A DNA stretch of 64,000 bases from a virus, in IMG/VR virus record IMGVR_UViG_3300022693_000799, positions 124,001 through 188,000 of that record; one strand, written 5' to 3'. This document shows positions 1 to 64,000 of this stretch, one piece after another. Position 1 is the first letter of the stretch. Every line of letters starts with the position of its first letter. The position numbers were made by a program, and so were the translations under genes. Under the pieces are notes generated by a model, which was given only the letters and a program-made list of their open reading frames with translations, made no database searches and was not told where the DNA came from.

Positions 1-2
1 AA

Positions 3-371
3 CATCCAAAAGATAATGAAGGAAACTATATTCCTTTATTCGATGGTTTGTTAGTAGAAAAGCACAATTATAAAATTATGCTATATAAGAGTCGAGCAAA
101 AGAAGGGTTTGCTACTATCGACGGGCTGATATATTGGATGGGCGCTCCCTTTACACCCTGTGAAGACGGTTTAATTGATCCAACGCATGCAACCCAAGGT
201 TACACTGCCTTTGAAGCTACATCGTATTGTCTTTACGAAACTGTTACGGGAGGGACGCCTAAATCGCCAGTGTTTGATAGCTTAAAAGATATGGCTGCTT
301 GGATTAAACAAGACAACGACGGCCGAACCCTTAATCACATTTTAGCTAATTTAGTTAGCTTGTTACGGTAG
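3..371 (+). CDS. 5'-truncated hypothetical protein
   Basis: The frame is open to the left edge of the window, with no stop before the TTG at 48, so the gene begins outside and only its last 122 residues are visible. I recognise no domain. The visible part is mixed alpha/beta in character with a helical C-terminus (DMAAWIKQDNDGRTLNHI near the end). It lies 8 nt upstream of the next + strand gene, so the two are probably co-transcribed. Confidence 0.7.
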   Translation, partial: HPKDNEGNYIPLFDGLLVEKHNYKIMLYKSRAKEGFATIDGLIYWMGAPFTPCEDGLIDPTHATQGYTAFEATSYCLYETVTGGTPKSPVFDSLKDMAAWIKQDNDGRTLNHILANLVSLLR

Positions 372-379
372 GAAACCTC

Positions 380-589
380 ATGTCTGATTCAACATTTAAC
401 ATAGAAGACAAGGCCAAAGATGTGGCAGCGCGGTTGCGTAGTCTAGCAGATGCCATAGAGACAGGCGAATACGACTACCAGACCAAATTGTCAATCAAAG
501 GCTTTAGTTTCAAATATGAACTTGAAGCAACACGAAAAGTAGAAATACCTTTACCCTTTAATAGTGACGAGGAATGTTCTAATGTTTAA
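380..589 (+). CDS. small protein, possible amphi-Trp-like domain
   Basis: This gene encodes 69 aa, with a ribosome site (AGGAAACCTC) just before the ATG. After a short leader there is an amphipathic helix (KAKDVAARLRSLADAIETGE) followed by alternating hydrophobic and charged residues ending in an acidic tail. That order, a helix with A-x-x-L-R-x-L-A-D-A-I followed by a strand-rich half, recalls the small amphi-Trp domain family, but the tryptophan signature is not clear, so the assignment is tentative. Its 3' end overlaps the next start by 8 nt, suggesting translational coupling. Confidence 0.6.
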   Translation: MSDSTFNIEDKAKDVAARLRSLADAIETGEYDYQTKLSIKGFSFKYELEATRKVEIPLPFNSDEECSNV

Positions 590-875
590 ACTTCTTTTAT
601 TAGTGGCATTATTGTGGGTGGCGTACGAGTACTATAAAAAATGCACGCCAGTCATCGCCGACATGCGCATCCTAAAAGATACCAGCATGACGTACCAGGA
701 ATGGAACACCAACGTCTTTAATCCCGCACTTGTCAAAGCTTATCAAACTAAACGCCATGTTAAAGTTATTCGCTATGAGGATGACACTAATCGTGGTAGA
801 GTTAACGATAAGTTTGAGATAGACAAGCATTTATTAGAATGGATGCGACCTCTACCTAAAGTAGACTTTGAATAA
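582..875 (+). CDS. small membrane-anchored hypothetical protein
   Basis: This gene encodes 97 aa. A longer frame opens with GTG at 564, but GAGGA at 569-573 sits 8 nt before the ATG at 582, which I take as the start. Residues 2-16 (FKLLLLVALLWVAYE) form one hydrophobic segment, followed by a basic stretch (YYKK). The rest is soluble and charged, so a single-pass inner-membrane protein is likely. The function is unknown. It is the last gene before a strong terminator. Confidence 0.65.
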   Translation: MFKLLLLVALLWVAYEYYKKCTPVIADMRILKDTSMTYQEWNTNVFNPALVKAYQTKRHVKVIRYEDDTNRGRVNDKFEIDKHLLEWMRPLPKVDFE

Positions 876-880
876 ACTAA

Positions 881-910
881 GAAGGGTTAACGCCCTTCTT
901 TTTTTGCCGT
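881..910 (+). terminator. intrinsic terminator with GCCGT tail
   Basis: Stem GAAGGG / CCCTTC (881-886, 893-898) with a 6-nt loop is followed by seven T residues and then GCCGT. It lies 5 nt after the stop codon at 875. The GCCGT after the T run resembles the TTATGCCGT box seen after most other hairpins in the window. Confidence 0.85.
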
Positions 911-963
911 CAATGTTGTATTTAACAGCCCTTAGGGATCTTATAATACTAAGGAGAGTGACT

Positions 964-1443
964 ATGGGCGCTGAAGCTATAACGATGTTTAGGGGCGAAT
1001 ATTCGTTCTTAAGTAACTTTTACATATTAGAAACCCCGCTTCCTGAAAACGCTATATTTAAAACACGCTCACATCCCCTGTTTTACTTTGCGTCCTCTGA
1101 ACACGCTTACGTAGCCTGTAAGACTGATAATGAAGAGATTCGCAGATATATTGCAAGTCTATATAAACCCGGTGAAGTTAAACGCTATGGTCGATCTATC
1201 GACATCGTAGACAATTGGGATGATATCAGACAAGCATGTATGTGGGATGTGTTATATGCAAAATTCACCTTTAATCCCCATTTAAAAGAAAAGCTACTTG
1301 CTACTGGTGAGCGAGAACTAGTCGAAGGGAATTGGCATGGTGATAAATACTGGGGCGTGTGTATGCGTACCGGGGAAGGCAGCAACCATTTAGGACGTAT
1401 GCTCATGGAGCTGCGTGATTACTTTAGAGATATAGAGGAATAA
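964..1443 (+). CDS. NADAR domain protein (YbiA-like)
   Basis: This gene encodes 159 aa. A longer frame opens at 868 but would run through the terminator hairpin. AAGGAG at 951-956 precedes the ATG at 964, so I use 964. The protein covers a whole NADAR/YbiA domain: FRGEYSFLSNFY near residues 9-20, SSEHAYVACK in the first third, W-x3-R-x3-M and KFxxNPxL in the middle, then ATGxxxLVEGNxxGDxYWG and LGRMLMELR at the end. The family binds or cleaves ADP-ribose-type N-glycosides, and some members reverse guanine ADP-ribosylation of DNA, so a counter-defence role is possible. It lies 2 nt upstream of thymidylate synthase. The family is clear, but the substrate is not visible from sequence. Confidence 0.85.
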   Translation: MGAEAITMFRGEYSFLSNFYILETPLPENAIFKTRSHPLFYFASSEHAYVACKTDNEEIRRYIASLYKPGEVKRYGRSIDIVDNWDDIRQACMWDVLYAKFTFNPHLKEKLLATGERELVEGNWHGDKYWGVCMRTGEGSNHLGRMLMELRDYFRDIEE

Positions 1444-1445
1444 CC

Positions 1446-2324
1446 ATGATCTTACCAAAGAACTTACCGTCAGCTGAAGTACAGTATCTTGACCTTTTAC
1501 GTACAACCATGGAGCACGGTCACGACATTCGCAATGATCGTACTGGGATGGTCTGCCGCACAGTTACAGGTGCGGTGATGTATTACAATGTAGGAGGAGG
1601 TGAATTTCCTCTTACTACTACACGTAAAAGCTATTGGCGTAAGGCGATTAGAGAACTCTGCGGCTACTTCCGTGGGTTTAACAGCGCAGCGCAGTTTAGA
1701 GACCTAGGTACTGATAGCTGGGATATCAACGCTAATGAAACACGTGCGTGGTTAGATAACCCTCATCGTAAAGGTACGGATGACATTGGTTTGGTTTACG
1801 GAGGCGTAGCTAAACGCTGGCCAACGCATGACGGCCACACCATGGATCTATTTAAAAAGGTCTACACTAACCTTAAAGCAGGAGTAGATGATCGCGGCGA
1901 GATCGTTACGTTTTGGAATCCAGGTCTTTTTGAATTAGGTGCGCTAAGACCATGCATGTATAGCCACACCTTTACACTGTTAGGCGACACACTTCACATG
2001 ACGTCGACTCAGCGTAGCTCTGATGCGTTTTTGGGTGTGAATTGGAATATGATGCAGTGTTATGTCTTCTTAGCGGTGATGGCTAAGATAACAGGTCATA
2101 AGCCGGGTTGGGTTAAACATGACCATAATAACTTCCACATCTACGAAAACCATTTTGAACAGGTGACGGAACAGTTGAGTCGTGATCCCTATGAGATGCC
2201 TACAATAAAGTTAAGTGACCGTATCACGGATTGGGACTATGTGGTTAACCATATGACCGATGAAGACTTTGAGGTAATAGGCTATCAGTCACACCCACCT
2301 ATTTCAGGTAAAATGTCAGCATAA
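1446..2324 (+). CDS. thyA: thymidylate synthase (ThyA type)
   Basis: This gene encodes 292 aa, with AGAGGAATAACC before the ATG. ThyA converts dUMP to dTMP using methylene-tetrahydrofolate. Motifs in order are RxDRTG near residue 30, FPLTTTRK, VYG near residue 118, the active-site cysteine C170 in LRPCMYSHTF, QRSSDAFLGVNWN, and NFHIYENH near the C-terminal third. The Asn ending LGVNWN occupies the position that is Asn in synthases and Asp in dCMP hydroxymethylases, favouring a dUMP substrate. PCH is replaced by PCM and the usual PF before that Asn by NW, so a hydroxymethylase-type reaction on dUMP cannot be excluded. DHFR, dUTPase and dTMP kinase are encoded at 28-30 kb. Confidence 0.93.
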   Translation: MILPKNLPSAEVQYLDLLRTTMEHGHDIRNDRTGMVCRTVTGAVMYYNVGGGEFPLTTTRKSYWRKAIRELCGYFRGFNSAAQFRDLGTDSWDINANETRAWLDNPHRKGTDDIGLVYGGVAKRWPTHDGHTMDLFKKVYTNLKAGVDDRGEIVTFWNPGLFELGALRPCMYSHTFTLLGDTLHMTSTQRSSDAFLGVNWNMMQCYVFLAVMAKITGHKPGWVKHDHNNFHIYENHFEQVTEQLSRDPYEMPTIKLSDRITDWDYVVNHMTDEDFEVIGYQSHPPISGKMSA

Positions 2325-2333
2325 GGAACTTAC

Positions 2334-2540
2334 ATGATTGAAGAGATCATACAGACCCATGGCGATAAAAATGTAATTGCAAAAAGTGCAGATGGCAATC
2401 AGATAACTAAACTTGGCGTTGCTAAAGATGCCTTGAGTTTATTTGAGGATGCGCTATTTACCAGTTACTTCATTGAAAACAATCATGTGGTCATTATAGC
2501 CACAGATGATTTCTTTAATTTACAACCAGGATTAAGTTAG
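2334..2540 (+). CDS. small hypothetical protein
   Basis: This gene encodes 68 aa, with AAGGA before the ATG. It lies 9 nt after thymidylate synthase and 5 nt before dCTP deaminase, so it belongs to the same transcription unit. There are no membrane segments or recognisable motifs. Alternating hydrophobic residues near the C-terminus (NNHVVIIATDDFF) suggest a small alpha/beta fold. The function is unknown. Confidence 0.6.
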   Translation: MIEEIIQTHGDKNVIAKSADGNQITKLGVAKDALSLFEDALFTSYFIENNHVVIIATDDFFNLQPGLS

Positions 2541-2545
2541 TTGTT

Positions 2546-3163
2546 ATGTTGATACCAGATTACGCTATAGAGGCACTTTGCACGGGTGATTGTTCTATCG
2601 AAATTGATGGAACGATTGTCAATAATAAAAAGCGTCCTATGATTGAGCCATTCATCAATACGTCGGTGAAAGTTAACGACAACGATCAACGTATTCCTAG
2701 TTATGGCCTTAGTAGCTTTGGGTATGATGTCCGTCTTGCCCCTGAGTTTAAACTCTTTAGTAAACCTAACGATGGTCGCATTATCGATATCATGAACTTT
2801 GATGAGCGTGAGTTTGTTGAAGAAGTGAAGGCCGACAGTGTTATCCTGCCTCCAGGTGGGTTGTTGCTATCTCGTACAGTAGAATACTTCTCTATTCCAA
2901 ATAACGTCATGGGTACATGTTCTAATAAGAGCACATGGGCACGTATTGGTATGTTTAGTCTGGTAACACCGCTGGAGCCAGGTTGGGAAGGTAACTTAGT
3001 GGTGGAGATCACCAACTGTACTAATCTACCCATGCGTATATACGCAGGTGTGGGTATTGCGCAGATAGAGTTTAAAGCATCTAAGGTCCGCCCAAACGTC
3101 ACTTACGGTGATAGAGGGGGTAAGTACCAGGGTCAGACAGGTATTACCGGCAGTAAGCTATAA
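2546..3163 (+). CDS. dcd: dCTP deaminase
   Basis: This gene encodes 205 aa, close to the family length. It deaminates dCTP to dUTP, feeding dUMP to thymidylate synthase. SSFGYDVRLAPEF lies near residues 56-68, and SNKSTWARIGM replaces the usual GKSSLARLGL. It is followed by PLEPGWEGNLVVEITN, with the probable catalytic glutamate E154, then AGVGIAQIEF and a C-terminal YGDRGGKYQGQTG, all in trimeric dUTPase/DCD order. The Arg and Glu of the catalytic region are retained. It closes the unit that begins with the NADAR gene and is followed by a terminator. Some DCD proteins also cleave dUTP to dUMP, and which type this is cannot be told. Confidence 0.92.
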   Translation: MLIPDYAIEALCTGDCSIEIDGTIVNNKKRPMIEPFINTSVKVNDNDQRIPSYGLSSFGYDVRLAPEFKLFSKPNDGRIIDIMNFDEREFVEEVKADSVILPPGGLLLSRTVEYFSIPNNVMGTCSNKSTWARIGMFSLVTPLEPGWEGNLVVEITNCTNLPMRIYAGVGIAQIEFKASKVRPNVTYGDRGGKYQGQTGITGSKL

Positions 3164-3180
3164 TGACTAAATAGTTAACT

Positions 3181-3210
3181 AAAGTAGGGCTAGTCCCTAC
3201 TTTATGCCGT
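3181..3210 (+). terminator. hairpin plus TTATGCCGT box
   Basis: A perfect 9-bp stem AAAGTAGGG / CCCTACTTT (3181-3189, 3195-3203) with a 5-nt loop merges into TTATGCCGT at 3202-3210. It terminates the thyA-dcd unit and is followed 16 nt later by a promoter-like element. Confidence 0.8.
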
Positions 3211-3226
3211 ATCCGTAACATTTATA

Positions 3227-3239
3227 CCTCTATATTACC
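3227..3239 (+). promoter_or_regulatory. putative phiKZ-type early promoter
   Basis: ACCTCTATATTAC contains TATATTAC at 3231-3238, which matches the core I recall for phiKZ early promoters read by the virion RNA polymerase. It is intergenic and ends 57 nt before the next ATG. Related elements at 14340, 30650 and 35891 share the ACCT prefix. No transcript data are available. Confidence 0.5.
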
Positions 3240-3295
3240 TTAGTGAATAAATACAATAATGTATTATTCTTTAAACTAAATAAGGTATTAAGCCC

Positions 3296-4108
3296 ATGCA
3301 GATTACACAAACATTCACCCTGACCCGTACAGAAGTTGCTGCTTTTCGTGAACAGTCTAGTCAAGCCATTGACTTACTTAAACCACTAGCTGCAGAGCTG
3401 ATGGGTGAACAAAAGACTGAAGCCCAGGCAGCGAAGCTCCTAGAGCAGTTAAAAACCTCTATAACTGTTGATGTTAAAGTTGCAAATAAACTAAGCACGG
3501 TGGGTTACCTGCTACGTATAAAAGATGATGTTGAGGTCGTACTGACCGTTGATGTTGATGATGAAGTATTTACCGAGCTGATGGCCTACGGTGTAGATCT
3601 TCTAAAAGATTACATGGGTATCCTTAAAGCAATGATTAATCTAGTTGTTAATTTAAAAGAACTCCAAGCCGATAGTGAATTACGTTCTACCCACCGCCTC
3701 GTGGCGCTTAAAGAACGTATGGGTGATGATCAGACTAGCGTGAAGGTAAACGGTGATGAGATGGTAAATGAGTTAAAAGAAGCCCACGAAAAAGACGAGT
3801 ATGTTTATCCATACTGGACTGTATCTCAAGAAGATCAAGTCTCAGACGTGTTGTCTATCGATGCAGACAGTGATGTTAACGACATTCAGGCTCTATTACT
3901 AGAGCTTAGTTTGGAACGTCCAGATAAAGTCTTGACATTAAGTGCGTCAGCAAGAGTCAGGATGGTTGTTAAAAATGGTGAAGTAATTAAATCTTCTAAA
4001 TTTGAAGATTTTTACATTATGGATGAAGAAGTTAAAGAAGAAGCTAAGATCTTTAATAACCTCGTACCAGCTAGCCACGACGGCATGGGTAATTTTAAAA
4101 CCAAGTAA
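3296..4108 (+). CDS. hypothetical acidic protein
   Basis: This gene encodes 270 aa and starts 57 nt after a promoter-like element, so it may open a new transcription unit. The protein is rich in Asp, Glu and Val, with a helical first half and a beta-leaning second half (VLTLSASARVRMVVKNGEVI near residue 220). It has no Cys clusters, signal peptide or membrane segment. I do not recognise the family. A terminator follows 11 nt after the stop. Confidence 0.65.
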   Translation: MQITQTFTLTRTEVAAFREQSSQAIDLLKPLAAELMGEQKTEAQAAKLLEQLKTSITVDVKVANKLSTVGYLLRIKDDVEVVLTVDVDDEVFTELMAYGVDLLKDYMGILKAMINLVVNLKELQADSELRSTHRLVALKERMGDDQTSVKVNGDEMVNELKEAHEKDEYVYPYWTVSQEDQVSDVLSIDADSDVNDIQALLLELSLERPDKVLTLSASARVRMVVKNGEVIKSSKFEDFYIMDEEVKEEAKIFNNLVPASHDGMGNFKTK

Positions 4109-4119
4109 TTAACTCAGAC

Positions 4120-4147
4120 GGGTAGGTCCAAAATGACCTACCCTTTT
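4120..4147 (+). terminator. intrinsic terminator
   Basis: A perfect 9-bp stem GGGTAGGTC / GACCTACCC (4120-4128, 4135-4143) with a 6-nt loop is followed by TTTT. There is no TTATGCCGT box here. Confidence 0.8.
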
Positions 4148-4160
4148 AAAGGAGAGTTAA

Positions 4161-4532
4161 ATGTCAAATAAAAAATCATCAGAAACTGAAACAATGTTAA
4201 CAGGTGCTAGTAAGTTAACAGTTAAAGATCACCCGGCCATTAATAAACGTCTAATGAGATGTTTAAGTTTCTTTATCAATGTCGATAAAGATAGCTGGAT
4301 GGTAGACGACGTTCAAACATCCAACAGTGATGAGAGGATTGTGTTAATGGAGGAGTTTAAAGCCAAACATCTATCTGAGGTTGAATGTCTTTCCAAGAAA
4401 CTTCTCAAAACGTTAAACTCTGAAGACGCTCGTGAGTTAAGCAAGTACGTTATAGCGAAAGCATTTAATCTAGACTATTATTTAAATACTAGACTTATGT
4501 CCATTGCAAAGAAACTATGGCCTGTAACTTAA
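4161..4532 (+). CDS. hypothetical protein
   Basis: This gene encodes 123 aa with a strong ribosome site (AAAGGAGAG) before the ATG. It is Lys/Ser-rich at the N-terminus and otherwise predicted to be helical, with no recognisable motif. It stands between two hairpins, so it may be expressed as a single-gene unit or by read-through. Confidence 0.6.
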   Translation: MSNKKSSETETMLTGASKLTVKDHPAINKRLMRCLSFFINVDKDSWMVDDVQTSNSDERIVLMEEFKAKHLSEVECLSKKLLKTLNSEDARELSKYVIAKAFNLDYYLNTRLMSIAKKLWPVT

Positions 4533-4542
4533 ACACCGTATC

Positions 4543-4558
4543 CCCACTATAACGTGGG
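4543..4558 (+). terminator. weak hairpin, possible terminator
   Basis: A 5-bp stem CCCAC / GTGGG with a 6-nt loop lies 11 nt after a stop codon and is followed only by TTACTATT. No T run or TTATGCCGT box follows, so termination here may be partial. Confidence 0.35.
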
Positions 4559-4587
4559 TTACTATTAATCTTTAAGGAAACATTAAC

Positions 4588-5088
4588 ATGACAGCTACTG
4601 CTATTGAAACAACTACTAACCTAACACCTGCAACTCCCGCTAACATCAAACAACTTATCAAAGATAACGAAGGTCGTCTAGCTAAGGCGTTGGTTAATTT
4701 AATCGCGGGTTTTGAAGACAATGCTGTATTAGACGATGACTTATATATCATCGATCAAATCCCAACCCATTGGAATAATGGCTCGGGCTATCTAGATCGC
4801 GGTGTAGACGACGCCAGCGTAGCTAAACGTATTCAATTCATCGGTCTAACCGAAGATAACCGTCTAGTGCATGTAACTAATACACCAGTGGGTAACGTTA
4901 TTATGTTTGATCGCTACAGCTATGGTAGCAACGGTGTAATTGTAGCAAATATGCCAGAACACATTAAACGCATGTATGGGTCGCTTATGCGTGGACAGCT
5001 ATCTGACATGGCTATTGATAATACCGTGCGTTATAACTTAGGTAAAGCATTATTCGACATGGTTGATTACTGCAAGGAAGAAAAATAA
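4588..5088 (+). CDS. hypothetical protein
   Basis: This gene encodes 166 aa, with AAGGAAAC before the ATG. It has a Thr/Ala-rich N-terminal tail (about 17 residues) followed by a compact mixed domain. Codon choice is biased to common triplets, hinting at good expression. I do not recognise the family. Its stop overlaps the ATG of the winged-helix gene (TAATG), so the two are translationally coupled. Confidence 0.65.
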   Translation: MTATAIETTTNLTPATPANIKQLIKDNEGRLAKALVNLIAGFEDNAVLDDDLYIIDQIPTHWNNGSGYLDRGVDDASVAKRIQFIGLTEDNRLVHVTNTPVGNVIMFDRYSYGSNGVIVANMPEHIKRMYGSLMRGQLSDMAIDNTVRYNLGKALFDMVDYCKEEK

Positions 5089-5498
5089 TGAAAACTAAAA
5101 CTACCCGTCTACAGCGTGAAGAAGTACAACAAGCCTCAGCTGAGGTTATTCAACTGTTTAAACAAAAGCATGATGTTAGGTTAACACCGCTTGAGATTAT
5201 GGTGAAGCTGCGCCTATCAGATCTGAGTCTGCCAGCCGTATTAGCGTTAGCTATTGTAGATAGTAACCACCATGGCAAATATCCTCTAGTCTACGTAGGT
5301 GAGGTTGAAGGGTTCTTCATGAGCTACTATAGAAATGGTGATAATCCATGGGGTTACTCGGCTATTGCACAGATGCTTAATAAGTTGGTTAAGAAAGACC
5401 TGTTGGCTAAAGAGCGCCACGGTCGTTACATGGCCTACGGTATGACACGTAAGGGGATTCGCTTCTTACGTGACCTAGGTCTAGATATCACCAAATAA
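5088..5498 (+). CDS. winged-helix DNA-binding-like protein
   Basis: This gene encodes 136 aa. Residues ~90-130 read as a winged helix: a recognition-helix region (YSAIAQMLNKLVKKDLLAKE), a wing rich in aromatic and basic residues (RHGRYMAYGMT), then a closing helix (RKGIRFLRDLGL). The arrangement resembles PadR/MarR-type regulators, though the N-terminal half (basic helix, then LTPLEIMVKLRLSDLSLPAV) is not one I can place. A regulatory role in phage or host transcription is inferred from fold only. It is coupled to the preceding gene through TAATG. Confidence 0.6.
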   Translation: MKTKTTRLQREEVQQASAEVIQLFKQKHDVRLTPLEIMVKLRLSDLSLPAVLALAIVDSNHHGKYPLVYVGEVEGFFMSYYRNGDNPWGYSAIAQMLNKLVKKDLLAKERHGRYMAYGMTRKGIRFLRDLGLDITK

Positions 5499-5519
5499 CA
5501 ATAGAGTTTTTAAGGGGTA

Positions 5520-5563
5520 GGGGATTACATAGATGCTAGCTACTATGATCCCCTTTCTTTTTT
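5520..5563 (+). terminator. intrinsic terminator
   Basis: A two-part stem has GGGGAT / ATCCCC outside (5520-5525, 5548-5553) and CATAG / CTATG inside (5528-5532, 5543-5547), followed by TTTCTTTTTTT. Confidence 0.8.
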
Positions 5564-5595
5564 TATAATAAACCAAACCCTTTTAAGGATAAACC

Positions 5596-6243
5596 ATGCT
5601 AACTAAAAAACGTTTACTTCCTAAATGCCTAACCGCCGCCCGTTTAAGAGTAGGCGCGTTGGAGATACGATGGGCGATACCTAAGTTTGATCGTTCGCTA
5701 CATTTTCTATTAACGCGTACCACCAAACGAATGATCAGTTGGGATGAAGGAAGAAATGACATTACGCTTTCCCTTTACTGGCTATGTATTACTATTCATT
5801 TAGGTAATTGGGCCTGTACAGAAACCCTTAATTCAGATCAAGAAAGTTTTTGGTACGGTGTTTTTATTAGAAGCGAATCGCTACACTTCTATCTAGGAGG
5901 ACGGGGTTCTAAGTTAGTAGATCTACCATGGCGGGTAAGTGCTGTTGAGCCTTATAAGGAACATACGCTTGCTGAGACCGTTGGTCTACATTACCATGAC
6001 CGACCTAACCTTAATAGCGTGGATGCCAATGTGCGGGTCTACTATATTAAGGTTGCCCCTATCGGATTTCGCTGGATCCCTTTTCTATCGTGGAAGATTT
6101 ACCGCGCAGAAATTGATTTTGCCGAGGAAGTAGGCGTCGGTGTGGGTAGTTGGAAAGGTGGGACGTTAAGCACTAGTTTTATGATCCCTAATAAAATGCA
6201 ATGCGCAGAAGCACTGCGTTATTATGAAAATAATCATGCATGA
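5596..6243 (+). CDS. hypothetical protein
   Basis: This gene encodes 215 aa, with AAGGATAAACC before the ATG. It is rich in Trp, Tyr and Arg and beta-leaning (ITLSLYWLCITIHLGNW near residue 56). It is soluble, apart from moderately hydrophobic strands, and has no known motif. It stands alone between two terminators and could be a separately regulated single-gene unit. The function is unknown. Confidence 0.65.
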   Translation: MLTKKRLLPKCLTAARLRVGALEIRWAIPKFDRSLHFLLTRTTKRMISWDEGRNDITLSLYWLCITIHLGNWACTETLNSDQESFWYGVFIRSESLHFYLGGRGSKLVDLPWRVSAVEPYKEHTLAETVGLHYHDRPNLNSVDANVRVYYIKVAPIGFRWIPFLSWKIYRAEIDFAEEVGVGVGSWKGGTLSTSFMIPNKMQCAEALRYYENNHA

Positions 6244-6248
6244 TAGAT

Positions 6249-6279
6249 AAGGGGCGTTGCGGCGTCCCTTTCTTTTTTT
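6249..6279 (+). terminator. intrinsic terminator
   Basis: An 8-bp stem AAGGGGCG / CGTCCCTT (one G-U pair) with a 6-nt loop is followed by TCTTTTTTT. It starts 5 nt after a stop codon. Confidence 0.85.
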
Positions 6280-6313
6280 GTTTCCATCTATTCTTAACGT
6301 TGTGGAGAACGTA

Positions 6314-6865
6314 ATGAGTAATAAAGTCACGTGGAGCAGTGATTTTGGTCCCAGCTACACCCCCGATCAAATGTTGCGTATGGGTGTGTTTGAAGGAAAG
6401 TATATTAATAGTGTCAAGGGTCTGCCTAAAGAATGGTACGATATCCCTAAGGTATTAGGTCCCAAAGATGATCCAGATCCCTCTATCAACTACTATGGTG
6501 TTAAATCCCGTCAACCATTGTCTGTTTGGAAAGAAAATGGCTGGACCGATCCAGATTACCCCTTCGGATGGTTTGAATGGTACTGTCTATATTACTTAGG
6601 TCGTCGTTTAGGTAAGAAAGATGAGTTAGAGATTAAACGCTGGCGTAGTTTTGTAGCACGTCATCAAGGTCAGATTAGCGCTAACTGTACGCTGGGTGAT
6701 AAGAGTTGTCGTCCTAAACAGCGTCAAGCTTTGCTACAGTGGGCGTGGGATAGTAGCGTTTCTTATAGCGACGAGCAGGTGAAGCGTAACGCAAAACGGA
6801 TGGGTCAAAAGGCAAAGGTGAGCCTAGAAGATACTCATGCTATGATTGTATCTCTAAACTGGTAG
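6314..6865 (+). CDS. conserved protein of unknown function, Trp-rich
   Basis: This gene encodes 183 aa. The longer frame from 6257 runs out of the terminator T run. GGAG at 6304-6307 supports the ATG at 6314. The middle contains a striking string of conserved-looking elements: INYYGVKSRQPLSVW, W-x5-DPDYPFGWFEWYCLYYLGRR, IKRWRSF, and CRPKQRQALLQWAWDS. I recall similar strings in uncharacterised proteins of cellular organisms, so it may be a captured cellular gene, but I know of no function. Many Trp and Arg residues suggest a compact nucleic-acid or ligand-binding fold, which is inference only. Confidence 0.65.
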   Translation: MSNKVTWSSDFGPSYTPDQMLRMGVFEGKYINSVKGLPKEWYDIPKVLGPKDDPDPSINYYGVKSRQPLSVWKENGWTDPDYPFGWFEWYCLYYLGRRLGKKDELEIKRWRSFVARHQGQISANCTLGDKSCRPKQRQALLQWAWDSSVSYSDEQVKRNAKRMGQKAKVSLEDTHAMIVSLNW

Positions 6866-6895
6866 GGTGCGATATAACCGTTACAGGACACAAGC

Positions 6896-7603
6896 ATGAG
6901 ACGATTACTTACCATCAGCTTTACTCGTGCTAACATTGATGTTTTGATTGAGAGACTTGAAGAAAAGAAGGTATTGGCAGGCGCTATTCGTGATATTCTA
7001 ACAAGTCAACGCGATCAGTGCTTCAATGATGCCGCCGAGGATCCCCACCCCACTAAACGGGCGTATGGGGAGGTAGATAAGGCTGTCAAGTCTTATGTTA
7101 CCAACAAGCTCCACTACGTGACTTTTCGACGTTTTAATGCTTTCTATAATACCTACATGCGTATTATAGATGTTATCATGGATGTGTTTGACAAAGTAGG
7201 TCTTAAACCTACTCGACGTAATCATTTTGACATTACCATTAACATCGATGAGAAGCGTAATCGTGATATCCACGAACTTTATCGTGGTCAAGCAGCTTTT
7301 AGCTATTTAGCGATGGATAGAGAAAGGGATGTAAGAACCGGGATAGTGTATTGGATTGTTAACTTAAATCAATACGGTAGTCATCTTGGTAAATTACTCG
7401 AAGAGACTAATACCATAGAAGATAAGCTAGATGCCATGGAGGCCATGTTAGATCTCTATACTGACCACGCCGCAACAGCTAAGGAATTGCTAGACGTCGG
7501 TGATAAGGGCCAGGAAATCCATTTCCCCGCCGAACCGTTAAATAAATGCCTTGATGGCATTGTTAGACTTCGCGATACGTTGATAAGCAGTGAGGATCGG
7601 TAA
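6896..7603 (+). CDS. hypothetical helical protein
   Basis: This gene encodes 235 aa. ACAGGACAC precedes the ATG. The predicted structure is almost entirely helical with several charged heptad-like stretches (IDVLIERLEEKKVLAGAI at the N-terminus, LLEETNTIEDKLDAMEAML later). There is no catalytic motif or membrane segment. A hairpin overlaps its stop codon, and a second helical protein of unknown function follows. Confidence 0.6.
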   Translation: MRRLLTISFTRANIDVLIERLEEKKVLAGAIRDILTSQRDQCFNDAAEDPHPTKRAYGEVDKAVKSYVTNKLHYVTFRRFNAFYNTYMRIIDVIMDVFDKVGLKPTRRNHFDITINIDEKRNRDIHELYRGQAAFSYLAMDRERDVRTGIVYWIVNLNQYGSHLGKLLEETNTIEDKLDAMEAMLDLYTDHAATAKELLDVGDKGQEIHFPAEPLNKCLDGIVRLRDTLISSEDR

Positions 7604-7620
7604 CGGTCCTCACCTTATGA
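7590..7620 (+). terminator. hairpin overlapping a stop codon
   Basis: A 7-bp stem GTGAGGA / TCCTCAC (7590-7596, 7607-7613) encloses the stop codon of the preceding gene. It is followed by CTTATGACG, a degenerate form of the box. Because the next gene follows directly, it may attenuate rather than fully terminate. Confidence 0.4.
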
Positions 7621-7634
7621 CGATAAAGGACCAG

Positions 7635-8858
7635 ATGACCATGCGTAATGTTAAACTACTCTTGGATAGAGGACGTCTGACTGAAGAACAATTAGAACAA
7701 TTCTCATTAGTTAAAAGGCTGTTAAGACAGCGTTGTCAGACTTATCTATTTAACCCGCAACACGCCAACTCCATTACCGCTGGCTATACGCCAAGCGTCG
7801 AGGATATATTAAAGCGTGGTATTAGACAACCTAATGAACTCCCTGCTAATAGAACGCTATTAGAGATAGAGAGGGTGCGTCAAGAAGATAAAATTAAAGC
7901 AAATGCTAAAAACCAAGAATGGCAACTCAAAGCAAGTGAGTTATATCACCGTGAGTTATATAAAGCCATCGATATTGCATTAACTGAAAACCCTTTAAAA
8001 GCTATAGGGGTCGAGATACCTGATCTAGTTAACGTCCTTTACCATCCTAATGTAGATTTTAAGAAGTTGAGTAAACTAGTACAGCAATCAGACGCACTAA
8101 CCGACGGCATTGGTAGATTTGTTTTGCGTGAGCAGAATCAAGGACGTCTGACTAAGGTAGATGTTAAACGTCAAAACATGCAGACAGTTTTAGGTCAGCT
8201 AGGTAAAGATACCATAGATGAATTGTTACCGCTCCTACTTATACAACAAACCACCGACACGGGGATGGTTGTTAAACGTCAATCGGCGGAGATCAAATTT
8301 AGACGTCTTTTAAGCTACAACGTTAACTACGTTAGCCAAATCATAGCTACTCTAGGAGATAACACACCATATAAGCGCCTGACGGGCATTATAGGCGTGT
8401 TAGAGACCCTCACCTACATTACCGTATATCGATTATTCTGTATCCATCAGGACGAGGTTAGGGTGCGTGTAATGAGTAAGTGGCGTACGCAGAGTCAGCA
8501 CAGCTTACATGCGGCTATGCAAGATGTAGATATAAATTTCAATGTGCTATCTATCTGGATGGAGTCGTTCAAAGAGAAAGTACAAGAAATCATCATCCAA
8601 CAACTGGATTGGAATTATATAAGACCTGTGCGACGTGCATTAGAAGAACATCAGGAGCGCCTACCTCTACACGAACGGTCGGTCTTAGGTGTTGTTTTAA
8701 ATCACGGTTTTCAATTCGCACAGTTTAAACTTCTGGCTGAGGGTAAGCTAGCCAGCCGCAGTATTATAACTCAGTATCTATACGGGAGTTATATCCCTAA
8801 CGAACTTAGCCGGTTATTGCTAAGTTCTTCTATGACAACGGAGCCTGTTCAATCATGA
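7635..8858 (+). CDS. hypothetical helical protein
   Basis: This gene encodes 407 aa from the ATG at 7635. Other candidates are 7617 and 7641. AAAGGA at 7625-7630 lies 4 nt before 7635 and 10 nt before 7641, so either of those is plausible. The protein is basic and helical throughout, with Gln/Lys-rich stretches and no motif I recognise. Its last codons overlap the ATG of the HDOD gene by 4 nt (ATGA), so the two are translationally coupled and may act together. Confidence 0.6.
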   Translation: MTMRNVKLLLDRGRLTEEQLEQFSLVKRLLRQRCQTYLFNPQHANSITAGYTPSVEDILKRGIRQPNELPANRTLLEIERVRQEDKIKANAKNQEWQLKASELYHRELYKAIDIALTENPLKAIGVEIPDLVNVLYHPNVDFKKLSKLVQQSDALTDGIGRFVLREQNQGRLTKVDVKRQNMQTVLGQLGKDTIDELLPLLLIQQTTDTGMVVKRQSAEIKFRRLLSYNVNYVSQIIATLGDNTPYKRLTGIIGVLETLTYITVYRLFCIHQDEVRVRVMSKWRTQSQHSLHAAMQDVDINFNVLSIWMESFKEKVQEIIIQQLDWNYIRPVRRALEEHQERLPLHERSVLGVVLNHGFQFAQFKLLAEGKLASRSIITQYLYGSYIPNELSRLLLSSSMTTEPVQS

Positions 8859-9685
8859 AACATAACGCATTAACTTTATCTATTCTGGATAAGATTAATA
8901 GCAATGCGCTAACACTACCAACACTTCCTGATATCGCACTACGTGTAAAACAAACTGCTGAGTTAGAAGACTCAACAATTACTGATGTTAGTCAAGTCGT
9001 TGCAACGGATGCTGCACTTACTACCCGCATCCTACGCTACTCCAATACTGTATTAGTGCGCGGTGTATCAACGATTACCGATATTCACGAAGCCTGCAAG
9101 CGTATTGGCTTGGTTAAGCTTAAAAACCTAGCTATAGGTATGGCGATGGAACAGTTGTTTGATTCTAAGAACAAACAAATCCAAATTAAAATGCATGAAG
9201 TATGGATGGATACCGTTACTATGACCTCATGCGCCATGGGGGCGTTGGAGGTCTGTGCTAAACAAAAGCATATAAGAGAAGAAACATTATTCCTTGCTTG
9301 CCTAGTCCACAACATCGGCATGCTAGCTATACTTAACGAGGCAGAGACTAACCCATCCGAGTATGCTACCGATGCATTTCTTAATGAAACTGCCAATCGA
9401 CTTTCCCCTATCTTAGGTGGTCAGATCTTAAAACAATGGGAATTTGAACAACCTGTTATTTATGCGGTTGAACATTGGCGACGCCGTGAAACGGATGAAT
9501 CTAAGAAACGTATAGACTACGTAGACTACCTGCGTCTAGGTGCGGCGCTTAATGGCTACTACGGTGAGAAGCAAGATAGGATGATCAGACACTGTAAATC
9601 TAAAGGTATGTTTAAACATCCTGATCTACTAGAGTGTGAACGTTACCATGAAATATCTCAAGCAGTACTTGCTAGCTTTATCTAA
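8855..9685 (+). CDS. HDOD domain protein
   Basis: This gene encodes 276 aa. Residues ~15-220 form an HDOD domain, a non-catalytic relative of HD phosphohydrolases used in bacterial signalling. LPTLPDIALRVKQ near residue 17 is followed by DVSQVVATDAALTTRILRYSNT, then RIGLVKLKNLAIGMAMEQLF, and LACLVHNIGMLAIL around residue 152. The canonical HD pair reads H152-N153, fitting the view that HDOD domains have lost metal-dependent activity. In bacteria HDOD proteins act as scaffolds or regulators, often in cyclic-di-GMP or stress pathways, so here it may tune host signalling. It is the last gene before a bidirectional terminator, convergent with the helicase gene. Confidence 0.8.
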   Translation: MKHNALTLSILDKINSNALTLPTLPDIALRVKQTAELEDSTITDVSQVVATDAALTTRILRYSNTVLVRGVSTITDIHEACKRIGLVKLKNLAIGMAMEQLFDSKNKQIQIKMHEVWMDTVTMTSCAMGALEVCAKQKHIREETLFLACLVHNIGMLAILNEAETNPSEYATDAFLNETANRLSPILGGQILKQWEFEQPVIYAVEHWRRRETDESKKRIDYVDYLRLGAALNGYYGEKQDRMIRHCKSKGMFKHPDLLECERYHEISQAVLASFI

Positions 9686-9740
9686 ACGGCATAAGCTAAC
9701 CACCTAGCCGTGAGGCCGGGTGGTTAGGCTTTTATGCGGC
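9686..9740. terminator. bidirectional terminator, element A
   Basis: Arms CTAACCACC (9696-9704) and GGTGGTTAG (9719-9727) enclose a 14-nt inner segment TAGCCGTGAGGCCG. The box is ACGGCATAA on the left (TTATGCCGT for - strand transcription) and TTATGCGGC at 9732-9740 on the right. It separates the convergent HDOD and helicase genes. A copy with the inner segment reversed lies at 53572-53620. Confidence 0.8.
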
Positions 9741-11294
9741 ACTGTCGCCTTTGGGTAAATCCCACCATGCACTGTCGCCAGCACCTGGCTCACTGTTAAC
9801 ACCACCACCTACTGAACGTCTGGATAGGTCAGCTCCATGAATATCATCTGGAATATCACCTACTGACTCAAAGCGATACACGCAGAAGAGATCCTTATCT
9901 GGTGTAATCTTACCTGACTTACGGTGTTTACCACGCATCATGGTAAGGTAGCTATGTCCATCTCCAGGTTTCTCGATGTGGATGGTTATTTCTAAATCAG
10001 GCTCTTGGTCAATACCTTTAGCAGAATCGTAGTAACCTTTGTTAGCCACTTCCTTAACAAAGTCGCTATTACCCATACGTACTAACTGTTTAGCATCTGA
10101 ACTTAACTGGTGGGCTGTTAAGAACGTAATCGCTTTAGGGTTACAATAGTTACGTACACGTCTAAACAACTCACGAATACGAAATGCTTCATTAGTACCT
10201 GAGTTACAACCTTGCTTACTCATCATGTTCAAGTAGTCAACGGAAACAAGGTGGATCTCGTAGCCTTCAGCCTGGTATCTGTCTAGTAGCTCAAACAAAT
10301 CACGATAAGTAAAGTCCGTTGGGTCGAAACGCAAGAACTTAAAGTGATACCCGTTCCTACCTAAACGTTCTTTAAGGTAAGCCGCTGCTTCTTGTATGTT
10401 AACGTTAGAAACATCACACTCTTCCTTCGTCTCATTCTCTTTAAGGTTCTTATAAAGGATAAGAATGTTATCTTCAATCTTATTCTCTAAAGAGATATAG
10501 ATAATGAGAGGTTTCTTCTTAGGGTCTAACATGTATGGTTTGTTATAAAGCGCAACATGCTTAGGGATGTTCATTAGCATCCCTGATTTAAAGTTGTGCT
10601 GTAGTGCCCCTATTAGAATGAAGTCACCACGTCTAATCCCACCATGGTCACCTGTCATTCGATTCACACCTTGCCAACCTAAGCGCATGATGCCTTCTGT
10701 AGAGTTTGACTCATTACCATCTTTCATGACCTTTTCAAGATCATCGATGTTATCAATGTCTAATTCAGTGACCAAGCCTTGTGCATTTTCAATCATATTA
10801 CTGGTATAGGGCTCTAGCTTCTCAACAAGGTCGGCGGTAAAACTAGTCCAGTTAACTGACTCTTCATTAAAGTGTACATCCTGCGATGCTTGTTTAATGA
10901 TGTTCTTAATAGTGTTTCTTGATAAAAACTGACGAAGGGTACGGATGTGGTCGTAGCAGATTTGTTGTATACGTTCTTCGCTCTCTACCTCTACCATGCC
11001 AAGTTCAACTGCTTTGAATAACGACTCATCATCAATGATGTTTACACGAAGTCGTTGTATGATAGTATCTCGGTCATGTTTATACCCTGACGGTTCTTCT
11101 AGCATATATAGAAGTGTATCTCTAAGGGCAATGAGTGTGTCTTTTGACGATCCTGATACCGCACTGTTGAAGGTTGGTTTAAGTGCCTCTATTACATCTT
11201 TGATAATCGATTCAGATTGACCGCTATTATCCTCTAATTGACCCTCGCGATACAGCAGCATAATTGCTTTTACGAGTAAGAGTTTTGAGTCCAT
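9732..11294 (-). CDS. DnaB-like replicative helicase
   Basis: This gene encodes 520 aa. The N-terminal ~190 residues are helical, then comes a RecA-fold ATPase. RRGDFILIGALQHNFKS near residue 230 is a Walker A with Phe in place of the last Gly. A long alpha/beta region contains IHLVSVDYLNMM (Walker B with Asp), FLTAHQLSSDAKQL (sensor-type Gln), and MRGKHRKSG as a likely arginine-finger region. The order matches DnaB/gp41 hexameric helicases that unwind the replication fork. The degenerate P-loop is unusual. The C-terminal ~40 residues are Gly/Ser/Asp-rich and look disordered. It is convergent with the HDOD gene and divergent from the capsid-region gene at 11349. Confidence 0.8.
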   Translation of the reverse strand: MDSKLLLVKAIMLLYREGQLEDNSGQSESIIKDVIEALKPTFNSAVSGSSKDTLIALRDTLLYMLEEPSGYKHDRDTIIQRLRVNIIDDESLFKAVELGMVEVESEERIQQICYDHIRTLRQFLSRNTIKNIIKQASQDVHFNEESVNWTSFTADLVEKLEPYTSNMIENAQGLVTELDIDNIDDLEKVMKDGNESNSTEGIMRLGWQGVNRMTGDHGGIRRGDFILIGALQHNFKSGMLMNIPKHVALYNKPYMLDPKKKPLIIYISLENKIEDNILILYKNLKENETKEECDVSNVNIQEAAAYLKERLGRNGYHFKFLRFDPTDFTYRDLFELLDRYQAEGYEIHLVSVDYLNMMSKQGCNSGTNEAFRIRELFRRVRNYCNPKAITFLTAHQLSSDAKQLVRMGNSDFVKEVANKGYYDSAKGIDQEPDLEITIHIEKPGDGHSYLTMMRGKHRKSGKITPDKDLFCVYRFESVGDIPDDIHGADLSRRSVGGGVNSEPGAGDSAWWDLPKGDSAA

Positions 11295-11348
11295 GAGGTT
11301 TCCTATTGTATAGATGAATCACACGCAACTACCGTTTAAAGGCCCTTT

Positions 11349-11882
11349 ATGAATTATGTCATTATACCCCATTGGCTAAAGCAAACTTTAGCGCGTCTGG
11401 GCGAGCCTCTCACCAGTGTGCTGGATATTGAGAAATTGTCGTCTATACTATCACCCGAAGATGTTCAGTTCTACCAAGCTTGTTGTTATAACACGCTTAT
11501 GAAGCTAGGTTCTAATGATATCGTTTGGCTTAACGCATTAGCAGCAAGTTTTCCTCATGCTACTATTAAAGGGTTGCCAGATGTTCCAGAAGACGGCGCA
11601 CGCATTAAACTTATGCAGCACCAGGATACCGCTAGTCAGGCGCAACTTTTAGTCTTCGGGCAAACATTAGGAAGCGCCATTGAGTCTATCTCTATGAAAC
11701 CCTGCCTAATCGGCACGGATACTATAGGCTTATGCGTCGAGCCTAGTGAAGAACCTGTAGTGGTTGTAGATTTATATGAGGAACTGTTCAACATTCTTCA
11801 GATACGCTATAGTCATGGCGACATACTAAAGACGCCACTGTATACCAGCTACGTTGCGATGCAGCTGCGTCACGCAGCGTAG
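11349..11882 (+). CDS. hypothetical protein upstream of capsid gene
   Basis: This gene encodes 177 aa. AAAGG lies 6 nt before the ATG. It is mostly helical with four cysteines that do not form a CxxC pair, and I recognise no family. It opens the + strand virion block and is divergent from the helicase gene across a 54-nt gap, in which I see no clear promoter. Its position immediately before the major capsid gene suggests a capsid-related or morphogenesis role, by context only. Confidence 0.6.
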   Translation: MNYVIIPHWLKQTLARLGEPLTSVLDIEKLSSILSPEDVQFYQACCYNTLMKLGSNDIVWLNALAASFPHATIKGLPDVPEDGARIKLMQHQDTASQAQLLVFGQTLGSAIESISMKPCLIGTDTIGLCVEPSEEPVVVVDLYEELFNILQIRYSHGDILKTPLYTSYVAMQLRHAA

Positions 11883-11903
11883 TCATCCGCATTTTTAACC
11901 TGT

Positions 11904-11946
11904 AGAAGCAAACTCGTGTCACACACTGTATGAGACACACGCTTCT
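11904..11946 (+). other. imperfect hairpin upstream of capsid gene
   Basis: Outer arms AGAAGC / GCTTCT (11904-11909, 11941-11946) and an inner GTGTC / GACAC pair are separated by an uneven internal loop. It lies in the 99-nt leader of the capsid gene and is followed by TAATAAT. It could be an mRNA processing or stability element or a weak terminator. Confidence 0.35.
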
Positions 11947-11981
11947 TAATAATCCACGTTAATGAAAGGAAAGGTACGATA

Positions 11982-14144
11982 ATGTCCCTATTAAGCATCA
12001 AGAAAAAGGCAACTGGTTTAGGTGCCGCTCAAACAAGCATCTCCGCGCTTCTGCAGGGTCAAGGTGCTGATCTGTCTAACCACACCATCGCGAACAATCT
12101 TGTGGCATTGGAGTCTTTGGACGACAACGCACGTACGGATCTTGAAGCGTCTTTTGAACACGGTTCACAAGAGCTTAACACTGTACTGAAAGATACGCTT
12201 GGTGAAGATTTCCGTGTAAACGAAATCGGTCTTGAAGCAGCTGCAATTGCTCTACTTGCTAGCGGTAACCCTGCGGTTTACGCTCAGAAAGCAATGCGTG
12301 TTTCTACAGAAAGCAACGCAGAACTTCCAGCATTTGGTTCAGCGGGTTCAATGGACTTCCGCCTAACGCCTTCTAACGAAGCGTTCGATGAAACTGAACT
12401 TCGTAAGTTTGCTCCACACTCAATTGTATTCAACGCCCTTGCTGCGGTACAAGACCCGTTTGCTGAAGCATTCTTCCCAACTTACGTAATGTCTCCTGAC
12501 AACGCAGGTGCTGAAGTATCTGTACAGCGTACCATGGTTTTCAATGAAGTTACTCGTTCTGCTACTGGCAGCATCACTAACTTCGGTAAAGTTAACCTAG
12601 TAGAAGCGGTTCAAGATGCAACTATTCTTGAGAACCAAACTACTGCACTTGTTCCAGTTTACCTGGCTGACGACAGCCGCGCTGACTTCTTCGTAGACAC
12701 AGACGTACTAGCACCTGTTGACACTAAAGTTGACGGTGACGAGTTCAAGACTTCTGCACTTCGCGTAGACACGCAAATGGATCTGGTTTCTCTTGCAACT
12801 GGTCCTAACCGTATCAATGCACAGATCGACAGCACTGATTCTATCGACGGTCGTGTTGAACTTAAGACTGTTTACGTTCTTGTTCGCGATGCCGCTAACC
12901 AAGCCGATTCATCTACTGGTGAATCTGACGTTCTTGAGATCCAGGTTAAAGGTCTTCCACGTACTACTTTCCAGCCTGCTGCTGAAGGTGATAGCCGTGA
13001 AATGACACTAACGTTCTCTAACAACGCGGTATTGCTTGCTAACGACACTAAAGGTGTTGATGGTTCTGCTGCTGCTGCACTTAGCGGTCTTGGTGACAAC
13101 GTTGCGTCTGTTGACCTTAAGCTTAACGGTACAATTAACGTTGAAACTGGTGCACTTGAAATCAATGCATCACCTGTTCGCGTTAACGGTCTACACGACG
13201 CTAGCGGTACACCTATCTCTACTAGCACTGGTGCTGGTAAGACTGCTATCGACAGCTTCTCTATGGAAGTTATCGGTTACAAATTGGACGCGCGTCTAAC
13301 TAACGCTAACCGCCGTACTCGTGGTATCTTGATCGATCGCACTGAAGTTAAAGAGCGTTACACTGTACCACTAGGTGCACCTATCTCTGCACCTCAGCCT
13401 GTTCACGGTGCTAGCGACAGCGCTTCTGATCTACGTGCTCTTATTACAACTGCACGTACACGTACTTCAAACAACGCGGTAACTACTCTACTTAACTATG
13501 TAGATAGCCTTCGTTCAACTGTTGCACGTGCAAGCGCAACTGGTGCTGCTCCACAAGTACAAGGTATCGGTCGTCTTCTAGTGAAGCCTTACTTCCAAGA
13601 AGAAACTATCGATGCTAAAGCAGTGATCAACTCTACCAAGTCTCATGAGAAAGCAGCTGACTTCTCTGCGGTACTAGTAGACGCCATTCGTCAAATAGCT
13701 TATAAGATGATGGATCGTTCTAACTACGCAGCAGCGCTAGAAATGGAAACTGGTGGTACTAGCGTTAAGCCTAAGTTGATCATCGGTACAGATAACGTTA
13801 TCGCTCAGCACATCATGGTTTCTGGTGATGAACGCACTGCAAGCATCGGTATGGACTTTGAAGTTGTATCTTCACCTGATTCTCGTATGAATGGTAAGAT
13901 CGTTCTTGGTTTCGGTCGCGGTGCAAGCGGTAAGCCTGATGCACTTGGTTTTGGTACTCACTTCTACATGCCTGAGCTTACTAGCACAGCGCAAGTTTCA
14001 CGTGACAATGCTACAACTAAAGAAACTCAGGTTCAACCACGTGACCTACACGTTCCACACCTACCAGTATTGGGTGTGATCAACGTGTCTAACATCGACG
14101 CAGTCTTCACTGACTACATCGGTGGTGTACCAACACGTAGCTAA
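11982..14144 (+). CDS. major capsid protein, phiKZ gp120-like
   Basis: This gene encodes 720 aa, preceded by AAAGGAAAGG. It is the probable capsid shell subunit. Size, location before the polymerase beta gene and portal, and very strong use of abundant codons (GGT, CGT, AAC, GCT) fit the most highly expressed structural gene. The first ~110 residues are helical and Ala/Leu-rich, like a removable delta domain. STE ends at residue 110, matching the S-x-E cleavage rule I recall for phiKZ virion proteins, followed by SNAELPAFGSAG. The C-terminal domain (VLGFGRGASGKPDALGFGTH, DLHVPHLPVLGVINVSNID) is compact and beta-rich. Identity rests on context and recall. Mass spectrometry of virions would confirm it. 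Confidence 0.8.
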   Translation: MSLLSIKKKATGLGAAQTSISALLQGQGADLSNHTIANNLVALESLDDNARTDLEASFEHGSQELNTVLKDTLGEDFRVNEIGLEAAAIALLASGNPAVYAQKAMRVSTESNAELPAFGSAGSMDFRLTPSNEAFDETELRKFAPHSIVFNALAAVQDPFAEAFFPTYVMSPDNAGAEVSVQRTMVFNEVTRSATGSITNFGKVNLVEAVQDATILENQTTALVPVYLADDSRADFFVDTDVLAPVDTKVDGDEFKTSALRVDTQMDLVSLATGPNRINAQIDSTDSIDGRVELKTVYVLVRDAANQADSSTGESDVLEIQVKGLPRTTFQPAAEGDSREMTLTFSNNAVLLANDTKGVDGSAAAALSGLGDNVASVDLKLNGTINVETGALEINASPVRVNGLHDASGTPISTSTGAGKTAIDSFSMEVIGYKLDARLTNANRRTRGILIDRTEVKERYTVPLGAPISAPQPVHGASDSASDLRALITTARTRTSNNAVTTLLNYVDSLRSTVARASATGAAPQVQGIGRLLVKPYFQEETIDAKAVINSTKSHEKAADFSAVLVDAIRQIAYKMMDRSNYAAALEMETGGTSVKPKLIIGTDNVIAQHIMVSGDERTASIGMDFEVVSSPDSRMNGKIVLGFGRGASGKPDALGFGTHFYMPELTSTAQVSRDNATTKETQVQPRDLHVPHLPVLGVINVSNIDAVFTDYIGGVPTRS

Positions 14145-14153
14145 GCCTACTTC

Positions 14154-14171
14154 GGGGAGGGTTTCCTCCCC
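14154..14171 (+). terminator. hairpin after capsid gene
   Basis: A 7-bp GC-rich stem GGGGAGG / CCTCCCC with a GTTT loop lies 9 nt after the capsid stop. No T run follows, so it may protect the 3' end of the capsid mRNA or terminate only in part. Confidence 0.55.
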
Positions 14172-14278
14172 AACGCTTCATTAACAATCTGGTTAAAATG
14201 CGCTTGCGTATTACAAAACAAAAAAAGACAATGCCGGTTTAATTACCGTTTTAAATATCACTTAGTGTGGTTAAGTAA

Positions 14279-14314
14279 CACCTGGGGACTTAAGGTTCCT
14301 GGGTGTTATGCCGT
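14279..14314 (+). terminator. hairpin plus TTATGCCGT box
   Basis: An 11-bp stem with several G-U pairs (CACCTGGGGAC / GTTCCTGGGTG, loop TTAAG) is followed directly by TTATGCCGT at 14306-14314. A second TATGCCGT copy lies at 14316-14323. Confidence 0.65.
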
Positions 14315-14339
14315 CTATGCCGTCTCGACGATACTTCAG

Positions 14340-14350
14340 ACCTACATTAC
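14340..14350 (+). promoter_or_regulatory. putative phiKZ-type promoter
   Basis: ACCTACATTAC, with TACATTAC at 14343-14350, differs by one base from the phiKZ early core TATATTAC. It is intergenic, lies 25 nt after a terminator box, and ends 56 nt before the next ATG. Confidence 0.45.
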
Positions 14351-14406
14351 TAGAGTGGTCTTTGCGCTAAGACCATTAATAGGGTTAAGTTTAGAGAATA
14401 CGCCAA

Positions 14407-15531
14407 ATGGACAAATCTAGGAAAAGGGGGCATTTTACACGTATAAGATCAATGGAAGCGTATAAGGAAAATACGTATAGTCAGCCGCGACATGCAGCAC
14501 TGCGTGTGACTGAAAGCTATTATAACTATACAGGTAAGGTGCTATATCTCTCTCACCGTAACAACATTATGTTTCCTCTAACACTAGAGGATAAACACAT
14601 GAACATCCCATCGGCTCATGTAGGTAAGCTTATTGTCGAGCAAACCTTCTTAGTCGCCTATGACCGTGTGGATGAATTTATCAACCAGCTAATGATTGAC
14701 GTAGAAGAAGATGTTAACAATCAACACTGCGAACAGCAGCGCGTTATCGAAGCTATTACATCAGGAGACCATATAGAGAAACATAAATCAGGATTGAAGT
14801 TTACTATCCGATACATCATTGGTGGTAGGGCGATCTCAGATCACCCTAAAGGACTTTACTTAACTAACCTAGACGTTTGTATTGGGTTAGACGGGAACGA
14901 CGTTAGACATCCTTACTCTGGTAAGGACGCAACCAGTATCTTCACTCAACATGAGAATGATAGAAAAGCATTACTACGAAGTAACTTTACAATCACGCTG
15001 ATAGATAATGCCAAGCGGTTCGATTCACTGTACATCAATATCCAAGGGGATGTGATGGAGATTAAACCTACCATGTCAGAAAGCCTTGAGGACGGCATCT
15101 GGATACATCGTAGCTCCCACACATCGCAAGCTGGTGAGATTAACGGTATCTTTGTCAACGGTCCTACCACAAGCCATTACGAAACGTTAGACTGTTTGAA
15201 TCCAGATAACGTAGATGCACCTATGATTTACTACAACCCCCAAGAGTGTCTTACTTATGGGGATGAAGTTAAATTGTTGGAGAAGAAGTATCAGCTAGAG
15301 AAGCAACGGCTAGATAAAGAGGCAGCTGAAGCAGAAGAGCGTGCTAAACGTTTAGAAGAGTCACGTAAAGAACGTGATCATCAAAGGAAGATTGAGGAGT
15401 TGGAAAGAAAAGCAAAAGTAGATCGAATGAAGGATGAGCGTAGCGTTGGTGTGGAGATCCTTAAAATAGGCGGCGCATTAGTAACAGGCATCGGTATTGC
15501 ATTGGCGGCAGTGGCTAAATTCCGAGACTAA
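14407..15531 (+). CDS. hypothetical protein with C-terminal coiled coil
   Basis: This gene encodes 374 aa. The ribosome site is weak. The N-terminal ~280 residues look like a globular alpha/beta domain of no known family. Residues ~285-350 form a highly charged coiled coil (LEKKYQLEKQRLDKEAAEAE and onward), and the C-terminus ends in a Gly/Ala hydrophobic segment (LKIGGALVTGIGIALAAVA) that could be a membrane anchor. Lying between capsid and polymerase beta genes, it fills the position of phiKZ gp121/gp122, whose role I do not know. Confidence 0.6.
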   Translation: MDKSRKRGHFTRIRSMEAYKENTYSQPRHAALRVTESYYNYTGKVLYLSHRNNIMFPLTLEDKHMNIPSAHVGKLIVEQTFLVAYDRVDEFINQLMIDVEEDVNNQHCEQQRVIEAITSGDHIEKHKSGLKFTIRYIIGGRAISDHPKGLYLTNLDVCIGLDGNDVRHPYSGKDATSIFTQHENDRKALLRSNFTITLIDNAKRFDSLYINIQGDVMEIKPTMSESLEDGIWIHRSSHTSQAGEINGIFVNGPTTSHYETLDCLNPDNVDAPMIYYNPQECLTYGDEVKLLEKKYQLEKQRLDKEAAEAEERAKRLEESRKERDHQRKIEELERKAKVDRMKDERSVGVEILKIGGALVTGIGIALAAVAKFRD

Positions 15532-15628
15532 GCGTTAAGAATTACAGAGAACACTAACCCTATGGTGATGCTTAAAAAGAAGTGTCATTATGTCCGAATG
15601 TAGACATAACTGATCGGAGGATGATCTA

Positions 15629-17245
15629 ATGGATCAATATTTATTTACACACATACACGAGCAACATGTGCCTAAGTTCAATCCCCTTTTGGCGGAAGGA
15701 TTGGTCGTAGAGCAGATGCGTGGAGTCGAGGAATACATCGACCATGTGTGGAAATGTGCAGCAAGAAGCTTTCCAGAGGGATTTACGTACGATGGAGAGT
15801 ACAAACGAGCGACACCAGAGCAGCAGTATAACTACATGACGCGCAAGCGTTCATCGCGTGCTGAGTTTAATCTAGCACCTAGTGACTTCTACGCTGTTCA
15901 ATTTAACTTCAGCTATCAAGGCCAGAAGTTATTCCCACGTCTGTTACAACTTCCGTTTGTTGGACCAGGTGGTTTAATACGTGTAAATGGTTCTAAGTAT
16001 GTTATCAATCCTGTCATGGTTGATAATCTTTTCTCTGTTGATGATGGTAAACTATTCGTTGCGTTAACACGTGACAAACTTACCTTTGAGAGGGTCACGC
16101 ACAACCTGGTCATCGATGGTGTAAAAGAAACCTTAAGTATCCCATGGAGTACTATTTACCATTTACGCCAGAAAGATAAAAACTCTAAGATTATCTACAT
16201 GGGTGGACTCCGCCTAAATATGGTAAGTACCTTAGGTCATTATCTGTTTTGTAAATACGGGGTAACGGAAACCTTCAAACGTTTCTGCGGTATGGATGTA
16301 GTGGTGGGTGATCGTAACACGATTAACGAGCAAACCCACCCTAAGTCTGAATGGATGATTGTAGAGAGCTTACATTTACAGCCTATTAGCGTTAAGGGTA
16401 AGGGCTACAGACCTACTCAAATACGTGTAGCGTGTAAACGTGATCAACGCAGTCAACTATCAGACAACCTACTTGCAACCTTCTTCTACTTAGCAGATCA
16501 TTTTACTCAGCGTATTCGTCCGGAGTACATTGACGATACACGTTTATGGCGTGTGTTGATGGGACATGTTATCTTCAAGAGTAAAGTGAATGAAGGAAGG
16601 CTCTTAGAGGACATCGACGCTCACCTGGTGAGTCTAGATTACTACATTGATGGATTGGTACAGATGAACCTTGAGAAGGAAGGGGTAGAGTGTAAAGACA
16701 TTTACGCACTATTTGCTTATATCATCGAAACCATGAATGAGATTATAGTCACAACGGACGTTTCTAACCTATACGGTAAGAAGCTAACAACATTGAGATA
16801 TATATTACTAGATGTGATAAAGGCTATATTCAATTTCACCTTCAAGCTAAACTCCAATAAAAATAAAACACTAACGAGTAAAGACATCGAGAAACTAATG
16901 GATAAGTATCTTAAGTTTGATACCATCCGTAAGATTAACACCGGCCATGGTGAAGTAAGTTCACTATCTACCGCAGGTGATAACCTTATGTTTAAGATGA
17001 CTAACAAAGTAGTGCCTCAGACCGATGCGACTGGCTCTCGTAACGGTACGAAGACTAAACCATCTAGGTTACTGCATGCCTCGCTAGCAGAAGTATGTAG
17101 TTATGGTAATCAGCCTAGTTCCTGCCCAACAGGCCATGGTCAGATTAACCCTTACTTAAATGTAACACCTGATGGTGAGATTATACCTAATCCAGAGTTT
17201 GCCGATTTGATTGACTCAGTACAAGCTAAAATTGCACGCACGTAA
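15629..17245 (+). CDS. RNA polymerase beta subunit, N-terminal part (phiKZ gp123-like)
   Basis: This gene encodes 538 aa, with CGGAGGATG before the ATG. Jumbo phages of the phiKZ type encode split multisubunit RNA polymerases. LLQLPFVGPGGLIRVNGSKYVINPVMVDNLF near residues 109-140 resembles the beta protrusion region, where cellular beta has a GxFIINGxERV motif. The C-terminal third includes KKLTTLRYILLDVIKAIF and a basic RNGTKTKPSRLLHASLAEV. Its length and position downstream of the capsid gene match phiKZ gp123 of the non-virion polymerase as I recall it. The catalytic beta C-terminal half and both beta-prime parts are not in this window. Assignment is by motif and synteny. Structure prediction against beta would test it. 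Confidence 0.7.
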   Translation: MDQYLFTHIHEQHVPKFNPLLAEGLVVEQMRGVEEYIDHVWKCAARSFPEGFTYDGEYKRATPEQQYNYMTRKRSSRAEFNLAPSDFYAVQFNFSYQGQKLFPRLLQLPFVGPGGLIRVNGSKYVINPVMVDNLFSVDDGKLFVALTRDKLTFERVTHNLVIDGVKETLSIPWSTIYHLRQKDKNSKIIYMGGLRLNMVSTLGHYLFCKYGVTETFKRFCGMDVVVGDRNTINEQTHPKSEWMIVESLHLQPISVKGKGYRPTQIRVACKRDQRSQLSDNLLATFFYLADHFTQRIRPEYIDDTRLWRVLMGHVIFKSKVNEGRLLEDIDAHLVSLDYYIDGLVQMNLEKEGVECKDIYALFAYIIETMNEIIVTTDVSNLYGKKLTTLRYILLDVIKAIFNFTFKLNSNKNKTLTSKDIEKLMDKYLKFDTIRKINTGHGEVSSLSTAGDNLMFKMTNKVVPQTDATGSRNGTKTKPSRLLHASLAEVCSYGNQPSSCPTGHGQINPYLNVTPDGEIIPNPEFADLIDSVQAKIART

Positions 17246-17292
17246 CAATCAGACTGTAAACACACTACCGACAAAAAACAACGAGGTCTCTT

Positions 17293-19392
17293 ATGTACCC
17301 CGGTAATTTACCCTTTGATCCTAACGTACCTAATCAGCAGTTCTTTATTCAAGGACTGCCGTATTCAGTACCTGGTCGTAATCCCCCTAACGGATTCCCA
17401 ATGCAGTTGGGTCCAGATGCATTTAGAATGCTGGACGGCTACCTACGCCATAACTTACAAGAGCAGGCAACACGTAATCCTCTGCGTGTGTTCTTGTATA
17501 ATCAAATGGCGAACAACATGTATAACAACCAAGCATACGAGGATATGCTTATTTCATCTGGCGGCTTCTTAGAACTTGTAATGAGTTCAGGTAATCAAAA
17601 CCTAGAAGGTGCTTGTCAGATGGTTGCCCAGAAAATGACAGGGATCTACGCATCGGTTAACGCAATACAGTTCCAACCGTTGCAGCAATTGGTGCAGGAT
17701 CCAAACATCATCAATTCTGTACAGTCCACACTTGCTGAGTTTGAACAATTGAAGCAGCAGATTATGCAGTTTCAAAATCAACAGCAAGGTGGTGGTCGTC
17801 AGTGGGGCAATCAAGGTGGTGGTTTTAACCAAGGTGGTTTTAATCAAGGCGGGGGCTACAATCAAGGTGGTTATGGCTATAACCAGGGCGGTGGCGATCG
17901 CTATGCCCCGCGTACAAGTGGATTTAACTCAACGAGTGGGTTCAATAGTCAGTCAAACTATCAGGGTAATAACTATGGCGGTATGAATAACGGTGGTTCA
18001 TCGATGTTCACTAACCAGCGCACACCTGCTCGTTCGACAGTAGATACTGGTCGTCGTGGTGGATTGCACAACTACGAAGAAGTCGATGTGGGTAAGACGG
18101 ATAAGAAACCAGCTACCAACACCGTAGAATCTTTTGGGCGTGGTCGCTGGGATACCCCTGAGATTAAACCTGCTGAAGATGTGTCGTTTGACAATGAGTT
18201 ATCGTCTAAGTACGACGCACCGCTATACTACACTGATCTAGCTGCCGGTATGAGTACATTACCTACTCTACCTGTTAACATTTTACACAACCCTAACACA
18301 CACGAACGTATTTACTTACCGCACAAAGACGGTTACGTCGTGGAAGTCATTAAAGAAAAAGGTGAATTCATGGATTACGAACAGCACGAATTAGATAAAG
18401 CCCTTACTACTCAAAATCTAGGTAAGCCTAGTGGTTCTCCTCAAGGTGACGGATGGGGGAACTACCATTACGTAAACGCCACAGCGACAATCCTATCGGA
18501 TGAGGCTGAGGAGGATGAGATGGTCCCAGCAGTACAGCTTAACAATCTAATTGATGCGCATTCTGATCAACAAGCCGAGTTCTATTTGCGTCAAGCGTTG
18601 ATCAGCAAGAACATCAAGATCCCTGAGGACGCTATCTTGGAATTCCAATATCGTCAGTTAAAACCGATTGCTTATCGTGTTGATCGCGAAGGAGCAAATG
18701 ATCTGGTTGCAGCAGAGACGATGGGTGATTTCATTAAGACTATGAACGGCTTAGATATGCCTGAGCGTTTCTGTGGTCAAATTGCTAATCGCGCTATCAG
18801 CATTATCAACGATGCACTTAACTACTCGCTGTCTATTGATTGGACTATAGATGAGTTAGCTGACTTCGATGATCTATTAACTGAAATCGAAAATGAACAC
18901 GGTGAGCGTACGCGCAAACTGTTTGAAGATAAAGTTAACGATCTACTATCGCTTATCTTCTCTGCTGTCCCTGCAGGTGATGTAAGTAACTATCTACAAT
19001 CTACCTACGATGCTGAGCGTCTTAAAGACAACATTGTAGAATTGGCAGAAGCTACCGACTTATCGGGCTTTGTAGAAAACATCGAAGACCCAGACATCTT
19101 AGATCTAACCAAAGAAGACTACGCTGTGGTATTCCTAGCAGATGTCATCTCTATTACTCAGGTTCCTTGGAGCCTTAAAGAAATGGAGCTTAACATCTCT
19201 AAAGAAACACCTATTGCATCGGTCAAACAATCCGTTAACCCAACTGAGTTTAAAGTGTTAAAAGATCTATTCTCTCGCACAGGCGAGTTGAACGTACGTC
19301 ATTACTTCATCGACACTATCGATGGGTACCGCCTAAAAGTACTGCCAGGCTGGCTAAGTAAAGACTACTACGCATTGGGACTGTGGGGATAA
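17293..19392 (+). CDS. structural-type protein with Gln/Gly/Asn-rich disordered region
   Basis: This gene encodes 699 aa, with ACGAGG before the ATG. There are three parts. The N-terminal ~155 residues form a helical Gln/Asn-rich domain. Residues ~158-245 are a low-complexity region of NQGG(F/Y) repeats with Tyr, Phe, Arg and Ser, of prion-like composition. The C-terminal ~440 residues form an acidic globular part (for example IDWTIDELADFDDLLTEIEN). I do not recognise the family. Low-complexity regions of this kind often drive condensation or bind single-stranded nucleic acid. Its position between polymerase beta and portal suggests a virion or morphogenesis protein. A terminator follows. Confidence 0.65.
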   Translation: MYPGNLPFDPNVPNQQFFIQGLPYSVPGRNPPNGFPMQLGPDAFRMLDGYLRHNLQEQATRNPLRVFLYNQMANNMYNNQAYEDMLISSGGFLELVMSSGNQNLEGACQMVAQKMTGIYASVNAIQFQPLQQLVQDPNIINSVQSTLAEFEQLKQQIMQFQNQQQGGGRQWGNQGGGFNQGGFNQGGGYNQGGYGYNQGGGDRYAPRTSGFNSTSGFNSQSNYQGNNYGGMNNGGSSMFTNQRTPARSTVDTGRRGGLHNYEEVDVGKTDKKPATNTVESFGRGRWDTPEIKPAEDVSFDNELSSKYDAPLYYTDLAAGMSTLPTLPVNILHNPNTHERIYLPHKDGYVVEVIKEKGEFMDYEQHELDKALTTQNLGKPSGSPQGDGWGNYHYVNATATILSDEAEEDEMVPAVQLNNLIDAHSDQQAEFYLRQALISKNIKIPEDAILEFQYRQLKPIAYRVDREGANDLVAAETMGDFIKTMNGLDMPERFCGQIANRAISIINDALNYSLSIDWTIDELADFDDLLTEIENEHGERTRKLFEDKVNDLLSLIFSAVPAGDVSNYLQSTYDAERLKDNIVELAEATDLSGFVENIEDPDILDLTKEDYAVVFLADVISITQVPWSLKEMELNISKETPIASVKQSVNPTEFKVLKDLFSRTGELNVRHYFIDTIDGYRLKVLPGWLSKDYYALGLWG

Positions 19393-19449
19393 TAACCCAC
19401 ACGTCACTACCCCTTTAAAAGGGCGTCTGGTGTTAGGGCCAGACATTTT

Positions 19450-19480
19450 GGAGAGGGGGTTTTGCCCTCTCCATTTTTTT
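19450..19480 (+). terminator. intrinsic terminator
   Basis: A perfect 8-bp stem GGAGAGGG / CCCTCTCC (19450-19457, 19465-19472) is followed by ATTTTTTT. A weaker GTCTGG / CCAGAC hairpin precedes it. Confidence 0.85.
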
Positions 19481-19510
19481 GTCTTCAATTATAAAAATAA
19501 GGAATGTCTC

Positions 19511-19711
19511 ATGTTCTCTAAACCCCGTATGGATGCTGCTCTAGTAGCAGCTATGGCTTCTTCTTTTTCTAATGCTCCAATTACAGCTAAACGATCTAGT
19601 TCCGGTAGGGTCAGGTTAGAGGACGAGGCTGCTCGCAATAAACGCATTAAAGGACGTAAGCGTGCTAAAGTAGCAAGACAACAGCGACGTCGTAACCGTA
19701 AGTCCGATTAA
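19511..19711 (+). CDS. small very basic protein
   Basis: This gene encodes 66 aa from the ATG at 19511, with AAGGA 7 nt upstream. The longer frame from 19430 runs through the terminator and is not used. The N-terminal half is Ala/Ser-rich (MDAALVAAMASSFSNA) and the C-terminal half is strongly basic (KRIKGRKRAKVARQQRRRNR), like a nucleic-acid-binding tail. It could be a DNA- or RNA-binding virion or regulatory protein, by composition only. It is the last + strand gene before the convergent portal gene. Confidence 0.6.
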   Translation: MFSKPRMDAALVAAMASSFSNAPITAKRSSSGRVRLEDEAARNKRIKGRKRAKVARQQRRRNRKSD

Positions 19712-19731
19712 AGCGCCTGTATCCCATTGTG

Positions 19732-19777
19732 ACGGCATAAAGTAGGGTAGGTGATCCTACCCTACAACTTATGCGTT
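19732..19777. terminator. bidirectional terminator with inverted boxes
   Basis: A perfect 10-bp stem GTAGGGTAGG / CCTACCCTAC (19742-19751, 19756-19765) with a TGAT loop is flanked by ACGGCATAA on the left and TTATGCGTT on the right. It separates a convergent pair: the small basic protein (+) and the portal (-). Confidence 0.85.
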
Positions 19778-22451
19778 AAAGTGGTGGTAGATCGTCATCA
19801 GCACCCGGTTCTTCACTAGGTGGTGTTTCAGATTCTTCTTCACTTTCTAGGTCTTCAGGGATGTCTGTATTGTCATCTACAGCTTCCTCTGCTTCCTCTT
19901 CCTCCCCATTACCTTCAAGCTTAGCTTTAAGCGCTTCTAACTCTTCTTGTAATGATTGGATCATTGCATCTTTCTCTTCTGCTGCTTGTGTATCCTTATC
20001 CTGATCAGCATCCAAGTTACTTTGTGCTTTACGCCCTTCCTTACGCATCATCCTTAATAGTTTCTGCATTGGTCCAAGAATGGCTTCAGCGTGGTCTTTA
20101 TGCACAGTTACAATATCAAAACTATCCACTGAACCATCATTAACCATCCCGTCAAGTTCTGGCATGATGTTATTCTTACGTAACCATTGACGCTGGAAGT
20201 AACTACGCAGAGCTGCGATGGTTCCTTCAATACCTTCTTCAAGGTCAGAATCTAACATACCGTCAAACATCTCAGCATCTAAGTAAGCAGGAAGTGCTGC
20301 TTCAAGAAGACTGTTAAACTCTTCAAAAGACGCACCCTGATTAGCTAACTTAGCAGTATCTGGTGTAGGTAAGCTAATACGGATAGAATCGATGATTTCA
20401 GCAATTAATGATTCCACTGTGTCTATGGTACCATCTTCAGTTACATCGGTCTTACCTTGTTTAAGTTTCTTACTTAATGAAGATTCTTCAATCACATTTA
20501 CAATCTGTTCCATCAGTACCGATGAATTAGACGTAAACTTACGAATGAAGTCAGATAAGTGATCACACAGCGTGTCCTGATAAATGATAACACGTTTAGC
20601 CAGCAATAGGTTAGAACCTACCACGTTAGTAGCAAATTCAACATCTAGCGTAGAGTCTACAATCTCAGGCGCGATGTGCATCGACATGAAGTGACGATTA
20701 CGTAAGCTTTCCTCTAACCCCGTATCGACATTAACCATATTACGCTGACCATCTTCCACGTTGGTCTTGGTATTAGGATACGCAGGGTGGCCCTCTACGT
20801 TAATGTCAACTGACGAGCGCTGCAAGTAACCTGTAATGTCCGATGGATCAATAGTACCTAACGGATAGCTAAGTTGATGATTCTTAGTAAAGTTGTGCAT
20901 GATCTTCTCCACAGTACTTGCTGGATCTGGATCATCTTCATCTAAAGTAATGTTCAACTTAGTACGGTTGTTAGAGTTCTTGATACCGGCCATGGTGTTT
21001 GCAAACATGGTCATAGCGCGCAACGATGCTATAATCTTAGAACCTTCAATCAATGAACGCCCTGTACCGTCGTCGTTGTAATCAAAAGCCACATACGTCA
21101 GCAGTTCAGCAGGAATGAATAATACCTGAGTATGCATCTTACTTAATGCGCGACCAAGCATAATACGACCTACTTCGCTAGGGCATGATAATGTAGCATT
21201 CTCATTATACACGCCTGCTTCTAAACGTGCGACTAAATCGTTTTCGATTAGAGATGTATAAGAGGCAATGATTTCTGACTCAGTACGATCAGCAATGTTA
21301 CTACGTTCACCGTACATGCCTTGACGTACTTGCTCTATAAGCTCACTCGTGCCTTCGTTTTCTTTTTTCAAACGTTGCTTTAAATTAGTGAAGTATTTAG
21401 AATCTTTAGCACGTGTAACCGGGTTACCATTCTTGTCCAATAGCACATAGTAACCAACATGGTTAGATGGATCAGACGGAACGTGCACCGGAATGACAGA
21501 TTCACTAGGTAACTTCATCACCAGCGGATGACCTACTGCTTCACGGTTAAGCGCCTCGGAGGTCTGTAGCTGCACGGCAGAGCGCTGGGTGTAGACACGA
21601 CGACGATACGCCGATTTAAGCACAGTTGGTTTGTCTTCTCCCTGCTTGCCACGCCACGACTCTAACCCAACCTTTACACCCGCAACGCCTCTGTTTTGAA
21701 ACGTATCCGCCACTGCGTGTTGACGTGCCTTTGTTAACAATGCAGGTACTTTAAGTGCGTTAAAGTTATCTGTCACTGTGGTATAAGGGTTAAAATTATC
21801 AAATTTATCAGGCGCGGTATTGGCGCTAAATAAACTCTCTATGCCAATGCTGGTTTTCTTGCCACCACTATTAGGGTTACCTAACAGTCCCAGAGGGCGA
21901 ACACTGGTAGTATCTTTAGTGAAAAAAGACTTCACGCTTTCTGTAGATACCTGGTCGTTGCTGTTAATTACATCATCTAACGTGTTCTCAGGTATAACAG
22001 CAATGGGATAACTACCTGTCTTAAATAACGCGTCTTGCAATATACTACTGAGGCGACGTTTAAGACCAAACTCGGTGATGAAATAATTCTGCACAATCTT
22101 TATGACACTAGCCGCTATATCAGCAGCCTCACCAGATACGCTGGAGGTGAAGTTGATGTCTGTAGAGATCATGTCTTTAGGCGAAAGTATTGACGATACT
22201 AATACTTGCATCGCCATTTCGGTATCAGGCAGAATTTCAAATATGGCTCTAGCATCGTTAATGTTAGTGGCTATCTCATTAGAAATAGTTTCCATGACAT
22301 TCATTGAAGGCGCTTTTGTTTTTCTAGGCGGCTCTCCATCTGATTGCGTAGGATTAACTATTTTATCAATGATGCTTTTAGTTTCGGCCGACATCCCTTG
22401 ATCAGCGTCATGGCGGGGATGGGAGTGTTTGCGAATATGTTCTGTTGCCAT
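19776..22451 (-). CDS. portal protein, phiKZ gp129-like
   Basis: This gene encodes 891 aa. It is a probable portal vertex protein, the dodecameric DNA channel of the capsid. The N-terminal 60 residues look disordered. A helical region with DARAIFEILPDTEMAMQVLV and SSILSPKDMI (near residues 67-94) resembles the opening of T4-type portals. The middle contains PAELLTYVAFDYNDDGTGRS and a helical stem region around ESLRNRHFMSMHIAPEIVDS. The C-terminal ~110 residues are a coiled coil followed by a very acidic tail. Size and place near the capsid gene match phiKZ-like portals. It is on the opposite strand from the capsid gene. I saw no terminase in this window. Confidence 0.7.
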   Translation of the reverse strand: MATEHIRKHSHPRHDADQGMSAETKSIIDKIVNPTQSDGEPPRKTKAPSMNVMETISNEIATNINDARAIFEILPDTEMAMQVLVSSILSPKDMISTDINFTSSVSGEAADIAASVIKIVQNYFITEFGLKRRLSSILQDALFKTGSYPIAVIPENTLDDVINSNDQVSTESVKSFFTKDTTSVRPLGLLGNPNSGGKKTSIGIESLFSANTAPDKFDNFNPYTTVTDNFNALKVPALLTKARQHAVADTFQNRGVAGVKVGLESWRGKQGEDKPTVLKSAYRRRVYTQRSAVQLQTSEALNREAVGHPLVMKLPSESVIPVHVPSDPSNHVGYYVLLDKNGNPVTRAKDSKYFTNLKQRLKKENEGTSELIEQVRQGMYGERSNIADRTESEIIASYTSLIENDLVARLEAGVYNENATLSCPSEVGRIMLGRALSKMHTQVLFIPAELLTYVAFDYNDDGTGRSLIEGSKIIASLRAMTMFANTMAGIKNSNNRTKLNITLDEDDPDPASTVEKIMHNFTKNHQLSYPLGTIDPSDITGYLQRSSVDINVEGHPAYPNTKTNVEDGQRNMVNVDTGLEESLRNRHFMSMHIAPEIVDSTLDVEFATNVVGSNLLLAKRVIIYQDTLCDHLSDFIRKFTSNSSVLMEQIVNVIEESSLSKKLKQGKTDVTEDGTIDTVESLIAEIIDSIRISLPTPDTAKLANQGASFEEFNSLLEAALPAYLDAEMFDGMLDSDLEEGIEGTIAALRSYFQRQWLRKNNIMPELDGMVNDGSVDSFDIVTVHKDHAEAILGPMQKLLRMMRKEGRKAQSNLDADQDKDTQAAEEKDAMIQSLQEELEALKAKLEGNGEEEEAEEAVDDNTDIPEDLESEEESETPPSEEPGADDDLPPL

Positions 22452-22492
22452 TGTGTAATTACCTATAACTGTAATAAAGAGCGAAGTACAAT

Positions 22493-24577
22493 ATGTCTGA
22501 CTCTACCTACGATCTTTATCGACAAAGCTGTATTAATCTAGCCCGTTCGATTATTTTAAAATCCAGCGAAGTCGCATCTGCTATAAATGCAGAACTTAAC
22601 CTGCTTGGGGTAGAAGTTGATGAAACGGACCCGAGTACATGGAAATATTATTTAAATTTAAGCGGTCAATACCATCCTTTTGACGAACCGATGACGGTAA
22701 CATCACTTGATACTTTAGAGGTCATAGCATTCACTCGAGAGAGTTTAGAGATACACCGCTCTACGGCGAAAGCGTATACCTTTAATAGCGATGCGTATCT
22801 GTCTTTGCTTGCCCGCTATCCTGATCAAGAAACGTTAATCCGTGGTATTGTTAATCCGGTTGATATAGATACGGCTATTGCCGCTTCCGATTGGGATATT
22901 CTTTTTTATAACAATGACCTTGTTGAGATTAATGAGGCTGATTTAATTAGCCGTATACAGAATTGGATACATCGCCATATGCTACGGTGGCATATTAACG
23001 ATTACACGTTAAGTGATGATCTTTATCTAGCAAGCGCCATAGGTGTGATGTTCAGTCACCTACCTAATGCTATTATCAACATACGGTTAGATAACGCTAA
23101 GACGTACAAGGCCCATAGTTATCACGTATGGACCTACCTAGCAGGTCATGGTGGTTTGAGTGGTTATCGTGAAAGCCTTAATACCGCGCAGGCTTTGTTC
23201 TTATATAGAAACATCCGATACATCTATAAGAACTCAGGGAAGACATCAACGTTTAGACTGTTAATTGAGAATCTATTAACCAAACGTGGTCTACCTTTAT
23301 ACGCCTACGACCTACGTCATCGTACGGACAGTTTACCTGATTCAATACGTCCAGAGATTGACGTTATTCGTTATCCACTTAACGACTCTCTAGTTAGCGC
23401 TGATGCAATACAAATCTATACACCCGATGAACTGACTGAATTGGTTCGTAACTTTGCGCCTGATAATGGGCTTAACGCAGAGGAACTCACAGATGAGTGG
23501 GTGTTGAAGATGCAGCGCTCAGGCAGAGACCGTGTCTTAACTAAAGTGGTAGAATCAGTAGTAGAGATCAACGATAGCTTTGAAGCTGTTGACATCAACC
23601 AACTATTACTTGAACATTGGGTTTATTTATCTAACATCAACGTCTATAGTGGTAACGTAACATTAGTTAACCCGCATAGCGGTAACATACTTCAAATAAG
23701 TGCAGCTGATGCATTTATATTGTACATGTATCTGTTTAACCGCACACTAGGCGTAACATTAGATAAAATCCCTACCTTTACTACGTTCTTAACAGTAGAA
23801 CCAGTAATGCAGGATTGGGATACATTCACCGAAGGACTGAATCCTAAATATGTAGAACCATATCGTGATTTATTCTTAAGTTTACCTACCACGTCTAACA
23901 TTATCAACGCCGAAGGCTTCTTTGAACATGTTCACGATGTATATACGGTACTTGCCTCTATCTTAACGGCCTCTAATATGGCTAGCAAGATCGAAGAGAA
24001 AGCAGAATTACGTATTCTGTTTAATCGATTAACTAAATCTAAGACTATCACGCTTAGCAATATAGAAACTTACGATCAATGGTTATTTGTTAACGATATT
24101 GATGTTGAAGAGATTAGCATTACAGATGCACAAGCATTTATGGATATTATTGTAGAGACGTCCACAGGTAGCGATGCATCTACAGATACCACCGCGCAGG
24201 CTATACAAAACGCGCTAGTGTCTATTTTGAACCAGCTAACCAGTTACGATATTAACGTCGTATCAACATTGTTAGGTCAGAATTCATTTAATGTAGATAC
24301 TAGTAGATTCAAGATCTCTGAATTGGATATATCTGGCTCACATAACGACGGTGACTACGATTCTACACTTCGTGTCAAAGACGCATCTCTACATGCAGAC
24401 ATGGGTTCCATCGATATTGAACCAGGCGTGTTAAGGTTAAATGACACAAGCCAATCGTATGCACAGTTCTCCATTAACCAATTAGATACTGCAACACTTC
24501 ACACCCGTGCTAAGACTTTAGGTTCTATACGCATTGCAAACGTTGAAGTCGCCGTAAAGGAAATAACACATGACTAA
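22493..24577 (+). CDS. virion structural protein
   Basis: This gene encodes 694 aa. It is divergent from the portal gene with a 41-nt gap. The N-terminal region is helical, the middle contains RYIYKNSGKTSTFRLLIENL near residue 240, and the C-terminal ~90 residues (from about residue 600) become beta-rich and Ser/Asp-rich (SELDISGSHNDGDYDSTLRV). I recognise no enzymatic motif. Size, low cysteine content and position beside the portal, coupled to another structural gene, suggest a tail or baseplate component of phiKZ type, by context. It overlaps the next gene by 8 nt. Confidence 0.6.
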   Translation: MSDSTYDLYRQSCINLARSIILKSSEVASAINAELNLLGVEVDETDPSTWKYYLNLSGQYHPFDEPMTVTSLDTLEVIAFTRESLEIHRSTAKAYTFNSDAYLSLLARYPDQETLIRGIVNPVDIDTAIAASDWDILFYNNDLVEINEADLISRIQNWIHRHMLRWHINDYTLSDDLYLASAIGVMFSHLPNAIINIRLDNAKTYKAHSYHVWTYLAGHGGLSGYRESLNTAQALFLYRNIRYIYKNSGKTSTFRLLIENLLTKRGLPLYAYDLRHRTDSLPDSIRPEIDVIRYPLNDSLVSADAIQIYTPDELTELVRNFAPDNGLNAEELTDEWVLKMQRSGRDRVLTKVVESVVEINDSFEAVDINQLLLEHWVYLSNINVYSGNVTLVNPHSGNILQISAADAFILYMYLFNRTLGVTLDKIPTFTTFLTVEPVMQDWDTFTEGLNPKYVEPYRDLFLSLPTTSNIINAEGFFEHVHDVYTVLASILTASNMASKIEEKAELRILFNRLTKSKTITLSNIETYDQWLFVNDIDVEEISITDAQAFMDIIVETSTGSDASTDTTAQAIQNALVSILNQLTSYDINVVSTLLGQNSFNVDTSRFKISELDISGSHNDGDYDSTLRVKDASLHADMGSIDIEPGVLRLNDTSQSYAQFSINQLDTATLHTRAKTLGSIRIANVEVAVKEITHD

Positions 24578-25403
24578 TGTAACACGTACCATCTACGCCA
24601 GTGCGCTTCAATCAGCACAGGTTTTAGGTATTCCCTACGACATCGTAGATAATACCACACTAAATGAAAAGTTTGGTATTCTCGATGGCATCCATCCAAC
24701 CGGAGGCTATCCGGTAATGCAGTACCTAGCAATCGGACGTGGTGGTCATAGAAACGCCAGTGGCGCAGACGGTGCATCGCTTACGCGTTTAAATACCCAC
24801 AGAGCATCTGACGCGGCGTTATTTAAACACCTACCCTTTGTATTACGCGAGGTAGATAATGACCTTACCGCAGCACAGCGTGCCCGTTACGGCATGCGTC
24901 GCGAAGAAACTATTGACGGTGTTAATTACATCGCCTATTACTTACTGCGCATCGATAACACTAACGTGGATATTGATTACAACCGTGTAACTGTTACTGA
25001 CGGTGATCAGTCAACTGTTCCATATACGCCGTCTTCAAGCGACTTGAGTCCAACGCCAACTGAAGTATCACCTACGGGTATTAACGTGTCTGATGGTGAG
25101 TACCTGACCGCCTCTGCAGGTATCACGCTTAACTTCACTAGCGACATTATCAACGAAATCGTTAATGCTGCTAAAATTATCTATGGTGAAGAAGAGTACG
25201 CGACGTTATCTGAGATAGGTTTGGTATCTGGTCAGGACTACACACACAGCGCTACTAACAGCGAAGGTGGTTCATTCACTTACGCTGAAGTTATTGCCGC
25301 GCAGGTTAACACGCACATCACCATGCATCAGCAGTTATGGTTGTTAAATAACAGCTTAACGCTTGAGTTTAATCTAGGTGGTACTGAATCATTATCAATC
25401 TAA
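24570..25403 (+). CDS. virion structural protein
   Basis: This gene encodes 277 aa, with AAAGGAAATAACAC before the ATG. It overlaps the preceding structural gene by 8 nt, so the two products are likely made together. The N-terminal ~150 residues contain HPTGGYPVMQYLAIGRGGH and a region of charged helices. A Thr/Ser/Pro-rich linker (TPSSSDLSPTPTEVSPTG) follows, then a C-terminal helical part. The Gly-rich segment and linker are typical of tail-associated proteins. No enzymatic motif is visible. The call is by context. Confidence 0.6.
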   Translation: MTNVTRTIYASALQSAQVLGIPYDIVDNTTLNEKFGILDGIHPTGGYPVMQYLAIGRGGHRNASGADGASLTRLNTHRASDAALFKHLPFVLREVDNDLTAAQRARYGMRREETIDGVNYIAYYLLRIDNTNVDIDYNRVTVTDGDQSTVPYTPSSSDLSPTPTEVSPTGINVSDGEYLTASAGITLNFTSDIINEIVNAAKIIYGEEEYATLSEIGLVSGQDYTHSATNSEGGSFTYAEVIAAQVNTHITMHQQLWLLNNSLTLEFNLGGTESLSI

Positions 25404-25412
25404 GGTGATGAC

Positions 25413-25715
25413 ATGCAAAGTGACCATATAAGAACGTTAAGTACCTTTGCCCACACGCTCGATTATGAGTGTGAAATAGAGACCTGTAAAGGTAAAGTCT
25501 CACTTACCAGTATAAGTGAAGCATCACGGGAAAAACTGTATGGTAGCCATGCCTGGCCATGTCACTGCAAGGAATGCGGCGCGCTCTACATCTCTAATGT
25601 ACCATTACCTTTAGAGATAACCGGTCAAGGAGGAGCTCGACGCTCCTCTTATAGCCTTGAGATCGCTAGGAGAAAGATGCTTGTAATCAAGCTCAATAAC
25701 AACAGGTTAGGTTAG
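25413..25715 (+). CDS. small zinc-ribbon-like protein
   Basis: This gene encodes 100 aa. Cysteines occur as CEIETC near residue 16 and CHCKEC near residue 50, which could form a four-Cys zinc ribbon. The C-terminal third is basic (GGARRSSYSLEIARRKM). Small zinc-binding proteins in phage DNA-metabolism operons often bind nucleic acid or host polymerase, but I cannot assign a role. It is 2 nt upstream of the RuvC-like gene. Confidence 0.6.
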   Translation: MQSDHIRTLSTFAHTLDYECEIETCKGKVSLTSISEASREKLYGSHAWPCHCKECGALYISNVPLPLEITGQGGARRSSYSLEIARRKMLVIKLNNNRLG

Positions 25716-25717
25716 CT

Positions 25718-26293
25718 ATGTTCGGTGTAAACACTTTTCGCATCATTGGCTTTGATCCTAGCGTTGACAACATGGGTGTAGGTATTTTAGAGGTAGACAT
25801 TAGAACCTATAAAGTTATCTGCGCCCAGTCTTTTACGCTAAAGGGTAAAGACCATGTTAAGCGATACGCTCATATTGCCAAAATACATGGTGATAGAGTA
25901 GCTAAACTACACGGTCACTATAATGCAATTTTGAATATCTTTGATCAGTGGGACCCCCATGCTGTTGCAATCGAGACGCCATTCTTAGGACGTTTCCCTG
26001 CAGCTTATGGTGCATTAAAAGAATGCGTGTGTATTGTCAATCAAGCTCTACTTACACATGACTTCTCATTGAAGCTTAATGAGATTGACCCTAAGAGCGT
26101 TAAGAACGCACTTGGTGTGTCAGGTTCTAGTAAAGATAAAGATGACATGCAAAAGGCACTTATTGCAAAAGATGATATTAGCTGGGAAAGAGATGTAAAC
26201 CCTGAGGAACTAGACGAGCACAGTGTTGATGCGGTAGCTGTGGCTTACTGGTTTTATGAATTCCAATTTGGTCCTTATATAAAGAGGTCGTGA
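25718..26293 (+). CDS. RuvC-like Holliday junction resolvase
   Basis: This gene encodes 191 aa with an RNase H fold of RuvC type. IIGFDPSVDNMGVGIL holds the first acidic residue D13, AIETPFLGRF gives E86, and LDEHSVDAVAVAYW supplies D166/D171. These acids bind two metal ions for cleavage of four-way junctions. The length is right for RuvC (about 170-190 aa). It likely resolves branched phage DNA before packaging, working beside the SbcC-like ATPase and UvsX/RecA-like protein encoded at 53-64 kb. It is coupled to the next gene by a TGATG overlap. Confidence 0.85.
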   Translation: MFGVNTFRIIGFDPSVDNMGVGILEVDIRTYKVICAQSFTLKGKDHVKRYAHIAKIHGDRVAKLHGHYNAILNIFDQWDPHAVAIETPFLGRFPAAYGALKECVCIVNQALLTHDFSLKLNEIDPKSVKNALGVSGSSKDKDDMQKALIAKDDISWERDVNPEELDEHSVDAVAVAYWFYEFQFGPYIKRS

Positions 26294-26691
26294 TGGCAAC
26301 TTTCTTTTTAGTTACACCCACAAACGTCGGACATGAAACGCTCGGAGATATAGAAAAGATCATTCAAGCTAAAGTCGATCCAATGGCGCAGTTAACACAC
26401 GTAACTAGGAAGACGGGCGCTATGGGCACGACCCCAATCCTCATGTCTCGAACAAATCCTGACGGTATACCCCTTGAGGATATTATTGATCAGTTAATTG
26501 CGGAGATGAATGAAAAGCAAGAATATATCGAAAAAGATAAAAGCCTAGCTGCTCAATCTCTTAAATTAAACAGTCGGCAGATTATTGATTTGCTGATACG
26601 TATTAAACGTATTAATAACGAGTCACGTAATCTACTAGAGGCTATTAGTCCTGATCAAGGTCCAGTGGGTAAACCGCGCGTAGGTAATTAA
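26293..26691 (+). CDS. hypothetical protein
   Basis: This gene encodes 132 aa from the ATG at 26293, which overlaps the RuvC-like stop (TGATG). An in-frame GTG at 26290 is less likely. The N-terminal half looks alpha/beta (ATFFLVTPTNVGHETLGDIE), the C-terminal half is helical and charged, and it ends in a Gly/Pro/Arg tail. I recognise no family. It is the last gene before a terminator. Confidence 0.6.
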   Translation: MATFFLVTPTNVGHETLGDIEKIIQAKVDPMAQLTHVTRKTGAMGTTPILMSRTNPDGIPLEDIIDQLIAEMNEKQEYIEKDKSLAAQSLKLNSRQIIDLLIRIKRINNESRNLLEAISPDQGPVGKPRVGN

Positions 26692-26694
26692 ACT

Positions 26695-26725
26695 AGCCAG
26701 GGTACTGTCCCTGGCTTTATGCCGT
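26695..26725 (+). terminator. hairpin plus TTATGCCGT box
   Basis: A perfect 8-bp stem AGCCAGGG / CCCTGGCT (26695-26702, 26709-26716) is followed directly by TTATGCCGT at 26717-26725. It lies 4 nt after a stop codon. Confidence 0.85.
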
Positions 26726-26769
26726 GTTAACTCTGACGCGGGTAATGAAACCTATAGAGGAGATTCATC

Positions 26770-27135
26770 ATGCAGTGTTATACATATCAAATTGGCAAGG
26801 CTGAAGATAACCCAGAGCACGAGCATATACTGCTTATAAATAGCTCTGTTAAAAGCGGCCACCGCTGGCTGGCCCCGACATGGGCATTATTAATGGCTTA
26901 CAAACAAGGTGAGATTACAGAAGAACAATACACTGAGAAGTTTAAAACACTGATGCGTCTGAGGTATCGACGTTATCGTAATTTATTTGAAGCGATGAGC
27001 AAACAAGAACAAGTAGCGTTCGGTTGTTATTGTAAAGACGGTGACTTCTGCCATCGACATCTACTCATTGAGATGTTTGAAAGGATCTGTAACAACTACG
27101 GCATTCCCTTTAAATATATTGGAGAATTAAAATGA
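26770..27135 (+). CDS. DUF488-like protein
   Basis: This gene encodes 121 aa, with AGAGGAG before the ATG. The C-terminal half has CYCKDGDFCHRHLLIEMF, which resembles the C-x(n)-CHR motif near the end of DUF488 (YeaO-like) proteins. A basic helix (LMRLRYRRYRNLFEAM) precedes it. DUF488 proteins are uncharacterised, with nucleic-acid or nucleotide roles proposed. It overlaps the next gene by 4 nt (ATGA) and begins the nucleotide-metabolism operon that runs to 30644. Confidence 0.6.
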   Translation: MQCYTYQIGKAEDNPEHEHILLINSSVKSGHRWLAPTWALLMAYKQGEITEEQYTEKFKTLMRLRYRRYRNLFEAMSKQEQVAFGCYCKDGDFCHRHLLIEMFERICNNYGIPFKYIGELK

Positions 27136-27464
27136 GTAACTATAATCCAGTTAACGTTGAAGACCTACACGACGATACATTCAACACCGTTGTTAGAGCA
27201 GCTGATGATGTTCTAGTTAAATTACGTCACGCACAACTTAAACATGGTCTAACTAGGGGATGGCGCTACCCGCCACCAAATGCTGCAATAGGTGAGGGGC
27301 GGTTCTTTAACACTCCTGAAGAATGCGTGGTGGCTTTAAAATCCCATCTAGCGAAGGGTGAGATTACCGACTGCATTGCCTACCTGATGTTTTTGAAAGA
27401 CTTAGAGGGGGGTGATTTCTCTGAAAGTCTTGTTAAGCAGTTTAAATTAGATAATAAGGAATAG
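27132..27464 (+). CDS. small conserved phage protein, possibly MazG-like
   Basis: This gene encodes 110 aa and overlaps the preceding gene by 4 nt. The pattern KHGLTRGWRYP, then ALKSHLAKGEITDCIAYLMFLKDLEGG, recalls small phage proteins with an H-x-x-K-G-(D/E)-x-x-D helix that I associate loosely with MazG-type nucleotide pyrophosphohydrolases. The metal-binding E-x-x-E motif is not clear, so a catalytic role is uncertain. It sits with nucleotide enzymes. Confidence 0.6.
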   Translation: MSNYNPVNVEDLHDDTFNTVVRAADDVLVKLRHAQLKHGLTRGWRYPPPNAAIGEGRFFNTPEECVVALKSHLAKGEITDCIAYLMFLKDLEGGDFSESLVKQFKLDNKE

Positions 27465-27468
27465 CGAC

Positions 27469-28107
27469 TTGAAAATATCCAACGATGTAAAAGCAATTAC
27501 CAGAAACCCCATCGCTGGTGTTTTAGATATTGAGACAGGATCTCTTCGTAATAAAACACACATATTCACCATAGGTCTAGTTATTGGTAATCTTGTTACC
27601 GGTGAGATTTTGGCAGAGTCGTATTATCGAATAAACGGGGTTGGTCAAGAGGACCGTATAATGGATCATGATACGTTTGAGGTATTCTGGAAAGACAGCT
27701 CCCTGGTTTCTCTAGAGGCTCAAAGAGAAATATTCGATGAAACTCTACCACGCATGTCCTTGGCTGAAGCCCTATTAAAAATAAATGATGACATCAATGA
27801 TTTTAAAAAGAAACATGATGTTAAACAAATCAACATAACGGGTAACGGTAGTGAGTTTGACAACGCTATTATTGTGGAAGCTTATCGAGATTTGGACATT
27901 GAACTACCATGGAAGTATGGCGATAACCAATCACTACGCACAATAGTCTGGCTGGGGCGGTTATTGCTAGGAATCGATCCTAAATATGCTATCGAGTTTG
28001 AAGGGATATTGCATCACGCGCTGTATGATTGTCGGCATGAATTTAAAACAGCTTCAACTATTGTTAGAGAGTTACTAGCCGCTATTAAGGAGAAAGGCGA
28101 TGTATGA
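27469..28107 (+). CDS. 3'-5' exonuclease, DEDDh type
   Basis: This gene encodes 212 aa. It starts at TTG, with AAGGA 8 nt upstream and no better start nearby. The DEDDh exonuclease motifs are present: LDIETG gives D20/E22, GNGSEFDN supplies the second acid, and HHALYDCRHE gives His and Asp of motif III near residues 181-190. The layout resembles T4 DexA and Rv2179c-like exonucleases, which degrade single-stranded DNA or RNA from the 3' end. It overlaps the DHFR gene by 8 nt. Confidence 0.8.
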   Translation: MKISNDVKAITRNPIAGVLDIETGSLRNKTHIFTIGLVIGNLVTGEILAESYYRINGVGQEDRIMDHDTFEVFWKDSSLVSLEAQREIFDETLPRMSLAEALLKINDDINDFKKKHDVKQINITGNGSEFDNAIIVEAYRDLDIELPWKYGDNQSLRTIVWLGRLLLGIDPKYAIEFEGILHHALYDCRHEFKTASTIVRELLAAIKEKGDV

Positions 28108-28684
28108 TAACGCTATCGGTATATTGGCTTGTGATGCCAAGTGGGGGATAGGACGTGATAACAGTATCCCGTGGTATTGTCCGGAAGACTTTAAACATTT
28201 CAAAGAAACGACGTATAAGCAAATTGTCATTATGGGTCGTAAGACCTTTGAAAGTATAGGGAAGCCATTGCCGGGACGTGTTACTATTGTTCTCACTAGA
28301 AACATGCAACTGACTGCACAAGGTGTTATTGTTACCTCAAGTCCTGAAAATGCAATATGGACAGCTAGAGCCCTAGCAGACTCTATCGATACAGGCGGAG
28401 AGCGTACTAAGATATTCATCTGCGGTGGGTCTGAGATATATAAGGCCATGCACCGTTGGGTTGATCGTTACATTGTCACGCGCATATCCCATGCTAAAGT
28501 ATCGCATTTTGATTGTGATGCGTTCTTTGACACCTCTCTTCTTGATAATTACCGTATTGAGAAAATCAGCGAATTAGAGAAATCTAAGAACCCAGGTATT
28601 GGGTTTCAGATTCTTCATTTTGTTGATACCGAAAATCCTGATACGGACACGCGCATTACATTGGAGCGTCACTATGCCCGCTAA
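28100..28684 (+). CDS. folA: dihydrofolate reductase
   Basis: This gene encodes 194 aa. It reduces dihydrofolate to tetrahydrofolate with NADPH, restoring the cofactor used by thymidylate synthase. AIGILACDAKWGIGRDNSIPW at the N-terminus, PEDFKHFK with the substrate-binding Asp, IMGRKTFESIGKPLPGR (NADPH-binding) and IFICGGSEIYKAM (Gly-Gly) appear in the usual order. The length is slightly above E. coli FolA, with an insert between the NADPH strands. It overlaps both neighbours, so translation is coupled. Confidence 0.93.
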   Translation: MYDNAIGILACDAKWGIGRDNSIPWYCPEDFKHFKETTYKQIVIMGRKTFESIGKPLPGRVTIVLTRNMQLTAQGVIVTSSPENAIWTARALADSIDTGGERTKIFICGGSEIYKAMHRWVDRYIVTRISHAKVSHFDCDAFFDTSLLDNYRIEKISELEKSKNPGIGFQILHFVDTENPDTDTRITLERHYAR

Positions 28685-28952
28685 ACAAGTGATCCTAACC
28701 CCTATACAGATCGCCTACGATTGTGACGTTTGTGGTAATCCGGTAAAGTCTCTTAGAGATACTACTAATGTTTCAGAATGGTGGGGTGGTGTTGAAAGTA
28801 AAAAAGTACCGCATCAGTGTAGTGTATGTGGAAAGACCTACACCTTCAATGTTGATATAACTCAAGTAATATGGTCTTCTGACCCTAACGGATATACCAT
28901 CGAGCAGATTAACGAATACATCTTACCCAGCAAGGATAAAGATAATGAATAG
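28674..28952 (+). CDS. small zinc-ribbon protein
   Basis: This gene encodes 92 aa from the ATG at 28674. The frame also opens upstream at 28599 inside the DHFR gene, but GGAG at 28662 favours 28674. Two knuckles, CDVCGN near residue 17 and CSVCGK near residue 49, make a likely four-Cys zinc ribbon with a beta segment between them (WWGGVESKKVPHQ). The function is unknown. It overlaps DHFR by 11 nt and the dUTPase gene by 8 nt. Confidence 0.7.
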   Translation: MPAKQVILTPIQIAYDCDVCGNPVKSLRDTTNVSEWWGGVESKKVPHQCSVCGKTYTFNVDITQVIWSSDPNGYTIEQINEYILPSKDKDNE

Positions 28953-29667
28953 AGAACAATTAATAAATGCATTAACTGACATGCTTCAAAAGCAACATGA
29001 AGTTAATGTGGTGATGAATAAGACGGAAGACTGGACGGCACTTGAACGTTCTTGGTATCGCGCAATGTGGACTGAGGCGTCTGAGATTGTTACTGAATGG
29101 GTCGATTGGGAATGGTGGAAGAAAGGCGCGGTAAGTATTAGACAAGCGCAACTTGAAGTCATTGACATCTGGCATTTCTACCTATCGCATCTTCTACAGC
29201 GTCGTGATGAAGAAGAATCATTTCAAGACGTTGCTATCGTTCTAACAGATAGTATTTTAAATGAAGGACCGTTTGGAGAACCGCTAACTTTCCCAGAAGG
29301 TGTTGAAGAGCTCTGCGTTGATGTTGAGCGTTTTATTAACGATACGATTGAATTTCGTGAACCTGATATCACTTATTTCATGCGTATTATGGAAGATCTA
29401 GGACTGAGTTTTGAAGCGTTGTATACTTGGTATATTGGTAAAAATCAACTTAATCATTTTAGGCAGAAAAACGGCGATAAAGAAGGTACTTATAGCCGCA
29501 ACTGGCGCGTTTCTAGCACTGGTGAATCTACTGCTGATAATGCCATCTTAGAGGCTATTGTTTTAACCGCGATCGAGTTAAACACCCCTAGTGATGTAGT
29601 AGCAGACTATATCCGTACTGCCCTGGAAGCAGCATGGGAAGATCACATTACTTATTCAAAGGTGTAA
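28945..29667 (+). CDS. dimeric all-alpha dUTPase
   Basis: This gene encodes 240 aa of the MazG-related all-alpha dUTPase type found in many phages. The protein is helical. WTEASEIVTEWVDWEWWKK (residues ~34-52) carries the first metal-binding acids, and ARQAQLEV-type sequence leading to LEVIDIWHFYLSHLLQ supplies the E-x-x-D that completes the metal site. It hydrolyses dUTP to dUMP, which keeps uracil out of DNA and feeds thymidylate synthase. dTMP kinase follows after 1 nt. Confidence 0.8.
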   Translation: MNREQLINALTDMLQKQHEVNVVMNKTEDWTALERSWYRAMWTEASEIVTEWVDWEWWKKGAVSIRQAQLEVIDIWHFYLSHLLQRRDEEESFQDVAIVLTDSILNEGPFGEPLTFPEGVEELCVDVERFINDTIEFREPDITYFMRIMEDLGLSFEALYTWYIGKNQLNHFRQKNGDKEGTYSRNWRVSSTGESTADNAILEAIVLTAIELNTPSDVVADYIRTALEAAWEDHITYSKV

Positions 29668-29668
29668 T

Positions 29669-30313
29669 ATGTCAGGTAAACTTATTGTTGTAGAAGGAAT
29701 AGAAGGTGCGGGTAAGACAACGGTAGTGGAAAGACTGGTGAGTTGGCTTCGTGAAGTACATGGTGTAGAAGTTAATGACTATCGTGAACCTGGCGATACT
29801 GTCATCGGTGAAGCTGTTCGTACGCTGATTAAACACCCGGATAGTAATATCTCAGTACAGACTCAATCTGAGTTACTGTGGCTATCACGCCGTTGTCTAT
29901 TAGAAGAGATAATTAAACCATTACTGGCTAAGGGTACGTGGGTTGTTTTAGACCGTTACTGGTTATCTACTATTGTATACCAGCACGACTATTATAACAC
30001 ACGTCCGCTCAATGAGTTGATTGCTGAAATACTTGATGAGTATGCTATTCCTGATTTTCTTATCTATTTAAATGTAGATCCTCATGTGGCGAAGAATCGC
30101 TGCATGCATGGTGAAGGCAGGGGCCAAGTAGCCGATAAAAATGACGACCAGCCTATTGAGGTATTTAAACAATGGGCGGGACGTTACAACGCTACTGTGG
30201 CAACGTATAATAGCTTAAAACCAGTGAGCGCCTATACGCTAACCATCGATGCGAATCAGTCACCTAAAGATGTTTGCGATGATGTTATCTTTAGTGTAAA
30301 CGAATTGATCTAG
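29669..30313 (+). CDS. tmk: thymidylate kinase
   Basis: This gene encodes 214 aa. It phosphorylates dTMP to dTDP with ATP. The P-loop GIEGAGKT lies at residues 10-17, then REPGDTVIGEAVR (DRX-type dTMP site), LLWLSRRCLLEEIIKPLL, and VVLDRYWLSTIVYQ. A lid-like arginine region (HGEGRGQVADKND) follows. Length and motif order match bacterial Tmk. It completes the set of enzymes from dCTP to dTDP encoded in this window. Confidence 0.93.
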   Translation: MSGKLIVVEGIEGAGKTTVVERLVSWLREVHGVEVNDYREPGDTVIGEAVRTLIKHPDSNISVQTQSELLWLSRRCLLEEIIKPLLAKGTWVVLDRYWLSTIVYQHDYYNTRPLNELIAEILDEYAIPDFLIYLNVDPHVAKNRCMHGEGRGQVADKNDDQPIEVFKQWAGRYNATVATYNSLKPVSAYTLTIDANQSPKDVCDDVIFSVNELI

Positions 30314-30314
30314 C

Positions 30315-30644
30315 GTGGCTATCTTTCAATGTACCCGGTGTGGTGTGGCGGAAAACTCCGCACTGGGTATTTACAATCGCCGCCATAGAAACTCACGGTT
30401 CTTTAGCAACGTTGAAGACGGCGAGGCGTTGTGCTGTATGTGTGCACCTTCAATGTATAAAAACGGCAACCCTACTAAGTATACGGGTCAGTGGCATGGT
30501 TGTTTTGAGCGTCATTATCTACCTAAAGGCTCTTGCTTTACTAATAGGAATGGTAACTTAGAACACACTGAGACAGGACTTATAGGGACGGCGCTTTATA
30601 AAGCGCTAGGTAAGTCGACTCCTTACTCGTCTGAAACCGACTAA
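30315..30644 (+). CDS. small zinc-ribbon protein common in phages
   Basis: This gene encodes 109 aa with a GTG start 1 nt after the dTMP kinase stop. FQCTRCGVAENSALGIYNRR at the N-terminus and CCMCAP near residue 38 form a probable zinc ribbon, followed by GQWHGCFERHYLPKG. This Cys-pair arrangement with the later WHG-x-F-x-R element is one I recall in many phage and prophage proteins of unknown function. It is the last gene of the nucleotide-metabolism operon. Confidence 0.7.
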   Translation: MAIFQCTRCGVAENSALGIYNRRHRNSRFFSNVEDGEALCCMCAPSMYKNGNPTKYTGQWHGCFERHYLPKGSCFTNRNGNLEHTETGLIGTALYKALGKSTPYSSETD

Positions 30645-30649
30645 GTTAT

Positions 30650-30662
30650 ACCTCTACATTAC
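30650..30662 (+). promoter_or_regulatory. putative phiKZ-type promoter
   Basis: ACCTCTACATTAC, with TACATTAC at 30655-30662, lies just after the end of the zinc-ribbon gene and ends 57 nt before the next ATG. No terminator box precedes it. Confidence 0.45.
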
Positions 30663-30719
30663 TACTATGCAGTACAGACTGTACAACAAGCCCTTTAATA
30701 GTATATAAATGGAATCGGT

Positions 30720-31055
30720 ATGGAAATAACATTTAAAATATCAGCAATCAGCAAAGGTCAGGTAGTCGTTGCTAACGAGCACCGCTTATGTGTTAACGAT
30801 ATTCATGAGAATAAAGATTGGATTTCTAAAATTGCCAATCTGACAATTCTGGTAATGCAGAAGAATATTGAATCTTCACTACCTGAAGCCCAGATCCGAA
30901 AAGATCTTAACGACTTACGGGATTCGATTAAAGATAACATCGAAGAGCAGCGTTATTTCTGCGAAGAAAACAACACCATGTTGAATCATATCAAACAACA
31001 GTATACTGCTGGGTTCACCAGCGCTGTAGTTGAGCTATGGTTTAAAGAAAACTGA
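30720..31055 (+). CDS. hypothetical protein
   Basis: This gene encodes 111 aa following a promoter-like element. It is mostly helical and charged, with a basic and acidic mix (RKDLNDLRDSIKDNIEEQRY), and has no motif I know. Terminator-like structure follows 11 nt after its stop, so it may be a single-gene transcript. Confidence 0.6.
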   Translation: MEITFKISAISKGQVVVANEHRLCVNDIHENKDWISKIANLTILVMQKNIESSLPEAQIRKDLNDLRDSIKDNIEEQRYFCEENNTMLNHIKQQYTAGFTSAVVELWFKEN

Positions 31056-31066
31056 TTAAATAATAG

Positions 31067-31118
31067 ACTGTTTATAGGAGGGGTCAGAAGACTCTTCTTA
31101 TGAACAGTGTTATGCTGT
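31067..31118 (+). terminator. long hairpin plus box before lysis genes
   Basis: Two 19-nt arms, 31067-31085 and 31090-31108, pair along their whole length with four G-U pairs around an AGAA loop. TTATGCTGT, one base off the common box, follows at 31110-31118, then a T run at 31124-31130. It is the longest hairpin I found in the window. Confidence 0.7.
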
Positions 31119-31154
31119 ATTTATTTTTTTAACACATTAGGTGAGGATAGAGGG

Positions 31155-31535
31155 ATGTCTAATATAGATATTGATAAGTTTAATGCGGTGCAGGATAGCT
31201 TGTCTAAAGAAGATGCTAAGGGTGGTAAAACCCGTCCACGCATTACATGGTTGATGGCTATATTGTTTACTGCCTTCTACATCACCTATATGGTATCTAT
31301 GGTCATGGGTGTAGTAAAGGGGCAGATTGAATTACCTGGATGGGAAGCTATTACCGCGCTTTTAGGTTTACCGGCTTTTGTATTACGTAGTTACTTTAAC
31401 AACCGTACGCAAGATAAGAAGACCCGCGCTGCTGCTGGGCTGGGAATAAACCCTAATACACCCTCTACATTAGATAAGGTAATTGGAGCACTTGCCGCTA
31501 AATATCTAAAGGTAGATATTGATAAATCCACATAA
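31155..31535 (+). CDS. membrane protein, holin candidate
   Basis: This gene encodes 126 aa from the ATG at 31155. GAGGA lies 7 nt upstream, and the longer frame from 31107 runs out of the terminator. Two hydrophobic segments, ITWLMAILFTAFYITYMVSMVMGV (about residues 30-53) and WEAITALLGLPAFVLRSYF (about 62-80), are followed by a basic, soluble C-terminus. Size and position directly before the spanin pair suggest a holin, but other small membrane proteins (32341, 32613) are alternatives. Confidence 0.5.
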   Translation: MSNIDIDKFNAVQDSLSKEDAKGGKTRPRITWLMAILFTAFYITYMVSMVMGVVKGQIELPGWEAITALLGLPAFVLRSYFNNRTQDKKTRAAAGLGINPNTPSTLDKVIGALAAKYLKVDIDKST

Positions 31536-31546
31536 AGGAAAAGACT

Positions 31547-31981
31547 ATGTTACTTGGATATAAAATAGCCGGTTTTAGTATTGTTGCTCTTTTAGGTGTA
31601 ATTGGATTTATTAGCTACAAACATGTTGTTTTAGAAAGAGACTACGCGTTACAAAGTGCAACGATTGTAGAGTTAGAACAACATAACGCCACTTTAACCA
31701 GTGTCAATGAACGACAATTAGAAACAATAGACCAACTCACTACGCTTACCCAAAGACAGGCTGATTTGTTGGTAGAATATGGAGAACAAAACAATGATGC
31801 CTTCGCTCGCGCCAACCGTCTGGAAAACACTCTCAACACTCTCAGACAAACCGAAGCCGTTAAAGCTTTGGAAGAACCTTATGCGCGGGGTAACGCTGCT
31901 TCTATGCGTGTTGGTGAGCTCCTGCGCACTATCGCCGGAACCTCAGGTCGTGAAGGTGAAAACCATCCCGATACTCCCTAA
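31547..31981 (+). CDS. i-spanin (Rz-like)
   Basis: This gene encodes 144 aa. A single N-terminal membrane segment (KIAGFSIVALLGVIGFISY, residues ~6-24) is followed by a long coiled coil (LEQHNATLTSVNERQLETID and onward) and a Gly/Pro C-terminus. That is the topology of an inner-membrane spanin, whose periplasmic helix joins an outer-membrane lipoprotein to fuse the membranes at lysis. The o-spanin gene starts inside this one in another frame, the classic Rz/Rz1 arrangement. Confidence 0.75.
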   Translation: MLLGYKIAGFSIVALLGVIGFISYKHVVLERDYALQSATIVELEQHNATLTSVNERQLETIDQLTTLTQRQADLLVEYGEQNNDAFARANRLENTLNTLRQTEAVKALEEPYARGNAASMRVGELLRTIAGTSGREGENHPDTP

Positions 31982-32351
31982 GACTACCCTACCTGCAGCT
32001 GTACCTCGACCTGACATCACTATGCCTGAAGTCATTACATTAACTGCTCAAGATGCAATGTTCTACAAGTATGTCTGCGATGAGTTTAAAGATGCGGGTC
32101 AGGAGGATGCGTATACCGTAGAGGAAGTCTATGAGCGCTATCCCGGTATGACTAGAGAAAGTGCGTGTAACTGGGCTATCTATGGTTATACCGTTCAAGG
32201 ATGGTTCATGTTAGAAAGTCAACTGATACAATTAGGTTTGTACAGTGAGCAGTTGCGAAACAGAATCACTTATCTTGAAAATGTGATTAAAGAACTAGAA
32301 CGTTCTGCTGATATGCAACAAAAAGCGGTAATGGAGTTAAATGATGAGTAA
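31881..32351 (+). CDS. o-spanin (Rz1-like lipoprotein), nested start
   Basis: This gene encodes 156 aa from the ATG at 31881, which has GGAAG upstream. The frame opens further up, at 31779, but only 31881 gives a proper signal peptide. The signal peptide ends in LVSSC with lipid-attachment Cys15. A Pro-rich stretch (PILPKTTLPAAVPRPDI) follows, then an unusually long helical C-terminus with a coiled coil (RITYLENVIKELERSADM). The first 101 nt lie inside the i-spanin gene in a different frame. Most Rz1 proteins are shorter, so the C-terminal ~100 residues may add a function. Confidence 0.7.
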   Translation: MRGVTLLLCVLVSSCALSPEPQVVKVKTIPILPKTTLPAAVPRPDITMPEVITLTAQDAMFYKYVCDEFKDAGQEDAYTVEEVYERYPGMTRESACNWAIYGYTVQGWFMLESQLIQLGLYSEQLRNRITYLENVIKELERSADMQQKAVMELNDE

Positions 32352-32616
32352 CGAGATTCAACCTGAGAGGAGGCGCTTAGATAACAGGATACACGAGATA
32401 GCCTATTTGCTAATGAAACTACGCATAGCGCAAGTTGCGTGTCTAGTGTTCATCTGTTACCTTACTTTTGATTTCCATACATTTTATATGGCTAACTTCG
32501 ATAACTTTGAACAATGGCAGATGGTGTCAGTGGTAGCTTATATGGGTGGTTTCTTAGGTGCCCTTAAGCTGATGTTTGAAAATATTAAATTAAAGGTCTC
32601 CAAGGATGATATATGA
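32341..32616 (+). CDS. small membrane protein
   Basis: This gene encodes 91 aa. Its ATG overlaps the end of the o-spanin gene. Two hydrophobic segments, IAQVACLVFICYLTFDFHTFY and MVSVVAYMGGFLGALKLMF, are preceded by a charged N-terminus (PERRRLDNRIHE). Its size and two membrane segments make it a second holin or antiholin candidate. It overlaps the next gene by 4 nt. Confidence 0.55.
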   Translation: MMSNEIQPERRRLDNRIHEIAYLLMKLRIAQVACLVFICYLTFDFHTFYMANFDNFEQWQMVSVVAYMGGFLGALKLMFENIKLKVSKDDI

Positions 32617-33002
32617 CTTTTCAACACCTTACCTTTATTAGCATTGGTTTAATTGTTATCTTAAACGCGTATACAGTGTTAGATGGCGAGTATCTATTTA
32701 GAGTCAGTCGCTGCAAGCGCTGTCGTTCTTTAGATGCTAGGATCATTACGTGGTATGATCGTTTAGCTATGCTATTAAAGGATTCCAGCACGGCAATAGG
32801 TGTCGGGTTATTTTATTTAGCTAGTGGTGTCTTTACGATATGGATGTATGGCTACATCCTAATACTACTTGCTATCAGTGTCGTTAGGGCTTGTGATAGT
32901 GAACTTGCTGCTGAGATAAGTATGCATGTCGTATTCAGGCTCTTGGTTAGTCCTTACGCGGCCGTATGGCTTCTACCTTTGCTAGTGTATTTAGATCATT
33001 AA
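32613..33002 (+). CDS. multi-pass membrane protein
   Basis: This gene encodes 129 aa with three or four hydrophobic segments: residues ~5-20, an amphipathic region near 60-95 (IGVGLFYLASGVFTIWMYGY) and the C-terminus (YAAVWLLPLLVYL). A CKRC pair lies near residue 34. I recognise no family. It is coupled to the preceding membrane gene and followed by a terminator, closing the lysis/membrane unit. Confidence 0.55.
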   Translation: MTFQHLTFISIGLIVILNAYTVLDGEYLFRVSRCKRCRSLDARIITWYDRLAMLLKDSSTAIGVGLFYLASGVFTIWMYGYILILLAISVVRACDSELAAEISMHVVFRLLVSPYAAVWLLPLLVYLDH

Positions 33003-33010
33003 ACTATAAA

Positions 33011-33041
33011 GAGGATGCGTAATAGCATCCTCTTATGCCGT
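33011..33041 (+). terminator. hairpin plus TTATGCCGT box
   Basis: A perfect 8-bp stem GAGGATGC / GCATCCTC (33011-33018, 33025-33032) with a GTAATA loop is followed directly by TTATGCCGT at 33033-33041. Confidence 0.85.
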
Positions 33042-33057
33042 CGCAGCTACTTTTAGA

Positions 33058-33067
33058 CCTACATCAT
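33058..33067 (+). promoter_or_regulatory. weak phiKZ-type promoter candidate
   Basis: CCTACATCAT lies 16 nt after the box. It resembles the ACCTACATTAC elements but deviates at two positions and ends 36 nt before the next ATG, so support is weaker. Confidence 0.3.
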
Positions 33068-33103
33068 TTAAAAGAGATTAACCTATTACTAAAGGAAACT
33101 ATC

Positions 33104-33220
33104 ATGGACTTCTCATTATTAGATTTCATTTTCTACATTGCCTTTATGTCTATTCTGGTCGCGCTTCTGTATCGCGATGCTATTATCCCTACAGTCATGA
33201 ACTGGTTTAAACGAAAGTAG
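33104..33220 (+). CDS. 38-residue membrane peptide
   Basis: ATG at 33104 has AAAGGA 7 nt upstream, a near-ideal ribosome site. One hydrophobic helix (LLDFIFYIAFMSILVALLY) is followed by a basic C-terminus (WFKRK), giving an N-out/C-in single-pass topology by the positive-inside rule. It stands alone between two terminators, with its own promoter candidate. Its function is unknown. A role in lysis control or blocking superinfection is conceivable. Confidence 0.55.
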   Translation: MDFSLLDFIFYIAFMSILVALLYRDAIIPTVMNWFKRK

Positions 33221-33239
33221 GTATCGTCTAGATACCTAC
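33217..33239 (+). terminator. hairpin overlapping a stop codon
   Basis: A perfect 9-bp stem GTAGGTATC / GATACCTAC (33217-33225, 33231-33239) includes the stop codon of the membrane peptide. CCCGCCCTTTT follows. No box is present. Confidence 0.7.
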
Positions 33240-33284
33240 CCCGCCCTTTTATAAGAAACATTACATTATTAAATAAGGACAGTT

Positions 33285-34241
33285 ATGTTTATAATTGTTA
33301 TTAAGCAAGAGTTTAGAAATCAGATTCAAACGCGTTACATCACAACAGATCAGCTAAAGACCACCGCTAATAAAAAGCACCCTTCTATGGTGCAGCTTGA
33401 GATAGATGGTAACAATGTTAATATCTTAGATCTTGACGGTGATGTGAACATTAGCATCTACACGGCTACCGGGATGAAGTTAAATGAAATAACCTACACG
33501 GATAATACTTCATCTGGACTACCAGAATCAATCCACTTCTCACCGGATGATCCTTATCTAGATAAACCATTTGAAGGTAAAGACCAACCCTTCCCTGAAC
33601 CGCTTAAATACATAGAGACACTTCAAGAGACATTAAACTCATGTCTGTTAAGTCGTTGGGATGAACCCCATGCATTCTTTAGGGGGTCTTATTCCCTAGA
33701 TGTACCTATGTTGCGTAAAATAGTTGCTTCAGTATTTATCGAAGGTGTGGATAGAACCAGTCAGCATTTAACTACAGCGAAGTGTCTATTAGCTAACGTG
33801 ACGAAACTGATTGAGCTACTGCAAGATATAAAAGAAGGAAGGCGAGAAAGTCACTTAATATTAAACGATGGATACTGGATCAACCCCGCCATACATGCTA
33901 GGGTTAAATTCCCACCGTGGTTAACTCACAATCTTGGTACGCTTATTAAGTTAGAGCAGGATAAATTATCGGCAATTACTTCTGATAAGTTAAACGGCAT
34001 TAGTGTATATACGGCTGATATAGAGTTTATCAAACGTGCATCTTTATCTGATAGAGATCGCATCTTCTATGGCGGTATGTGGTTTATTGACAAAACTAGC
34101 AATTTTAATGATAACACGTTTAAGTCAATAGTAGACGATCATCAAAAAGCAGTAATGGCTGATAATGATAAAATTCTAACACAGTTAATTGAGTTAGATG
34201 AGATTAAAACTAATTTGAAATCTTACATCAACAACAATTAA
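33285..34241 (+). CDS. hypothetical protein
   Basis: This gene encodes 318 aa, with AAGGACAG before the ATG. The upstream gap contains ACATTACATTATTA, possibly a promoter. The N-terminal ~80 residues look beta-rich (MVQLEIDGNNVNILDLDGDV) and the rest is helical and charged. There are no cysteine pairs, membrane segments or known motif. It is convergent with the hydrolase gene across a bidirectional terminator. Confidence 0.6.
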   Translation: MFIIVIKQEFRNQIQTRYITTDQLKTTANKKHPSMVQLEIDGNNVNILDLDGDVNISIYTATGMKLNEITYTDNTSSGLPESIHFSPDDPYLDKPFEGKDQPFPEPLKYIETLQETLNSCLLSRWDEPHAFFRGSYSLDVPMLRKIVASVFIEGVDRTSQHLTTAKCLLANVTKLIELLQDIKEGRRESHLILNDGYWINPAIHARVKFPPWLTHNLGTLIKLEQDKLSAITSDKLNGISVYTADIEFIKRASLSDRDRIFYGGMWFIDKTSNFNDNTFKSIVDDHQKAVMADNDKILTQLIELDEIKTNLKSYINNN

Positions 34242-34272
34242 CGGCATAGGTGAGAGGGTTATCCCTCTCACC
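34241..34272. terminator. bidirectional terminator
   Basis: A perfect 10-bp stem GGTGAGAGGG / CCCTCTCACC (34249-34258, 34263-34272) with a TTAT loop is followed by TCTTT on the + side. On the - side it is followed by TATGCCGT, and this box shares the last base of the upstream stop codon. Confidence 0.85.
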
Positions 34273-34275
34273 TCT

Positions 34276-35130
34276 TTACTCTTCTTTTTTGCTTTGAATA
34301 TGCGAATAGAGACGAGAACGCCCACTGCAATAATTACCTTGATTTATCCCCGTCAGATAATGACGATTCAACAGATGACCTCCTAGGTCCCTCACATACT
34401 GCTCTCCACAGATACGTGCTTGATAATGCTTAGCACCTATACGGTACACGTAATCCTTTTCATTACCAAAATGCTCTACCATGGGAACCTGAGGAAACTC
34501 ATCGTGCGCCCCGGCAATAGTAAAGAATTCTACATTGTTTAATTCAAATCCGTAGCTCTGTAGTATCTTAGCCACATTAGATAAGATGATAGCACCCTGA
34601 GAGTGTCCTATTATTCTAATAGGCTTACCTGATAATACGGGATAGAATAAATGCTGAGCCATAACCCGTGCGATGGGCGTCAGGCTGTCTGTAGCCCTCC
34701 CTATAACGCTTTCTACCAAATCACGATACATTCCCTTGCTCGGGTTGTAAAGGCCCATTACAGGGCGATTGAGGAGCTTAGATAGTCCATGGAGATTTAC
34801 ATCGAAAACTTCTTGATTCGTCATGATACCGTTAATGAAATACCAGTGCTCATCATGTTTATTAAAATCCACGATAGGCATGACCTCGCCTTTATAGACA
34901 GGCATAGCAAAGAAGCGATCTAAGATCTTTGTTCTACTGTCCCCGGTAACTACAATAGCCAAAGCTAACTTAACCTTACTACGGCGTTCTACCTCTTTAG
35001 TGATAGCAGTACCTTCACTGCCGAATTCTGGCACAGGATGACCTACTGGTGAGTTGATATACTTGAGATAGGGTAACTCACTAATAAGCAAGATAGTCTC
35101 TTTAATAATGTTTGCAATTAACTTAAACAC
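34276..35130 (-). CDS. alpha/beta hydrolase, lipase/esterase-like
   Basis: This gene encodes 284 aa with a GTG start at 35130. The complement of TCCTTTT (35138-35144) gives AAAAGGA 7 nt before it, better than the upstream ATG at 35166. The nucleophile elbow IRIIGHSQGAIILSNVA (Ser in GHSQG) lies near residue 180. WYFINGIMTNQEVF, about 75 residues earlier, resembles the oxyanion-hole loop of lipases. An Asp (AGAHDEFP) and His candidates (HYQAR, HLLNRHYL) follow. There is no signal peptide, though the N-terminal ~25 residues are hydrophobic and could anchor it. It might act on host membrane lipids, or deacylate surface polymer. Confidence 0.65.
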   Translation of the reverse strand: MFKLIANIIKETILLISELPYLKYINSPVGHPVPEFGSEGTAITKEVERRSKVKLALAIVVTGDSRTKILDRFFAMPVYKGEVMPIVDFNKHDEHWYFINGIMTNQEVFDVNLHGLSKLLNRPVMGLYNPSKGMYRDLVESVIGRATDSLTPIARVMAQHLFYPVLSGKPIRIIGHSQGAIILSNVAKILQSYGFELNNVEFFTIAGAHDEFPQVPMVEHFGNEKDYVYRIGAKHYQARICGEQYVRDLGGHLLNRHYLTGINQGNYCSGRSRLYSHIQSKKEE

Positions 35131-35184
35131 AATAGCGTCCTTTTGATAACAAATACAACAATACATACGATTGTTTACACCGTG

Positions 35185-35220
35185 ACGGCATAAATGGGAC
35201 CCTATAAAAGAGCCCCATTT
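35185..35220 (-). terminator. hairpin plus box, minus-strand reading
   Basis: Stem AAATGGG / CCCATTT (35192-35198, 35214-35220) has a 15-nt loop that can fold further. Read on the - strand it is followed by TTATGCCGT (complement of 35185-35193). It terminates the fibre-like gene at 35232. Confidence 0.7.
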
Positions 35221-35231
35221 TAATAAAGTGA

Positions 35232-35762
35232 TTACTGTTCAATGTTTGTCAAATAGACTTTGTTATTCTCAACATCAACGAGTAACTCAAATTGACCTTT
35301 CCCTGTTAAGCTTACCGACGCATCCTCGGTCGTTGCATCTAGATGGAAAACTGTTCCACCGTCAGATGATACAACATTGACTTCACCAGCCGTGTCCCAC
35401 ACATTGTCAATTTTAACGATCGCGTTTTGTGCGATGTCTTCCATATCTAACGTGATCGTTCCCGTACCTGATCCAATTCTTTTAACAACATGGTAGACTG
35501 CAAAACCAGATAGGGTGACGTCGCCGTCTGTGTTAACGACGTTAAATGTACCGTGGGGGTCGATCGCACTAAAGTGAGCTTCTAGGATTCCATCGTAAGA
35601 CGAACCGATGGTGAACATGTTTCCTTCATCGTCTTTCGAGTAAAGGATCTGATCTTTAACGTTAATGGCAATACCTGCCACATTAATTAATTCAGGTTCA
35701 GGTACTGCACCGGGGGTCGTACTGTAAGGAAAACCTATTGGCCCTAAGCGGAATGTTGCCAT
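35232..35762 (-). CDS. tail fibre-like structural protein
   Basis: This gene encodes 176 aa. The N-terminal ~70 residues share a pattern with the proteins at 37156 and 47635: an opening strand, G-A-V-P, a short linker, then DQILYSKDDEGNMFTIG and a helix ending AHFSAIDPHGT. The C-terminal ~100 residues are beta-rich and Val/Asp-rich (GSGTGTITLDMEDIAQNAIV), like a fibre tip or collar. The shared module probably docks the protein to the tail. It is separated from its relatives by the HNH gene inserted on the opposite strand. Confidence 0.6.
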   Translation of the reverse strand: MATFRLGPIGFPYSTTPGAVPEPELINVAGIAINVKDQILYSKDDEGNMFTIGSSYDGILEAHFSAIDPHGTFNVVNTDGDVTLSGFAVYHVVKRIGSGTGTITLDMEDIAQNAIVKIDNVWDTAGEVNVVSSDGGTVFHLDATTEDASVSLTGKGQFELLVDVENNKVYLTNIEQ

Positions 35763-35890
35763 TGCATACTCCTGGATGTAACATTTGTAGTAAGATTATT
35801 TAAATAAATTGCCTTACACCAGGTAAAGCTAATGGGGTGTTTACGAAACATAGTCACAAGATATAGCTCCTATGCCCTATAGAATTACAT

Positions 35891-35901
35891 ACCTACATTA
35901 C
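35891..35901 (+). promoter_or_regulatory. putative phiKZ-type promoter for HNH gene
   Basis: ACCTACATTAC, with TACATTAC at 35894-35901, lies in the 172-nt gap between the fibre-like gene (-) and the HNH gene (+) and ends 33 nt before the chosen start. TATGCCCTA lies 20 nt upstream, so the box-promoter pairing seen at 3202 and 14306 recurs in weakened form without a hairpin. Confidence 0.45.
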
Positions 35902-35934
35902 CTAAATAGTGTACGATATTAAAAGGTGGTAAAT

Positions 35935-37071
35935 GTGGGAAGAGGTATAGATTTAACGGGACGGGAGTTCGGTAAATTAACCGTAGTAGATCAGGCTCCT
36001 AATAAGGAAGGTCAGAGGGGTAATTGGTGGAATTGCTTATGTGATTGTGGTAATGCGAAAGTTGCTTCGGCTAAAAGTCTAAATGCAGGCGATACCCAAA
36101 GCTGCGGTTGTCTAAATAAGAACGATCTAATAGGTAAGGTCTATGGGAGGTTAACCGTCAAAGCAGAGGGGGTTGAAAAGAAAGGTGATAAACGCACATG
36201 GGTTTGTGAATGTAGTTGTGGATCAACTACTACTGTTACGACGAGTGATTTAGTAACCGGTCATACGCGCAGTTGTGGATGTTTACAGAAGGAGCGGGCG
36301 AAAGAAGCGAATAAGACGCACGGCTATTCACGTAGACGCCATCCCCTCTACGCACGTTGGCTAGGTATGAGAAATCGATGCAATAATCCAAATGACGATT
36401 ATTACGACAACTATGGAGGTAAAGGTGTAAAAGTCTGTAAGCGATGGGACTCATTTACTAACTTCTTAGAAGATATGGGCGAGTGTCCGGAAGGTCATAC
36501 TCTGGACCGTCGCGACAACGATGGCGACTATACGCCTGAGAATTGTAGATGGGCAAGCTCATCCGAGCAGGCCATGAATAAAAGCACGACGGCTATGGTT
36601 GAATACAATGGAGAACTTATAAAAAGGAGAGAGTTAGCCAAACGTTTTGGCATTGATCCGGATAGACTACGTCAACGGCTAGAGATGGGATGGTCTGTTG
36701 AAAAAGCATTAACTGTCGAAATACCACCCCAGGTAAAATGGAGAGTGGTTGTTGGAATAAACATAGTAACAAGGACAATATATTTTAGCAACAAGCTATC
36801 CAGGTTCGCTAAAGATCATAATCTTAATCTTAATATTCTTCGTAACAATGCCACCCGCAGGGGATTAGCAGAAGGAGAGTGGGCGGTTAAACGTATCGAG
36901 GATGATACACCTTGGAATGATTTCAGGGGATGTAGCGGGATACCAGAGGACGTTATCTTAAAGCAAGCTGATGAACCGGATATTATCTTTTCTAACGCGA
37001 GAGAGGCTTACAGGTACCTTGAGCGGAGTTCTCTGTTAGATAAGGAGTATACATTAAAAGTATTTGAATAA
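35935..37071 (+). CDS. HNH homing endonuclease-like protein
   Basis: This gene encodes 378 aa with a GTG start at 35935 and AAAAGGTGG just upstream. An in-frame GTG at 35926 lies within that site. Two similar zinc modules open the protein (residues ~7-58 and ~60-115), each with G-x-x-(F/Y)-G-(K/R)-L-T-V, W-x-C-x-C-x-C-G and SCGCL. Next comes YARWLGMRNRCNNP, GGKGVKVCKRW, TLDRRDNDGDYTPENCRW and SSSEQAMNK, the signature of free-standing phage HNH endonucleases. The C-terminal part has helix-turn-helix elements (RRELAKRFGIDPDRLRQRL and FSNKLSRFAKDHNLNLNIL). It is on the opposite strand from the fibre genes on both sides, with its own promoter candidate, as expected for a mobile intruder. Confidence 0.82.
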   Translation: MGRGIDLTGREFGKLTVVDQAPNKEGQRGNWWNCLCDCGNAKVASAKSLNAGDTQSCGCLNKNDLIGKVYGRLTVKAEGVEKKGDKRTWVCECSCGSTTTVTTSDLVTGHTRSCGCLQKERAKEANKTHGYSRRRHPLYARWLGMRNRCNNPNDDYYDNYGGKGVKVCKRWDSFTNFLEDMGECPEGHTLDRRDNDGDYTPENCRWASSSEQAMNKSTTAMVEYNGELIKRRELAKRFGIDPDRLRQRLEMGWSVEKALTVEIPPQVKWRVVVGINIVTRTIYFSNKLSRFAKDHNLNLNILRNNATRRGLAEGEWAVKRIEDDTPWNDFRGCSGIPEDVILKQADEPDIIFSNAREAYRYLERSSLLDKEYTLKVFE

Positions 37072-37106
37072 CGGCATAAAACCATGGGGCTTTACAACCC
37101 CATGGT
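37071..37106. terminator. bidirectional terminator
   Basis: A perfect 9-bp stem ACCATGGGG / CCCCATGGT (37081-37089, 37098-37106) with an 8-nt loop is present. On the - strand it is followed by TTTATGCCGT. On the + side a T run (TTTCTTTTTTT) lies about 15 nt further on. It separates the convergent HNH and tail fibre genes. Confidence 0.85.
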
Positions 37107-37155
37107 CATGCTGACTATGTTTCTTTTTTTGTTTCTAACCTAACTGATCAGAATC

Positions 37156-38148
37156 TTAAAATGAACGACCATAATCAAGATTAGCTGCTAAGTCAGCTAC
37201 TAGGCCGTTAGCATGGCTGATTGCTTGTAGACGTGCATCGTTAACTGCTTTAGATGAAGCTACGTTAGTTTCAGATGCAGAGTCAACTGCGCTAGAGATA
37301 GCAGACTTGTCTACTTTAAGTGCAAGACCAGCGTCAGCGTATGCTTTAGCGTCAGTCAATGCAAGTAGAATTGCATTTGAAGAAGCAACGTTTGTTGAGC
37401 TGTTAGACGTGATTGAATCAGAGATAGACGTTTTGTCTACTTTGGTATCCAAACCATCGTTAAGCTGAGTGATGCTTGCTTTAGTTGCAAGTGAAGACGT
37501 AATAGCAGCGATATCGCTGTCGTTGTCTGTCAATGCAGCAGCAAGTTCTTGAAGTGTATCAAGCGCGGCTGGTGGAGCGCCGCCAAGGATGTCAGACTTA
37601 ACTGCATCAGCGTAAGCAATCGCTGCTGCTTCAGCATCAACCGCACGTTGGTGAGCAGTATACGCAGCCATAGATGATGCGTATTGAGTAGAGTTTTGTT
37701 CTACAACTGAGTCGCTGATACCGTAGTTTTCAACGTTACCTAGACCAACGTCAGCTTTAGTTAGGTTAGAAGTGTCTTGTTGCGCTTGAGCAATGTTAGA
37801 CTCAGCAGTTTCAAGACGTTGACCGATTTTCAACAGGGTGTCTAAGTCAGCAGCTAGTGTGCCACCTTTAAGACCATTGATTTGGCTATCGGTGTAGGTA
37901 TTAGCTTGAGCGATCGCGTTAGCTTGTGCAGCGGCGATGTCAGCTGTGTAGTCACGACCTAGCGTGATTACATTACCTTCGTGGTCTTTAGTGAAGATCT
38001 TGCGATCTACTAAGTTAAGTGCAATTGCACCTTCTTCCAAGTCAGCAGCTAGCGGCGCTGCGCCTGAGGTGATTGAACGGTCAAATTGAATCTGACCAAG
38101 ATCAATGGCTACGTTTTCCGCGCCTGAAGTCGAGTTGACTGTACTCAT
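37156..38148 (-). CDS. tail fibre protein with Phage_fiber_2-type repeats
   Basis: This gene encodes 330 aa. The N-terminal ~75 residues carry the docking module shared with 35232 and 47635 (SGAAPLAADLEEGAIALNLV, then FTKDHEGNVITLG). The middle holds GGAPPAALDTLQELAAAL, a very common tail fibre element. Two or three degenerate repeats of the pattern S-x-S-x-x-x-S-S-x-x-x-A-S-S-x-A (such as ISDSITSNSSTNVASSNAI) match the Phage_fiber_2 style. It ends in a short helix rather than a receptor-binding tip, so the adhesive part may be supplied by neighbouring proteins. Confidence 0.75.
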   Translation of the reverse strand: MSTVNSTSGAENVAIDLGQIQFDRSITSGAAPLAADLEEGAIALNLVDRKIFTKDHEGNVITLGRDYTADIAAAQANAIAQANTYTDSQINGLKGGTLAADLDTLLKIGQRLETAESNIAQAQQDTSNLTKADVGLGNVENYGISDSVVEQNSTQYASSMAAYTAHQRAVDAEAAAIAYADAVKSDILGGAPPAALDTLQELAAALTDNDSDIAAITSSLATKASITQLNDGLDTKVDKTSISDSITSNSSTNVASSNAILLALTDAKAYADAGLALKVDKSAISSAVDSASETNVASSKAVNDARLQAISHANGLVADLAANLDYGRSF

Positions 38149-38226
38149 AGGGTGAAACTCCTAGATGGGATGGGTCCCGGATTAAAAATACGATAACAAT
38201 CGTGTCATAGTATCTTAGTAAATGGA

Positions 38227-38250
38227 GGGGTAGATTTTAACACCTACCCC
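38227..38250 (-). terminator. intergenic hairpin in fibre block
   Basis: A 7-bp stem GGGGTAG / CTACCCC (38227-38233, 38244-38250) lies between two - strand genes, 14 nt after the stop of the upstream gene. No TTATGCCGT box or T run follows on the - strand, so it may be an attenuator or processing site. Confidence 0.45.
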
Positions 38251-38263
38251 GAAAAGTTAGCGC

Positions 38264-38917
38264 TTAAGCACTTACACCAAAGAATGCAGCACGTGCATCC
38301 CACGCAGTGAAATAGAAGGTTTCCCATTCTTCTTTCGTTGCAAGGACTACTGTGTTACCATTCTCATTCTTAAATGGAATAGCCTGCCACTCAGCACCTG
38401 CCGCTTCGCGTCGTTCAATCAAACGATCGATAGACGTCCAACCGTTTTGATCGTTTTCAGTAACGCTACACACGGTACCGTTGAACTCAAACGCATTCAG
38501 CTTACGCCAAGATGTATACTTGGTATCGCCGGTAAAGTAGTCTTTAAACTCACCAGGTTGAGGCATCGCCGTGAAAGGGATGTAGTCCTTTAGTGGTTGT
38601 TTGAAATCTTCTTGCTCAGACGTTAACGTGTCGTTATACGCTGACGCTTCTTTGTTGTACGCTTCAATCTCAGCGTTCTTTCTGTCAGTGGCGAGAACTT
38701 GGTTAACCCACGTTTCTTTCAAGAACTCTTTAAACTGATTAAAAGCAGCTTCAAGGCGAGATGGTGCTACGTTGTTAGCCATTAGACGATACAAGTAATT
38801 GATATCGTACGTTAAATGACTTAAGTCGTAAGTAGCTTCTGTAACAACACCTTCGTCGTCGGTTGATTCAGGTGTTATGATCCATTGACTCAGATCAGGT
38901 TTAGTAGGACGCGACAT
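38264..38917 (-). CDS. fibre-associated protein, possible assembly factor
   Basis: This gene encodes 217 aa. Its start directly abuts the stop of the 948-aa paralogue gene. The N-terminal half is helical (LSHLTYDINYLYRLMANNV, then AEIEAYNKEASAYNDTLTSE). The C-terminus (NGNTVVLATKEEWETFYFTAWDARAAFF) resembles the end of DUF4376-type fibre proteins. A chaperone or minor fibre role is suggested by position only. Confidence 0.5.
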   Translation of the reverse strand: MSRPTKPDLSQWIITPESTDDEGVVTEATYDLSHLTYDINYLYRLMANNVAPSRLEAAFNQFKEFLKETWVNQVLATDRKNAEIEAYNKEASAYNDTLTSEQEDFKQPLKDYIPFTAMPQPGEFKDYFTGDTKYTSWRKLNAFEFNGTVCSVTENDQNGWTSIDRLIERREAAGAEWQAIPFKNENGNTVVLATKEEWETFYFTAWDARAAFFGVSA

Positions 38918-41763
38918 TAGCGTTTCTCCTTAGGTAAGAATCCTAGCGGTCTATGTGTGCGAGACAGACCACGGGCGACTCGATAGTCGTTTAAGTTAGT
39001 CATGAAAGTGATGTATGGATAATACTGCATGGCGTTATCATCACCTACATCGTTGGTCGGATCTACTTGGAATGTTGAATGTAAAATGCCAACATTATTA
39101 TACACTGACCCATCTTCGTAGTTGACACTATAGCCATCAAAATCCGTAGGGTTCCAAGTAGGAACCGGCGCGCCTCGAGTAACAAACACAATACCATTCA
39201 TAACTGGGTTAGGGCAGTTCTTAAGTATAAAACGATCGTTAATACCAAGACCGTGGGTAACTGATGTGGATAGATCAATTTCGGTAATCGATTTTGGATC
39301 GTCATCATACTTTAACTCGCGGAAAGTCAAGCTACCATAGGCTATGCCTTCAACCAAATCCTCACTTAGAAATGGTAAGAATTTAACACAATCACCAAAC
39401 GTCTTCATCGTGACGTTACTATGACGTATTACATCGTTAGACCAAGATGTTTCAAAGGCAGAACCTTCATCTTTGTTATACGTCATGATAGCTCGCTCTA
39501 GCGCGTGTTTGCTATATATAACCGTACTGTTGTAAGGTCCGATCTTACCGATAAGTGTAGGTATCAACGTGCTTTTCTCATCGGCACGTAGTACGAACAC
39601 ATGACCCAAATCAGCACTGGCCAATACACGACGCTCTGCAAAAGACATAGGCTCCATTACGCTGGACCCGTAAGTATACTCCATCAACATAACGGTAGAC
39701 GCAGGCATGATAACCGAACCTGCATTATCGTTTGCATTAAAGCTAGCAGTATACGTGTTGTTATTAACCCAAGAGTCACCTAAATCCTGAGAGGTTGATA
39801 AGTGATTGTTTCTCTTAATAACACGGCGAGTAAGCGGCTGTGTTTTATATGTGTCATCGGGGATTACCGGCGACCATATTAAACCCGGCACGTAATCTAC
39901 ACCATAGCGATCTACCATATCCACAAGATTTGCTGGATTAGCAAACACTTCAGTAACCGGTAACTGCTCTAATGAATAAGGCGTCTGTATAGGCATCATG
40001 ATAATTAAATCATCGCCTACATCCCAACCTTCATAGACCCGAGTTCCCTTTTCTGAAAATACTGATCTAGAACTGTTAGTAAACGCACTACCTTCAAATA
40101 GAGTAGGACTTACATAAGACGGCAGGTAATAATAATAATCATCACGATCATCGCGGTTGATCTTAACAGCCGGTACGTATTGATTTTTATTTACGTTATA
40201 AACCCAACACCCACCTTGTTTGACCGTCTGACCATCTTCCTTGGTAATCTTGCCTGCGGGAGGTGCTGTGAACTCCCCTTCAACGATATCGCTACTAGTA
40301 AGCGTGGTTCTGACAAATGCTAGTCCTTTAATGCGTTCCCATCCACGATGACGACCACCCATGACATCAATGCCAAACGCATTAGCGTCTACATCAACAC
40401 CATGTGCTGAGATACGTAGATCTTGCATTTGCCAATCGTAAACACCGTCGTAGGTATATTGCTGGGGGTGACCACTTGCGCCGTATTGAATGTTACCGCC
40501 GTATTTACTACGTATTCTTGAACCGCCAGACTCAAAACCTAAAAAGCAATCAGCAACGCTAGTTGCTAGTTTAGCCGTGGCCGTTGAATCCCATGTAGAA
40601 CCGCCGCTATTAGTCTGTGCATGAAGCAGCGTTCCCATAGCGTTATAGAACGGATGATAAGCACCTTGGTTCATTCTTGTAACGCGAGCAATGCCCATCC
40701 AATAAATAGAACCTATCGCACGATTACTAGTATGTTCTGGGTTAGTGATTGCTATTCCGCCATCCACACCAGGTACTCGATCGTTAGCATTAATCTGAAA
40801 GAAATAACGACCGCTGTTGTAATCTAGTGGCTGGGGGTTAGAACCTTGCGCGGTAAGTCGAATTGGCACTTTCGTGCCACGGTTACGAATGATATTATTT
40901 GCATAATCATCAAAACCGCTATTATAACGCCAGTCGTCTCCGACCGAAGATATAGATCTAAATCGATACTGCCATTGGAATACGCGATCGCCATCACGAT
41001 ATATGTTGTTATTAGGATTGTTCAAGAACGAATCTTTCTCTTCCTCGGACATCAATGCCCAAGTATAACCACGCCCCCATGTAACCGTATCCCACGTACC
41101 AAATGCACTATAGCTCTGTGGCATTACCCCGTCGGTATAGTTTTTAGATCCGGTGCTATTACCGTCGTACTGAACATTGCCTAACGGATAGACCGCAGGT
41201 ACCTGTTCGCCCTCATCGCCTATCTCGACAAGGAAGACCTCCATCCCCACAAGGTCTTCACGCGAGACCATGTCTACGGGTTTAAAATACGTAACGTCGG
41301 TTAGCAGCATCCCTGAAGGCGCGTCTAAGACACATATGTAGATATCATTACCAACCACTACGTGATCGCCAACATCATAGTCTTTAGTTGTTGTAGTAGA
41401 AGTCTCTACTTCCGCCGTAGGGGCTGGCGGTAACATAATAGTGTTGCGGTTACTAGCCCCCACTAGCGCTTGGGTTATACGCAGACCATCAACATTATAG
41501 ATAGGGTAACCAGTATCGCTCTCGCCGTGTTGTGTTGAATCACCCGACCCACGTCCCATTCTAAACCCATTAGGCACGCCGCCGTTTATAGTACACCAGA
41601 TACCTTGATTTACTACAACGTTAGACGCATCTACATAATGCCTGCCTGGTTCAATATAACCAGAACATGCAAACGTACTTCTACGTTGCTCACGCAGAGC
41701 TTCAAACTCAGCAATTGTCATACCCCGTCCTGCATCAGGAAGAAGGTTACTTAATTGAGTCAT
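38917..41763 (-). CDS. large tail fibre/virion protein, paralogue 1
   Basis: This gene encodes 948 aa, with GGAGT upstream of the ATG. It is one of three tandem paralogues. Shared blocks in order are an N-terminal helix (NLLPD, then FEALREQRR), SGYIEPGRHY near residue 34, TSTTTKDYDVGDHVVVGNDI, VSREDLVGMEVFLVEIGD, AVYPLGNVQY, FQWQYRFR, NQGAYHPFYNAMGT, SGHPQQYTYDGVYDWQMQDL, RISAHGVDVDANAFG and a closing LGFLPKEKR. I recognise no enzymatic motif. The size, repetition and genomic place suggest adhesins or baseplate-attached fibres. The parts between the conserved blocks differ from the other two copies. Confidence 0.65.
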   Translation of the reverse strand: MTQLSNLLPDAGRGMTIAEFEALREQRRSTFACSGYIEPGRHYVDASNVVVNQGIWCTINGGVPNGFRMGRGSGDSTQHGESDTGYPIYNVDGLRITQALVGASNRNTIMLPPAPTAEVETSTTTTKDYDVGDHVVVGNDIYICVLDAPSGMLLTDVTYFKPVDMVSREDLVGMEVFLVEIGDEGEQVPAVYPLGNVQYDGNSTGSKNYTDGVMPQSYSAFGTWDTVTWGRGYTWALMSEEEKDSFLNNPNNNIYRDGDRVFQWQYRFRSISSVGDDWRYNSGFDDYANNIIRNRGTKVPIRLTAQGSNPQPLDYNSGRYFFQINANDRVPGVDGGIAITNPEHTSNRAIGSIYWMGIARVTRMNQGAYHPFYNAMGTLLHAQTNSGGSTWDSTATAKLATSVADCFLGFESGGSRIRSKYGGNIQYGASGHPQQYTYDGVYDWQMQDLRISAHGVDVDANAFGIDVMGGRHRGWERIKGLAFVRTTLTSSDIVEGEFTAPPAGKITKEDGQTVKQGGCWVYNVNKNQYVPAVKINRDDRDDYYYYLPSYVSPTLFEGSAFTNSSRSVFSEKGTRVYEGWDVGDDLIIMMPIQTPYSLEQLPVTEVFANPANLVDMVDRYGVDYVPGLIWSPVIPDDTYKTQPLTRRVIKRNNHLSTSQDLGDSWVNNNTYTASFNANDNAGSVIMPASTVMLMEYTYGSSVMEPMSFAERRVLASADLGHVFVLRADEKSTLIPTLIGKIGPYNSTVIYSKHALERAIMTYNKDEGSAFETSWSNDVIRHSNVTMKTFGDCVKFLPFLSEDLVEGIAYGSLTFRELKYDDDPKSITEIDLSTSVTHGLGINDRFILKNCPNPVMNGIVFVTRGAPVPTWNPTDFDGYSVNYEDGSVYNNVGILHSTFQVDPTNDVGDDNAMQYYPYITFMTNLNDYRVARGLSRTHRPLGFLPKEKR

Positions 41764-41781
41764 GAACTTTACTCCAAGTTA

Positions 41782-41801
41782 GGGGCTGGATATCCAGCCC
41801 C
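41782..41801 (-). terminator. palindromic hairpin between paralogues
   Basis: A perfect 20-nt palindrome made of GGGGCTGGAT and its complement is flanked by CCAAGTTA on the left and TTTAGTTTAATTA on the right. The flanks are nearly the same as at 44695, whereas the stem sequence differs. Confidence 0.5.
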
Positions 41802-41811
41802 TTTAGTTTAA

Positions 41812-44676
41812 TTAACGACGGCCGTCTTTCGGAAGGAACCCAAGCGGGTTTCTACTTAGCATGCTACCAGATATGCAACGGCGACCATTTAAATCATCAT
41901 AGGCCGCTATACCTGTTACTTCAACAGGGCTGTAGAACTCACCATCATCGCCGAATTGACCTATAGGTGCTAATTCAAATATAGTCATAAAGGAACCATT
42001 TTCACGGTAAATACGACCATCATCATAGTTAAGCCTATGGTCATCGAATGTGGCATTTGACCACGTCCCTGTAAAATCTCTCATCGCAGATAACACAACA
42101 CCCTCAATATCTGAATTGCGTGTATTGAGCAAACGATAGCGTTTACCTAACTCGATATTTACAGTTGGGTTTGTTGAAAGATCTATATCGTTAACAGGAA
42201 TTGTATCAGCTTGGTGGAACAACTTCTTATAATGCACTTGAGAATAAACCATCCCAGTATCGTCATTATACCCTAAGGATATAAGGTACTTGATACCGTG
42301 CGAGGCGTCCAAATTGTCTATCTCAGCGTGGGCAATGCGTTGTAACTGACTTGAGTCGTGGTAGAAAACACCACCTAGGTTCTTAAGACCATGGCGTTCA
42401 ATAGCATAACGCAGGGCGCTAGCACCGTTACCTTCTGGAACATCACCTAATAACGTAGTTGCCATCAAGCCACCTTTATGGTCATCCGACGACGTAGATG
42501 CCCATACGCTACTAAATGTACCATTAATATAAGGCAAGCGTGCGTTCAAACCCATCACCCCCGAACGATACACGTACTGAATTAACTGTATCTGATTAAG
42601 ATACATCTCTCGTACATTTGCGTTGGTAGGAAGTAAGAAGTTATCAATAAACGACGTATCTGCTATCCAGTTATCACCTACATCATTACTAGTAAGTGAT
42701 TGATCAGCTACTTCGATAGCGCGACGTGTAGCCTTAAAGGATTTAACCGTACCGTCAGGGATTTCAGACATCCAATCCATACCATAGACTACGTTGGTGC
42801 CGTGTGTTTGTAGCCAGTTTAAGATATTATCAGGAGAACCTATTACATCGGTGGCGACATGCTCTCTCATAAACACGTTAGCATACTCGTAAGTAATGTA
42901 AATTACCGTATCACCCACTTCCCAATTACCTTCTAACGCACCTCTGGCTGAGCCAGTAATGTTACCTGGCGGCATTGCCCTTGGATTTACATCGTTAGAA
43001 AGAATATCTAAGTTTTCTGCATCTGCTGAGAAACGTATACAGCCGGTAACTAGATTTTTAGTAACGTTAAATAGATAAGCACCAGAGTGCCTTGCGTCGG
43101 GCATTGACGCCAGAGTTACTTGATTTGACGAAACTGCACTAAGCGTACTGCGATGGAAGTACGTCTTTTTAATTGGCTCCCAGCCTGGTGTTAAACCAAA
43201 CGTCAGATTATAAGCGGCATCTTCAGCACTTAGATTAACACCGTGGGCGCTATTACGCAAGTCATTTACAAGATGCGTGTAAATTACATCATGCATGTAA
43301 CCCATAGGGTGGCCTGATCTACCCGAGGCGTAGTATCCGGCATATGGGAACGCGCCTTCTGATTGAGCTTCTTCAGTAAATCTAAAACAATCAGCTACGC
43401 TTTGAGGTTTGTAGACTTGGCTAAAATGCCACGCGTTATTACCGTCGATATCCAGACGTCTGAAGGTGGTAGTACCCATTGGATTATAAACAGGGTGATA
43501 AGCGCCCTGATTATATCTTGTCACTGTCGCAATTGGCAAGTAGTATGCGATGCCTGAATCTGATATATAGTCAGTTACGGCTGAAATACCTTTTCGTGTA
43601 GCGCCAACGCCTGAGTCCACCTCAACAGGTCTATCAGCATGGCCATGGGTAAGTAAAATAGCACCATTGTCAGGGCCAACATCTTTAAATTCAGTATAGC
43701 GCTTACCTCTAACGCGTAACATTCCGTTAGCACTTGCAGTTCTACCCGTTGAGGTTCTAATTGCTGAATTTGTAAGTATATTGGGTCTAGGTGCCGCCCA
43801 TGCCTCACCATTACCGCGTGTTACTTTCCAACGGTATTGCCATTGGAAAAACTTGCCGTCTTCTTCGTAGATATTATTACCTTGTTCAGATAACCATATA
43901 TTACGCTCAGCCGCAGACATAGTACTCCAGCGTCTTCCATAGCCGTAGATTTGTGTCTTATCGTTCCAAGTGTAGGGTTCTGTATCCCACTCACCTAGCT
44001 CACTATAGCGATCTGGCATGACTGTAGAATCTAATGTGAAACCATTCCAGTCAGTTTCCTGACATTGAACATTACCATAAGGGTATACGGCATCTACGCT
44101 CTCACCTAACTCCACGCAAAATACTTCTACACCTACCAGCGTTTCGTCGGTTACTAGTTCTCTTGTTTCAAAATAAAGATCATTTAACAGCGACGTACCT
44201 ACGCCCGCACCATCGTGATGGACACACACGTAGATGTCGTTGCCAACTACAACGTGGTCACCGCGCTTGTATGTACGAGTGGTAGTGGTGGATGTTTCAA
44301 TTTGTGCAACTGGCGCGTCAGGTAACCTAACGACATTCACATCGAATTTAATCCTCTCATATTCCACATGGGCAGAGGTATCACCACCACCGCGAACATG
44401 AACATTTATACCATCTATATTTAATATAGGGTAATTGCTATCACTAGTACCACCTGTTTCATCTTGATACGGTGAGCGACCTAAGGTGAGATGGAGAGGC
44501 CAGTTTCGAAAAGCGAACATTCCCTCACCCATCACATAGTTACGGGTGTCGTGTTTACCGTATTCAACAATGCCCGAACCCGCAAGGTTACTTCTGGTTT
44601 GTTGTCTGTTTGCTTCAAACTGAGCTTTAGACAGCGCCTTGAGCGCTCCTGGAACTCGGTTGGCTAAATTTCCCAT
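41812..44676 (-). CDS. large tail fibre/virion protein, paralogue 2
   Basis: This gene encodes 954 aa from the ATG at 44676 (an upstream in-frame start at 44691 lacks a ribosome site). GGAGTA lies 9 nt upstream, as in the other two copies, and the protein then begins MGNLANRVPG like paralogue 3. Shared blocks include EYGKHDTRNYVMG in place of EPGRHY, TSTTTRTYKRGDHVVVGNDI, LVGVEVFCVELGESVDAVYP, FQWQYRWK, NQGAYHPVYNPMGT, SGHPMGYMHDVIYTHLVNDL and RNSAHGVNLSAEDA. It closes with NPLGFLPKDGRR. The divergent spacer regions would be the place to look for different receptor specificity. Confidence 0.65.
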   Translation of the reverse strand: MGNLANRVPGALKALSKAQFEANRQQTRSNLAGSGIVEYGKHDTRNYVMGEGMFAFRNWPLHLTLGRSPYQDETGGTSDSNYPILNIDGINVHVRGGGDTSAHVEYERIKFDVNVVRLPDAPVAQIETSTTTTRTYKRGDHVVVGNDIYVCVHHDGAGVGTSLLNDLYFETRELVTDETLVGVEVFCVELGESVDAVYPYGNVQCQETDWNGFTLDSTVMPDRYSELGEWDTEPYTWNDKTQIYGYGRRWSTMSAAERNIWLSEQGNNIYEEDGKFFQWQYRWKVTRGNGEAWAAPRPNILTNSAIRTSTGRTASANGMLRVRGKRYTEFKDVGPDNGAILLTHGHADRPVEVDSGVGATRKGISAVTDYISDSGIAYYLPIATVTRYNQGAYHPVYNPMGTTTFRRLDIDGNNAWHFSQVYKPQSVADCFRFTEEAQSEGAFPYAGYYASGRSGHPMGYMHDVIYTHLVNDLRNSAHGVNLSAEDAAYNLTFGLTPGWEPIKKTYFHRSTLSAVSSNQVTLASMPDARHSGAYLFNVTKNLVTGCIRFSADAENLDILSNDVNPRAMPPGNITGSARGALEGNWEVGDTVIYITYEYANVFMREHVATDVIGSPDNILNWLQTHGTNVVYGMDWMSEIPDGTVKSFKATRRAIEVADQSLTSNDVGDNWIADTSFIDNFLLPTNANVREMYLNQIQLIQYVYRSGVMGLNARLPYINGTFSSVWASTSSDDHKGGLMATTLLGDVPEGNGASALRYAIERHGLKNLGGVFYHDSSQLQRIAHAEIDNLDASHGIKYLISLGYNDDTGMVYSQVHYKKLFHQADTIPVNDIDLSTNPTVNIELGKRYRLLNTRNSDIEGVVLSAMRDFTGTWSNATFDDHRLNYDDGRIYRENGSFMTIFELAPIGQFGDDGEFYSPVEVTGIAAYDDLNGRRCISGSMLSRNPLGFLPKDGRR

Positions 44677-44694
44677 GGATAAATACTCCAAAGT

Positions 44695-44718
44695 TAGCCG
44701 GGGTTATAACCCCGGCTA
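44695..44718 (-). terminator. palindromic hairpin between paralogues
   Basis: A perfect 24-nt palindrome (half TAGCCGGGGTTA) lies between CCAAAGT and TAAGTTTAATTA. It follows paralogue 3 in the direction of transcription, at the same place as the 41782 hairpin follows paralogue 2. Confidence 0.5.
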
Positions 44719-44727
44719 TAAGTTTAA

Positions 44728-47607
44728 TTACATTTTGTTACGGCGCTGACGCTTTGGTAAGAAACCTAAAGGCCTAGTGGTTATCATTGTACCAACGCGA
44801 ATATCGTTTTGGTTTAAATCTTTATCGTAAAACATCCAAGATCTAGGTTCAATGGTACCGCTATCTGCGTTGGCTAGCGCATCAAGACGCGCGCCGCTCC
44901 AGATATTACCGGCGGCAGTATAGATCCTACCGTCATCAGTGTCGAGTGAATATCCTTCAAAAGCACCTGGTGACCATGTTGCCGTATAGGTAGACAATGC
45001 TACTAAATAACGATTGTCAAAATTAGTCAGACCGGTACCTACTAGTTTAAAGCGTTCGCCTGCGACTAAGGATACCTCTACAGCACTACTAACGTCTATG
45101 GTACGATAGTCGCGCGTGCTCTCAGTTGCCCTTACTTCTTTAAACATCACCTGACCGTTAACAATACCTCTAGGCTCGCTAATGGAAAAGAAAGGTACAA
45201 ATTTAACACCATCGTCTAGAAAAGTATAAGGTATATTGGTGTGTGCGATTTCAGAATACGACGACGTAGCAACGGAGTCAAAATCAAGACTATTGTACTG
45301 CATGCCTGCTTTTTGGATCTGCAGTGCTATAGCTTCGTTGTATGCAAGATTAACTGGAACCTTACCTATTAGATTGTAAGCTAGCGTCCCGCCTTCACCA
45401 CTAGCATTATTGTCAGTAATCCACGCTGATCCAAACTCACCATCTAACAAACGATAACCGAAGTTATATGGTGTTAAAGCCACGGACGGGGTGTTATAAG
45501 TAAACATAACAAACGCTGTTTCATCCTCGATCAGACTTGCAGCATTGCCATTAAACTCAAAATCATTGTTATAGTCCGTTTTAACTGAGATTCTATCCGA
45601 GTATTTAATGTAAGCGTTATAAGCGTTTTCAACTTTACGACGCGCCTTGACAACTACACCTGCGCCTGGATTAGAGCCAAGTTCAGCCGGTGTCCATAGA
45701 GCGTTAACCATACGGTCAACACCATATTCACTGAAAGCCTCTAATAGCCTTTCAGGTGTGGCAATAACGTCGACACACTCCTGTATCCCAGTGTAGTACT
45801 TAGTTTCCTTGTAACCTATAAATGTAACAACGTCACCCACCGTCCATGATTTTCTATCACCAGACTTTAATAAAGTTGAAGAATAGAATCGTCCGATGTT
45901 TTCAACTTGTATCTCATCTTTTAAAGGTTGGATAAGGATACGACCCGTGCTGTGATGATAGATACTTATAGGCATAAGTTCCTGTTTATCTTTATTGTAA
46001 AGATAACCGGCACCCTGATACGCCGCTACAATACCCCATTCATCTAAGATATTATCTTCGACATAATAACTAAAGTCGTCTACAATCTCCTCAATAACAG
46101 TGTCCATCACACGTAACACTTTTGCAGGTTCCATCGCAGGCATGTTGTTATAGAGTAGTTTATTAGCAAACTCATCTGGTGTCATGTTAAACCCATGAGC
46201 ATCCATACGTAGGTCTTCTACCTGCCAACCGTATACAATATCACTACGGTAATCTTGAGGATGACCAGATCTAGCACTTCTTAACAGACCAGAATGTATA
46301 TAAATACCTTCTGACTGCGCAGTCTCACCAATTTGGAAACATTCAGCGGTACTAGTAGGCTTGAATGTGTTAACATTATCCCAGCGGTTATCACCGTTGA
46401 TATCTTGACGACGGAACGTCTTTGTACCTGTTGGGTTATATACAGGATGATAACCACCTTGGTTAAGACGTGTAATCTTTGCTAGCGATAGGAAATACCC
46501 TATCCCGTTAGCAGAACGAGTACGACTATTGCTACTATTCGCTGTAGCTGCAACGCCTTTATTGACTTCTAATGGAAAACCATTATTTAAAGTAGTTAAG
46601 AAATAACTAGCAGTATATCCTGCATCGACGCCAGAAACCGAATCTGGATTTGGTGTTAAGGCAGAACCTTGAAGCGTTGGATAGCGCCCATTGGTCGTAC
46701 TTTGATCAGAGTTTCGTCTATCACGAATAGCCCATGAGGTGGAGTCCCAAGCTGTAGCTACATGCCACTGGCCGCCGCGTGATTTAAAAACACGAGCACG
46801 GTATTGCCATTGGAAATATTTACCGTCTTCAACATAAATGTTGTTTGATGCCTTTTGCGCCCACAGATTACGCTGTTCCGGCGTTAGCGTAGACCACTTA
46901 AGACCACGACCAACTGTATCAGTATCGCCTAAAAACATTGCACTGTAGCTTTGAGGCATGGCGTTTGAACTTAGTGAGAACTGACCATCGACGGTGGTAG
47001 GGGTGTACTGTACGTTACCGTGCGGGTAAACGGCGTCTACTGCACCATTTCCATCACCGAGTTGCACTAGAAAAACTTCTAACCCGATTAGGTCTTCACG
47101 CGATACCACATCATCACGTTCAAATAGATCAGTATCGGACAACACATCGCCTGCAACAGACCCATCAGGATGTATACATACGTAAATGTCGTTGCCAACT
47201 ACAACGTGGTCACCTTGTGCGTAATCACGCGTTGTTAACGTGGTAGTTTCTATCTGTCCGGTAGGGGCGGCGGGAAGATCGATTTGATTATTCTCTTCAT
47301 TTACCCAGTTAAGTCCGGCCATTGTAATAACCAAACCGTCAACATGAAAGATAGGATTGCCAGAGTTAGACGTTCCTGTAGAGTCACGGCTATTGCGACC
47401 AAATCGAATACCTTGCACAATTGCATTTGATGTCCACATGCCACCAGGGCCGAATACGTCATCAGCAAAGGCCCCGTCGTAATGTCTTCCAGGTTCGATA
47501 TAGCCCGACGCGGCGTACTTGTCACGGTTAATATCACGTCGTGCGTTAAAGGCAGCAGCCGACAGAGGCGGTTGACTATCGGGGAGCCGATTGGCTAAGT
47601 TAGTCAT
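44728..47607 (-). CDS. large tail fibre/virion protein, paralogue 3
   Basis: This gene encodes 959 aa, with AGGAGTATCTACTC before the ATG. It is the first of the three paralogues in transcription order. It starts MTNLANRLPD and has SGYIEPGRHYDGAF near residue 35. Also shared are TTTLTTRDYAQGDHVVVGND, VSREDLIGLEVFLVQLGDG, DAVYPHGNVQY, FQWQYRARVF, NQGGYHPVYNPTGTKTFRRQ, SGHPQDYRSDIVYGWQVEDL, RMDAHGFNMTPDEF and a C-terminal RPLGFLPKRQRR. The basic C-terminus is common to all three and may be the attachment point. The function is inferred from context. Confidence 0.65.
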   Translation of the reverse strand: MTNLANRLPDSQPPLSAAAFNARRDINRDKYAASGYIEPGRHYDGAFADDVFGPGGMWTSNAIVQGIRFGRNSRDSTGTSNSGNPIFHVDGLVITMAGLNWVNEENNQIDLPAAPTGQIETTTLTTRDYAQGDHVVVGNDIYVCIHPDGSVAGDVLSDTDLFERDDVVSREDLIGLEVFLVQLGDGNGAVDAVYPHGNVQYTPTTVDGQFSLSSNAMPQSYSAMFLGDTDTVGRGLKWSTLTPEQRNLWAQKASNNIYVEDGKYFQWQYRARVFKSRGGQWHVATAWDSTSWAIRDRRNSDQSTTNGRYPTLQGSALTPNPDSVSGVDAGYTASYFLTTLNNGFPLEVNKGVAATANSSNSRTRSANGIGYFLSLAKITRLNQGGYHPVYNPTGTKTFRRQDINGDNRWDNVNTFKPTSTAECFQIGETAQSEGIYIHSGLLRSARSGHPQDYRSDIVYGWQVEDLRMDAHGFNMTPDEFANKLLYNNMPAMEPAKVLRVMDTVIEEIVDDFSYYVEDNILDEWGIVAAYQGAGYLYNKDKQELMPISIYHHSTGRILIQPLKDEIQVENIGRFYSSTLLKSGDRKSWTVGDVVTFIGYKETKYYTGIQECVDVIATPERLLEAFSEYGVDRMVNALWTPAELGSNPGAGVVVKARRKVENAYNAYIKYSDRISVKTDYNNDFEFNGNAASLIEDETAFVMFTYNTPSVALTPYNFGYRLLDGEFGSAWITDNNASGEGGTLAYNLIGKVPVNLAYNEAIALQIQKAGMQYNSLDFDSVATSSYSEIAHTNIPYTFLDDGVKFVPFFSISEPRGIVNGQVMFKEVRATESTRDYRTIDVSSAVEVSLVAGERFKLVGTGLTNFDNRYLVALSTYTATWSPGAFEGYSLDTDDGRIYTAAGNIWSGARLDALANADSGTIEPRSWMFYDKDLNQNDIRVGTMITTRPLGFLPKRQRRNKM

Positions 47608-47634
47608 GAGTAGATACTCCTAATTAATAAAACG

Positions 47635-48225
47635 TTAGACATATTGAACTTTAACAGTCCATAGGTCAGATTGTGCTTTTGTTAGAATGGCCATGAACGT
47701 CTGCTCATTAATGCGTAGGTCGGTGGCGCTACGTGCTCCGTCTATTAGCCAATCGCCTGCGTTCAATGCGATAGTTATCTCACCAGCACTGTCTGCTAAA
47801 CGGGCAATTTCAAACTGGTCACCAACAGCATACATAGAGGCATCTATCGTGTAGGTAACGTTAGCTGCCGCTGCATAATCCATGCGAGTCATGATACGTG
47901 GAGTGTTAAGTGTGCGAGAACCTGAATTGTAGTAATACAGAGGTTTTAAGTTCTCATTAGGTACATTACTTAAACCCACATCAGCCTTGGTAGTCCCATG
48001 GGGATTCCTTGCTTGAAAGTGAGCAGCCAATATGGCATCGTAGTTCTGACCTAGCTTAACAATGTTACCATCGTTGTCCTTGGTATAAAGAATTAAATCC
48101 TTTAAATTAGCCGCCAATTCACCCTCGTCCAACAACGGTGCGGTTGGCACTGCGTTGGGGGTAATCGAGCGACGTATTTTCAATGGATTCAAAGTCGTGC
48201 CACCGGGGGTGGTTACTGAGCCCAT
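47635..48225 (-). CDS. tail fibre-like structural protein
   Basis: This gene encodes 196 aa, with GGAGACGTTAAT before the ATG. The N-terminal ~75 residues carry the docking module shared with 35232 and 37156 (ITPNAVPTAPLLDEGELAAN, then LYTKDNDGNIVKLG and AHFQARNPHGTT). KADVGLSNVPNE follows, the short linker repeat of many tail fibres. The C-terminal ~90 residues are beta-rich (INEQTFMAILTKAQSDLWTV) and could be a tip domain. It precedes the three large paralogues in the same - strand unit. Confidence 0.65.
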   Translation of the reverse strand: MGSVTTPGGTTLNPLKIRRSITPNAVPTAPLLDEGELAANLKDLILYTKDNDGNIVKLGQNYDAILAAHFQARNPHGTTKADVGLSNVPNENLKPLYYYNSGSRTLNTPRIMTRMDYAAAANVTYTIDASMYAVGDQFEIARLADSAGEITIALNAGDWLIDGARSATDLRINEQTFMAILTKAQSDLWTVKVQYV

Positions 48226-48237
48226 ATTAACGTCTCC

Positions 48238-48663
48238 TTATATTCCCGATGGGATTTCAATTTGGGTTGCCGGTGCGAAGATAGCTTCCAAGTCTGCCTC
48301 GCTATACAACCCTAGTGATTCAATAACCGGACGTAGACGAGGGTCGTTTAGATCAATAAACTCTCGCGTTCGGATGTTGGTTAGATACTTATAAAGCGTC
48401 ATGTCTGGCGGTGTGGCGCGTGTTCCTTCCTGCGCCATAGCGTAAATAGTCTCTAATTTATCATCTATGTCTAGACGATCTAAGAGAGAGGCAACCGATA
48501 TAATGTACGTATCGGACTCCACTGCTTCCAAACTTTCTTCTCGATAAACAACAACCTTGGCCGTGGTATCAGAAAACGTGTGTCTTAAATGATCACCGTC
48601 GGCTGGCTGTTCACCAGGTCGACTTAGGTTTTCAGTCGACACTATTGTTTTAACACCACTCAC
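48238..48663 (-). CDS. baseplate/tail-associated protein
   Basis: This gene encodes 141 aa from a GTG at 48663 that overlaps the upstream stop (GTGA), with AGGAG 7 nt before it. The frame runs further up, to 48714, but without a ribosome site. The N-terminal third is beta-rich, the rest helical and acidic (SLGLYSEADLEAIFAPATQI near the C-terminus). I recognise no family. The role is inferred from its place in the tail block. Confidence 0.55.
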   Translation of the reverse strand: MSGVKTIVSTENLSRPGEQPADGDHLRHTFSDTTAKVVVYREESLEAVESDTYIISVASLLDRLDIDDKLETIYAMAQEGTRATPPDMTLYKYLTNIRTREFIDLNDPRLRPVIESLGLYSEADLEAIFAPATQIEIPSGI

Positions 48664-49253
48664 ATCTCGTCTCCTAAAAGATAATCGCAGCTTAGTGTTT
48701 GACTTGACCCCCAACTGTATAAGTTAGCGTATTCAATCTTAAGCTGTGTTTCAAAGTGAATACCGCCTTTGAAAAAGTTTTGTCGGTATTCATCTGTAAT
48801 AGCTTCCCTTCCTTTATAAAAGAAAAAACCATTAGCTGAATCCTGACCTGAACCCCGCATCCAATAACCCCAGAGTAGATGTCGATAGCTCCAGCTGTTA
48901 GTATAAGTAACACTCTGCTCACCATCAACGGTGATGCGTATACGCATGGGTTGGTTCATTCCGTGCAGCGCACTTAAAATCCCCTTCCCATCAAGCTGTA
49001 AGTAGAGTTTAAACTCTCCTGCACCACCTCTATCTGTCCTAAAGCTATCACGTGATAATGTGGCGTTATGTTCCGTATCTGGTGTTAGTGTACGGTATTG
49101 CTCCTGATATGCATTGTCTTCTCGACCAAAGACATTAGTAGCAAAAATCACATCACGTAAACCGAAAGCTGGATAATAAAAACGTTCTATTATCTCTTCG
49201 CCGTCGTCGGATACAGGTAGTAGTGTATATAAATCATAAGGCATGTTTGACAC
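48660..49253 (-). CDS. tail structural protein
   Basis: This gene encodes 197 aa, with AAAAAGGTGTCAAAC before the ATG. It is beta-leaning with many aromatic residues (YPAFGLRDVIFATNVFGRED, SWSYRHLLWGYWMRG, ANGFFFYKG). No enzymatic motif is visible. It overlaps the next gene by 4 nt. A structural role in the baseplate or fibre is inferred from the operon. Confidence 0.55.
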   Translation of the reverse strand: MSNMPYDLYTLLPVSDDGEEIIERFYYPAFGLRDVIFATNVFGREDNAYQEQYRTLTPDTEHNATLSRDSFRTDRGGAGEFKLYLQLDGKGILSALHGMNQPMRIRITVDGEQSVTYTNSWSYRHLLWGYWMRGSGQDSANGFFFYKGREAITDEYRQNFFKGGIHFETQLKIEYANLYSWGSSQTLSCDYLLGDEM

Positions 49254-49329
49254 CTTTTTATATTAACAACATTAAGACGATAAACTGCCTCTAATGTACA
49301 CGTACTACTGTAGACTCATAGGATATTTT

Positions 49330-50418
49330 TTAGAAGCTCTCTGGACGGTCAACGTAGTTGCGCCATTCTGTATTAACTTCTTCGATCTCTTGAAGAAGAT
49401 TCTTGGTTTCAGTCTCAGCGAGACGTAATTCTTTATCCGTAAGGTCTGGGTTCTTACCCCACAACCATCCTGTTCTGTATGTTTCCCCATTAAGACAAGA
49501 AGTTGTCATTCGTGTTACGCAAAGATGGACGTCATCCCAATTTTGCTCATTATCGTCAAGTTCGATATACAATGCATTACGCAGTGGGTTAAGGTATTCA
49601 AAATAGTATTTGATACGCTCACCCGATAGCTCTGAGCCATGTAGATGTATTAACGTTACATCATTCTCTATCTCTTTGTAAGACAGGGAGTAACGCGCCA
49701 CTCCTTTAGCTGAGATTATCTCAAACTCAACAACGTTGATAGCATTTTGATCGATAGAACGATCAATCAACAGACGCAACGCACCCGTGTAATCCCCAGG
49801 ATAGAAAGCCGCTTCATCTTGAGTGATCAATTTAGTACGACCCACATCAGACGTTTTCTTGGCAAGTTGTTTAAGGATTTGCGTGACAAATGCCTCGTTA
49901 GACACGTCTACAGCGTCTTTAACGTTACCAATACTTTCTACCAGTTCACTTAAGCCAACTAGGTCGTACCCGCTGTGCTTGTGGTCTTCTGGTGGATAAG
50001 CCGTCTTCTTGTTTTTTATATCATCCCAGTAGACTGTCATGTCAGACACACTTAACGTGGATAATACTTCATGGATAGCTGCTGCTTCTGAGGCATAACG
50101 CTCACCTACGGTTTGGTAGCTAAGCATCAATTCGTTAACGGTTAGGTTCTCGTTTAACAACGCAACGCCCGTCACAACTTCATGACCGGTATCCATGGTG
50201 GCTTCTTGATACAAGTAAACTAACTTATAATCGTCGCCAGGTACAAGAGGGTTGCCGCCTTTAGGGGTAAGGGTAAAACCTTGCGCGTAGAAAGGGGTAT
50301 GGGTGGGCACGATGATCTGTTTACTCACCGTGTCTAAGGTGACAATTTCACCTGAGATTGCGTTGGTTGATGCCACCGCTGTAGGATCAAAGGGGTACTT
50401 TTGTAATTCAGGTAACAT
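49330..50418 (-). CDS. baseplate/fibre protein, paralogue of 51122 gene
   Basis: This gene encodes 362 aa, with AAGGAGCGGGTT before the ATG. The N-terminal ~130 residues share an outline with the protein at 51122: YPFDPTAVASTN against YDYDPTGQAASN, then IIVPTHTPFYAQGFTLTPKG against IIIPNISPFYKEGFILTHED, each followed by a G-x-D-Y strand. The remaining part is divergent and ends in a helical C-terminus (ETETKNLLQEIEEVNTEWRN). The shared half probably binds a common partner in the baseplate. Confidence 0.6.
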   Translation of the reverse strand: MLPELQKYPFDPTAVASTNAISGEIVTLDTVSKQIIVPTHTPFYAQGFTLTPKGGNPLVPGDDYKLVYLYQEATMDTGHEVVTGVALLNENLTVNELMLSYQTVGERYASEAAAIHEVLSTLSVSDMTVYWDDIKNKKTAYPPEDHKHSGYDLVGLSELVESIGNVKDAVDVSNEAFVTQILKQLAKKTSDVGRTKLITQDEAAFYPGDYTGALRLLIDRSIDQNAINVVEFEIISAKGVARYSLSYKEIENDVTLIHLHGSELSGERIKYYFEYLNPLRNALYIELDDNEQNWDDVHLCVTRMTTSCLNGETYRTGWLWGKNPDLTDKELRLAETETKNLLQEIEEVNTEWRNYVDRPESF

Positions 50419-50445
50419 AACCCGCTCCTTAGTGAGATTGCATAA

Positions 50446-50470
50446 ATGGGTAGGGATTTACCCTACCCAT
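50446..50470 (-). terminator. hairpin in tail block
   Basis: A perfect 10-bp stem ATGGGTAGGG / CCCTACCCAT (50446-50455, 50461-50470) with an ATTTA loop is present. On the - strand TTATGCAATC follows, a degenerate form of the box. It lies between two tail genes. Confidence 0.65.
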
Positions 50471-50491
50471 CGATGTGTTTATGATCAGTGA

Positions 50492-51076
50492 TTATACCGC
50501 ACCAGCGATAACAATCCATTTTGATTCCGCCTTCATCCAACGTAACCAAACCCAACCGTAATCTGATGAAATTGTCAATGGGTCATCATCAGCCACATCT
50601 TCAATCGGCCCAGCGATATTAATAGCGTTGTTACTGGCGCGACCGTAGCGATCTTTAATGATAATCTCTGAACCATCAAGAATCGCCCCATTAGAAGGAA
50701 GTGTACGCGTTAATACGTCATCACGTACATCTGCTAACCAGGTAGACCACGGCGTTAAATCACCATCAGGAGCCATGTCGTTTACCATGGTACGGGCAAC
50801 GCGGCCTTCCTCGTAAAGGATGTTAAACGCCTGTGCGTCAATAACAGCCTGGTTAACTTCATCGCGGGCATTAGCGGAATCGTGGGCGGCTGTAATAGCA
50901 GCTTCGGTTAAACTATATATGTCTGCTTTTTGAATCTCCTGCAACGCCTTAGCATTGTAGAACATATCTTCGGACGTACGTGATCCTGCAGCAAGTTTAC
51001 TGAGTCGTTCGTACTGACCATTGACCAACTCTCTAACAGTCGGTATTTCATTAGTCGTAGTATCATTATCGGCCAT
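50492..51076 (-). CDS. tail-associated protein with SH3-like C-terminus
   Basis: This gene encodes 194 aa from the ATG at 51076. A GTG at 51085 is in frame, but GAGG falls at the right distance only for 51076. The N-terminal ~110 residues are helical and Ala-rich (AITAAHDSANARDEVNQAVI). The C-terminal ~70 residues read KDRYGRASNNAINI, then LTISSDYGWVWLRWM and KWIVIAGAV, a small beta domain with Trp-rich strands seen at fibre tips. The role is inferred from context. Confidence 0.6.
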   Translation of the reverse strand: MADNDTTTNEIPTVRELVNGQYERLSKLAAGSRTSEDMFYNAKALQEIQKADIYSLTEAAITAAHDSANARDEVNQAVIDAQAFNILYEEGRVARTMVNDMAPDGDLTPWSTWLADVRDDVLTRTLPSNGAILDGSEIIIKDRYGRASNNAINIAGPIEDVADDDPLTISSDYGWVWLRWMKAESKWIVIAGAV

Positions 51077-51121
51077 TAGGGGCACCTCAAACAGAAATTA
51101 GGAGTGAATAAGATGGTCGTT

Positions 51122-52243
51122 TTAAATGTGCTTAAATAGCCCGGGATAAAACGAGTTTAAACTTAGCTTGGTCAGGCGACTTTCTATACGATCCAAACCT
51201 AAGATTTTCTCAACAAGCGTAGCTTCACCAGTCACATCATTGGCAAAATAGACCACGTAGCCTTGGTTGTAAATCTGTGGTACGGTCGTCCCAATAGTGA
51301 TCGAACGGATAACCACATGGTGGTTGCTCCACGTATCACCTTTACCTAAATAAATAGTGGGATAGTTATCAACGTCATAGGTGAAAAATGCGTCCAGGAC
51401 GTGACGGTGACCTTGGTAAGTCGCTTTAGTATCTTCCCAGCTAGCACCTGCTACCGTTTGATAACGGCTACCAACTAAACCTGAAAGGTAATAGATAGTA
51501 GGTTCGTCTTCGCTTAATACTGCAACTTCAACAGTAACACGCAATGCATTATTAAGCTTAGGCAGGCGAATAGCCACAGAGCCTACTTGGTTAGCGAAGC
51601 TATATCCATTAGCAGGCGCAGGTTTGTGAGACCGGTTAACTACAGCCATTTGACTGAGTCGATCTTCCAAACCTAAGATTTGATCGATAGCATGAGTATG
51701 GTTAGCTTTATACTCACCGCTAATAGCCGCTCGAATATCCTCAAGGGCTGCAATGACGTGATTAAGATCCGTCAAATCTTCACCATCCACTACGTGAGCA
51801 GATGGGGGGTAGAATTCTGGCAACCCGATGATATCTTCCATTGTGCGGGTGTCCGCAAAGGCCGATAGGGTTCCAATTTCTTCAAGCAGTTCACGGCCTT
51901 CTTGGCTATGAGGACCACCCATGACCTGATAGCTTTCAATGGTGAAGTTACCATTAAGAGAACGATCTAGTATGGTTACACTTCCGTAAGCGTCACCACC
52001 TAAGTTATCTTCAGGTTTAGTGTACTGATGGGTAAAGATATAATCCTTACCTAGTTTCAAAGGGTCAGCACTATCCTCATGGGTGAGTATAAAACCTTCT
52101 TTGTAAAAGGGAGATATGTTCGGAATAATAATGTGGTAATTGTCCCCATTATCCGCCGTTAAGACATGTTCCTCGTCTCGCCTTAGATTAGAAGCAGCCT
52201 GACCCGTCGGGTCGTAGTCGTAGAGGTAGCTTTGATCTGACAT
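51122..52243 (-). CDS. baseplate/fibre protein, paralogue of 49330 gene
   Basis: This gene encodes 373 aa, with AAAGGAGTCAGTC before the ATG. The N-terminal ~130 residues match the 49330 protein (see there). A short linker with NHTHAIDQILGLEDRLSQM follows. The C-terminal ~180 residues are beta-rich with jelly-roll-like strands (ALRVTVEVAVLSEDEPTIYY, HHVVIRSITIG). It is the first gene of the - strand tail block and diverges from the 52372 gene. Confidence 0.6.
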   Translation of the reverse strand: MSDQSYLYDYDPTGQAASNLRRDEEHVLTADNGDNYHIIIPNISPFYKEGFILTHEDSADPLKLGKDYIFTHQYTKPEDNLGGDAYGSVTILDRSLNGNFTIESYQVMGGPHSQEGRELLEEIGTLSAFADTRTMEDIIGLPEFYPPSAHVVDGEDLTDLNHVIAALEDIRAAISGEYKANHTHAIDQILGLEDRLSQMAVVNRSHKPAPANGYSFANQVGSVAIRLPKLNNALRVTVEVAVLSEDEPTIYYLSGLVGSRYQTVAGASWEDTKATYQGHRHVLDAFFTYDVDNYPTIYLGKGDTWSNHHVVIRSITIGTTVPQIYNQGYVVYFANDVTGEATLVEKILGLDRIESRLTKLSLNSFYPGLFKHI

Positions 52244-52290
52244 TCTGACTGACTCCTTTGGTCAATATAGGTAAATATAATTAATAAAAT

Positions 52291-52323
52291 ACATGGGGTT
52301 CACATAATATTTAACCCCCGTGT
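52291..52323. other. hairpin in divergent intergenic region
   Basis: Arms ACATGGGGTT and AACCCCCGTGT pair with one bulge and a T-G pair around an AT-rich 12-nt loop. The 128-nt gap separates divergent tail genes and is very AT-rich. This is either a regulatory palindrome or a leader structure. I could not identify the promoters. Confidence 0.35.
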
Positions 52324-52371
52324 AGGTAAACTATGATTAGACCATTAAGATATCTATAAAGGAGACAGGTT

Positions 52372-53571
52372 GTGTATACCTTATCACGTGCCTTTGTACA
52401 GCAGGGTCGGCAATGGGAGTCGGTAGACGTCTCCAATCTGACCTTTGTAGAATTGTTTCAAAGTTATAAAAATGTAATCTTCGTTTTGATCGTCGGTGGC
52501 GAAGAACGTGCAGTGCTGTTAAACGACCTAGATAAGTCGCTACGCTATAATAAAACAACAGTAAGCGATTGGTTAGTAGATAACACTAAAACCTTACCAT
52601 GGCTATCCACAGTTCCAAATATAGACCATCCTAAGTCGGTGTTCTATGCTGACGTCTTTGACCATGAGTTTACGGTCAAACGCTCTGACCATACTAAACA
52701 CATCGATAGTCCTAACATAGGAAAGATGGGACCTGATGCATTAATCACCCATGAGGGTATTGATTACGTGCAATTAGCCAAACACAGCCTCTTTACTGTT
52801 AACGGCTACGTGCATCGTGTCAGTGCTTCCAGTCAAGGTCTATATGTATTGCGTGCTGGTGAAACACTAGAGCGTACAGACAGCAACCATTTTGGTCTGA
52901 TTAACTTCTCTCAACTTGGTGAGATTCAAACCCACCCCATTAAAGAAGAGCAAGTTAAAGTGGATATCCGTATCCCTGCTCATGAACAAGTGATGGTGAC
53001 GTTGCCTGATGTGGACTTTAGTACTAAAACAGTTTTACTTTGCATTGGTGGTTATTTGGTTATACTAGATGACACCTATCAAGTAGTGGGTGATCACACG
53101 CTGAAGATAAGCTTTAAGCATTATCCACTTATTCGCCGTGTATTGCTATCACGTGAAGACATTCAGTTAGATGATCTCATTAACCCCATTGGTAACATCC
53201 AGGTTAAAGACATCCAATCTAGCTCTTTTATTCGTCGCTATTTAAGTCATCCCTTTAGCTTTATCATCACCATTGATAACGATAACATTGCATTAAGGGA
53301 AGAGCGCTTACAGGAGACGGGCCTACCTGGTAAGTTTAGATCAGCAGAAATCCCCCAAGGTATCTTGATGGATAACGAAGGACTTATTGCTGAGTATAGT
53401 CTGATAGGCTCACCTGATGACTATTTAGTAAGTGCACGGGTCAAAGAAGAGAAACAACTTCTATTAGACACAGTTATGGATTTACCTATAGCTGCAACAC
53501 CCATGCGGTTTCCTACGTCTAGACGTGATAGACAACCACCACGTTTAGTAAATCTGTATACTGTACTGTAA
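52372..53571 (+). CDS. probable virion structural protein
   Basis: This gene encodes 399 aa with a GTG start, preceded by AAAGGAGACAG. It is beta-rich throughout (VTLPDVDFSTKTVLLCIGGY, SFIITIDNDNIAL), with few cysteines and no catalytic motif, and has a C-terminal Arg/Pro stretch (SRRDRQPPRLV). It lies alone on the + strand between the tail block and the recombination genes, convergent with the SbcC-like gene. A structural role is inferred from composition and place. Confidence 0.55.
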   Translation: MYTLSRAFVQQGRQWESVDVSNLTFVELFQSYKNVIFVLIVGGEERAVLLNDLDKSLRYNKTTVSDWLVDNTKTLPWLSTVPNIDHPKSVFYADVFDHEFTVKRSDHTKHIDSPNIGKMGPDALITHEGIDYVQLAKHSLFTVNGYVHRVSASSQGLYVLRAGETLERTDSNHFGLINFSQLGEIQTHPIKEEQVKVDIRIPAHEQVMVTLPDVDFSTKTVLLCIGGYLVILDDTYQVVGDHTLKISFKHYPLIRRVLLSREDIQLDDLINPIGNIQVKDIQSSSFIRRYLSHPFSFIITIDNDNIALREERLQETGLPGKFRSAEIPQGILMDNEGLIAEYSLIGSPDDYLVSARVKEEKQLLLDTVMDLPIAATPMRFPTSRRDRQPPRLVNLYTVL

Positions 53572-53620
53572 ACGGCATAAGCTAACCACCCGGCCTCACG
53601 GCTAGGTGGTTAGGCTTTTA
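53572..53620. terminator. bidirectional terminator, element B
   Basis: Arms CTAACCACC (53582-53590) and GGTGGTTAG (53605-53613), with left box ACGGCATAA, are the same as in element A at 9686. The 14-nt inner segment CGGCCTCACGGCTA is the exact reverse complement of that in A. It separates the convergent 52372 and SbcC-like genes. On the right, CTTTTATACTGC replaces the TTATGCGG box. Confidence 0.8.
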
Positions 53621-56089
53621 TACTGCAAAGCTCACATGCTCATTGTAAACAGACGGTAAAGTTACATTTTGGTCATCTAAGACACATACCTCTGCATTTG
53701 TAAATCCTCCACTGAAGCTAGCGAAATGATTAACAAGAAATAACTGAGATGCTTGTCCTGTCTCAACCAACAACTTAATGTATCCCATTAAACGATTACG
53801 ATGTACTGCATCAAACGTACGACCAGTCTCATCTAGAAGCATGGGGTACTCGTGTAAGTCCATGAAATGCATAACCGTTACCATGAAGGCAAAGTCAATC
53901 ATCTCCATCTGACCCTCAGACCCCAAGCTGATATCACTAACAGGATGATCATCATCACCCACTAGGAATGGGAACTTATAATCTAATGTTCCTGCCTGGT
54001 TAGCGCACGGCATGACTTGTAAACGGTGTCCCCATACCTTACCAATGATGGTATTCATCTGATCTAATAGACACTTAATGAACCCTGTCATTTGGTCTGC
54101 AATGATACCCGTTGATGGTGAAAGCATATGTTGAAGATCCTGCCAACCCTGTGTTTCTTTGGTCAGCTGTTCTTGTGATTCTTTTAACTCAGCAATCATT
54201 TGCTCAAGGGTATTCTTTTGACCTAGTGTCGTGTTAAGTGTAGAAAGAGTTTGTTGACGCTCTCGCAATACATTGTCTATTACCGATTGACGCTGCGCTT
54301 CGATAAGTTGATCCCGTAAAGATTCTAAATCTACCAAAGCATCGCTTACGATTTTCTGGTCTTCAAAGAATCGTTCAAATATCGCTTTACCCTGCTTCAG
54401 ACGAGTAATCTCACGATCTACGTCAGCAATGTGACCTATAACCACACTGAGACGTCTCTCAAGCTCCTCTATGCGCTTTTCTACCTCTAAACCATCTAAG
54501 CCCTTACTTTCATGAAACTTCTTAATAGAGGCGTCGATAAAGGCTATCTCTGAATCAATGATTTGTTCGTCACGATACATCATGACGTAGTCTTTAAAGC
54601 TCTCGTAAGTATGGAGAATTTGAAGAGGTGAAGTATCGTAATGCTTATCACGCTTAACTTGACTCCATAATGGATTTGCTCTTGGGTAGCTTTCCATGAT
54701 GGCCTGTAGGCGATTAAGATCACGAACGTATTGCTGATAGGCGTTAATCTTCTCAACAATGGTTTCATTTTCTCTTTCTTTACTTTCCAAAGCATTAGTT
54801 AAGTGTTCTACCTGTATCTTAGATTCCTTTAACTCATTGTCAGAAACACCTGGACGCCATATGTAGTTACACTTAGGACACTCCATTTCCTTGGCTTGCT
54901 CCATGTGGTGTATACGGCTCTGTAAGCCATCTATCCGACGTCTTAGACTTAAACGCTCACGGTCCATCTCTTTAACGTAGAGTACTGCTTCCTGATAAGC
55001 TGCTTTATCGTACTGCGGTTTCATCTGACTAGGCATATCAACAACCCAATCCCTTAAAGGAACAAAGACAGAATCAACTTCTTTATACAAAGCGGCGGCA
55101 TCCTGCTTAGGAACCTCCCAGGGGTGATTGTAAGCGATTAAGCTTTTCTTCTTTTCTAACACTTTACGTTTTTCTAGAAGATCATCTAAACTATTAGCCC
55201 CTAATTCACTCATTTGACTTAACATGGTCTGTAGGTCATTAAGGGTTTCTGTGTAGTTATCCCTTTTAGCGGTGTGACTTGCGTGGTCAAGTTGAAGTTT
55301 AACAATGCGATTATCAAAATCCACAACTGAAGTAAACTTCTCTTTAATCCAAGTTTGTAAGTCGGTCTTTAGAACACGTTTTGCCAAACGCAATACATTG
55401 TCACGACGTTGTTGGATATCTTGTTTGACAGACTCTGGACTACGGGTAGAGGTTCGTCTATCTGTCAATAATGCTTCGATGTCTTTATGACATTCGTCTA
55501 CACGCTCCTGTAAGTTAGTAGACGCTTCTAACGACACTAACCTGGCCTGTTGCTGTGCCACTTTCTCTTTAACGTGTTTAAGCGCACCCTGGTTGTCCCT
55601 AGCTGCTATTCTCACCGCGTCGTAGAGACTATATGCATAACTCATGTCAGTGGTACTTAGATTAGCTATCCACTCACGTCGTTTAGCAGGTGCCATTTTA
55701 GTAAAGCGCAATTTGCCAGTCAAGACCGCATGTAGAGACGACGTATAGCCCAGCTCACGCTCTACTAGATCTTTCTGTACCAAAGCCGTGCCACCTGGAT
55801 TTAACTCTACACCGTTTCTTATAAAAGAATGTTTAGCACCACGGCTAATCTCAGAACGTAGGATAAAGTCTTCACCTTTAAATTGAATGTGAAGTTCTTT
55901 ATACCCACCTTTATCAAAATCACTAGGGTTGGCAGGTAGCGGTGTTAATTCACTTAGTAGACTTGATTTACCTGAACCGTTTGTTCCCAGCAGAAGCTGC
56001 ATGGGAGTTGAAAAATCGATACAGATATAAGGTATCTCGCTCAATGCAAAACGTCTATACTTACTCAGTATAAGTTTTTGTATCTTCAC
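53618..56089 (-). CDS. SbcC/Rad50/gp46-like ATPase
   Basis: This gene encodes 823 aa from a GTG at 56089 that overlaps the upstream stop (GTGA), with AAGGA 8 nt before it. The frame also runs up to 56116, but MKIQKLIL is the normal opening of this family. Walker A GTNGSGKS lies at residues 35-42. Long coiled coils flank a zinc hook CPKC near residues 404-407. The ABC signature ISLGSEGQMEM and Walker B YPMLLDETGR lie near the C-terminus. In T4, gp46 with the gp47 nuclease resects DNA ends for recombination-dependent replication. I do not see the nuclease partner in this window. Confidence 0.9.
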   Translation of the reverse strand: MKIQKLILSKYRRFALSEIPYICIDFSTPMQLLLGTNGSGKSSLLSELTPLPANPSDFDKGGYKELHIQFKGEDFILRSEISRGAKHSFIRNGVELNPGGTALVQKDLVERELGYTSSLHAVLTGKLRFTKMAPAKRREWIANLSTTDMSYAYSLYDAVRIAARDNQGALKHVKEKVAQQQARLVSLEASTNLQERVDECHKDIEALLTDRRTSTRSPESVKQDIQQRRDNVLRLAKRVLKTDLQTWIKEKFTSVVDFDNRIVKLQLDHASHTAKRDNYTETLNDLQTMLSQMSELGANSLDDLLEKRKVLEKKKSLIAYNHPWEVPKQDAAALYKEVDSVFVPLRDWVVDMPSQMKPQYDKAAYQEAVLYVKEMDRERLSLRRRIDGLQSRIHHMEQAKEMECPKCNYIWRPGVSDNELKESKIQVEHLTNALESKERENETIVEKINAYQQYVRDLNRLQAIMESYPRANPLWSQVKRDKHYDTSPLQILHTYESFKDYVMMYRDEQIIDSEIAFIDASIKKFHESKGLDGLEVEKRIEELERRLSVVIGHIADVDREITRLKQGKAIFERFFEDQKIVSDALVDLESLRDQLIEAQRQSVIDNVLRERQQTLSTLNTTLGQKNTLEQMIAELKESQEQLTKETQGWQDLQHMLSPSTGIIADQMTGFIKCLLDQMNTIIGKVWGHRLQVMPCANQAGTLDYKFPFLVGDDDHPVSDISLGSEGQMEMIDFAFMVTVMHFMDLHEYPMLLDETGRTFDAVHRNRLMGYIKLLVETGQASQLFLVNHFASFSGGFTNAEVCVLDDQNVTLPSVYNEHVSFAV

Positions 56090-56595
56090 GCTACGTTTCC
56101 TTTTTTCATTATCCATGCGTTATAAAAACCCAGCATGGATTTAAAATCCATCGTTGCAAGTTTAGTTGCATTATCTAAGTGGAACACAACCTGCGACTTC
56201 CCGCACTGTACTTTACTTGGATGAATGGTATAAATATTAAAAATGAATCCTGCTTGGGTTAGTAATTCACCCGCTTGGCGACTAGGGAACCATGTACCGA
56301 AATCTTTTATTTCCATACCTACCCTAAGCCCATGGTACATCCTAAGACCTTCATCACTAGGCTCAGGCATCGCAGGCATTTGATCTTTATAATAGTTAAC
56401 TGCCTTAGTTAGGCTAGTGTCGTACACCGATGCAGTAAAAGGACCATACGAGTCACCGTCAATGATTTTCTCACATCGACAAATAATGACATCGTTAGAT
56501 TGATCCCGCGCTATGGGCTTAAGTGCGTTTGGTTCTTTACGTAGCTTATTTGCTTGTTTGTTCTTTGCTATAAAACGTCTGTGTATCATGCCCAT
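56086..56595 (-). CDS. hypothetical protein coupled to SbcC-like ATPase
   Basis: This gene encodes 169 aa, with AGGGAGA 8 nt before the ATG. The N-terminal ~35 residues are strongly basic (RRFIAKNKQANKLRKE), followed by CRCEKIIDGDSYGPF and a mixed domain. It has no nuclease motif, so it is not an obvious SbcD/gp47. Its stop overlaps the start of the SbcC-like gene by 4 nt, a strong sign of joint expression and possibly a joint role at DNA ends. I do not recognise the family. Confidence 0.65.
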   Translation of the reverse strand: MGMIHRRFIAKNKQANKLRKEPNALKPIARDQSNDVIICRCEKIIDGDSYGPFTASVYDTSLTKAVNYYKDQMPAMPEPSDEGLRMYHGLRVGMEIKDFGTWFPSRQAGELLTQAGFIFNIYTIHPSKVQCGKSQVVFHLDNATKLATMDFKSMLGFYNAWIMKKGNVA

Positions 56596-56703
56596 GGTGG
56601 CGTTCTCCCTATCTCAAAAGATAGTGTTATTCTGTTTAAATTGACAGTCGGTAATTACTGTTAGTGTCTTAATGTTGTGATTGGTATCTTTAACACGAGG
56701 TAA

Positions 56704-57717
56704 ATGATGACCTTACAAACTCGATTACGCGTAATCTCTATTGGCATAGTTGCTGAGAATAAAGAACGCGATAACCCCGAAGTCTTAATAACCCCAATAG
56801 AAATACTTCCTTTTCAATTAGGAGAGGTTAAAGAAGACAAAACAACGTTCTTTAGTAAAGGGCTTGATGGTTTTGGTAAAGAATGGTCAGCACAAGTAGA
56901 TGTAGATAAAACGATCAAAGCCACATGGTTAAGTCTAGAGACTAACCGTGAAACGCCCCCTAACCTTATGCGTGGCGAGCAAGTGTTATTGTGGCAATAT
57001 GCTGACACTGATAAATACTTCTACACTAGCATGGGGAGAGACGATCCACTGCGACGTTTAGAAACTGTTGTCTATCGTTGGTCGAATGAGCCAGATGTCA
57101 CTAAAGACATAGAGGCGCTGACTGATGAAAACAGCTATCGCCTTACTATCTCCACGCATGATTCTAAGATTGAGTTAGTTACTAATAAAAACAACGGTGA
57201 GCCTTTTGCTTACCAATGTCTATTAGATACTAAGAACGGTAAATTTACCTTTACCGACGATGTTGATAACTATCTATTCCTAGACAGCGCTAATACTCAC
57301 ATCAAAGCCCATAACAAAGACACCACGTTCTTTGAACTTAATAAGAAAGACATCAATGGCTACGCGCCACAAGACATGACCTTTACGGTTGACCGCGATG
57401 TCTCTATTACAGTGGGCCGACACATGACCTTTGATATTGGTGGTAACTACAGTACCACGGTAGGGGGTAGTGAAACTGTAGATGTTAAAGGGTCTATCTC
57501 TATTAAATCAGGAGGTCCTCTCACTGTTAATAACCCGTCTACTAAATACACCACACCCAATACTGAATTTACAGGTAATGTAAAAATAGGGGGTGCGCTA
57601 AATGTAAGTGGTGGTATCACTGGCGAGGGTACCATCAAAGGTAAGAGCGGTGACTTTAAAGACTTTAAAGCCTCCAATCCTATCAATGCTAAAACCGTCT
57701 ATGCTCCTGATGGCTAA
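56704..57717 (+). CDS. gp5/VgrG-like baseplate spike protein
   Basis: This gene encodes 337 aa, with CGAGGTAA before the ATG. The N-terminal half is a mixed domain with an OB-like beginning (LRVISIGIVAENKERDNPEV). From about residue 215 the sequence turns into short repeats, TVDRDVSITVGRHMTFDIGG, YSTTVGGSETVDVKGSISIK and NVKIGGALNVSGG, the pattern of intertwined beta-helices in T4 gp5, VgrG and phiKZ spike proteins. It would form the trimeric tip that pierces the outer membrane. No lysozyme domain or PAAR cap is seen. Confidence 0.75.
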   Translation: MMTLQTRLRVISIGIVAENKERDNPEVLITPIEILPFQLGEVKEDKTTFFSKGLDGFGKEWSAQVDVDKTIKATWLSLETNRETPPNLMRGEQVLLWQYADTDKYFYTSMGRDDPLRRLETVVYRWSNEPDVTKDIEALTDENSYRLTISTHDSKIELVTNKNNGEPFAYQCLLDTKNGKFTFTDDVDNYLFLDSANTHIKAHNKDTTFFELNKKDINGYAPQDMTFTVDRDVSITVGRHMTFDIGGNYSTTVGGSETVDVKGSISIKSGGPLTVNNPSTKYTTPNTEFTGNVKIGGALNVSGGITGEGTIKGKSGDFKDFKASNPINAKTVYAPDG

Positions 57718-57770
57718 CGGCATAACCTACCTCTACCCGTCTAAAGGTAGAGGTAGGGTCTTTATGCGTC
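57717..57770. terminator. bidirectional terminator with inverted boxes
   Basis: A perfect 12-bp stem CCTACCTCTACC / GGTAGAGGTAGG (57726-57737, 57746-57757) is flanked by ACGGCATAA on the left and TTATGCGTC on the right. It separates the convergent spike (+) and baseplate (-) genes. The left box shares the last base of the spike stop codon. Confidence 0.85.
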
Positions 57771-58388
57771 CTGCTCATTTAGCCTTGCTTGTTGTTGTAC
57801 AACAATGGCTTCTAGTGCTAACATCCTTTCTTTATATGCTTGTGCTTTTTCCTCAGCAGCAATACGACGTTGTCTCTCCGTATCTCCTACCGCTCTTTTA
57901 TTTACACGAACACGTTCAAGTTCCAGATGTTGATCCATGCTAACTGACCCGGTTGTCGATGCAGAGTATTCATTTACTACCGCGTCAACACCTACAGTTG
58001 CTAATACTGTTTCTTTTAACAATAACTTAACACCGTCTAACGGTTGACTACTAGGTAACGAACCTAAATCAACTGAAACAATACGACGAGTATAAGGCAC
58101 TGTGTTTACATTAGGCATGCCTGTAATGTAATTAGCAGGTAACGTAATGCTGGTCCCCGTAGCGCTTGTTAGCGTGACTATCAATATATCATTGTCAACT
58201 GCATCATTATACGTGTCAATGGTTAAGCCGTTAGCAATAAATACATCTTGCAATACATCTACACCCTGAGCCAGTAGCGTCGGGATGGTAATAAGACGAG
58301 TAACTTGATATTCCACGCCGGTTAAAGCAACAAACGGATTAGCTAGCGTGAAGAGTCCTTTATCATTAACTCTGATCAAGCTGCTCAT
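57762..58388 (-). CDS. baseplate/tail structural protein
   Basis: This gene encodes 208 aa, with AAGGAGTATTATA before the ATG. The first ~140 residues are beta-rich with Val, Thr and Leu strands (ATGTSITLPANYITGMPNVN), and the last 60 form a charged coiled coil (ERQRRIAAEEKAQAYKERML). It overlaps the upstream gene by 23 nt. The role is inferred from its position beside the spike gene. Confidence 0.6.
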   Translation of the reverse strand: MSSLIRVNDKGLFTLANPFVALTGVEYQVTRLITIPTLLAQGVDVLQDVFIANGLTIDTYNDAVDNDILIVTLTSATGTSITLPANYITGMPNVNTVPYTRRIVSVDLGSLPSSQPLDGVKLLLKETVLATVGVDAVVNEYSASTTGSVSMDQHLELERVRVNKRAVGDTERQRRIAAEEKAQAYKERMLALEAIVVQQQARLNEQDA

Positions 58389-59682
58389 TATAATACTCCT
58401 TGAAACTTTGTTTCTGTACTACTAGATAGTTAACGTCATTATACGAACTGATAAGGAAATCTACCCCATCGCGTGTAATGCGTGAGATGTCGGTATCTAG
58501 CTGTGTGAATTCATTGACTGTCTCAGCAGCGGTTAACATTCTATGAAAGAGGATAACCCAATCCTGTGTTTCAGGCGATAGACGATTAAAGTCTGTTTCT
58601 TGTGCCGATAGGGCGGTGTAGTCTGGGAACTTTTCTTCAAATTTGAAAATCCCATCACTGTTACCTATTTCACCAACCGCTGTGAAAGCAATGGTTTTAT
58701 AAGCAGCATGGCTAACGGTCAAGTTAGCATCAACGTGCTCAAGTGGATAGTTAGCTAACGCTGGTAAAGACAATCCCATTGCTTCCTGGTAGTTAACCGA
58801 TGGCGAATAGGTACCTGCAAGTCCCGTTTGCTCTTCAATGGCCACACGATGCCACATAGGGACGATAATGAACTCTGTCGGCCTAAATAAGGTAGGGAAT
58901 ACATCGTACCATTCTACTGAATCGTAATCGCTATCTTCTAAGATAGATTTTGCAATGGCATCAGCAATGGCATCGGGGTTGTTACCTGCTATACCATATT
59001 GAACGACGTACCATGTTAACTTTTTCGTTGTTGACGAGTGTTTATCATTCCACGTCACTTCATATGGCGTTAGTGCGGTATAAGGTGCGTCTTGGGATAT
59101 CTCATTAGCCATCCCCAACATACGTGGTAGGTCTTCTGTCAACACATCCGATATCTCAGTATAAGGACGATGTAAATCGTTAAGCTCCTCAACTGGTTTA
59201 ATCGGTATTAGTGCATATTCGTCATATTGACGAATAAACGTACGATTAGAAAACCACAACGTAAAGGTCGTACCGTTTGCTGTCCAGTTAATATAACTGG
59301 GATAGTAGTAACCTGCATCAGAGGCTACCATGGCTCCTGATACAAACAAACCAACGGAAATAGACGGATAGTCGTTACCTATGAATTGGTTAAGTACTGC
59401 GTTGTTTGACGTAAGTTCACCATTTCTCGCCTTGGTGTCGATATAATCGATTAAGTTTAATAGGACATTGCCTACTTCATTACCTACGTCCATCTGCTCG
59501 CCGTTGTCGTCCAATGTAGACATCAACGCAATGCGCAAGTTAGGATAGGTGCTAGAACTGTATTCACGGTTATCTGGTGAATAGGAACGGGCGTGTGATG
59601 ACATTTCACCAACCGGGGAGAGGGTATTCTTATCATTGTTTATCAAATCATTGATAATGACAAACCCTTTAACTGTACTCAT
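58366..59682 (-). CDS. tail/baseplate structural protein
   Basis: This gene encodes 438 aa, with GGAG upstream of the ATG. The protein is acidic and aromatic-rich, with alternating helices and strands (MSSHARSYSPDNREYSSSTY near residue 27, MGLSLPALANYPLEHVDANL later). It has no enzymatic motif. It reads into the 57762 gene with a 23-nt overlap, and both look like parts of one complex near the spike. The family is unknown to me. Confidence 0.6.
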   Translation of the reverse strand: MSTVKGFVIINDLINNDKNTLSPVGEMSSHARSYSPDNREYSSSTYPNLRIALMSTLDDNGEQMDVGNEVGNVLLNLIDYIDTKARNGELTSNNAVLNQFIGNDYPSISVGLFVSGAMVASDAGYYYPSYINWTANGTTFTLWFSNRTFIRQYDEYALIPIKPVEELNDLHRPYTEISDVLTEDLPRMLGMANEISQDAPYTALTPYEVTWNDKHSSTTKKLTWYVVQYGIAGNNPDAIADAIAKSILEDSDYDSVEWYDVFPTLFRPTEFIIVPMWHRVAIEEQTGLAGTYSPSVNYQEAMGLSLPALANYPLEHVDANLTVSHAAYKTIAFTAVGEIGNSDGIFKFEEKFPDYTALSAQETDFNRLSPETQDWVILFHRMLTAAETVNEFTQLDTDISRITRDGVDFLISSYNDVNYLVVQKQSFKEYYNEQLDQS

Positions 59683-59736
59683 TATAAATCGACTCCAAAT
59701 TAATCATCGTATTCAACTAAGGTAGGGAGCAACACA

Positions 59737-60225
59737 TTGACACTATTCATTGCTTTTATTAAAGCCCTGCCCCAATTTCTACCGTTTCTACTCACATTAT
59801 TAAAGGGGGAGAAGGCCAACATGTCCGGACATAAAGATCCCTCTAAGGGTCGAATGCTAATGCTTCTACTGGTTGTATCGCTAGTAGGAACAGGCATCCT
59901 GTATTTTGATGCGCGTGGTATTGAACTTGATCTTGCGGGTAAAGAAAAAGAAATAGACGCCCTTAATAAAAAGGTCACGTCATTAAACCAAGAGATAGAT
60001 CAAATGAAAAGGGACGGAGTACCCAGTCCTTCTCAAAATGCTATATTGCAAAAGCATGCTAACGACGCTATTCAATTTAAAGCAACGATCACTCATTTAG
60101 AAACACGCCTTGCTCAATGTAAGGCTAACGCCGCTACGGTCACACCACCTCCTATTGTTCAACCCTCAACGGGAGCCAATAGGCGTAGTATCTTGGATAA
60201 ACTAAATCAAATAGGGAAAGACTAA
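59737..60225 (+). CDS. i-spanin-like coiled-coil membrane protein
   Basis: This gene encodes 162 aa from a TTG at 59737 (AGGGAG 7 nt upstream). An ATG at 59821 with GGAGAAGG also fits and would give a classic single-membrane-segment i-spanin. After that ATG come a basic stretch, a hydrophobic helix (LMLLLVVSLVGTGILYF), then a coiled coil (KEKEIDALNKKVTSLNQEID) and a Pro-rich region. With the TTG start there is one more hydrophobic helix (FIKALPQFLPFLLTLL) at the front. It abuts a lipoprotein gene, so the pair mirrors the spanins at 31547/31881. Confidence 0.55.
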   Translation: MTLFIAFIKALPQFLPFLLTLLKGEKANMSGHKDPSKGRMLMLLLVVSLVGTGILYFDARGIELDLAGKEKEIDALNKKVTSLNQEIDQMKRDGVPSPSQNAILQKHANDAIQFKATITHLETRLAQCKANAATVTPPPIVQPSTGANRRSILDKLNQIGKD

Positions 60226-60695
60226 TGCTTCGTCCTATCATCATTGCAACCACCATATTGTTGGGAAGTTGTGTTAGCTCTAACCAGCCAGAAACCCCAC
60301 CTCAGAATCATCCACTCGTAGATCCAATAGATCCACCCCCTACGATGGATACCTTTATATGGAACTGGGACGCTGTTGATCAAGAGCATCCTGCTAAGCG
60401 CTACCTCAACGCGTTGAAGCGCTACCATGAGCGTCTAGAGCTTTACATCGTGCAGCTAGAGCGTGCATTGGAAGATAAAAGACACGAGGGTCCCTGTAGT
60501 CGTTTTATACCTTTTCCTGTTCCAGCTATTAAACCCTTACCGGAGTCCGTAGACTTATCTACGTATAGTAACGAGGAAGAGGCATTTAATGCATTTGGGG
60601 AATATACACGTGAGCTTTACAACTATGCTTACAATCTCCGTGAGATTTACTTAGACGATGTTAAGCGTTTTAATCAACAGTGTGAAGTTAAGTAG
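60225..60695 (+). CDS. o-spanin-like lipoprotein
   Basis: This gene encodes 156 aa. A signal peptide ends in ILLGSC, with lipid-attachment Cys16. A Pro-rich stretch (PETPPQNHPLVDPIDPPP) follows, then a long helical part (YLNALKRYHERLELYIVQLE) and a Pro-rich break before another helix. The ATG overlaps the last base of the coiled-coil gene (TAATG). Signal type, Pro-rich linker and partner order are those of an outer-membrane spanin. It does not look like a copy of the 31881 protein. Confidence 0.6.
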   Translation: MLRPIIIATTILLGSCVSSNQPETPPQNHPLVDPIDPPPTMDTFIWNWDAVDQEHPAKRYLNALKRYHERLELYIVQLERALEDKRHEGPCSRFIPFPVPAIKPLPESVDLSTYSNEEEAFNAFGEYTRELYNYAYNLREIYLDDVKRFNQQCEVK

Positions 60696-60759
60696 GGGTT
60701 TACAGGCCTGGCTTATTTTTATAGAGACTTAAATTAAAAGTAATAATGGAATGTAACCG

Positions 60760-62118
60760 ATGAGTAAACAAGAACCATCTTTAAGCGCCACGTTTTATAG
60801 CGACGGTGGGTGCAGAGGCCATAGCAGCGGTAAAGGTTACGCAGGATGGGGCTACCATGGCGAGATAGGCGACTATGTCTACGACGGTTGGGGTAGTATC
60901 AAAGAGTTAACAACTAACAATGTAGCTGAACTAGCGGCTGTAAAAGAAGTTGTTGATATCGCCAATCAAAACGATGTCAATGAACTTCTGGTTATCTCTG
61001 ACTCACGTTATGTTGTTGACGGCATCAATGACCGTTATGAGAAATGGGAAGCTAACAACTGGTTACGTCACGATGGTGAGCCAGTTAAGAATCGGGATTA
61101 TTGGGAAGCATTAGCTAACGCCCGAGCGGAATTCACAGGTAAAGGTAATCAGATTACTTTTAAATGGACAAGAGCACACGTCGGTACCAAAGGCAATGAG
61201 ATTGCTGATAAGAACGCAACTAAAGGCGTTATGTTATCTACCAACGGCCACCATGTCTCTTTTCATGAATGTGTAGAGAAAGCAAAATACGGCAAAGATA
61301 AAGTTCCACCGTATAACCGACTCTTTAATCATAACTTCTGGTATTTCAACACTAACACCATTAATCAAACCGAAACTGGTCATCATGTTTATTATTGTGG
61401 TAATCATGAGATTATCGGCAAGCCTGAATCTGATGCAGGTCATAGCGTTCTTTATTTAAAAGAACCTGATAGTGTGCTAGAGAAGTTACGTGATCACCAG
61501 AACCGTTATGTGGAAGAAGGCGAGCAGTTAATGTTCACTGGACACTTAACCGATATCTTCTCGTCTAAGAATTACGGTGAACTAGTTAACAATGGTACAA
61601 TTCATACCAGTCGTAAACCTAAGACGCGTAACATTCTTACTTTTAACAAACAACCGCTGACTAGTGAAGTAAGGCCTGTAGGTCGTAGCTTTTACTTGCT
61701 TGATGTAATGAGTAACTTAGAAGAACGTTTGAAGAAAGTTATTGATGGTGAACTGCCTGATAAATGGCGTTTGACTGATGTTACTGACAAATTCTATAGC
61801 CGTGTAACTAAAGGCAAAGGTAAAACCGAACGTGAAGTCTTTGAGTTTAGTAAAGAGCTTCCTACCGGCATTAAGTCTATTAACCTAGATGTTGAACACG
61901 GCGTGGGCCTTACGACAGGATTCACTGAAGTAACATTAACATTCGGCATTGATATCCCATCAAGGAATGCGTTGGCTGCACTATCGAAAGAGATTAAACG
62001 CATTAGTATCTTAACTTGGCCAGCATCTAAGACATCCTTTAACTATGGATTCATTTTAGAAACTGAGGACGATATTGGTATTTGGGCCTGCGGCTATTCC
62101 AATACGCGTATCATCTAA
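60760..62118 (+). CDS. RNase HI with long C-terminal extension
   Basis: This gene encodes 452 aa. Residues ~8-155 form a complete type 1 RNase H: D15 in YSDGG, E57 in NNVAELAAV, D81 in VISDSRYVV, H140 in TRAHVGTKGNEIAD and D150 in the same motif. It would remove RNA primers and RNA-DNA hybrids. Residues ~160-452 are an extension about twice the size of the enzyme, with no motif I know (HHVYYCGNHEIIGKP, RPVGRSFYLLDVMSNLEERL, AALSKEIKRISILTWPASK). Normal RNase HI ends near 155 aa. The extension may bind DNA, a helicase or SSB. Confidence 0.85.
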   Translation: MSKQEPSLSATFYSDGGCRGHSSGKGYAGWGYHGEIGDYVYDGWGSIKELTTNNVAELAAVKEVVDIANQNDVNELLVISDSRYVVDGINDRYEKWEANNWLRHDGEPVKNRDYWEALANARAEFTGKGNQITFKWTRAHVGTKGNEIADKNATKGVMLSTNGHHVSFHECVEKAKYGKDKVPPYNRLFNHNFWYFNTNTINQTETGHHVYYCGNHEIIGKPESDAGHSVLYLKEPDSVLEKLRDHQNRYVEEGEQLMFTGHLTDIFSSKNYGELVNNGTIHTSRKPKTRNILTFNKQPLTSEVRPVGRSFYLLDVMSNLEERLKKVIDGELPDKWRLTDVTDKFYSRVTKGKGKTEREVFEFSKELPTGIKSINLDVEHGVGLTTGFTEVTLTFGIDIPSRNALAALSKEIKRISILTWPASKTSFNYGFILETEDDIGIWACGYSNTRII

Positions 62119-62131
62119 CAGGAGGTGACGT

Positions 62132-62563
62132 ATGTCTGTATCCACCGCATTATGCAAACGCTTCATGCCGGATATGATGAAACGTCTTTTCTACATTACC
62201 ACATTGTTTACCTTTCTGGTTCGTAGGAGTCATCGAGAAGTTAACTATAGTCGTCTTTATGGTGTCTGTTTAGATTGGACACCTAATGATGAAACGTTTA
62301 ATTTACCGGCTTTGTTTACTGAGACAATATGGAGAGATACTCCATTAGGCCAAAAGATATCTGAAGAAGTAGTAACGCATAACCAGATATCTATGGATGA
62401 CATAGAACGCTCAGTACCAGATTGGCTTAAGTACGGCTACAATAGCGACCTCATGCAGGAAGACACGTTGCTGGTGTACCGTGTAGTATTAATGGAGTTA
62501 AATGATCCGTCGGTTAGGCGGGTGAGTGATGCGGAATTTGAGAGGTATATTGCAGGGCATTGA
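62132..62563 (+). CDS. hypothetical protein
   Basis: This gene encodes 143 aa, with AGGAGGTGACGT before the ATG, a very strong ribosome site. A moderately hydrophobic patch (MKRLFYITTLFTFLVRR) near residues 17-33 could be a membrane-associated helix. The rest is acidic and helical. I recognise no family. Its stop codon lies inside a terminator hairpin. Confidence 0.6.
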   Translation: MSVSTALCKRFMPDMMKRLFYITTLFTFLVRRSHREVNYSRLYGVCLDWTPNDETFNLPALFTETIWRDTPLGQKISEEVVTHNQISMDDIERSVPDWLKYGYNSDLMQEDTLLVYRVVLMELNDPSVRRVSDAEFERYIAGH

Positions 62564-62581
62564 TGCCCTGCTTTATGCCGT
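62552..62581 (+). terminator. hairpin plus TTATGCCGT box
   Basis: A perfect 9-bp stem GCAGGGCAT / ATGCCCTGC (62552-62560, 62563-62571) with a 2-nt loop, which probably opens slightly, runs into TTATGCCGT at 62573-62581. The stop codon of the upstream gene lies in the loop. Confidence 0.8.
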
Positions 62582-62647
62582 GTGTGTTTAAATCGACAGA
62601 TGTCTTTCATTATTTGAGATGATCTTTACTAACTATAAGGCCCCATT

Positions 62648-64000
62648 ATGGCAAATCCAAGTGACTTCTTTGTCAGTGTACCAAAAATAAGACCAATGCT
62701 AAACGTTGGCAGTCTATTTGACGTCCAGTCAGGTAGTTATCAGGTTGGCGAGCATGGCGAGCATATACTCAACGGCGGCTACCCTCACTTTCTTGGCATC
62801 TGTGGTCGTGCCAACACATATAAGACCACTGTCATGAATCACTTCAACTTAAGCGCCACCGAGCGCTATGGTGATGTGTTCAACAAGGCAGGACAACAAT
62901 CAGTCTGTCTAGTTTACGATAGTGAATCATCGTTAACTCCAGCTCGTATTGAACACTTAGGTAATTTCTATCCTGGATTAAAAGGATGGGATGTAGAAGA
63001 GACTGGTGCGGTTCTAGTGACCGATAACAACGGGATGAGTGGTAACCACTACTTCCACCAGATTAAAGAGTTTGCTAAAGCAAAGGTTAAAGATAAGAAA
63101 GCTATCCTCACCACACCGTTTATCGGTAAAGACGGAAAGCACCTTACTATGCTAAGACCTACCATGGCAGGGATTGACTCTATCTCCAACATGAACATTG
63201 ATTCGGTTGATGCGATTTACGATAAGAATCAGATTGGTGATTCTAAAATGAACATGGAGGCAGCTCGCGTAGGTGCCGCTAAGAGTCAAATGGTAATTCA
63301 GATACCTAAGCTGGTATCTAGTAGTGGTTTTTACATGACCATGACAGCTCACCTAGGTGATGAAATCTTAGATGACCCATATGCTCCATCTAAGAAGAAA
63401 CTACAGTTCCTTAAACAGGGTACTAAGCTTAAAAGATGTCCTGAGAATTTCACATTCTTAACTAACATCCTTTACAACTGCATGAGCGCTACACCGCTTC
63501 AGAATAAAGCAGATAAGACACCTCTATTTCCTCGTGACAGCGATGACCGCACACCAGGTGATATGGATCTACAATTAATCACTATTCAAGTATTGCGTTC
63601 TAAAAGTGGTGCGACTGGTTTACCGTTTGAGATCATTGCCTCACAGCGTGACGGTCTACACATGGGACTTAGTGAATTCCGTTACATCAAAGAGCGTAAG
63701 TTTGGCTTAGATGGTAACGACCTTAAATACGCATTGAGTATTTATCCAGATCGCTTGCTACAGCGCACTACCGTGCGTGGTCTGATAGATAATGACCCTA
63801 AGCTTAAACGTGCTTTGGAGATTACCTGCGAACTTTGCATGATTAGCCAGCTATGGAAAGGGATGGGTGATATTGTTTTAGAGCCAGAATATCTCTTTAA
63901 GGCTATCAACGACCTAGGTGTGAGTTGGGATGTTATTCTTGGCGATACGCGTGGGTACTGGCTACCTAAAGAGCTAGAAGAACATGAAGACAAGTACTTC
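62648..64000 (+). CDS. UvsX/RecA-like recombinase, 3'-truncated
   Basis: 451 codons are visible and open to the window end. Walker A GRANTYKT lies at residues 53-60, with Tyr in place of the last Gly. I recall T4 UvsX having Phe at that place. VCLVYDSESSL near residue 84 corresponds to the RecA/UvsX segment holding the catalytic acid, and TMAGIDSISNM is Walker B. TMTAHLGDE follows in the sensor region. It would form filaments on single-stranded DNA for strand exchange and work with the SbcC-like ATPase and RuvC-like resolvase. The protein is already larger than RecA (~350 aa), so inserts or a C-terminal domain are present. Confidence 0.75.
   Translation, partial: MANPSDFFVSVPKIRPMLNVGSLFDVQSGSYQVGEHGEHILNGGYPHFLGICGRANTYKTTVMNHFNLSATERYGDVFNKAGQQSVCLVYDSESSLTPARIEHLGNFYPGLKGWDVEETGAVLVTDNNGMSGNHYFHQIKEFAKAKVKDKKAILTTPFIGKDGKHLTMLRPTMAGIDSISNMNIDSVDAIYDKNQIGDSKMNMEAARVGAAKSQMVIQIPKLVSSSGFYMTMTAHLGDEILDDPYAPSKKKLQFLKQGTKLKRCPENFTFLTNILYNCMSATPLQNKADKTPLFPRDSDDRTPGDMDLQLITIQVLRSKSGATGLPFEIIASQRDGLHMGLSEFRYIKERKFGLDGNDLKYALSIYPDRLLQRTTVRGLIDNDPKLKRALEITCELCMISQLWKGMGDIVLEPEYLFKAINDLGVSWDVILGDTRGYWLPKELEEHEDKYF

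Follow-up and report, generated by a model that had tools for sequence, protein, structure and literature searches.

The window is a 64,000-nucleotide stretch of a 190,650-base contig derived from a phiKZ-type jumbo phage. A phiKZ-type major head protein, a DnaB-like helicase and the non-virion RNA polymerase (nvRNAP) subunit gp123 are all present (phrog_3231, phrog_3213 and phrog_2943; gp123 tree), which identifies the phage as phiKZ-like (Chimalliviridae). The first 25,000 window bases gave no match in a near-identity search of phage records, and Rfam gave 0 matches at or above the gathering score in the window. Fourteen gene ends in the window carry a hairpin followed by the nine-letter word TTATGCCGT, henceforth referred to as the box, or a near variant of it. 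These elements and a candidate reader of the box are as follows:

879-910, + strand: hairpin 879-900 with variant box TTTTGCCGT at 902-910
3180-3210, + strand: hairpin 3180-3204, its stem reaching into the TTA, with exact box 3202-3210
9686-9738, both strands: predicted bidirectional terminator between convergent genes; - strand exact box 9694-9686, hairpin 9696-9727, + strand GCTTTTATGCG 9728-9738
14276-14323, + strand: hairpin 14276-14308 behind the major capsid gene with exact box 14306-14314, directly followed by a second box CTATGCCGT 14315-14323
15629-17245, + strand: phiKZ gp123 homologue, beta-like subunit of the nvRNAP and candidate box reader (phrog_2943 'polymerase', E 1.6e-164; profile search seeded with phiKZ gp123)
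19732-19775, both strands: predicted bidirectional terminator; - strand exact box 19740-19732, hairpin 19742-19765, + strand AACTTATGCG 19766-19775
26695-26725, + strand: hairpin 26695-26716 with exact box 26717-26725
31067-31118, + strand: hairpin 31067-31108 with variant box TTATGCTGT 31110-31118
33009-33041, + strand: hairpin 33009-33034 with exact box 33033-33041
34241-34273, - strand: hairpin 34273-34248 with variant box CTATGCCGT 34249-34241, convergent pair
35185-35220, - strand: hairpin 35220-35192 with exact box 35193-35185
37071-37106, - strand: hairpin 37106-37081 with exact box 37079-37071, convergent pair
53572-53613, - strand: hairpin 53613-53582 with exact box 53580-53572, convergent pair, opposite box decayed
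57717-57768, both strands: predicted bidirectional terminator; - strand exact box 57725-57717, hairpin 57726-57757, + strand GTCTTTATGCG 57758-57768
62552-62581, + strand: hairpin 62552-62571, overlapping the stop of the upstream gene, with exact box 62573-62581

All 14 sites had been located correctly in the preliminary description, with + strand positions given as hairpin starts (matching within 3 bases) and - strand positions as box ends, and a hairpin lies directly 5' of TTATGCCGT at every one. The box is exact at 11 sites and carries one mismatch at the other three (TTTTGCCGT at 902, TTATGCTGT at 31110 and CTATGCCGT at 34249-34241). Each site has a stable G+C-rich hairpin at a gene 3' end, with predicted energies of -11.5 to -25.6 kcal/mol, and site 879 contains a T-run as well as TTTTGCCGT. 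Hairpins flanked by inverted boxes had been described for convergent genes. At the six convergent sites of the window this arrangement is clear at three (9686-9738, 19732-19775 and 57717-57768), while 53572 has a decayed opposite box (TTATAC) and 34241 and 37071 have none.

Within the window alone, TTATGCCGT with at most one mismatch occurs 24 times against 14.9 expected; the excess is modest because nine of the matches with one mismatch are coding and have no hairpin. Over the whole contig, the exact word is found 26 times against ~ 1.7 expected from dinucleotide content, expected counts treating positions as independent. A stem with a score of at least 17 ends beside all 26 exact boxes, and one of score 20 beside 24 of them, the score being home-made. 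Such a stem is found at 1.1% of 20,000 random positions and at 4.4% when 1,251 random positions were drawn from noncoding DNA. Of the 614 places where 400 permuted words occur, only 8 follow a hairpin. Although stem ends from -9 to +11 were allowed, the best stem ends between 2 bases before the box and 3 bases inside it in 26/26 cases. By a home-made gene caller 25 of the 26 exact boxes are noncoding, which excludes an even spread through coding DNA, and 23 have a same-strand stop codon -15 to 160 bases away. The architecture of the preliminary description was thus confirmed across the whole contig.

A DNA-level site (packaging, recombination or uptake-sequence-like) standing beside hairpins by chance would also yield a short fixed word scattered over the genome, and ATGCCGTC resembles the Neisseria DNA uptake sequence. 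Such a site has next to no likelihood, however, given that the hairpin is 5' of the box at 26/26 and an own-strand stop codon precedes it at 23/26; furthermore, the named phages scanned include none of Neisseria.

Words behind terminal hairpins were also ranked without use of the box, and TGCC, TATG, GCCG and ATGC came out on top. These hairpin-first counts cover hairpins of score 20 or more, less than 70% coding and within -20 to 100 of a same-strand stop. TATG follows 40 of 64 such hairpins in the window phage, against 1.8 expected; when the tail window was made one base longer, the 64 tails comprised 48 with TATG, 5 that were T-rich and 11 with neither. A U-tract right behind the stem is not the rule in this phage, the boxed tails reading TTATGCCGT. 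Hairpins wholly within called genes show a smaller TATG excess (9/66 with 1.9 expected in the window phage; 18/205 with 3.0 expected in LucasX).

TATG is similarly placed in close relatives (41/60 terminal hairpins in G003 and 12/20 in G004). Comparison of orthologous gene ends demonstrated that the box is kept at several sites, excluding a lack of conservation, and that the hairpin letters are replaceable while the box stays. At site 3180 the box is kept in G003 and G002 beside an unrelated hairpin, and at site 37071 TATGCCGT is found with three unrelated hairpins (window phage; G003/G002; G004). At site 14276, TGCCGTCTATGCCG is kept in G002, G003 and G004. Site 33009 retains TATGCCGT in G004; neither G003 nor G002 (52% identity in the upstream gene) shows this site. 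Site 879 is likewise conserved in neither G003 nor G002, whose upstream gene there has only 46% identity.

The hairpin-first scan included 25 other jumbo-phage samples and T4, and the element turned up in a large part of the family. A strong element was found in phiKZ, 201phi2-1, LucasX, Ea35-70, pEa54, FLC9, Goslar and others, with a family consensus of TTATGYYGT. TATG stands behind terminal hairpins at 42/108 in phiKZ (4.1 expected), 39/76 in LucasX (1.1), 35/55 in Ea35-70 and RAY together (1.1), 23/54 in 201phi2-1 (1.4), 22/53 in OBP (1.5), 21/37 in FLC9 (0.4), 18/32 in pEa54 (0.6) and 15/40 in Goslar (0.9). The letters 3' of TATG approximate YYGT in phiKZ, 201phi2-1, LucasX, pEa54 and FLC9 (A comes first in a third of FLC9) and YYG in Ea35-70. 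Going by phage names, the hosts are Pseudomonas, Xanthomonas, Erwinia, Burkholderia and Escherichia, so the machinery of a single host does not explain the box.

The TATG excess is absent in nine scanned samples, including SPN3US, AR9, phiR1-37 and T4. Since the phiKZ-type family members SPN3US, EarlPhillipIV, BONAISHI, CF8, Aphrodite1 and phiKp_32 also lack it, the box is not generally required by this type of polymerase. T-runs come after roughly half of the SPN3US (33/65) and EarlPhillipIV (15/27) hairpins, as against only 4-9 out of 24-29 in BONAISHI, CF8, Aphrodite1 and phiKp_32; phiKZ also has a T-rich set (36/108 hairpins). Ordinary bacterial-type intrinsic terminators with incidental tail letters would place hairpins at gene ends, and in the public LucasX record some of these hairpins are entered as rho-independent terminators (ARNold). 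That explanation is nonetheless highly improbable: a nine-letter word recurs 26 times against 1.7 expected, and a related word is present in many relatives with no TATG excess in T4, AR9 or phiR1-37.

The preliminary description had named TATG as the phiKZ late-promoter motif, and this is correct according to the available text of PMC4666361; the phiKZ nvRNAP requires TATG at -3 to +1 (PMC4666361 and PMC12809450, as far as available). It had accordingly offered, as one of three readings, a late promoter (TATG, with G as +1) right behind a terminator, the next unit beginning where the previous one ends. The box core does carry TATG on the non-template strand, as in the phiKZ nvRNAP promoter, and some early-promoter-like motifs lie shortly downstream of + strand boxes. 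The strand count from the early-promoter profile is biased because that profile was trained on + strand noncoding sites, and plain word counts are fairer. A convergent gene lies ahead of 6 of the 14 window boxes, with no same-strand gene there to transcribe. In a set of 13 phage samples, of which three show the box rarely or not at all, TATG is found behind hairpins at 164/321 with a convergent neighbour vs 130/373 with a same-strand neighbour. The box is thus at least as frequent before convergent genes as before same-strand genes, which disfavours the promoter placement and makes it very unlikely.

Other sequence features also argue against a promoter. The sole TATG between phiKZ genes 118 and 119, presumably P119L, lacks YYGT and has no adjoining stem above score 6. 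YYGT is conserved in the boxes, whereas the available text of PMC4666361 reports no conservation 3' of TATG in phiKZ late promoters. In the window phage, 5 of 16 divergent intergenic regions have no TATG on either strand. TATG occurs 27 times in these divergent regions, where its whole-genome frequency predicts 11.7; as the regions are A+T-rich and five lack it, TATG is not established as the late promoter of this phage.

A box bound by a phage factor was another of the three readings. In this case the box may be read by an RNA-binding or RNA-cleaving factor as a 3' tag of mature mRNA (processing, end protection or a phage-nucleus export signal) beside a stabilising hairpin. The box has a fixed sequence and would form the extreme 3' terminus of the RNA, early and other units carry identical letters, and nucleus-forming phages must export mRNA according to literature abstracts. 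We consider this rather improbable: the stem end, -3 to +2 bases from the box at 26/26, matches the hybrid place of a terminating polymerase, and a tag, once transcribed, would need some separate signal to end it.

Strict pairing of box and hairpin, their orientation and gene-end position, retention of the box while hairpins change, and the family distribution are direct observations. A phage-polymerase-specific terminator is the best supported of the three readings in the preliminary description, as judged from position, orientation, predicted bidirectional use at convergent pairs, and conservation of the box in relatives with different hosts and not in T4, AR9 or phiR1-37. Hairpin and fixed box are therefore likely to be the transcription terminators of this phiKZ-type jumbo phage, the box replacing the U-tract and being read probably by the phage's own multisubunit RNA polymerases. 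Transcription probably ends at the boxes, with a phage polymerase (non-virion, virion or both) as reader and the box as cause of pausing. Many other nucleus-forming giant phages appear to use a related word in the same way, which suggests that the polymerases of these phages halt at a sequence-specific signal.

In the proposed mechanism, the G+C-rich hairpin would form in the nascent RNA, with the fixed word occupying the next 9 bases in place of the U-tract. With the polymerase ~ 7-9 bases past the stem, the box would lie within the RNA-DNA hybrid and melted bubble, where its recognition by the phage multisubunit RNA polymerase would cause a pause. Known pause sites have a pyrimidine followed by G, and the box, which also has a pyrimidine and then G, could act likewise. 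During the pause the hairpin would close and the transcript would be released. Between convergent genes, a single hairpin with a box on either side could serve both directions.

The box core TATG equals the phiKZ late-promoter motif, which makes a shared reader attractive. The built-in, non-dissociating TATG promoter pocket of the nvRNAP might re-capture non-template TATG during elongation, the hairpin behind it leading to termination and YYGT marking terminator as opposed to promoter; we regard this as possible but unlikely. If true, one pocket would serve both ends of a transcription unit, initiation and termination would be tied to one recognition site, and termination would be polymerase-specific and unrecognised by the host enzyme. 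In the first 15 phages, the gp123 pocket seemed to be retained by phages with the box and missing from SPN3US and pVa-21. Among 23 phages, with phiKZ, AR9 and phiR1-37 left out, the 14 pocket residues correlated with box use at rho 0.57, compared with 0.40 ± 0.20 for random 14-column sets (20.5% of these sets being as high) and 0.61 for the whole protein. Much of the pocket is retained in D6, CF8, Aphrodite1 and phiKp_32, which nevertheless have little or no box. Because of these exceptions and because random columns often do as well, the pocket link is not counted as support beyond relatedness.

A division into T-rich tails for early (virion RNA polymerase) units and boxes for late units was also considered and rejected, as the window phage showed no difference (TATG:T-rich 16:1 in early units and 32:4 in others). 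In phiKZ the ratios were 6:12 in early units and 34:19 in the rest, a weak trend (p = 0.03; + strand alone p = 0.25). Since the box type is alike in early and other units of the window phage, it is not assigned to one polymerase.

A partial literature search, covering the accessible parts of papers including PMC4666361, PMC5312081, PMC12809450, PMC7618050, PMC9209446, PMC10612078, PMC7824862, PMC7058600, PMC13282480 and PMC12908238, met no description of the box, which does not prove its absence from print. Initiation, elongation and termination by jumbo-phage multisubunit RNA polymerases were structurally undefined according to the accessible part of a 2022 paper, initiation having been addressed since, and the main text of two recent reviews (2025 and 2026), as far as available, contains no 'terminat-' word. 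A fixed box for the U-tract offers a directly testable substrate, a means of predicting the transcription units of jumbo phages (gp123 is matched by 271 phage records) and possibly a terminator working for the phage enzyme only.

Among known systems, AR9 (PBS1-like) is likewise a jumbo phage with two multisubunit RNA polymerases, and the available text of PMC5312081 describes strong termination at predicted terminators by RNA-seq and late promoters of the form AACA-N6-TA/G. Unlike the window phage, AR9 has no TATG excess behind hairpins (2/81, 3.3 expected). The phiKZ nvRNAP late promoter shares TATG on the non-template strand, whereas the box has a hairpin before it and conserved YYGT after it and stands at gene ends, often with a convergent gene ahead. 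In sigma-dependent pausing of bacterial RNA polymerase, a promoter-like element met in elongation is bound by the promoter-recognising part and causes a pause. This offers an analogy for pocket re-capture but differs in being an initiation-proximal pause, not a terminator. The bacterial intrinsic terminator likewise has a G+C-rich hairpin just past the stop, a 9-base tail in the U-tract place and single or bidirectional use, whereas the phage tail is the fixed TTATGCCGT (TTATGYYGT in the family), with a second half that is G+C-rich in place of U's.

At all 14 sites of the preliminary description, which placed a recurrent box (TTATGCCGT or a near variant) immediately 3' of a strong hairpin, a hairpin was found just 5' of this box, on the strand described. 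The word itself is exact at 11 of the 14; the boxes at 902, 31110 and 34241 are variants, each one base off. In the whole record (the contig), TTATGCCGT occurs 26 times against ~1.7 predicted from dinucleotide statistics and is the most over-represented noncoding 9-mer (rank 1; 22/26 wholly noncoding). A stem ends beside every one of the 26 exact boxes, at a distance of -3 to +2 bases where -9 to +11 was allowed; 25 are noncoding and 23 lie downstream of a same-strand stop. As controls, 20,000 random positions gave such a stem in 1.1% of cases and 1,251 random noncoding positions in 4.4%; among 400 permuted words, which occur 614 times in all, 8 occurrences had one. Words with one mismatch have a hairpin in 16/38 cases; 21 of the 22 hairpinless ones are coding, the exception being the second of the two copies in a doubled box. 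The doubled box listed here is possibly a stronger stop.

14306-14323: TTATGCCGT-CTATGCCGT, a doubled box downstream of the major capsid gene; conserved in the close relatives G002, G003 and G004

So that the box played no part in the choice, noncoding hairpins of fixed score near same-strand stop codons were listed first, and 4-letter words were then ranked over a stretch made up of the final 3 bases of the stem and the next 8 bases (hairpin-first test). TATG, the core of the box, follows 40 of 64 terminal hairpins in the window phage (expected 1.8), with TGCC, GCCG and ATGC at the top beside it; the mirror words GTAT and CATA follow 3 and 0. The excess is much smaller at hairpins within called genes (9/66, expected 1.9). 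The corresponding count in LucasX is 18/205 (expected 3.0), and an excess within called genes was also seen in a few other phages; gene-calling errors or internal stops could account for it.

Judged from its proteins, the window phage is a phiKZ-type jumbo phage. A major head protein (phrog_3231) and a DnaB-like helicase (phrog_3213) were found in the window (bases 124,001-188,000 of the 190,650-base record), and a polymerase subunit of the gp123 type (phrog_2943), gp123 being the beta-like subunit of the phiKZ non-virion RNA polymerase (nvRNAP), was found near the capsid gene. The head protein shares 29-40% amino-acid identity with named records (best 20 of 202 matching), and relatives at 85-100% identity occur in 6 IMG/VR loci, 1 of them partial.

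The box word is present in the contigs of all 6 head-protein relatives. At orthologous gene ends in G002, G003 and G004 the box is kept although the hairpin can differ wholly: downstream of the window gene at 37156-38148, three unrelated stems are each followed by TATGCCGT, and downstream of 2546-3163 the box is kept with a different hairpin. A hairpin with TATGCC was found in G003 at 10 of the 14 window sites. At 26695 and 62552 the box letters are present in G003, but the stem picker took another stem; at 879 and 33009 the hairpin with box was not seen in G003, where the gene is only 46-52% identical.

The hairpin-first test was likewise applied to other phages. For many genomes the test covered pieces totalling 25-240 kb per genome rather than the full sequence, and the family counts are therefore samples.

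Hairpin-first counts in other phages: TATG/hairpins (expected)
Ea35-70+RAY: 35/55 (1.1)
FLC9: 21/37 (0.4)
pEa54: 18/32 (0.6)
LucasX: 39/76 (1.1)
Moabite: 10/23 (0.3)
201phi2-1: 23/54 (1.4)
OBP: 22/53 (1.5)
phiKZ: 42/108 (4.1)
Goslar: 15/40 (0.9)
Sureiya: 8/22 (0.7)
FBKp24: 3/10 (0.2)
Ea277G: 5/24 (0.2)
RisingSun: 5/24 (0.4)
pVa-21: 8/40 (1.1)
EL: 13/66 (1.1)
D6: 3/26 (0.5)
PCH45: 5/64 (1.2)

By the same test, TATG showed no excess in BONAISHI (2/27), Aphrodite1 (2/28), phiKp_32 (2/29), CF8 (1/24), SPN3US (1/65), EarlPhillipIV (0/27), AR9 (2/81), phiR1-37 (1/83) or T4 (2/22). Directly 3' of TATG the window phage has C C G T (at 0.97, 0.88, 0.85 and 0.85), and phiKZ, 201phi2-1, LucasX, pEa54 and FLC9 broadly share Y Y G T; in Ea35-70 Y Y G is retained and the fourth letter is mixed, OBP shows T T T for the most part, and EL is loose. 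GTAT follows 18/66 EL hairpins versus 13/66 for TATG, and is perhaps a drifted box. In Serratia phage PCH45 the tails are of two types: some are T-runs, and others are boxes like TTGTGCTGT/TTTTGCTGT, which look like a variant of the family consensus TTATGYYGT. With 11 phages labelled strong, 5 changes were counted on the gp123 tree versus a mean of 8.6 for shuffled labels (5/500 as low); the box trait is therefore clustered on this tree, yet gained or lost several times.

TATG is also the late-promoter motif of the phiKZ nvRNAP, and the preliminary description had raised the reading of a late promoter placed behind terminators. Promoters would be expected preferentially upstream of genes on their own strand, and the orientation counts show no such preference: TATG follows 164/321 convergent-facing versus 130/373 same-strand-facing hairpins, pooled over 13 phage samples that include three with little or no box use (SPN3US, PCH45 and pVa-21). 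The late-promoter reading is thus not borne out. Two individual comparisons also speak against the box as promoter, namely the convergent gene ahead of 6 of the 14 window boxes and the presumed phiKZ late promoter P119L, which has TATG but lacks YYGT, with no adjoining stem scoring above 6. On sequence grounds, we infer that the hairpin with its box would end transcription as a predicted terminator.

Recurrent cassettes and hairpins without a box were seen at these sites:

9696-9727 and 53582-53613: near-identical bidirectional terminator cassette, hairpin CTAACCACC...GGTGGTTAG
57726-57757: near-identical bidirectional terminator cassette, hairpin CCTACCTCTACC...
about 38227, 41781, 44695 and 50441, - strand: hairpins without a box, between genes that run in the same direction

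The two cassettes occur in four copies each at dispersed contig sites, and in G003 too, as would result from copying or conversion among loci. The bidirectional sites at 9686-9738, 19732-19775 and 57717-57768 have unequal sides: one box lies 0-1 bases off the stem, and the opposite box, TTATGCG, lacks CCGT and lies 3-4 bases away. This suggests one strong and one weak direction. The boxless hairpins look like leader or intercistronic hairpins rather than terminators; those at 41781 and 44695 lie beside large phrog_14489 proteins, with TAATTAAACT before and a GGAG ribosome-site-like word after.

The reader of the box is inferred to be a polymerase of the phage itself; the strand and tail pattern is compatible with nvRNAP as main reader without showing it. 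Motifs resembling early promoters (CCTAYATTA for the window phage; TATATTAC for phiKZ, as in predicted promoters tabulated in PMC7058600) fall on the + strand in 15/15 and 24/25 noncoding occurrences, respectively (plain word search). Early and other units alike end in boxes in the window phage. In phiKZ, early units end in T-rich tails somewhat more often than the others do (p = 0.03; + strand alone not significant). Most of the phiKZ hairpins on the - strand carry a box (18 TATG, 4 T-rich, 4 neither), and those on the + strand are mixed (24, 32 and 26, respectively). Several phiKZ hairpins on the + strand are followed by a second recurrent tail that resembles TTTATTTCG; this may represent terminators used by a different polymerase. 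An early-promoter-like motif around CCTAYATTAC occurs contig-wide (in the window, for example, near 14341 and 35892, +), in several cases shortly after a boxed terminator; it resembles a predicted EL promoter in PMC7058600.

The gp123 residues holding TATG in phiKZ were compared after their numbering was checked. This pocket is altered in SPN3US, EarlPhillipIV, BONAISHI, pVa-21, AR9 and phiR1-37, and box use is not strong in any of these six (pVa-21 highest, 8/40); D6, CF8, Aphrodite1 and phiKp_32 keep much of it with little or no box. Pocket similarity correlated with box use at rho 0.57 (23 phages) and the whole gp123 protein at 0.61, and 20.5% of random 14-column gp123 sets correlated as well as the pocket; the test therefore adds nothing beyond relatedness.

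The pairing of a hairpin with a fixed box in the place of the U-tract is real and strong, and it is widely shared. A description of the box was not found in the literature searched, which was without the main phiKZ transcription paper. Hairpin terminators are a known kind; this predicted variant differs in that a fixed box replaces the U-tract.
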